This document shows positions 1-21,966 of a DNA stretch of 21,966 nt, piece by piece (positions within the stretch are counted from its first letter, which is position 1; the number at the start of each line of letters is the position of its first letter). A model generated the notes under the pieces. That model made no database searches. It was not told where the DNA came from and saw nothing but the letters and a program-made list of their open reading frames with translations. The stretch is from contig JAAYXG010000288.1 in the NCBI GenBank assembly GCA_012516015.1, forward strand, positions 1-21,966. Reading direction: 5' to 3'. Source of the stretch: Lysobacteraceae bacterium (GTDB lineage: Bacteria > Pseudomonadota > Gammaproteobacteria > Steroidobacterales > Steroidobacteraceae). A program made the translations under genes and the position numbers.

Positions 1-612
1 ATCGTGCTCAAGTACCGCACGCCGAGTCCGCGACACATGAAGGAAACGCACACTGGGCCGCTGCAGGATGCACAGCAAGCACTGCATGTCGTGCATCAGC
101 GCGCGGGCGAGTGGCGCATCGATCGCGAGCGCATCGGCATCGTCGGCTTCTCCGCGGGCGGGCACCTTGCCGCGAGTGCCTCCACGCTGTTCGCGCAGCC
201 GGTGCTGGCGAGCCATCGAGCGGAGGAAGTGCGCCCTGCGTTCTCCGTGTTGATCTATCCGGTGATCAGCATGCGCGACGATCTCACGCATGAAGTGTCG
301 CGTGCGCAGTTGCTCGGCGAGAACCCGACGCCGGCGTTGATCGAACGGTACTCCGCGAACGAAGCGATCTCCGATCGAACGCCGCCGGCGTTCCTCGTGC
401 ATGCCGCGGACGATGAGGGCGTGCACGTCGGCAACAGCATCCGCTATTTCGAAGGCTTGAAGGCGCGCAACATTCCGGCGCAGCTCTTCATTTATGCGCG
501 CGGCGGACACGGTTACGGGCTCAAGAACCCCACGACATCGGATGATTGGATCGATAGCGTGCAGCATTGGATGGCGAGCGAGGGCTTGATCCAGCGCGCA
601 GGCGGAACGTGA
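1..612 (+). CDS. Alpha/beta hydrolase, acetyl-xylan/feruloyl esterase-like (5' partial)
   Basis: The open frame runs in from the left edge, so the N-terminus is missing. Visible are the nucleophile elbow GFSAGGHLA (serine in GxSxG), an acid residue in FLVHAADDEG and the terminal histidine in ARGGHGYGL, which together make a complete Ser-Asp-His triad. The arrangement and the downstream VLIYPVISM stretch resemble the BD-FAE/Axe2 group of carbohydrate esterases that remove acetyl or feruloyl groups from plant polysaccharides. The substrate is inferred from the uronate genes nearby. The stop codon overlaps the ATG of the next esterase by one base (TGATG), so the two are translationally coupled. 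A signal peptide cannot be judged because the start is outside the window. Confidence 0.85.
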   Translation: MVLKYRTPSPRHMKETHTGPLQDAQQALHVVHQRAGEWRIDRERIGIVGFSAGGHLAASASTLFAQPVLASHRAEEVRPAFSVLIYPVISMRDDLTHEVSRAQLLGENPTPALIERYSANEAISDRTPPAFLVHAADDEGVHVGNSIRYFEGLKARNIPAQLFIYARGGHGYGLKNPTTSDDWIDSVQHWMASEGLIQRAGGT

Positions 613-2213
613 TGCACGATGAGATTCTTTCGCGGCAGCGCCGTCGCTTCATGCAGGGCGCGCTTGCCGGCAGCGGGATGTTGATGTTTCCAGGGGTGCA
701 CGCGTACGCCGCTTCACCAACGAGCAGCGTGGCGAATGTGCGCGCGGGCAAGATCGCGGGCGTGCGGGCGAATGGGGTGCATGTCTTCAAGGGCATCCCG
801 TATGGAGCCGACACGCGCGCACGGCGCTTTCGGCCCGCGCTGCCGCCCGAGAAGTGGAAGCGCATTCGCGACGCGTTGGACTACGGACCTGCTTGCCCGC
901 AGCGGAACATCGCCGAGCGCACGAGCGAGGATTGTCTTTACCTGAACGTATGGACGCCCGGACTTCGCGATGGCGCGAAGCGTCCCGTGCTCGTGTACTT
1001 CCACGGCGGCGAGTTCAGCAGCGGCTCGGGGTCAAGCCCGCTCTATGACGGCACGCGCCTATGCACGCGCGGCGATGTCGTCGTCGTCACGGTCAATCAC
1101 CGCCTCAACATCTTCGGTCATCTATACCTCGCTCGCCTAGCAGGGCCCGAGTATGCGGTGTCCGGCAACGTCGGCATCCTCGATCTCGTCCGGGCGCTGC
1201 AGTGGGTGCGTGATCATGCGGAAGAATTCGGCGGCGATCCGAGCTGCGTGACGGTGTTCGGCCAGTCGGGCGGCGGCGCCAAGATCGCAACGTTGATGGC
1301 AATTCCCGCGGCAAAGGATTTGTTTCATCGCGCGGTCACGATGAGCGGTCAGCAAGTGACGGCGTCCGGTCCGCGCGGCGCGACGTTGCGTGCCAAGGCC
1401 TGCCTCGAAACGCTCGAGCTGGAGCCGCGCAATGTGTCCGCGCTGCTCGAGCTCGATACGGATGCGCTCGTGGAGGCGACGCAGACGAAGGATCCCACGC
1501 TCTACGAACGTTCCGTGTATTTCGGGCCGGTGTTGGATCTCGACGCATTGCCGCGTCATCCGTTTTATCCGGATGCGCCCCAGCAGTCGGCGCACATTCC
1601 GATGATCATCGGCAACACGCTCGATGAGACGCGTGCTTTCCATGGCCGAGATCCAGGTATTCACGAGCTGACGTGGGACGAGTTGCCCGAGCGATTGCTT
1701 CCGGCACTGCACGTCGACATCGAGCCGGAGCATGTCATCGCCGAGTATCGTCGCTGGTATCCGCAGCTGAGCGCGACCGAAGTTTTCTTTGCGGCGACGA
1801 CGGCGGGGCGGTCCTGGCGGGCCGCCGTGATCGAGCTCGAGCTGCGCGCGAAGCAAGGCGCGAACACCTATGCGTATCAGCTCAATTATCGTTCGCCGCT
1901 CGAGGGCGGTCGCTACGGCGCGATGCATACGATGGACATTCCGCTCATTTTCGACAACATCGCGCAACCCCGCTCGCTCACGGGCACGACGCCCGAAGCG
2001 CAGCGTACGGCGGATGCGATGAGCGAAGCCCTGATCGCATTCGCACGGACGGGTAATCCGAAGCACGACGGTATTCCGGAATGGCGCCCCTACACGCTGC
2101 CGGAGCGTGCGACGATGCTGTTCGACGCAACGCCGAAGCTCGAGAACGATCCGCGCGGCGCGGAACGCCGATTGTTCGACAGCGTGCCGTATATACAGCG
2201 CGGCACGTACTGA
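612..2213 (+). CDS. Type-B carboxylesterase with Tat-like signal
   Basis: A 533-residue carboxylesterase of the type-B (cholinesterase-like) family. Its N-terminus has RQRRRFMQG followed by a hydrophobic stretch ending near AYAA (about residue 34), which fits a twin-arginine signal peptide and periplasmic export. Family marks are the signature EDCLYLNVWTP (106-116), oxyanion HGG (131-133), nucleophile S219 in FGQSGGG, the acid E339 in NTLDETRAF and H439 in GAMHTMDIP. I chose the ATG at 612 rather than an upstream ATG at 567 because it overlaps the preceding stop by one base and places the twin arginines near the N-terminus. Beside uronate catabolism genes it probably removes ester groups from pectin or related sugars; the substrate is inferred. 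Confidence 0.92.
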   Translation: MHDEILSRQRRRFMQGALAGSGMLMFPGVHAYAASPTSSVANVRAGKIAGVRANGVHVFKGIPYGADTRARRFRPALPPEKWKRIRDALDYGPACPQRNIAERTSEDCLYLNVWTPGLRDGAKRPVLVYFHGGEFSSGSGSSPLYDGTRLCTRGDVVVVTVNHRLNIFGHLYLARLAGPEYAVSGNVGILDLVRALQWVRDHAEEFGGDPSCVTVFGQSGGGAKIATLMAIPAAKDLFHRAVTMSGQQVTASGPRGATLRAKACLETLELEPRNVSALLELDTDALVEATQTKDPTLYERSVYFGPVLDLDALPRHPFYPDAPQQSAHIPMIIGNTLDETRAFHGRDPGIHELTWDELPERLLPALHVDIEPEHVIAEYRRWYPQLSATEVFFAATTAGRSWRAAVIELELRAKQGANTYAYQLNYRSPLEGGRYGAMHTMDIPLIFDNIAQPRSLTGTTPEAQRTADAMSEALIAFARTGNPKHDGIPEWRPYTLPERATMLFDATPKLENDPRGAERRLFDSVPYIQRGTY

Positions 2214-2268
2214 GCGTGTGGGGCTGGCCCGCTAATCGCTCCATGCAACGCGGGCTTTCCTACATCCG

Positions 2269-2330
2269 TGTAGGTCGGAATTCATTCCGACATGGTTCTT
2301 GTTCTTGGTCGGAATAAATTCCGACCTACA
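2269..2330. repeat. 23-bp inverted repeat with internally palindromic arms
   Basis: Left arm 2269-2291 and right arm 2308-2330 are reverse complements with one mismatch and a 16-base spacer. Each arm contains its own palindrome (GTCGGAATTCATTCCGAC on the left, GTCGGAATAAATTCCGAC on the right). It lies about 55 bp after the carboxylesterase stop, so it may act as a transcription terminator or RNA-stabilising hairpin. The form recalls REP-type intergenic repeats; no run of T follows. Confidence 0.75.
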
Positions 2331-2517
2331 ACGCCTGAACGTGCCGTTTCCGAGATCCGCTTTGCGCTGACCTTCGATACACCGCCGATCAACAGTGTTT
2401 TCAGCGTGTCTCGTCGTCATCCCGTCAGTGCTCGCGAAAACCGTGAGAGGTCGCGTCGTACGGCGACGCGTTAGCGGGATTATTCGAAAAAATTCCTGAC
2501 GTCTGCTCGAGCGCAAA

Positions 2518-2588
2518 GTTGCTAGCGGTCGTTGATGGTCAGAAGGATGGTTTTCTTGCCGTCAACTGCCAACCGTCAACTGTCAACC
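2518..2588. repeat. Heptamer-repeat element A (one complete arm)
   Basis: A GTTGCTAGCGG box (2518-2528) is followed by GGTCAGAAGG (2537-2546), then TCTTGCC (2554-2560) and four 7-bp units GTCAACT, GCCAACC, GTCAACT, GTCAACC (2561-2588). The left arm appears decayed. The heptamers and the TCTTGCC junction match the element at 8164-8268. Confidence 0.75.
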
Positions 2589-2610
2589 CGCGCAGCAAGC
2601 GCCTCTTCGG

Positions 2611-2639
2611 CATTGTAAATGACACCGGTTTCCTATAAA
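2611..2639 (+). promoter_or_regulatory. Promoter with overlapping LacI-type operator for the hydratase/TRAP operon
   Basis: The motif ATGACACCGGTTTCC (2619-2633) has a perfect ACCGGT core and the left half TGACACC. It is followed at once by TATAAA (2634-2639), a good -10 element. A -35-like TTGTAA (2613-2618, 15-bp spacer) or CATTGT (2611-2616, 17-bp spacer) precedes it, so the motif fills the promoter spacer, the place expected for a repressor site. Nearly the same motif recurs before kduI at 11213-11227. That this is a binding site is inference. Confidence 0.55.
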
Positions 2640-2706
2640 AAGCCTAACGCCGATCGCACGCCGGTCGCGACGCATGTTCACGTGAAATTCCGGGGGAAAT
2701 TCAGGC

Positions 2707-3534
2707 ATGTCAGTTAGCGATGCGGGTCGCCAGCCCGCAACGAACGTTGCAGAGATCGCGGAGCGTTTCGTCCATGCACGACTGCATGGCCAAGCACTGC
2801 GCGAATATCCAGGTACCGTGCCCGCAACGCTCGCGGAGGCATACCAATGCCAGGAGCTTGCGATTTCGCGTTGGCCCGAACGCCTTGCAGGCTGGAAGGT
2901 TGCGCGGGTTCCCGAGGCGTTCAAAGCGCGGTATCCCGAAGAGCGCCTGATCGGTCCCGCCTTCGCAAACAACATTCATGCTGCGCTATCGGGCGAAGTC
3001 ATCGAGTGTCCGGTATTCGAGGGCGGCTTCGCGGCGGTCGAAGCCGAGCTCGTGATCCGCATAGCCGTCGATCCGCCGCAGCGCGCCGAGTGGACGCTCG
3101 ATGAAGTCGCGGACTATGTCGGCTCGCTTCATATCGGCGTAGAGGTGGCAAGCAGTCCGCTCGCGACGCTCAACGATCTCGGCCCGGGCGCCGTCATCTC
3201 CGATTTCGGCAACAACTGGGGCGTGATCGTCGGGCCCGAGATCGAGAACTGGCGGTCGCTCGAAGAGATCGGTGCGCAAACGTTCGTGGACGGCGAGCTC
3301 GTGGGGCACGGCGTCGCGTTCACGCGCCAAGGCGCGCTCGGCGCGCTCGCCTTCACGCTCATGAAATGCGCGGAACGCGGCCGGCAGCTGCGCGCCGGCG
3401 ATGTCATCTCCACCGGCATGATTACGGGCGTGCACGATATACGCATCGGTCAAACCTCCCGGCACGCGTTCGGCGAGCACGGCGAGGTGCTGTGCCGGGC
3501 GATCAAGGCGCAACCGCATCCGTCGGTGCGCTGA
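2707..3534 (+). CDS. 2-keto-4-pentenoate hydratase family protein (FAH superfamily, MhpD-like)
   Basis: The 275-residue protein has the length and layout of MhpD/HpcG-type hydratases of the fumarylacetoacetate hydrolase superfamily. The metal-binding acids are visible as E112 and E114 in VEAELVIRI and E146 in IGVEVASSP; the glycine-rich LRAGDVISTGMITGVH near residues 229-243 is also typical. Known members hydrate 2-keto-4-enoates from aromatic catabolism, but no aromatic pathway gene is nearby. It is the first gene of the TRAP operon (dctP begins 3 bases after its stop), so a role on a 2-keto-3-deoxy sugar acid is plausible but inferred. The ATG at 2707 is preceded by GGGGG about 10 bases upstream. 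Confidence 0.85.
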   Translation: MSVSDAGRQPATNVAEIAERFVHARLHGQALREYPGTVPATLAEAYQCQELAISRWPERLAGWKVARVPEAFKARYPEERLIGPAFANNIHAALSGEVIECPVFEGGFAAVEAELVIRIAVDPPQRAEWTLDEVADYVGSLHIGVEVASSPLATLNDLGPGAVISDFGNNWGVIVGPEIENWRSLEEIGAQTFVDGELVGHGVAFTRQGALGALAFTLMKCAERGRQLRAGDVISTGMITGVHDIRIGQTSRHAFGEHGEVLCRAIKAQPHPSVR

Positions 3535-3537
3535 ACC

Positions 3538-4521
3538 GTGCGGACCAGTCGACGCACACTGCTGCTCGGACTCGGCGGGTTGAGCGTCGCGCAAGCGCCG
3601 CTCGCGCTGGCGCTCGGGCGCACGATGACGGCGGCAGACGTTCACGTCGCGGGTTATCCCACCGTCGAAGCGGTGCGCTGGATCAGCGCGCGCCTCGAGG
3701 AGCGCACGAACGGGCGGCTCCGCATCCGCGTCTATCACGCGGGTCAGCTTGGCCGCGAGTCGGACACGATCGATTTGACGCGCTACGGTGCGCTCGATTT
3801 CACGCGCGTGAATTTCGCGCCGCTCAACAATCCGTTTCCGCTCACACAGATCTTCTCGCTGCCGTACGTGTTCGATTCGGTCGAGCACATGCGTCGTGCG
3901 GCGGACGGCGCGCCGGGGCGCGCGGTCCTCGAGAGCTTCGATCGTCGGGGGCTCATCGGGCTCGCGATCTACGATGCCGGTACGCGGTCCTTCTACAACG
4001 TGCGGCGCGCCGTGCACGAGCCCGAAGATCTGCATGGCTTGAAGATTCGCGTGCCGCCTTCGGACATCTTCATCGAGCTCGCGCGCGCGCTCGGTGCCAA
4101 TCCGACGCCGCTTCCGTACGGCGAAGTGTACTCCGCGATGCAGACCCATCTCATCGACGGTGCCGAGAACAACTGGCGCACGTTGCACACCAGCCGCCAA
4201 TTCGAGGTCGCGCGTTTCTGGTCCGGCACGGAGCATTCTCACTCGCCGGAAGCGCTGCTCATGTCCAAGCGCACGTTCGATGCGCTGACGCCGGACGATC
4301 GCGCCCTGCTCAAGGAGACTGCGCGCGAGTCCGTGCCTTTCATGAGGGCATTGTGGGATCAAATGGAAGCGGAATCGCGGCAGCACGTGATCGACGCCGG
4401 CATCGAGATCAGCGAGATCGACATGGCCGCATTCACGCGCGCCGCACAACCGCTGCTGAAACGATATCTGCAGTCCGACGCACTTCGCTCGCTCTACGAC
4501 GACATCAAAGCGCTCGCGTAG
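3538..4521 (+). CDS. dctP: TRAP transporter solute-binding protein
   Basis: A 327-residue DctP-family periplasmic binding protein. The N-terminus has SRRTLLLGLGG, a Tat/Sec-like export signal with a hydrophobic core to about residue 26. Family features are R150 (GTRSFYN), the conserved ligand-binding arginine R171 in LKIRVPPS, the segment LPYGEVYSAMQTHLIDGAE and N211/N212. It captures a carboxylate-bearing substrate for the DctQM permease; given the uxa/uxu/kdu genes this is probably a hexuronate or oligouronide, which is inference. The GTG start lies 3 bases after the hydratase stop, so translation is probably coupled; no strong ribosome-binding site is seen. Confidence 0.92.
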   Translation: MRTSRRTLLLGLGGLSVAQAPLALALGRTMTAADVHVAGYPTVEAVRWISARLEERTNGRLRIRVYHAGQLGRESDTIDLTRYGALDFTRVNFAPLNNPFPLTQIFSLPYVFDSVEHMRRAADGAPGRAVLESFDRRGLIGLAIYDAGTRSFYNVRRAVHEPEDLHGLKIRVPPSDIFIELARALGANPTPLPYGEVYSAMQTHLIDGAENNWRTLHTSRQFEVARFWSGTEHSHSPEALLMSKRTFDALTPDDRALLKETARESVPFMRALWDQMEAESRQHVIDAGIEISEIDMAAFTRAAQPLLKRYLQSDALRSLYDDIKALA

Positions 4522-4551
4522 CGCTGCCTTTTCTTGGGGGGACTCGGTTCG

Positions 4552-5046
4552 ATGCTGAGCTCAATGAAGCGTTCGTTCGATTTCATCGATCGCGCGACCA
4601 TCGCCTTCGCGGGCGTCGGCCTCGTCGGCATGGCGATCGTTCAAGGCTGGCAAGTCTTCGCGCGCTATGTGCTCAACAATTCTCCGAGCTGGACAGAACC
4701 GCTCGCGCTGTTGTGCATGAGCACGACGATGATGTTCGGCGCGGCGACCGGGGTGCGTGCGAGCAGGCACTTCGGCTTTTACATTCTCGTCGAGTCGGCG
4801 CGGCCCGCCGCACGTAAGGTGCTACTCGCCCTGGCGCACCTCATTGCGGCGGCCATCGGCGCGATGCTCGCGCTGTGGGGTGCACAGATGGCCGCCGAAT
4901 CCTGGGACTATGCGATCGCAGGCGCATCTCTCCCGCAAGGCGTCGTCTATCTGCCGCTCTGTTTGGGCGGAGCACTCATTACGTTGTTCTCGCTGGAACG
5001 GTTGTTCCAGGGAGAAAGGGATCAGGGGGTAGGGGACAGGGGATAG
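4552..5046 (+). CDS. dctQ: TRAP transporter small permease subunit
   Basis: A 164-residue protein with four hydrophobic segments (roughly residues 15-37, 48-70, 85-107 and 127-148) and the DctQ hallmark NNSPSWTEPLALL. It pairs with the large subunit encoded downstream. I prefer the ATG at 4552, which has GGGGGG about 10 bases upstream; a TTG at 4534 in the same frame is possible. The C-terminal residues GERDQGVGDRG are encoded by a G-rich repeat arm (from about 5018) that also supplies the stop codon, so the tail is probably derived from a repeat rather than conserved. The 100-base gap to dctM is filled by that repeat element. Confidence 0.9.
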   Translation: MLSSMKRSFDFIDRATIAFAGVGLVGMAIVQGWQVFARYVLNNSPSWTEPLALLCMSTTMMFGAATGVRASRHFGFYILVESARPAARKVLLALAHLIAAAIGAMLALWGAQMAAESWDYAIAGASLPQGVVYLPLCLGGALITLFSLERLFQGERDQGVGDRG

Positions 5047-5139
5047 TCAGAGTTGCTAGCGGCGCCTGACTACAGTCGACAGTCACAGTTTACAGCCAGA
5101 GCCCAGAGCCCAGAGCCCAGAGCCCAGAGCCCAGAGCCT
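5018..5139. repeat. Heptamer-repeat element C (compound), between dctQ and dctM
   Basis: A G-rich arm (5018-5046) ends in GTCAGAG, then come GTTGCTAGCGG (5052-5062), a degenerate series of ACAGTCR-like 7-mers (about 5070-5095) and six tandem 7-bp units, five AGAGCCC and a last AGAGCCT (5098-5139). It begins inside the dctQ coding sequence and stops 7 bases before the dctM start. No Shine-Dalgarno sequence remains just before dctM. Confidence 0.8.
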
Positions 5140-5146
5140 AAGAACG

Positions 5147-6433
5147 ATGTCCATCGCCATTCTCTTCGGTGTTCTTGCGATCTTGCTCATCATCGGTGTG
5201 CCGGTCGGGTTCGCGCTGATCGCCGCTTCGCTCGCGACGGTGCTTTATCTCGATCTGCCCGCGATCGTCGTCGTGCAGCAGACGGCGGCAGGCGCCAACG
5301 CCGCGTCGCTGATCGCGATTCCGCTCTTCATCTTCGCGGGCGAGTTGATGATGCGGGGCGGCATCTCGGAGCGCTTGATCTCGTTCGCCTCGTCCGTCGT
5401 CGGACATTTGCGCGGTGGACTCGGTCAAGTGAACGTGCTCGCGTCTTTGTTCTTCGGCGGCGTGTCGGGCTCCGCAATCGCGGATGTCTCCGCGATCGGC
5501 GGCACGATGATTCCGCAGATGGTCAAGCGCGGCTTCGATCGCGACTTTGCGGTCAACGTCTCGATCAGTGCGGCGCTCGTCGCGCTCCTCGTGCCGCCCT
5601 CGCACAACTTGATTCTCTACTCTGCATCCGCGGGCGGCTCGATCTCGATCGCCGATCTGTTTGCGGCGGGCATTCTGCCGGCACTGTTGATGACGTTCGC
5701 GGTCGGGTTCACGAGCTGGTTCATCGCGAAACGCCGCGGGTACGCCACGGAGGCGTTTCCCGGTCTGCGCGCGGTGTTGACGCGATTCGTCGCGTCGCTG
5801 CCCGGTCTATTGCTGGTAGCGCTCATCTTCATCGGAATTCGTGCGGGCATCTTCACCGCGGTCGAGAGCGCCGCGATCGCAGTCTTCTATGCGCTGCTCG
5901 TGACGAGCCTCATCTATCGCAGGCTTACGCGCGAGCACTTCATCGCGACGTGCATGGGCGCGGTCCGCACGACGGGGCTCATCCTATTCGTGATCGGCGC
6001 GGCCGCATCGTTCGGGTGGCTGCTCGCCTATCTGCAAGTGCCCGCGGCAGCGGTCGAAGCGCTCACTGCGATCGCAGACAGTAAGTATGCGATTCTCGCG
6101 CTGCTCGTCATCGTGCTCCTGATTCTCGGCACGTTCATGGATCTTGCGCCGCTGATCATCATCTGCACGCCGATCTTCCTGCCGGTTGCGAAAGCGTTCG
6201 GCGTCGATCCCGTGCACTTCGGCGTGATCTTGATCCTGAATGCGGGCATCGGCCTCATCACGCCGCCGGTCGGCTCTGTGCTGTTCGTCGGCACCGCGAT
6301 CGGACAGATCAGCGTGACGCAGGCATTGCGAACGATCTGGCCGTTCTACTTCGCCGCGCTCACCGTGCTGCTGATCGTCGTCTATGTGCCGCAGCTCTCG
6401 CTATGGCTGCCTGCGTTGCTCAGAGCGGGCTAA
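5147..6433 (+). CDS. dctM: TRAP transporter large permease subunit
   Basis: The 428-residue, very hydrophobic protein matches DctM in length and motifs: an N-terminal LLIIGVPVGFALI segment, FFGGVSGSAIADVSAIG, the LVPPSHNLILYS loop, and near the C-terminus LDLAP-type FMDLAPLIIICTPIFLP and GLITPPVGSVLFV. It forms the sodium-driven channel through which the solute captured by DctP enters the cytoplasm. It is the last gene of the operon. The upstream 100 bases are a repeat element, and no clear ribosome-binding site is seen, which may lower its translation relative to dctQ. Downstream a nested inverted repeat separates it from the convergent reductase gene. Confidence 0.94.
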   Translation: MSIAILFGVLAILLIIGVPVGFALIAASLATVLYLDLPAIVVVQQTAAGANAASLIAIPLFIFAGELMMRGGISERLISFASSVVGHLRGGLGQVNVLASLFFGGVSGSAIADVSAIGGTMIPQMVKRGFDRDFAVNVSISAALVALLVPPSHNLILYSASAGGSISIADLFAAGILPALLMTFAVGFTSWFIAKRRGYATEAFPGLRAVLTRFVASLPGLLLVALIFIGIRAGIFTAVESAAIAVFYALLVTSLIYRRLTREHFIATCMGAVRTTGLILFVIGAAASFGWLLAYLQVPAAAVEALTAIADSKYAILALLVIVLLILGTFMDLAPLIIICTPIFLPVAKAFGVDPVHFGVILILNAGIGLITPPVGSVLFVGTAIGQISVTQALRTIWPFYFAALTVLLIVVYVPQLSLWLPALLRAG

Positions 6434-6450
6434 AGACAAAGGGATACTCT

Positions 6451-6669
6451 CGCCAAGCACGCCAAGCTCGCAAAGGTTGGAATAGGATTTATCTAAAATG
6501 CTCGATGCCTGCCGCGTCGGGCTGCGTGCCCGCTCGAACGTCTGATAAAGAGATACGCTCGCAGAGACGCAGAGATAAGAAGGGAAAAACTTTTCTTCTC
6601 CCTCTTACCTCCGCGTCTCCGCGCGATAATCTTCTTGTTCTTACCTTTGCGAGCTTGGCGTGCTTGGCG
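6451..6669. repeat. Nested inverted repeat between convergent dctM and uxuB
   Basis: The outer arms 6451-6476 and 6644-6669 are perfect 26-bp reverse complements built from degenerate 9-bp units (CGCCAAGCA, CGCCAAGCT, CGCAAAGGT). Inside them a second, imperfect inverted repeat (about 6556-6637) is built on 8-bp CGCAGAGA units, with an apex near AAAAACTTTT. The outer arms stop 17 bases after the dctM stop and 13 bases before the uxuB stop. It could terminate transcription from both sides. Similar CGCAGAGA and CGCCAAG intergenic repeats occur in many environmental bacteria (from memory). Confidence 0.85.
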
Positions 6670-6682
6670 GGAGGTTCTTCTC

Positions 6683-8149
6683 CTAGCCTCCAAGCGCCGC
6701 GGCGAGATCATCAGGGTTCTGCACTGCGGCCAAGCGCTCGTACGCGCGCATGAGCGCGCTCTTGACTCGATCGTTGTTCGTGAGCGGCGCGGGCCAGAAG
6801 CGGGGCAGGGACAGGAACGTGTCGACGTCCTGCTTCGCATCGCCCGTGCAACGTCGTCCAAGCTCGCTCAACGTATCCGCCATCGGGTCCGTGATCGCTT
6901 CGCCCTTCGCCGCCTTGCGGCGTATGAAGTGGAACCAGGCGGCGATCGGCACACACATGCGGTCGATCGGGCGGCCTGCGGCGAGCGCTTCGACCATGGT
7001 GTTCAGAATGCGGAACGGCAGCTTCTGCGAGCCGTCCCATGCAATTTGCGCGAGCAAGTGGCGTATTGCGGGATTGCGAAAGCGTTCGAGCACCGCGTCG
7101 ATGTAGCGACCGAGATCGAGTCCCTGCGTCTCGTGCAGGCTCGCGCGGAAGTCTTCGCGCATCAGCGTCTGCACGAAGCGATCGAGATCCGGATGGTCGA
7201 TCGCCTCATAGACCGTTTCGAGTCCCGCAAGCGATCCGACGTAAGCGAGCGTGGAGTGCGCCCCGTTCAGCAAGCGCAGCTTCGCGCGTTCGAATCCCGC
7301 CACGTCGTTCGTCACCGTGACGCCAACGGACGCCCAGTCGGGCGTGGGACCACGCAGCGTGTCTTCGATCACCCACTGGCAGAACGCCTCGCGCTGAATG
7401 GGCCAGCGATCTTCGACGCCCAACGCCTCGGCCACGCGCGCGCGCAGCGCATCGTCCGTAGCGGGCGTGATGCTGTCCACCATCGAGCACGGGAACGCGA
7501 CTTCTCGCTCGATCCACTTCGCGAGCTCGCCATCCGATTGCGCAACGAACTCGACAACCGCGCGTCGCAAGCGCTTGCCGTTGTCCGCGAGATTGTCGCA
7601 GCTCACGATGTTCGGCGGCGGCATGCCCTTGCTCCGGCGGAGCTTGAGCGCATGCGCCAGGTATCCGACGAGCGTGCGCGGAGCGTCAGGGTGGGCGAGG
7701 TCGTGTTGAATATCCGGATGGTTCGTGTCGAGCCCGCCGTCGGGGCGCAGGCAGTAGCCCTTTTCGGTGATCGTCGCGGTGATCAACTTGACCGCCGGAT
7801 CGACGAGCCGCGCGAGCACCGCGTGCGTCGACTCGCGCGCGACGAGGAGCTCGTAGATGGAGCCGATCACGCGATAGCCGGGTTCCTTGTCCAGCACCGC
7901 AATCGTGTAGAGCCCATCTTGCGGTGCGAGCGCATCGCGCACGCCCGTGCTCTGCAGCGCGACTTCGCAGATGCCCCAGCGCAGATCCGTGCGTAGCACT
8001 TCGTCCAAGTAGAACGCCTGATGCGCGCGGTGGAACGCCCCCGGACCGAAGTGCACCACGCCGAGCTGAACTTGCGATCGATCGTATGCCGGTATCTGAA
8101 TACCGCGTGTTGCCAAGGAAGGCAGGGTGCTGTTCGTGAGGCGGTCCAT
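6683..8149 (-). CDS. uxuB: Fructuronate reductase / mannitol dehydrogenase family oxidoreductase
   Basis: A 488-residue member of the long-chain mannitol dehydrogenase family, closest in recalled sequence to UxuB (D-mannonate oxidoreductase) rather than UxaB. Shared features are VHFGPGAFHRAHQA (32-45, nucleotide binding), WGICEV (58-63), the family signature FPCSMVDSITPAT (219-231) and the catalytic group K290, N295 and H298 in KLRLLNGAHS. It reversibly reduces fructuronate to mannonate with NADH in the cytoplasm. It follows the altronate dehydratase gene on the same strand, which would pair more naturally with a tagaturonate reductase, so the exact substrate is uncertain. A repeat hairpin lies between the two genes. 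Confidence 0.85.
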   Translation of the reverse strand: MDRLTNSTLPSLATRGIQIPAYDRSQVQLGVVHFGPGAFHRAHQAFYLDEVLRTDLRWGICEVALQSTGVRDALAPQDGLYTIAVLDKEPGYRVIGSIYELLVARESTHAVLARLVDPAVKLITATITEKGYCLRPDGGLDTNHPDIQHDLAHPDAPRTLVGYLAHALKLRRSKGMPPPNIVSCDNLADNGKRLRRAVVEFVAQSDGELAKWIEREVAFPCSMVDSITPATDDALRARVAEALGVEDRWPIQREAFCQWVIEDTLRGPTPDWASVGVTVTNDVAGFERAKLRLLNGAHSTLAYVGSLAGLETVYEAIDHPDLDRFVQTLMREDFRASLHETQGLDLGRYIDAVLERFRNPAIRHLLAQIAWDGSQKLPFRILNTMVEALAAGRPIDRMCVPIAAWFHFIRRKAAKGEAITDPMADTLSELGRRCTGDAKQDVDTFLSLPRFWPAPLTNNDRVKSALMRAYERLAAVQNPDDLAAALGG

Positions 8150-8163
8150 GTGAGGGGATCTTT

Positions 8164-8268
8164 AACGGTTGACAGTTGAGGGTTGACGGTTGACGGCCAG
8201 AGCGGAGGACTTTGACAGTCCAGCAGGCGACCCTCTTGCCGTCAACTGTCAACCGTCAACCGCCAACC
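8164..8268. repeat. Heptamer-repeat element B (complete hairpin), between uxaA and uxuB
   Basis: The left arm has four 7-mers (GGTTGAC, AGTTGAG, GGTTGAC, GGTTGAC; 8167-8194) ending in GGCCAGAGCGG (8195-8205). The right arm starts with TCTTGCC (8234-8240) and has GTCAACT, GTCAACC, GTCAACC, GCCAACC (8241-8268). The arms are inverted copies and can form a long hairpin with a 28-base loop. The element ends 2 bases after the uxaA stop and begins 15 bases upstream of the uxuB start, so it lies inside the likely uxaA-uxuB transcript. Confidence 0.85.
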
Positions 8269-8270
8269 TT

Positions 8271-9782
8271 CTACAGCGTCACTCCATTCTTCCAGATCGC
8301 GATCTCGCGTTCTTCGTTGATCTCGTTCTTGGCGCGCGCGCCCGACGCCGTGCGAACGATGAGCTCGATGAATTCTTCCGTGAGCGCTTGCGGATCCTTG
8401 CCGCTCAGCACTTGGCCCGCATCGAAGTCGATCCAATGCGGTTTGTTTTGCGCAAGCGGTGTGTTCGAGCTGATCTTCAGCGTCGGTGCGGGAAACCCGA
8501 GCGGCGTGCCGCGCCCGGTCGTAAACAGCACGAGCGTCGCTCCCGCTGCAACGAGCGCGGTCGAGGACACACCGTCGTTGCCGGGCGCCTCGAGGAGTGC
8601 GAGCCCCGGTGCTCGTACGCGCTCGCCGTAGCGCAGCACCTGTGTGACGAGCGCGCGCCCACCTTTCTGGACGGCGCCCAGCGATTTTTCTTCGAGCGTC
8701 GTGATGCCGCCCGCGATGTTGCCGGGCGAAGGATTCTCGTGCAGCGGCTCGCCGTTGCGCATGAAGTATTCTTTGAAGTCGTTCACCAGGCGCACGATGT
8801 CATCGAACACGCGCTCGTTCGCCGCGCGTTGCATCAAGAGCCGTTCCGCCCCGAAGATCTCCGGGATCTCCGTCAAGATCGACGTACCGCCGTTGGCCGT
8901 GACCCAATCGGTGACGCGCCCGACGAGCGGGTTCGCGCTGATGCCGCTGAAGCCGTCGGAGCCGCCGCATTTGACGCCGATGCACAGCGAGTCGATGCCG
9001 CACGGTTCGCGCCGATCCTGTTCGGCAATGCGCACGAGCTCTTCGACCGCGCGCAGACCCGCCTCGGTCTCATCGCTCTCGGCCTGTGCCGCGAACGCAC
9101 GCACGCGCGCGCGGTCCGCGTCCGGCAGATCGGCGAGCAGCGGGTCGAGCTGATTCGATTCGCAGCCGAGACCCACGATCAGCACGCCGCCCGCATTCGG
9201 ATGTTGAGCGAGCGATGCGATCAAGCGGCGCGTGCGGTCGAGATCGCCGCCGAGCTGTGAGCAGCCGAACTGATGCGGGAACGCATGAACGCCATCCACG
9301 CGCTCGGCGAAACGCGTTGACGTCAAGCGCGCGATGCGCTCGGCGGTTCGGCCGACGCAACCGACCGTGCACAGGATCCAAATCTCGTTGCGCGTGCCGA
9401 CGCGGCCATTCGCGCGACGATAGCCCATGAACGTCGGCTGCCCGCGTGCGAGGTCGGAAGGCGCGCTCGGCGCGAGCGGCTCGAAGCGGTAGCTGTCGAG
9501 ACCGGCGAGCAGCGTTTGTACGTTGTGCGTGTGGACGTGCGCCCCGACGGGGATATCGGCCGTCGCGCGCCCGATCGGCCAGCCGTAGCGGCGCACGGGC
9601 TCGCCAACGCGGATGTTGCGAATGGCCAGCTTGTGACCGCGGGCGATCGGATCGAGCAGGGCGATCGTGGCGGAGCCGATCTCCACTTCCTCGCCCCGCG
9701 GCAAGTCGCGGAGCGCGACCGCGACGTCGTCGTCGGGCGCAATGCGCAAGGCAGTTGGCGGGGCGTCGAGGGTGGCGGACAT
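8271..9782 (-). CDS. uxaA: Altronate dehydratase
   Basis: A 503-residue protein with the full UxaA layout. The N-terminal SAF domain (about 11-92) has RGHKLAIRNI and AHVHTHNVQT. A linker FMGYRRANGRVGTRN (118-132) follows, then the large dehydratase domain with FPHQFGCSQ, VGLGCESNQ and KCGGSDGFSG. It converts altronate to KDG in the galacturonate branch. I chose the ATG at 9782, whose product is close to the usual length (about 495) and begins just before the SAF domain; a TTG at 9836 gives an 18-residue extension without support. It is divergent from the LacI regulator and precedes the uxuB-type reductase on the same strand. Confidence 0.94.
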   Translation of the reverse strand: MSATLDAPPTALRIAPDDDVAVALRDLPRGEEVEIGSATIALLDPIARGHKLAIRNIRVGEPVRRYGWPIGRATADIPVGAHVHTHNVQTLLAGLDSYRFEPLAPSAPSDLARGQPTFMGYRRANGRVGTRNEIWILCTVGCVGRTAERIARLTSTRFAERVDGVHAFPHQFGCSQLGGDLDRTRRLIASLAQHPNAGGVLIVGLGCESNQLDPLLADLPDADRARVRAFAAQAESDETEAGLRAVEELVRIAEQDRREPCGIDSLCIGVKCGGSDGFSGISANPLVGRVTDWVTANGGTSILTEIPEIFGAERLLMQRAANERVFDDIVRLVNDFKEYFMRNGEPLHENPSPGNIAGGITTLEEKSLGAVQKGGRALVTQVLRYGERVRAPGLALLEAPGNDGVSSTALVAAGATLVLFTTGRGTPLGFPAPTLKISSNTPLAQNKPHWIDFDAGQVLSGKDPQALTEEFIELIVRTASGARAKNEINEEREIAIWKNGVTL

Positions 9783-9978
9783 GGAGCGGCCTGGAGCGAA
9801 TGGAAAAAGGCGTCGACCGAGCGGTCGGCGATCCAAAGCGCCTCATGATAAGCCTTGTGCACCCCGTCGGCAGCGTTCCGGGTGAAGTAGACCCTGCAAG
9901 CGCTGCAAAAGGCGTTGTATGCTCGGAGCACAAGAAAATCATCAGACGGCGCAGGATGCGCCTTGACCGGCGGATAGC
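9783..9978. promoter_or_regulatory. Divergent uxaA-lacI control region
   Basis: This 196-bp gap must hold the start signals of both uxaA and the regulator gene. Candidate sites are TGCAAGCGCTGCAA (9895-9908), which has a perfect AGCGCT core but unequal flanks and looks like a LacI-type operator lacking one base, and the 9-bp palindrome GCTCGGAGC (9921-9929). A GACCGAGCGGTC sequence lies near 9816. The ATGACACCGGTT motif seen at the other two promoters is not present here. Confidence 0.35.
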
Positions 9979-11097
9979 ATGCCCAAGAAACAGGCCGCGA
10001 AGACGGCGCGACCCACCGCGCCGACCGCAAGGCAGCACCGAGCACCTGCCTCGATCACTCGCTCCGGCAACGTGGAGCGACGACCGACGATCAATGACGT
10101 CGCGCGGCTCGCAAACGTTTCCAAGAAGACCGTCTCGCGCGTGATCAACGAATCTCCGTTCGTGCGCGAGGAGACTCGCAAGCGCATCGCCGCGATCATC
10201 AAAGAGCTGGGCTTCTCGCCCGATCCGCAGGCGCGCGGACTCGCCTTTCGGCGTTCGTTCCTCATGGGCCTGATCTACGACAACCCGAACGCGCCGTATG
10301 TCATCAACATCCAGGAGGGCGCGCTCACGGCGCTGCGCAGGAACGGGTATGAGCTCGTCGTGCACCCATGCGATCGCACCAGCCCGGAGTTCTTGAGCGA
10401 CATCAAGCGGCTGGTCACGCGACAAAAGCTGGACGGCGTCATTTTGTTGCCGCCGGTCTCGGAGAATCCCGAGCTGGCAGCGCTGCTCAGGTCGCTGGAA
10501 TGCCCGTACATTCGCGTGTTGTCGGCGGCGCTCGACGATATCGAGAACCTCGTACTGTCGATGGACCGCGCGTCCGCGGCCGAAGTCGCGGAGCACCTCG
10601 CGAAGCTCGGTCATACGCGAATCGCGATGATCGTCGGCCCGGTCGCCACCTATCGTTCGGCGCACGAGCGCCTCGAGGGGTTTTCCGCCGCGCTCGCCGA
10701 GCGCGGGCTCACACTCGAGCCGCAGTACCTGGTGGAAGGTCAGTACACGTTCGAGTCCGGTGCCGCGTGCGCGGAAATGCTGCTGTCACGCTCGCCGCCG
10801 CCGACGGCGATCTTCGCGGGCAACGACGAGACGGCCGCGGGCGTGTATCGAACGGCGTATCTGCGCGGGGTCAAGATCCCGGACGATCTGACGGTCGTCG
10901 GCTTCGACGATAGTCCGCTCGCCTCGCGCCTGTGCCCTTCCTTGACGACGATGCGCCAGCCGATTCGGGATATGGGCAAGCTGGCCGCCGAGAAGCTGAT
11001 GGCGAAAGTCGCGCGAGTCCCGGGCCCGTCCGCCTCGGCCTCGACCGTGTTTCCGCACCTCATCGTCCGGGAATCCTCCGGGCCCCCGAAGTCCTAA
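9979..11097 (+). CDS. LacI-family transcriptional regulator
   Basis: A 372-residue regulator. A basic, proline-rich extension (1-36) precedes the LacI helix-turn-helix (TINDVARLANVSKKTVSRVI, 37-56), the hinge helix follows (PDPQARGLAF, 81-90), and a periplasmic-binding-protein-like effector domain fills about 94-360 with the usual GNDETAAGVYR and VVGFDDSPLASRLCPSLTTMRQP. Proteins of this family usually repress sugar genes until an intermediate binds. Its position between uxaA and kduID makes uronate catabolism its probable target; the ligand is unknown but KDG or a related keto sugar acid is a reasonable guess. It may recognise the shared ATGACACCGGTT motif at 2619 and 11213. Confidence 0.92.
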   Translation: MPKKQAAKTARPTAPTARQHRAPASITRSGNVERRPTINDVARLANVSKKTVSRVINESPFVREETRKRIAAIIKELGFSPDPQARGLAFRRSFLMGLIYDNPNAPYVINIQEGALTALRRNGYELVVHPCDRTSPEFLSDIKRLVTRQKLDGVILLPPVSENPELAALLRSLECPYIRVLSAALDDIENLVLSMDRASAAEVAEHLAKLGHTRIAMIVGPVATYRSAHERLEGFSAALAERGLTLEPQYLVEGQYTFESGAACAEMLLSRSPPPTAIFAGNDETAAGVYRTAYLRGVKIPDDLTVVGFDDSPLASRLCPSLTTMRQPIRDMGKLAAEKLMAKVARVPGPSASASTVFPHLIVRESSGPPKS

Positions 11098-11291
11098 GTC
11101 GGCGCGCTCGCGCGGCGCTCGTCCGCCGCGAACACTGCCTCGCCAGCCTCTCCAGGCTTGAAAGCCCCTCGGCAGACCCGAGGTAAAGCCGTTCACGGGC
11201 TTGGCGATCGGCATGACACCGGTTACCATGCCCCCGGTTTCAACGCAGCCGCATGGCTGCCCGTCGCAGATTCCTGTGTGGGGGGCTCGAA
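11098..11291 (+). promoter_or_regulatory. kduI upstream region with shared operator motif
   Basis: A GGCTT-GA-AAGCC stem (near 11154-11165) and CCTCGG/CCGAGG hairpin (11167-11183) follow the lacI stop and may end its transcript, though no T run follows. A possible -35 TTGGCG (11201-11206) and -10 TACCAT (11224-11229) are 17 bp apart, and ATGACACCGGTTACCAT (11213-11229) covers the spacer and -10. Thirteen or more of the first 15 bases match the motif at 2619-2633. Binding by a LacI-type repressor is inferred. Confidence 0.5.
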
Positions 11292-12137
11292 GTGTTCAAG
11301 AAGACGTATCACGCAACGCATCCGGACATGATGGTCGGCGCAAGCAACCAGCAGCTTCGCGACCGTTATCTCCTCGAGGGCCTGTTCGCGCCCGATGCGC
11401 TTTCGCTCAACTATGCCCACTACGAGCGTTTCGTCGTGGGCGGCGCTTTCGCGAAGAGCAAAGCGGTCAAGCTGCCGGCGCAGGTCGAGCCTGCTTCGGC
11501 CGCGGGAAAGCCGTTCCTCGAGCGCCGCGAGCTCGGCGTGATCAACATCGGGCAAACGCCGGGCCGCGTGAAGGTCGACGGACACGCCTTCGAGCTTGCG
11601 CCGAAGGACGGTTTGTACGTGCCCATGGGCTCGCAGGACGTGAGCTTCGAAGGGACCGACGGCGAGGGCGCGAAGTTCTATCTCGTCTCGACGCCGGCGC
11701 ATGCGCGCTTCGAGCCGGTGCATATCTCCATCGCGAAGGCGGTGCCGCTCGAGCGCGGCGCTTCGGAAACGTCGAACGAGCGCACCATCTATCAGTACAT
11801 CGTGCCCGCAACGTGTAAGTCGGCACAGCTCTTGATGGGGCTCACGATCCTCAAGCCGGGCAGCGTTTGGAACACGATGCCGCCGCATCTGCACGATCGG
11901 CGCTCGGAAGTCTATTTCTACTTCGACCTCGCGGACGATCAGCGTGTGATGCACTTCATGGGAGAGCCCGACGACATGCGCACGATCGTCATGCGCAACG
12001 AAGAGGCCGTGATGTCCCCGCCGTGGTCCATTCACATGGGCGCTGGCACGAGCAACTACAGCTTCATCTGGGCGATGGGCGGCGAGAACCTCGACTACAC
12101 GGACATGAACGTGCTGGATATCTGCCAACTAAAGTAA
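11292..12137 (+). CDS. kduI: 5-keto-4-deoxyuronate isomerase
   Basis: A 281-residue KduI. It isomerises 5-keto-4-deoxyuronate, formed from unsaturated galacturonate left by pectate lyases, to 2,5-diketo-3-deoxygluconate. The zinc ligands are visible as H199, H201 and E206 in [16 protein letters not shown] and H248 in WSIHMGAG, at positions matching E. coli H196, H198, E203 and H245. [13 protein letters not shown] and GLTxLxPGxxWNTMP are also conserved. I chose the GTG at 11292 because it gives the family length (278 in E. coli) and is preceded by a run of G; an in-frame ATG at 11253 would add 13 residues. kduD follows after 12 bases. Confidence 0.95.
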
Positions 12138-12149
12138 CAAGAAGCGTTC

Positions 12150-12914
12150 ATGAGCCATCAGGATCTGTTCTCGCTGACCGGCAGGGTCGCGCTCGTCACG
12201 GGCGCGAATACGGGCCTCGGTCAAGGCATCACGGTGGCGCTCGCGCAAGCGGGCGCCGACATCGTCGCGGTCTGTCGCTCGCGCCCGGATGAAACCGAGC
12301 ATCAAGTTCGAGCGCTCGGCCGCAAGTTTCATACGATCTCGGCCGATCTCGAGCGCAGCATGGAAGCGCCCGCCATCGTCACGCGTGCGATCGATCTCGC
12401 GGGACACGTCGACATTCTCGTGAACAACGCGGGCATCATTCGACGCAACGACGCACTGTCGTTCACGGAAGAAGAATGGGACTCCGCGCTCAACGTCAAT
12501 TTGAAGACGCCGTTCTTCCTCGCGCAGGCGTGCGCGCAAGCGATGCTGCGCGCCGGCCGCAAGGGGAAGATCATCAACATCGCCTCGATGCTCTCGTTTC
12601 AAGGCGGGATTCGCACGGCCTCGTACACCGCGAGCAAGAGCGGCCTCGCGGGTCTCACGCGGTTGCTGGCGAATGAATGGGCCGCCCGAGGCATCAACGT
12701 GAACGCGATCGCGCCCGGCTACTTCGAGACGAACAACACGAGCGCGCTGCGCGCGGACGAGGCGCGCAATCGCGATATTCTCGCGCGTATCCCGGCCGGC
12801 CGCTGGGGCCGTCCGTCGGATCTCGCGGGTGCGGCGATCTTCCTTGCGTCGGATGCATCCGATTACGTGCACGGCACGATCCTAGCCGTCGACGGCGGGT
12901 GGCTCGCACGCTAA
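12150..12914 (+). CDS. kduD: 2-dehydro-3-deoxy-D-gluconate 5-dehydrogenase (SDR family)
   Basis: A 254-residue classical short-chain dehydrogenase. It shows the cofactor motif TGANTGLGQG (17-26), NNAG (92-95) and the catalytic S146, Y159 and K163 (YTASK), ending with the usual GTILAVDGGWLAR. Similarity to KduD in length and in these segments, together with its place 12 bases after kduI, supports reduction of 2,5-diketo-3-deoxygluconate to KDG with NADH. The two genes form a bicistronic unit. Without kduI beside it the SDR sequence alone would leave the substrate open. Confidence 0.93.
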   Translation: MSHQDLFSLTGRVALVTGANTGLGQGITVALAQAGADIVAVCRSRPDETEHQVRALGRKFHTISADLERSMEAPAIVTRAIDLAGHVDILVNNAGIIRRNDALSFTEEEWDSALNVNLKTPFFLAQACAQAMLRAGRKGKIINIASMLSFQGGIRTASYTASKSGLAGLTRLLANEWAARGINVNAIAPGYFETNNTSALRADEARNRDILARIPAGRWGRPSDLAGAAIFLASDASDYVHGTILAVDGGWLAR

Positions 12915-13168
12915 AGGCCCCACGCACCGATTGTCGACCCCTCACCCTAACCCTCTCCCGCAAGGGGAGAGGGGGCGGCCTCCTAGTCACTTCCTCCGGG
13001 GCGGAACGCCGCGCCCCGCACTCGTCGTTCAGGCATTTCCTTAAACCTCCTCTCCCGCGCTGCGCAACACAGTTTCCGCGCGCCTACTGACGCAAGCTCC
13101 CGGCTCGGCGTCGCCACGCCTGGAATATGTCACTCAGTCGAACCGTTAGGAACCTGCGCTAGACCCTG
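12915..13168. other. Gap after kduD, with terminator-like repeat
   Basis: The 254 bases contain the C-rich/G-rich hairpin at 12951-12973 and no credible gene. Upstream of the kinase gene is a direct repeat GAACC-GTTAG-GAACC (about 13139-13153). The only purine-rich sequence before the kinase start is AGGAACC, some 15 bases away, so its ribosome-binding site is weak. Confidence 0.6.
12951..12973. terminator. CCCTCTCCC-GCAA hairpin repeat
   Basis: CCCTCTCCC (12951-12959) pairs perfectly with GGGAGAGGG (12965-12973) across a short GCAAG loop. It is preceded by CCCTCACCCTAA, a sequence common in intergenic repeats of many proteobacteria. Its place 36 bases after the kduD stop fits transcription termination, though no T run follows. 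Confidence 0.6.
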
Positions 13169-15877
13169 ATGGGCGCGAAAGCGATCACCGAAGCCCTTCC
13201 CGATGCGGCTGTCGTGCTCGACAGCTTTGCGCATGGCGTCGCGGTGCTCGATGCGGGCGCGCTCACCCCTCGGCTCAAGCACGCGAACAAGGAGCTCGTT
13301 CGCATGACCGGGTACTCGGTCGAGGAGCTGCGCGCAAAGCCGCTGTGGCAGCTGCTCGCGGGGCCGGACAGCGATCAGCTCGTACAGCAACAAGTGCGTA
13401 ATGCGTTCTCCGGATCGCACGTGCCCGCGTTGCAGTGGCTCGTCTATCGAAAGGATCGCACGCCCTTCTGGGCGCGCATCACCGCGCGCGGTGCACAGGG
13501 CGAGGCCACATTCGTCGTCACCGTCGAGGACGTGACCGAGTACAAGCGCGTACGCGAATCGTTGCGGGCGAGCGAAGGCCGCCTCGCAATCGCAACCGCA
13601 GCCAACGGCGCGTCGATGTGGGACTGGAACATTCCGCGCGACGAGATCTACTACAACGAGCACTGGCGCGAAGCGCTCGAGATCGAACCCGAACGGCTTC
13701 TCGAGCGAAAAGAGTTGCACGAACGCTTGTTGCTGCCGGGCGATCGCCCGGAAGTGTTGCAGCAGTTCGAAGATCACTATCACGGCCGTACTCCCCATTT
13801 CTCGAGCGAGTATCCCCTCGCTACGGCCCGCGGTACCCGCAAATGGTTCGAGGCCTATGCGAAGGTCGTCAGTCGCGACGCCGAAGGACGGCCGCTACGA
13901 ATGATCGGCGTGCTGAACGATGTATCGAGCAAGCGCAAAGCCGTGCAAGACGTGACCGCCGTGCAAGAGCGCTGGGAGCGTGCGGTTCGCGGTACGTCCG
14001 ATGGCCTCTACGATTGGGACCTGCTCACCGGACACGTTTGGTACGCGGCGCGCTTTCGCCAGATCGTCGGCTACGATGAAGCCGACTTTCCGGACATGTT
14101 CGCCTCGTTCCAGAACGCACTGCACCCCGACGATCGCGCGCTCGTCTTGAGCAAGATCCGCGCGCACCTCGAGAATCAGGCGAAGCTCGACGTGCGCTGT
14201 CGCGTGAATACGCGCACCGGCGCGACGATCTGGTGCCGCTTGCGCGGCGAGGCCGCGCGCGATGCGGCCGGCCGGCCGCTGCGCTTGTCCGGCTCGATCA
14301 GCGATATCAGCGCGCAAATCGAGGCGGAAGAAGCGCTCAATCGCAGCCAGGACTTCTACGGCACGATCCTCGATTCCTTGCCGCTCTTCATTGCCTACGT
14401 CGATCGCGATGAGCGCATCGTCTATGCCAACCGCAACTTCCAAGAGTTCTTTGCGGTGCCGCTTGCGAGCAGCAGAGGCCGCGTCATCAACGATGTCATC
14501 GGCGATCGACGGTATGGCGCGATCGGCCCGTTCGTACGCAAAGCGTTCCTGGGCAAGGCGACGGAAGGGCAAGGCCGATTCCGTGCGCATTCCGGACGGG
14601 TGCTCGATCTCGACGGATTGTTCTTGCCGCACTACGACGAGCACGGCGAGCTGCAAGGTTGCATCGTCGCGGCACGCGACATGACCGACAAGCGCCAGCT
14701 CGAGGCCGAGCTGCGCCAAAGCCAGAAGATGGAGGCGGTCGGCCGGCTCACGGGCGGCATCGCGCACGACTTCAACAATCTCCTATCGGTCATCGTCGGC
14801 AACATGCAGCTGCTCGCTAGATCGCTGCGCGAGAGCCCGCGTCTGCTGCGGCAAGCAGAAACGGCCCTGAGCGCCGCGATGCGCGGCGCGGCGCTGACGC
14901 AGCGCTTGCTCGGATTCGCGCGACAACAAGTCCTCGAACCGAAAGTCGTCGACTTGAACGGCATGATCTGCGATATGTACGAGCTGCTGCGACGCACGCT
15001 CACGGGCGACATCGAGATCGAGCGGCAGCTCGAACCGGAGCTTTGGGCGACGCGCGCGGATCCGGGACAGCTGGAGAACAGCGTGCTCAATCTCGTCATC
15101 AACGCGCGCGATGCGATGCCCCACGGCGGCACGATCACGATCACCACCCGCAACGTCACCGTGGGGGCGAGCCGCGGCCCGCGCGACGAAGGCATCGAGC
15201 CCGGCGATTATGCCGTCGTCGAAATCAAAGACACCGGTACCGGAATGTCGGCTCAAGTGCTGAAGCGGGTCTTCGAACCGTTCTTCACGACCAAGGACGT
15301 CGGCAAAGGCAGCGGGCTCGGCCTGTCCATGGTGTATGGCTTCGTCAAACAGTCGGGCGGGCACGTCTCCGTCACGAGCGCGCTCAATCAGGGAACGACC
15401 GTGCACATGTACTTCCCGCGCGTGCACGCCTCGCTCGCCCGTGCGACGGTCGATGCAAGCAGTCCGCTCGATTTGCCGCGAGGCGAGGAGCTCATCCTCG
15501 TCGTCGAAGACAACGCGGAAGTTCGCCGCACGGCCGTCGATATCCTGAGCACGCTCGGCTATCGGGTGCTCGAGGCGTCGAACGGGCACCACGCGCTCCA
15601 GCAATTCGCGCAGCATCCTGACATTGCGCTCGTGTTCTCCGATGTCATGCTGCCGGGAGGCATGCTCGGCTCGCAGCTCGTGAGCAAGCTTCGCGAACAG
15701 CGCCCCGACGTACGCATACTGATGACATCCGGATTCAGCGAAAGCGGCATCATGAATCGCGGCGTGCTCGACGGTACGATCGAGCTGCTGCAGAAGCCGT
15801 ATAAAGTGGAAGAGTTGGCGCGGCGCGTACGCGCCCTATTGGACGGAAAAGAGGAGTCCCACTGTGTCCCGGCCTGA
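13169..15877 (+). CDS. Hybrid sensor histidine kinase with four PAS domains and a receiver
   Basis: A 902-residue soluble sensor; no membrane segment is apparent. Four PAS/PAC modules fill about 10-130, 140-255, 265-385 and 393-505. The HisKA dimerisation domain has H533 in GRLTGGIAHDFNNLL. The ATPase domain has the N box (NLVINARDAM, near 640), DTGTGMS (near 689) and GSGLGLSMVYG (near 715). A C-terminal receiver starts at LILVVEDNAEVRR (about 775), with acceptor D825 in FSDVMLPGG. It should autophosphorylate H533 and pass phosphate to its own receiver and perhaps on to partners. The signal is unknown. The next gene, a receiver-EAL protein, overlaps its end by 14 bases, so the two are likely one output pathway. 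Confidence 0.95.
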   Translation: MGAKAITEALPDAAVVLDSFAHGVAVLDAGALTPRLKHANKELVRMTGYSVEELRAKPLWQLLAGPDSDQLVQQQVRNAFSGSHVPALQWLVYRKDRTPFWARITARGAQGEATFVVTVEDVTEYKRVRESLRASEGRLAIATAANGASMWDWNIPRDEIYYNEHWREALEIEPERLLERKELHERLLLPGDRPEVLQQFEDHYHGRTPHFSSEYPLATARGTRKWFEAYAKVVSRDAEGRPLRMIGVLNDVSSKRKAVQDVTAVQERWERAVRGTSDGLYDWDLLTGHVWYAARFRQIVGYDEADFPDMFASFQNALHPDDRALVLSKIRAHLENQAKLDVRCRVNTRTGATIWCRLRGEAARDAAGRPLRLSGSISDISAQIEAEEALNRSQDFYGTILDSLPLFIAYVDRDERIVYANRNFQEFFAVPLASSRGRVINDVIGDRRYGAIGPFVRKAFLGKATEGQGRFRAHSGRVLDLDGLFLPHYDEHGELQGCIVAARDMTDKRQLEAELRQSQKMEAVGRLTGGIAHDFNNLLSVIVGNMQLLARSLRESPRLLRQAETALSAAMRGAALTQRLLGFARQQVLEPKVVDLNGMICDMYELLRRTLTGDIEIERQLEPELWATRADPGQLENSVLNLVINARDAMPHGGTITITTRNVTVGASRGPRDEGIEPGDYAVVEIKDTGTGMSAQVLKRVFEPFFTTKDVGKGSGLGLSMVYGFVKQSGGHVSVTSALNQGTTVHMYFPRVHASLARATVDASSPLDLPRGEELILVVEDNAEVRRTAVDILSTLGYRVLEASNGHHALQQFAQHPDIALVFSDVMLPGGMLGSQLVSKLREQRPDVRILMTSGFSESGIMNRGVLDGTIELLQKPYKVEELARRVRALLDGKEESHCVPA

Positions 15878-17066
15878 AAGGAACCTACTGCTTGCGGTCG
15901 ATGATGAAGTCGATTTTCTCGAGCTCATCGAACAGATCGGCGAAGGCGTCGGCTGCGAAGTCATCACTGCAGATAGTGCCGCTCGGTTCCGCGAGCAGCT
16001 CGCGGCGCGTCAGCCGTCCCTCATCCTGCTCGACCTGCAGATGCCCGGCATGGACGGCATCGAGGCGCTGCGCTATCTCGCGCGCCAAGGCGTAACGGCG
16101 GGCGTGCTGCTCGCAAGCGGGATGGACCAGCGCGTCCTCGCGAGCGCACGGCAGCTCGGCGATTCGTTGGGTTTGAGAATGTTGGGCACGCTGCAGAAGC
16201 CGGCGATGCTCGAAGACATCGAGAGCTTGCTCATGACGCATCTCGGTCCCGGCGCGCGCATCTCCGCGGAGGACCTGCAGCGCGCGATCGAAGAACACGA
16301 GCTGATCGTGCACTACCAGCCGAAGGTCGTTCGGTGCACGAACGACTGGCAAGTGCGCAGCGCCGAGGCGCTCGTACGTTGGCGCCATCCGAGCCTCGGC
16401 TTGCTTTATCCGGGCGAGTTCCTGACGCTCGCGGAACAATCGGGTCTCATCGTCGGCATCACGGATTTCGTGATGACGGATGCGATTCGACAGATCGGCC
16501 ATTGGCGTCAGCGCGGGCTCGATCTTTCGGTCGCGGTGAATCTCTCGCCGCGGCTCGTACAGGATCTCGAGTTCCCGGATCGGCTGAACCGGGTCTTCCG
16601 CGAGTTCGAGGTGACGCCCGAACAACTGACGCTCGAGGTCACCGAAGCCGCATCGCTCGACGATCCGGATCTCGTTATGGACATCTTCACGCGCCTGCGC
16701 GTGAGAGGCGTCGGCTTAGCGCTCGACGATTTCGGTACCGGGATGTCGTCTTTGACGCAGCTCTACAAGATGCCCTTCAACGAAGTGAAGATCGACGGGA
16801 CGCTGATCGCGGACATCGCGACGAGCAAGGCCGCAGCCACCGTCGTTCGTGCCATCACGGAGCTCGCGCACAATCTTTCGCTGACCGCGTGTGCCGAAGG
16901 CGTAGAGACGCCGGCGCAATTCGAATTCCTGGATCAGGTCGGCTGCGATGCGCTGCAAGGCGACTTCATCGCCTCGCCGATGCCGGCGTCGGAGATGGAG
17001 AACTTCATCCACGTGTGGAACGGCTCGGATCACACCTGGGTGCCCGTCGTCAGGAATGAAGTGTGA
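15864..17066 (+). CDS. Response regulator with EAL (c-di-GMP phosphodiesterase) domain
   Basis: A 400-residue protein. The N-terminal receiver (about 7-128) has D13, D14, acceptor D57 in LLDLQMPG and K112 in LQKP. The EAL domain (about 135-385) keeps the catalytic residues: EAL at 168-170, N226, E258, D288/D289 in LDDFGTG, K309, E345 and Q365. It should therefore hydrolyse cyclic di-GMP. The GTG start at 15864 has GAGGAG 7 bases upstream and lies inside the end of the hybrid kinase gene, implying translational coupling and that the kinase probably phosphorylates D57. The last codons (GTG TGA) fall in the arm of a repeat element. Confidence 0.95.
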   Translation: MSRPERNLLLAVDDEVDFLELIEQIGEGVGCEVITADSAARFREQLAARQPSLILLDLQMPGMDGIEALRYLARQGVTAGVLLASGMDQRVLASARQLGDSLGLRMLGTLQKPAMLEDIESLLMTHLGPGARISAEDLQRAIEEHELIVHYQPKVVRCTNDWQVRSAEALVRWRHPSLGLLYPGEFLTLAEQSGLIVGITDFVMTDAIRQIGHWRQRGLDLSVAVNLSPRLVQDLEFPDRLNRVFREFEVTPEQLTLEVTEAASLDDPDLVMDIFTRLRVRGVGLALDDFGTGMSSLTQLYKMPFNEVKIDGTLIADIATSKAAATVVRAITELAHNLSLTACAEGVETPAQFEFLDQVGCDALQGDFIASPMPASEMENFIHVWNGSDHTWVPVVRNEV

Positions 17067-17179
17067 CGTGTCCGAGAGTGTGACGTGTAAGGTGTATAAG
17101 GTGTAAGGTGTAAAGCCAGAAGCGGCAGCGGCACGCGCGGCGTGCTCTGACCCTACACGTCACACTCTACACATCACAC
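17061..17179. repeat. Heptamer-repeat element D (complete hairpin)
   Basis: The left arm (17061-17114) is built from GTGTAAG-like units and ends in GCCAGAAGCGG (17115-17125). The right arm begins with TCTGACCC (17145-17152) and carries the inverted units to 17179. The outer parts of the two arms match as inverted copies, sharing GTGTGAYGTGT and GAGTGTGACGTGTA. The left arm includes the EAL gene stop codon, and a long palindrome adjoins the right arm. Confidence 0.85.
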
Positions 17180-17215
17180 GAGAAGCGGTTAGCCGCTAGC
17201 GGCTAAGCGCTTCTC
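17180..17215. terminator. 36-bp palindrome, likely bidirectional terminator
   Basis: GAGAAGCGGTTAGCCGCT (17180-17197) and the following 18 bases are reverse complements at 17 of 18 positions, with no loop bases between them. It contains the stop and last codons (RLAASG) of the minus-strand kinase, and lies between two convergent genes. A pyrimidine-rich TTCTCTTT follows on the plus strand. Termination is inferred from position and shape. Confidence 0.65.
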
Positions 17216-18649
17216 TTTAGCTGGCTTCAGCATGTGCAGCGGAGCGGTCAGCACGACGCGCGTGCCCTGGCCGGGTTCTTCGAACGCCACGTTGCCGCCG
17301 AGCATCCGTGCGCGGTACTCCATGATCTTGAGGCCCATTCCCGGATGTCCTTGCGCAAGGCCCGCCGAGAGGCCGATGCCGTCGTCGGCAACCGTGAGCT
17401 GGAGCTTGCGATTGACCGTTTTCAGCTCGATAAAAATCGATTTGGCGCGCGCGTAACGTGCCGCATTCGTCGTCGCCTCCTGCGCCACGCGATAAATGTG
17501 CGTCGCCGCGCCTTCCTCGATTTCGGGCAGCCGCGCGGCGGCCATCTTGAACGTGCACTTGAGGTTGTACATGTCGGTGCAGCGCGCGGCGAGATGCTTG
17601 AGCGCTTCGGGCAACCCGCCACGTTCCAAGTTCACGGGTGCAAGACCGCGCGCGAGCGAGCGTGTGCTCTGGATTGCGCGCGCGAGCAAATCGCTGATCT
17701 TCGTGACTTGCGACAAGTACTGCGGCGCCTCGCGCGACAACTGCACTTCGAGGCCTTTCAATAAGAGCGAGAGCCCCGTGAGCTCTTGCCCGAGCCCATC
17801 GTGAAGATCGCTGCCGAGCCGGCGCTGCTCGCGATTGGAAATCTCGAGGATTTCTTGCTCGAGCGCCTTGCGGTCGGTGACTTCTTGGACGGCGCACACG
17901 AGCCCCGTGATCTTGTCCTGATCGCGCAATGGAACGTGGGTGAGGTTGAACCAGCGGATCGTGCCGTCGGGAGTGACCCAGTGCCGCTCTTGCCCCGAAA
18001 CGGCGCGTCCCGTGCGCATCACGGTGGCGGCCTGGGCCTCGATATCCAAGGTCGTTTCGTCGCTCCAGATCTCGGAGAGACGCTTGCCGATGATTTCTTC
18101 GCGCCGTTTGCCGGCCACCTCCAGCATCATGCGATTCACGATCGTGATGCGATTCTGGGTGTCGACGGTGTAGATGACCTCCGGCAACGTGTCCATGACG
18201 GTGCTGATGAGCAGGCGCTGCGCTTCGAGCTCGAGCTCGGCCTGGCGGCGTTCGCGGCGCTCGCGTGCTTCGAGCAGCGCACGATTTACGACGGTCGGCA
18301 GGCGCTGCAGCCGATCTTTCAGGACGTAATCGGTCGCGCCGCTCTTGAGCGCTTCGATCGCGCGTTCTTCGCCGAGCGAGCCCGATACGAAGATGAACGG
18401 CACGCCCGGGCACGACTTCTGCGTAATCTTGAGCGCGGCGAGCCCGTCGAAGCCGGGCAACGTGTAATCGGCCAACACGAGGTCGATATCGCCGTCCGTC
18501 AGCGCTTCACGGAATGCCCGCTCCGTGGCAACGTGCCGCCACTCGACCTCCAGTCCGTTTCGTGCGAGCTCGAGCTCGATGAGCTCGGCATCGTTCGGAT
18601 CGTCCTCTAGGAGTACGAAGTGCAGCGACCCGGTGGTTTCCTGACTCAT
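17189..18649 (-). CDS. Receiver-PAS-HisKA_3 histidine kinase
   Basis: A 486-residue cytosolic protein. It has an N-terminal receiver (about 10-125, acceptor D61 in LADYTLPGFDG, K111), a PAS domain (about 145-262), a HisKA_3 domain with H283 in SDLHDGLGQEL and an HATPase with N395 and ADDGIGL (421-427). The HisKA_3 type normally pairs with NarL/FixJ regulators, and one is encoded divergently at 18999. A receiver in front of the kinase suggests that phosphorylation by another kinase controls it. I chose the ATG at 18649 because the receiver begins just after it; the frame stays open to 18817. The neighbouring kinase at 20077 is a paralogue, sharing LARGLxPVNLERGGL and LHDGLGQELTG. Confidence 0.93.
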   Translation of the reverse strand: MSQETTGSLHFVLLEDDPNDAELIELELARNGLEVEWRHVATERAFREALTDGDIDLVLADYTLPGFDGLAALKITQKSCPGVPFIFVSGSLGEERAIEALKSGATDYVLKDRLQRLPTVVNRALLEARERRERRQAELELEAQRLLISTVMDTLPEVIYTVDTQNRITIVNRMMLEVAGKRREEIIGKRLSEIWSDETTLDIEAQAATVMRTGRAVSGQERHWVTPDGTIRWFNLTHVPLRDQDKITGLVCAVQEVTDRKALEQEILEISNREQRRLGSDLHDGLGQELTGLSLLLKGLEVQLSREAPQYLSQVTKISDLLARAIQSTRSLARGLAPVNLERGGLPEALKHLAARCTDMYNLKCTFKMAAARLPEIEEGAATHIYRVAQEATTNAARYARAKSIFIELKTVNRKLQLTVADDGIGLSAGLAQGHPGMGLKIMEYRARMLGGNVAFEEPGQGTRVVLTAPLHMLKPAKEKRLAASG

Positions 18650-18998
18650 ACGGAAGTAATACCAGAAGAGACCCCTGCTTTGCTGCGCGCCGTGCGAAAC
18701 GCAGCATCCCCTATCCGCGACCATTCGGTATCGTTGCGGTCGGAACCTCGACCTCCGAACGTGTGCGTCCGATCGCGCGCTCGTCGGTCGCAGGTTCCTC
18801 GAGCGACACGCTATCACTTCGGAGGTGAGTGTGGAAAATGGCGATTGCTGCGAGCTTGTGCGACCGCAAAATGCGATGTTAGAAATCTACTAGGAAATCA
18901 TGAAGGGTCTCGCGGCCCTTTTTTACACATCGCAGCGAAAGCAGACCGTTTTCGCCGCGAGACGCTACACAGGATGCTTTCTTAGGAGCGACGAGCCT
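18650..18998. other. Divergent control region with leader terminator
   Basis: The 349-base gap between two divergent signalling genes must hold both promoters. Visible are ATCCCCTA (18706-18713), a half-site that reappears as an inverted pair before the next kinase gene, and an intrinsic terminator (18903-18924) that lies 74 bases before the response regulator start. An ATG at 18900, in frame with the regulator and preceded by AGGA, could start a leader or an extended protein. Confidence 0.55.
18903..18924 (+). terminator. Intrinsic terminator in the response regulator leader
   Basis: AAGGGTC (18903-18909) can pair with GGCCCTT (18914-18920), with one T-G wobble and a 4-base loop, and six T follow from 18919. 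It points in the direction of the downstream regulator gene, so it would act either as an attenuator or as the end of a small RNA started upstream in the gap. Confidence 0.6.
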
Positions 18999-19661
18999 AT
19001 GGCAGAGCAAACACGGATCGTGATCGTAGACGACCATCCCTTCGTCCGCGAAGGATTGAAGCAGCTGCTCGCCGGGCAAGGAGACTTCGTGCTGTCCGCA
19101 GAGGCGTCCTCGGTGCAGGATGCGCAGGTGGCGATCGCCGGCGAGAAACCGGATGTCGCCGTCGTCGATCTCGCGTTGGGGGCCGATGACGGGATCGAGC
19201 TCGTACGCTGGATCCGCAACGAGCATCCCGATGTTCGCGTGCTCGTGCTCTCGATGCAGGACGAGGCCCTCTATGCCGAGCGTTTGCTGCGTCTGGGCGT
19301 GAGCGGCTACGTCATGAAGAACGTGGCCGGTACGGACTTCCTGGGCGCGCTTCGCAAGGTTGCACGAGGGCAGCGCCACGTCAGCGCGGCAATGGGCGAG
19401 CGGCTGTTGAGCCAAGTTGCGCGCGGCCGCGTCCCTGGGCAGGACGAGGACCCCGTTTCCGCGTTGACCGAGCGCGAGCTCGAGGTGTTTCGGCTGATCG
19501 GCGAGGGCATCAGCACGCGCGAGATCTCGGAACGGCTCTCGTTATCGATGAAAACGGTCGATGCTCACCGCCGTCACATGCGCGAGAAGCTGAATCTGCG
19601 CTCGACGAGCGAGCTCATTCGCTACGCGACGCAGTGGGTGGCGGATCAGGCGGCAGGCTAG
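18999..19661 (+). CDS. NarL/FixJ-type response regulator
   Basis: A 220-residue two-component regulator. The receiver (about 5-120) has D11/D12, acceptor D57 in AVVDLALG and the conserved lysine in GYVMKN. A LuxR-type helix-turn-helix follows (about 150-205, LTERELEVFRLIGEGIS and KTVDAHRRHMREKL). It should bind DNA when phosphorylated by one of the adjacent HisKA_3 kinases. I chose the ATG at 18999 because AGGAG lies 10 bases upstream and the receiver starts at once; an ATG at 18900 would add 33 residues and cross the terminator hairpin. Possible binding sites are the ATCCCCTA half-site at 18706 and the inverted pair at 19949-19972. Confidence 0.95.
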   Translation: MAEQTRIVIVDDHPFVREGLKQLLAGQGDFVLSAEASSVQDAQVAIAGEKPDVAVVDLALGADDGIELVRWIRNEHPDVRVLVLSMQDEALYAERLLRLGVSGYVMKNVAGTDFLGALRKVARGQRHVSAAMGERLLSQVARGRVPGQDEDPVSALTERELEVFRLIGEGISTREISERLSLSMKTVDAHRRHMREKLNLRSTSELIRYATQWVADQAAG

Positions 19662-19670
19662 CCTTTCCCT

Positions 19671-19860
19671 GGGCTTGGGGCTTGGGGCTTGGGGCTTGGG
19701 GCTCGGGGCTCGGGCAAGATGAAAGAAATTCTGACCTAACGTCGGTCTTTCTTACTTGTCCGGACCGATTTGCCCAAGCCTCACGGCTGGTTGCTAGCAG
19801 AGCGTCAATATGGGCCCGCTTCATTCTGGCCCGAGCCCCACGCCCCGAGCCCGAAGCCCC
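19671..19860. repeat. Heptamer-repeat element E (GGGCTTG type)
   Basis: Four GGGCTTG and two GGGCTCG units in tandem (19671-19712) end in GGCAAGA (19713-19719). The right arm begins TCTGGC (19825-19830) and continues with inverted, degenerate CGAGCCC-like units to 19860. Between them lie TTCTGACC (19729-19736) and GTTGCTAGCAG (19790-19800), boxes shared with the other elements. It begins 9 bases after the response regulator stop. Confidence 0.85.
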
Positions 19861-19948
19861 TGGTAACGGACGTTATGTCTCATCGTGACGGCGCCACTGG
19901 GCACGGGTACGCAATCCTTGGCAAACGCGAGCGCACCGCCCATGACAT

Positions 19949-19972
19949 TAGGGGATCGGCTGATATCCCCTA
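19949..19972. promoter_or_regulatory. Inverted octamers TAGGGGAT-N8-ATCCCCTA
   Basis: Two perfect 8-bp inverted half-sites with an 8-base spacer lie 105 bases upstream of the kinase start. The symmetric form suits a dimeric NarL/FixJ-type regulator, and one such gene is directly upstream. One more ATCCCCTA lies in the other control region (18706-18713). Function is inferred. Confidence 0.45.
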
Positions 19973-20076
19973 CACGGTGCCTCACAGACCATTCCGTCAC
20001 GACGCGCCGCCGCGAACTGGCGACGCGCCTGTGTGCTCAGCTCGAGCACGCAGCTCGTTGACGGATAGAGTGCTGC

Positions 20077-21558
20077 TTGAACGCCGCCACTAAAACAATC
20101 GAGTCGCCGCGCGACGGATCGGAAGATGCGTCGCTGGAGGCTCCATACCCAGAGCTGGGACATCGAGCCATTCGTGCGTTGCTCGCGGCCGTGCCCGAGT
20201 TCGTGTTCGTGCTCGATCGCAAGCTCAACATCATCGTGGCGAGCCGCAGCGTGGGTCTCAGATGCCCGAAAGAGTTGGAGGGCCGACCCATCATCGACGT
20301 CTTCCCGCCGCACCTGCACGCGATTGCGTCGGCGACGCTTCATCGCGTGCTCGCGAGCGGGCAGGTCGACGGATTCGCTGCGGAGATCGAAGGCATCGAC
20401 GGTCAACAGCGTCATTTCGACATCCGAGTGAGTCCGTTTCGCCCGGATGAGGGAACGTCATGGCTGACGCTCATCGCGACGGAAATCACCGAGCAAGTGC
20501 GCGCCGAGCGTGCCATCGCCACTCAGGCCCGCATGATCGAGTCGATGCTCGAAGGGGTCGCCGTCATCAACGAGCGCGGGGTGATCGAGATTACGAATCC
20601 CGCGTTCGACCGCATGTTCGGCTATCGCCGCGGCGAGCTCATCGGGCGCGACATGGCCGCCCTCGCGGGCTGGCCGTTCGAGCAGCCCGAGCGCTGGCAG
20701 CGCGAGGGCAGCGAAAGCATCCGCTCGCAGCGTGTCGAGTTCGACGGTCGCCGCGCGGATGGGACGTTTTTCGCCGCTGCGGGCGTGCTCTCACGGTTCG
20801 AAGTCGTCGGCAGCAATCACAGTCTCGTCGTGCTTCAAGATGTGAGCGAGCGCAAGCAGCTCGAGCGCGCGATTCTCGAAGCGGTCAATCGCGAGCAGTA
20901 TCGGATCGGTAACGATTTGCACGATGGTCTCGGCCAGGAGCTGACGGGTATCGCGCTCATGTTGCGCGGACTGGCCGGTCGCGTCACGACCGAGTACGAG
21001 CCGATCCTGCCCGAGATCGAAGGGATCACGCGCCTCGTGAGCAACGCGATCGAAAGCACGCGCGCGCTCGCGCGCGGGCTCTCGCCCGTGAACCTCGAAC
21101 GCGGCGGCTTGAAGGACGCGCTGGAAGGTCTCGCCATGCATGCGGCCGAGCTCTACGGCGTGCAAATCCTTTGTACACAGCGCTTGAGCGCAGCGCGCCC
21201 CTTGAGCGCGGAGTTGGCGAATCACTTATATCGAATCGCGCAAGAGGCGGTACGCAACGCGGTCCGGCACGGGAAGGCGCGGGCTATACGACTGCACTTG
21301 CATGTTGCGCGCGCTAAGGTGCGCCTGACGGTCACCGACGACGGGACTGGGATGCCAACCCAAGCCGAGCAGGCTCCCGGCATGGGACTGAAGATTATGC
21401 GATACCGGGCGCGTATGTTGGGCGGAGAGGTGCGCTTCGAGCGTTCCACCCCGAGCGGAACACGCATCGTATGCGAATGCCCGATCGCGCTTGGGGCGAC
21501 GGATGCGCCGCGCGAGCGAAAGCCGCGCCGCAAGAGGGCGAGCGGCCGCATTAACTAG
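20077..21558 (+). CDS. PAS-PAS-HisKA_3 sensor histidine kinase
   Basis: A 493-residue cytosolic kinase. Two PAS domains (about 35-140 and 150-260) precede a HisKA_3 domain with H282 in NDLHDGLGQELTG and an HATPase with N394 (EAVRNAVRHG), DDGTGM (421-426) and PGMGLKIMRYRARML. A basic tail, RKPRRKRASGRIN, ends it. The TTG at 20077 is the first usable start after an in-frame stop at 20059-20061, and PAS homology begins about 30 residues later. It is a paralogue of the kinase at 17189 but has a second PAS domain in place of the receiver. Likely partners are the regulators at 18999 and 21644. Confidence 0.93.
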   Translation: MNAATKTIESPRDGSEDASLEAPYPELGHRAIRALLAAVPEFVFVLDRKLNIIVASRSVGLRCPKELEGRPIIDVFPPHLHAIASATLHRVLASGQVDGFAAEIEGIDGQQRHFDIRVSPFRPDEGTSWLTLIATEITEQVRAERAIATQARMIESMLEGVAVINERGVIEITNPAFDRMFGYRRGELIGRDMAALAGWPFEQPERWQREGSESIRSQRVEFDGRRADGTFFAAAGVLSRFEVVGSNHSLVVLQDVSERKQLERAILEAVNREQYRIGNDLHDGLGQELTGIALMLRGLAGRVTTEYEPILPEIEGITRLVSNAIESTRALARGLSPVNLERGGLKDALEGLAMHAAELYGVQILCTQRLSAARPLSAELANHLYRIAQEAVRNAVRHGKARAIRLHLHVARAKVRLTVTDDGTGMPTQAEQAPGMGLKIMRYRARMLGGEVRFERSTPSGTRIVCECPIALGATDAPRERKPRRKRASGRIN

Positions 21559-21643
21559 GTAATAGCTGATGAAGTTTTCGCCGCGTTTCTGGTGAAGAAC
21601 GGATTCAGGATTCAAGTGAGCGATCTTTGAAAGGAGTGAAGCA

Positions 21644-21966
21644 ATGACCGTTGGGACTTCTTTGTTCAAGACGATGCACAAGCCGCCGGCGGGCGTGCCG
21701 AAGGACCGCAAACGCCGCGTCCTGATCGTCGACGACCATCCGATCGTCCGGCAGGGCCTGCGCCGTTTGATCGAAGCGGAGTCGGATCTCGAGGTGTGCG
21801 GCGAAGCCGAAACGGCCCGCGAAGCGAAGTCGCTGATCCGCGAGCTCGAGCCGGACGCCGTCATCGTCGATGTCTCCCTGAAGCAGGGTGACGGGCTGGA
21901 GCTGGTCAAGGACGCGCGCGCGCACTATCCATCTTTGCCGCTGCTCGTGCTCTCCATGCACGATGA
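21644..21966 (+). CDS. Response regulator, receiver domain (3' partial)
   Basis: The frame starts at the ATG at 21644, has AAGGAGTG at 21631-21638 as ribosome-binding site and runs off the right edge after 107 codons. A basic leader of about 24 residues precedes a receiver with D30/D31 in LIVDDHP and acceptor D76 in VIVDVSLKQGDG, ending at LVLSMHD, closely like the regulator at 18999 (VLVLSMQDE). A C-terminal LuxR-type domain is expected but not visible. It follows the kinase gene by 85 bases and is its probable partner. Confidence 0.9.
   Translation, partial: MTVGTSLFKTMHKPPAGVPKDRKRRVLIVDDHPIVRQGLRRLIEAESDLEVCGEAETAREAKSLIRELEPDAVIVDVSLKQGDGLELVKDARAHYPSLPLLVLSMHD

Follow-up and report, generated by a model that had tools for sequence, protein, structure and literature searches.

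The window, that is the whole stretch of 21,966 nt that was analysed, is contig C194 of the MAG G000 (3.62 Mb in 844 contigs, 75.6% complete), which together with its genus mates is inferred to belong to the genus Steroidobacter. A scan of ten reading frames revealed, among others, genes for a TRAP transporter, a mannitol dehydrogenase-type and an altronate dehydratase-type protein together with sensor and response regulator genes, and the DNA identity between the window and its best matches in the genus is about 70–80%. No known structured RNA could be identified in the window with Rfam (0 matches at gathering score).

According to the original prediction five loci in the window share one architecture, hairpins with arms of tandem heptamers that end in a common inner box, and this is correct for four of the five, A, C, D and E (Table 1). 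C (8167–8268), D (17061–17179) and E (19671–19860) are inverted pairs with the box at both inner ends. Locus A (2518–2588), with an intact right and a decayed left arm, does not appear in the inverted-pair search, and the predicted fold pairs its two arms. Standard arms of five heptads (35 nt) are found twice in C and once in A. Locus B (5018–5139), located between dctQ and dctM, was rejected as a heptamer hairpin; its left arm and right array are of different classes and not complementary, and the inverted-pair search revealed no pair. The left arms of B and D overlap the 3' parts of a DctQ reading frame (stop at 5046) and an EAL reading frame (stop at 17066), respectively.

Table 1. Heptamer arms and arrays in the window. 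For the right arms of A and C the units are written 5' to 3' on the minus strand.
Feature	Position	Strand	Units and box	Basis
A, left arm	2518..2543	+	decayed; ends in box GGTCAGA (2537-2543)	sequence and fold (-24 kcal/mol)
A, right arm	2554..2588	-	GGTTGAC AGTTGAC GGTTGGC AGTTGAC + box GGCAAGA; 35 nt	sequence
B, left arm	5024..5051	+	AGGGGGT AGGGGAC AGGGGAT + box AGTCAGA	sequence
B, right array	5096..5138	-	GGGCTCT x6; other class, non-complementary to left arm	sequence
C, left arm	8167..8201	+	GGTTGAC AGTTGAG GGTTGAC GGTTGAC + box GGCCAGA; 35 nt	sequence
C, right arm	8234..8268	-	GGTTGGC GGTTGAC GGTTGAC AGTTGAC + box GGCAAGA; 35 nt	sequence
D, left arm	17061..17120	+	GTGTAAG/GTGTGAC class with slips; box AGCCAGA (17114-17120)	sequence
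D, right arm	17146..17179	-	box GGTCAGA (17146-17152)	sequence
E, left arm	19671..19719	+	six GGGCTTG/GGGCTCG heptads + box GGCAAGA (19713-19719)	sequence
E, right arm	19825..19860	-	box GGCCAGA (19825-19831) + four GGGCNNG-class heptads	sequence

When tandem arrays were counted by period at a score of at least 12 in 341,215 nt of G000 (the window and 46 readable contigs), 70 arrays of period 7 and 39 of period 14 were found, and 0–3 for each of the periods 4–6, 8–13 and 15. Of the 46 contigs 33 had been picked via GTTGAC hits, and the other 13, which were unselected and comprise 84,556 nt, contain 15 arrays of period 7, eight of period 14 and none of any other period between 4 and 15, together with nine paired elements. 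The corresponding count in G012, a genome of the same genus (308,969 nt, partly picked via GTTGAC hits), gave 56 arrays of period 7, 30 of period 14, nine of period 9 and at most five of any other period. No period-7 array with a score of at least 12 was found in syntenic stretches (15–30 kb each) of G013, G007, G001, G003, G010, G011, G006, G008, G009 and G004; the syntenic stretch of G002 (20 kb) has five, mainly of another class, GGCTACA, and further stretches of G007 have three arrays with a score of at least 11. A search with the pattern GTTGACNGTTGACNG resulted in 228 matches in G000 and 334 in G012 (18 and 24 with the reversed pattern), 23 in G007, 0–2 in the remaining genus genomes and none in 26 relatives outside the genus. 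A rough four-gene tree of the genus, with LuxR in a wrong frame, was used solely for the grouping of G000, G012 and G013.

The paired elements were collected in a catalogue of 93 entries (46 from G000, 41 from G012 and three each from G002 and G007), three of which duplicate a place already listed, and the anatomy of the arms was analysed for the 174 arms that the 87 paired elements from G000 and G012 provide. Of these arms 92 have the strict box RGYMRGA at the inner end, nine at the outer end and two on the other strand, with 2.9 expected from random windows, and RG stands at phase 0 for 227 of the 276 positions checked (17–100 at the other phases); in these box and register counts the GTTGAC class makes up a large share of the units, so that the arms are not independent samples. 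Counted per element, both arms carry the strict box in 30 cases, one arm in 32 and neither in 25. The box is the last heptad of the array, in register, and not a separate flank. The period-7 excess in the unselected contigs and the number of inner boxes confirm that heptamer arrays with a box occur beyond chance, on a larger scale than originally predicted, and a single architecture across many heptamer classes is supported.

The units are of the form R-G-N5, with G in position 2 in 296 of the 306 units of boxed arms, and within arms the minority letters amount to a fraction of 0.265 at position 1 and of 0.016–0.10 elsewhere. The boxed arms (n = 92) consist of one unit in five cases, two in nine, three in 15, four in 48, five in nine and six in six, and since four units plus the box are most frequent (48/92) the commonest arm has five heptads, or 35 nt. 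In the 16 nt flanking 47 four-unit arms on the outside no base stood out, indicating an unconserved outer border. A second search for hairpins with the box revealed 45, one of them with arms lacking the 7-nt period; among the controls RGMYRGA gave 15 (in G000) and YRGMGRA 13, both overlapping the box or the arms and therefore not clean, and the other five gave 0–2. Runs of array-box-array-box at L043:6480–6582 and L075:3793–3865 resemble two elements of which one was inserted into the other or arose next to it by duplication. Outside Steroidobacter the box is not enriched, being found in four of 66 unselected period-7 arrays of other taxa with 2.4 expected. Other box-holding loci (80 listed of at least 92 stretches) were picked by a pattern that itself holds the box, with about 60 chance matches estimated, and are for that reason no proof concerning the box.

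Comparison of the two arms showed the same class on both sides in 29 of 34 two-box elements (looser box, G002 and G007 included) versus 8.2 ± 2.1 after shuffling. The position-1 letters of paired arms agree in 55 of 91 cases over all classes (42.8 expected, p 0.003), which may be explicable by class composition, and in 25 of 50 cases for paired GTTGAC units (23.6 expected, p 0.37), which is not above shuffles. The loops range from 14 to 431 nt (median 66) and are unrelated to one another; blastn at E 0.01 with the 93 catalogued entries gave six hits, three of which are overlapping entries of one place and three are short. Folding of whole elements is strong compared with shuffles (mean z -6.5, n = 84), partly by construction because the elements were found by their inverted arms. 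For the loop cores folding is not better than for neighbouring DNA (mean z -0.44 versus 0.06, p 0.24, 56 each), and the folding of single arms (mean z -0.62, n = 105) shows that they are not palindromic. The elements are mainly intergenic and depleted from divergent gaps, with 40 of 169 tandem, 11 of 71 convergent (tandem and convergent together 51 of 240) and 5 of 81 divergent gaps occupied (p 0.0012), as judged from greedy, crude ORF calls that place 30 of the 87 elements outside any called gap.

When comparing 21 collinear gaps in G000 and G012 by a rule (array score of at least 9), five were filled in both genomes, two in G000 only, two in G012 only and 12 in neither (p 0.017). The same gaps judged by eye, with the question known beforehand, gave eight, none, one and 12, respectively (p 4e-5), the gap L056:12618–13027 with weak traces in both genomes being scored as neither. 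Among the eight slots filled in both by eye the class is identical in one (site C, GTTGAC), shared in one arm in two (L056:2612 and L056:9260) and different in five, so that the heptad classes at shared intergenic slots, partly by eye, mostly differ. Site D is occupied by GTGTAAG in G000, by AGTCCGC in G012 and by GGCTACA in G002, and in G011 the element is decayed and GTTGGAG-like. Inspection by eye revealed no element there in G007, G001, G003, G010, G008, G009 and G004; an insertion of 1 kb with a short remnant of GGCTGTA-like sequence is found in G013, and the sequence of G006 is masked at this site. The shared slots may be either inherited or merely favoured, and they appear to persist while the modules change.

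Two composite arms built of non-identical heptads were used to follow how arms spread. AGGGGGT-AATGAYT-AGGGGGT is present in 27 copies in G012, one copy in G000 and none in the 12 other genus genomes, and AGCGGGT-CGTGAYT-AGCGGGT in 18 copies in G012 and none in the 13 other genus genomes, with no matches for the reversed pattern of either. Of the first composite arm 20 of 28 copies, and of the second 11 of 18, are followed by one further heptad and the strict box; 22 and 12 copies, respectively, have an inverted partner with at least 15 of 21 matching bases at a distance of no more than 350 nt, one partner of the second arm being doubtful. The loops of the partnered copies gave one short hit between different places (n = 22) and no hits (n = 12), and the outer flanks are unrelated save for a locally duplicated region around L317, which is resembled by L331, and a single hit of 19 nt. 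In the alignments of both composite arms no base beyond arm and box reaches 70%, and the consensus has no tag. Since they recur at about 27 (25–27) and 18 places with unrelated loops, the arms would have spread as modules and not by local slippage alone, as was originally proposed for the architecture, and a spread through copying of entire arms is well supported.

As tandem heptamers located mainly between genes the elements fall within the description of heptameric SSRs or STRRs. STRR heptamers of cyanobacteria were reportedly described by Mazel et al. in 1990 and resemble the elements in the heptamer unit and in having several classes per genome; inverted pairs of arms that share a closing heptad are not known there. 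Dense, class-mixed heptamer arrays were also found in Sphaerospermopsis L268. Of the known systems these STRRs, the GGGAATC heptamer pairs of Xanthomonas and the REPINs come closest. Rehm et al. (2015, PMC4692102) describe GGGNATC heptamer repeats in Xanthomonas and Nostoc, with heptamer arrays and convergent pairs of these at gene ends in Xanthomonas, mention three heptanucleotides in Calothrix and note an over-representation of heptamers in bacterial genomes that has had little follow-up. In that account there is one class per genome and G-quadruplexes are proposed, whereas Steroidobacter has many classes in one genome, and no closing heptad is evident in the available part of it, in contrast to the Steroidobacter arms. 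As a general explanation G-quadruplexes were rejected, classes such as AGTCCGT having no GG run. The Xanthomonas unit, searched only in the form GGGAATCGGGAATCGG, gave no match in G000, and in G404, a genome of the same class with a GGGNATC unit, no RGYMRGA was seen at the inner ends of a few loci inspected by eye. In the P6b stem of the Nostoc trnL intron two alternative seven-nucleotide motifs have repeatedly replaced each other at one hairpin site (PMC4476775), which differs from Steroidobacter in being a single intron locus and not a dispersed family. The TAACTGA repeats of Beggiatoaceae are an abundant intergenic heptamer as well and differ in being direct repeats of one class, mostly just upstream of start codons (PMC4679880).

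REPINs (PMC3116915) and REPs (PMC3733652) are similar in their short, conserved inverted arms, variable spacer and dispersed location mainly in unidirectional and convergent gene gaps, and the elements, like REPINs, are inverted doublet hairpins with a spacer less conserved than the arms. In REPs the arm itself is palindromic and carries a tag, GTAG or CGTC, and RAYT genes are adjacent (PMC3733652), while the heptad arms of Steroidobacter are found without palindrome or RAYT adjacency and in many modular classes; a tag is not evident either, no base standing out next to the 47 four-unit arms. The loops of the elements are unrelated even where the arms match over at least 21 nt, which speaks against a REPIN-like family, since whole-element copy-and-paste does not predict this unless the loops change far more rapidly than the arms, and the same applies to the 25 of 87 elements without a strict box and to the disagreement of GTTGAC arms at position 1. 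A MITE of a transposon would have a conserved whole sequence with a target site duplication, and the loops of the elements are not conserved. Neither a common closing heptad nor a five-heptad arm nor a change of heptad class over dispersed slots was found in the open-licence literature, as far as available. What appears to be new is a closing heptad shared in register, the coexistence of many classes in a single genome and the difference in class at a given slot, and for these the original view that no named family is like this holds; the heptamer arrays and their convergent pairs had been described in Xanthomonas (PMC4692102).

That the elements result from local evolution only, the arms of gene-end hairpins being rebuilt in place by replication slippage and arm-to-arm correction and the classes arising by point mutations that spread along an arm, is unlikely. 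Such a process is consistent with in-frame class changes within single arrays (AGGCGAT to AGGGGAT at L167:10773 and GGATAGG to GGTTAGG at L079:4703), with adjacent units differing by 0–2 bases in 244 of 249 cases (units more than two hexamer bases apart having been cut beforehand), with slots common to both species and with the position-1 agreement over all classes above shuffles, but it does not account for composite arms of non-identical heptads at so many separate loci with unrelated flanks and loops, free slippage does not predict the four-unit peak, and the arms of the GTTGAC class disagree at position 1. The network of hexamers linked by single substitutions is also no more connected than random (largest component 6, null mean 5.1), and stepwise descent of the classes is therefore not claimed. 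It is clearly unlikely that the elements are mRNA 3'-end hairpins selected for function, with the classes kept alike by a sequence-reading protein stepping 7 bp. The omega protein of pSM19035, with sites of 7 to 10 contiguous heptads (PMC4498918), would be a precedent, and the strong whole-element fold (in part by construction), the depletion from divergent gaps, the G in position 2 and the little variation at positions 2–4 relative to position 1 all fit; locus B, however, lies between dctQ and dctM, several coexisting classes would require several readers, and selection alone cannot place 27 copies of one composite arm.

A link to a RAYT-like transposase or a reverse transcriptase had also been suggested, and neither suggestion is borne out. 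Strict RAYT-driven REPINs, with arms that are REPs moved by the genome's Y1 transposase, are decidedly improbable here, even if the general layout is that of REPINs and RAYT (PF01797), which gave hits in six of 14 genus genomes, is found in the array-bearing G012, G002 and G007 and is absent from G001, G003, G008, G010, G011 and G013. G000 (75.6% complete) gave no PF01797 hit, G004 has none and yet one box hairpin, and G009 and G006 have PF01797 and no period-7 array with score 12 in 15–20 kb of synteny. Moreover, none of 12 fetched RAYT neighbourhoods (4–9 kb) contained a period-7 array with a score of at least 11, two weak ones reaching 10, so that there is no clear heptad array beside RAYT genes, and the single arms are not palindromes; RAYT was accordingly rejected as the driver. 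An enzyme adding heptads outward from the box, telomerase-like and with its own template for each class, would suit a box that behaves as a common start, units that hold its register and a position 1 that is most variable, but composite arms require whole-arm copying and this explanation is highly improbable. Reverse transcriptase (PF00078) gave hits in 10 of the 14 genus genomes, and its distribution does not track the arrays, which are present in G007 without a hit, whereas G001, G003 and G010 have hits and yet no period-7 array with score 12 in 25–28 kb of synteny each; it was likewise rejected as driver. Among the RAYT and reverse transcriptase candidates no mobilising enzyme was found.

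The reading to which about even chances are given is that of a dispersed non-coding REPIN/BIME-like family with modular heptad arms, which would spread in trans and whose slots would persist through class turnover. Each element would consist of two inverted arms of ~35 nt, separated by an unrelated spacer, and could form a long hairpin. New sites would receive copies of the arms in trans, probably in the form of single strands that fold into hairpins, and new copies would tend to land in or replace existing hairpins, by which the slots could persist as the heptad class turns over. The hairpin may simply be tolerated, or it may serve as a structure at the 3' end of mRNAs.

With little confidence it may further be proposed that there is a machinery that reads or writes DNA in sevens, using interchangeable R-G-N5 modules and one fixed closing module, in which a factor would favour five heptads and tolerate many module sequences, and that genomes may switch their module set as the chromosomal slots stay. 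The heptamers are here parts of a measured object in which their number is a preferred one, the register fixed, the closing module shared and the module sequence free, and whose slots apparently outlast the modules; this makes the question "why seven" testable.

In G012, a relative of the same genus, the stretch L170 harbours an element of the GTGACG class in octamer form, TGACGAGG TGACGAAG TGACGGGG, together with the box GGCCAGA, and the step is therefore not strictly seven. Another element of this stretch has one arm of GTTGAC and the other of ~13 GTGACGG units, while in G000, the genome of the window, both arms in the corresponding slot consist of GTTGAC; the G012 element is perhaps caught between classes. 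At a separate slot an AGTCCGC heptad element of G012 corresponds to a CCCTCACCCTAACCCTCTCCCGCAAGGGGAGAGGG hairpin in the window.

A nested palindrome built of 9-nt units, CGCCAAGCA, is situated in a convergent gap of the window and its right arm closes with GGTAAGA, matching the heptad box. Adjoining element D (GTGTAAG/GTGTGAC class) is a near-perfect 36-nt palindrome with the ends AGCGGTTAG, which overlaps the end of a kinase gene (minus strand). Beside element A a GTAG-type REP pair, TGTAGGTCGGAATTCATTCCGAC ... GTCGGAATAAATTCCGACCTACA, was identified; it is a family separate from that of element A and has relatives at further G000 loci (L053, L056, L068 and L083).

Positions of the elements, hairpins and palindromes
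Feature	Sequence	Position
Octamer element	L170	4780-4930
Mixed-class element	L170	13104-13264
REP pair	window	2269-2330
9-nt-unit palindrome	window	6447-6673
Hairpin at AGTCCGC slot	window	12938-12974
Palindrome at element D	window	17180-17215
Box hairpin, G004	L161	4295-4344

A box hairpin with AGGCTAC-like arms was found in G004, where the stretch scanned contained no period-7 array at score 12. Sphaerospermopsis kisseleviana NIES-73 (L268) harbours, within 8 kb, many heptamer arrays of differing classes, some of them switching class mid-array.
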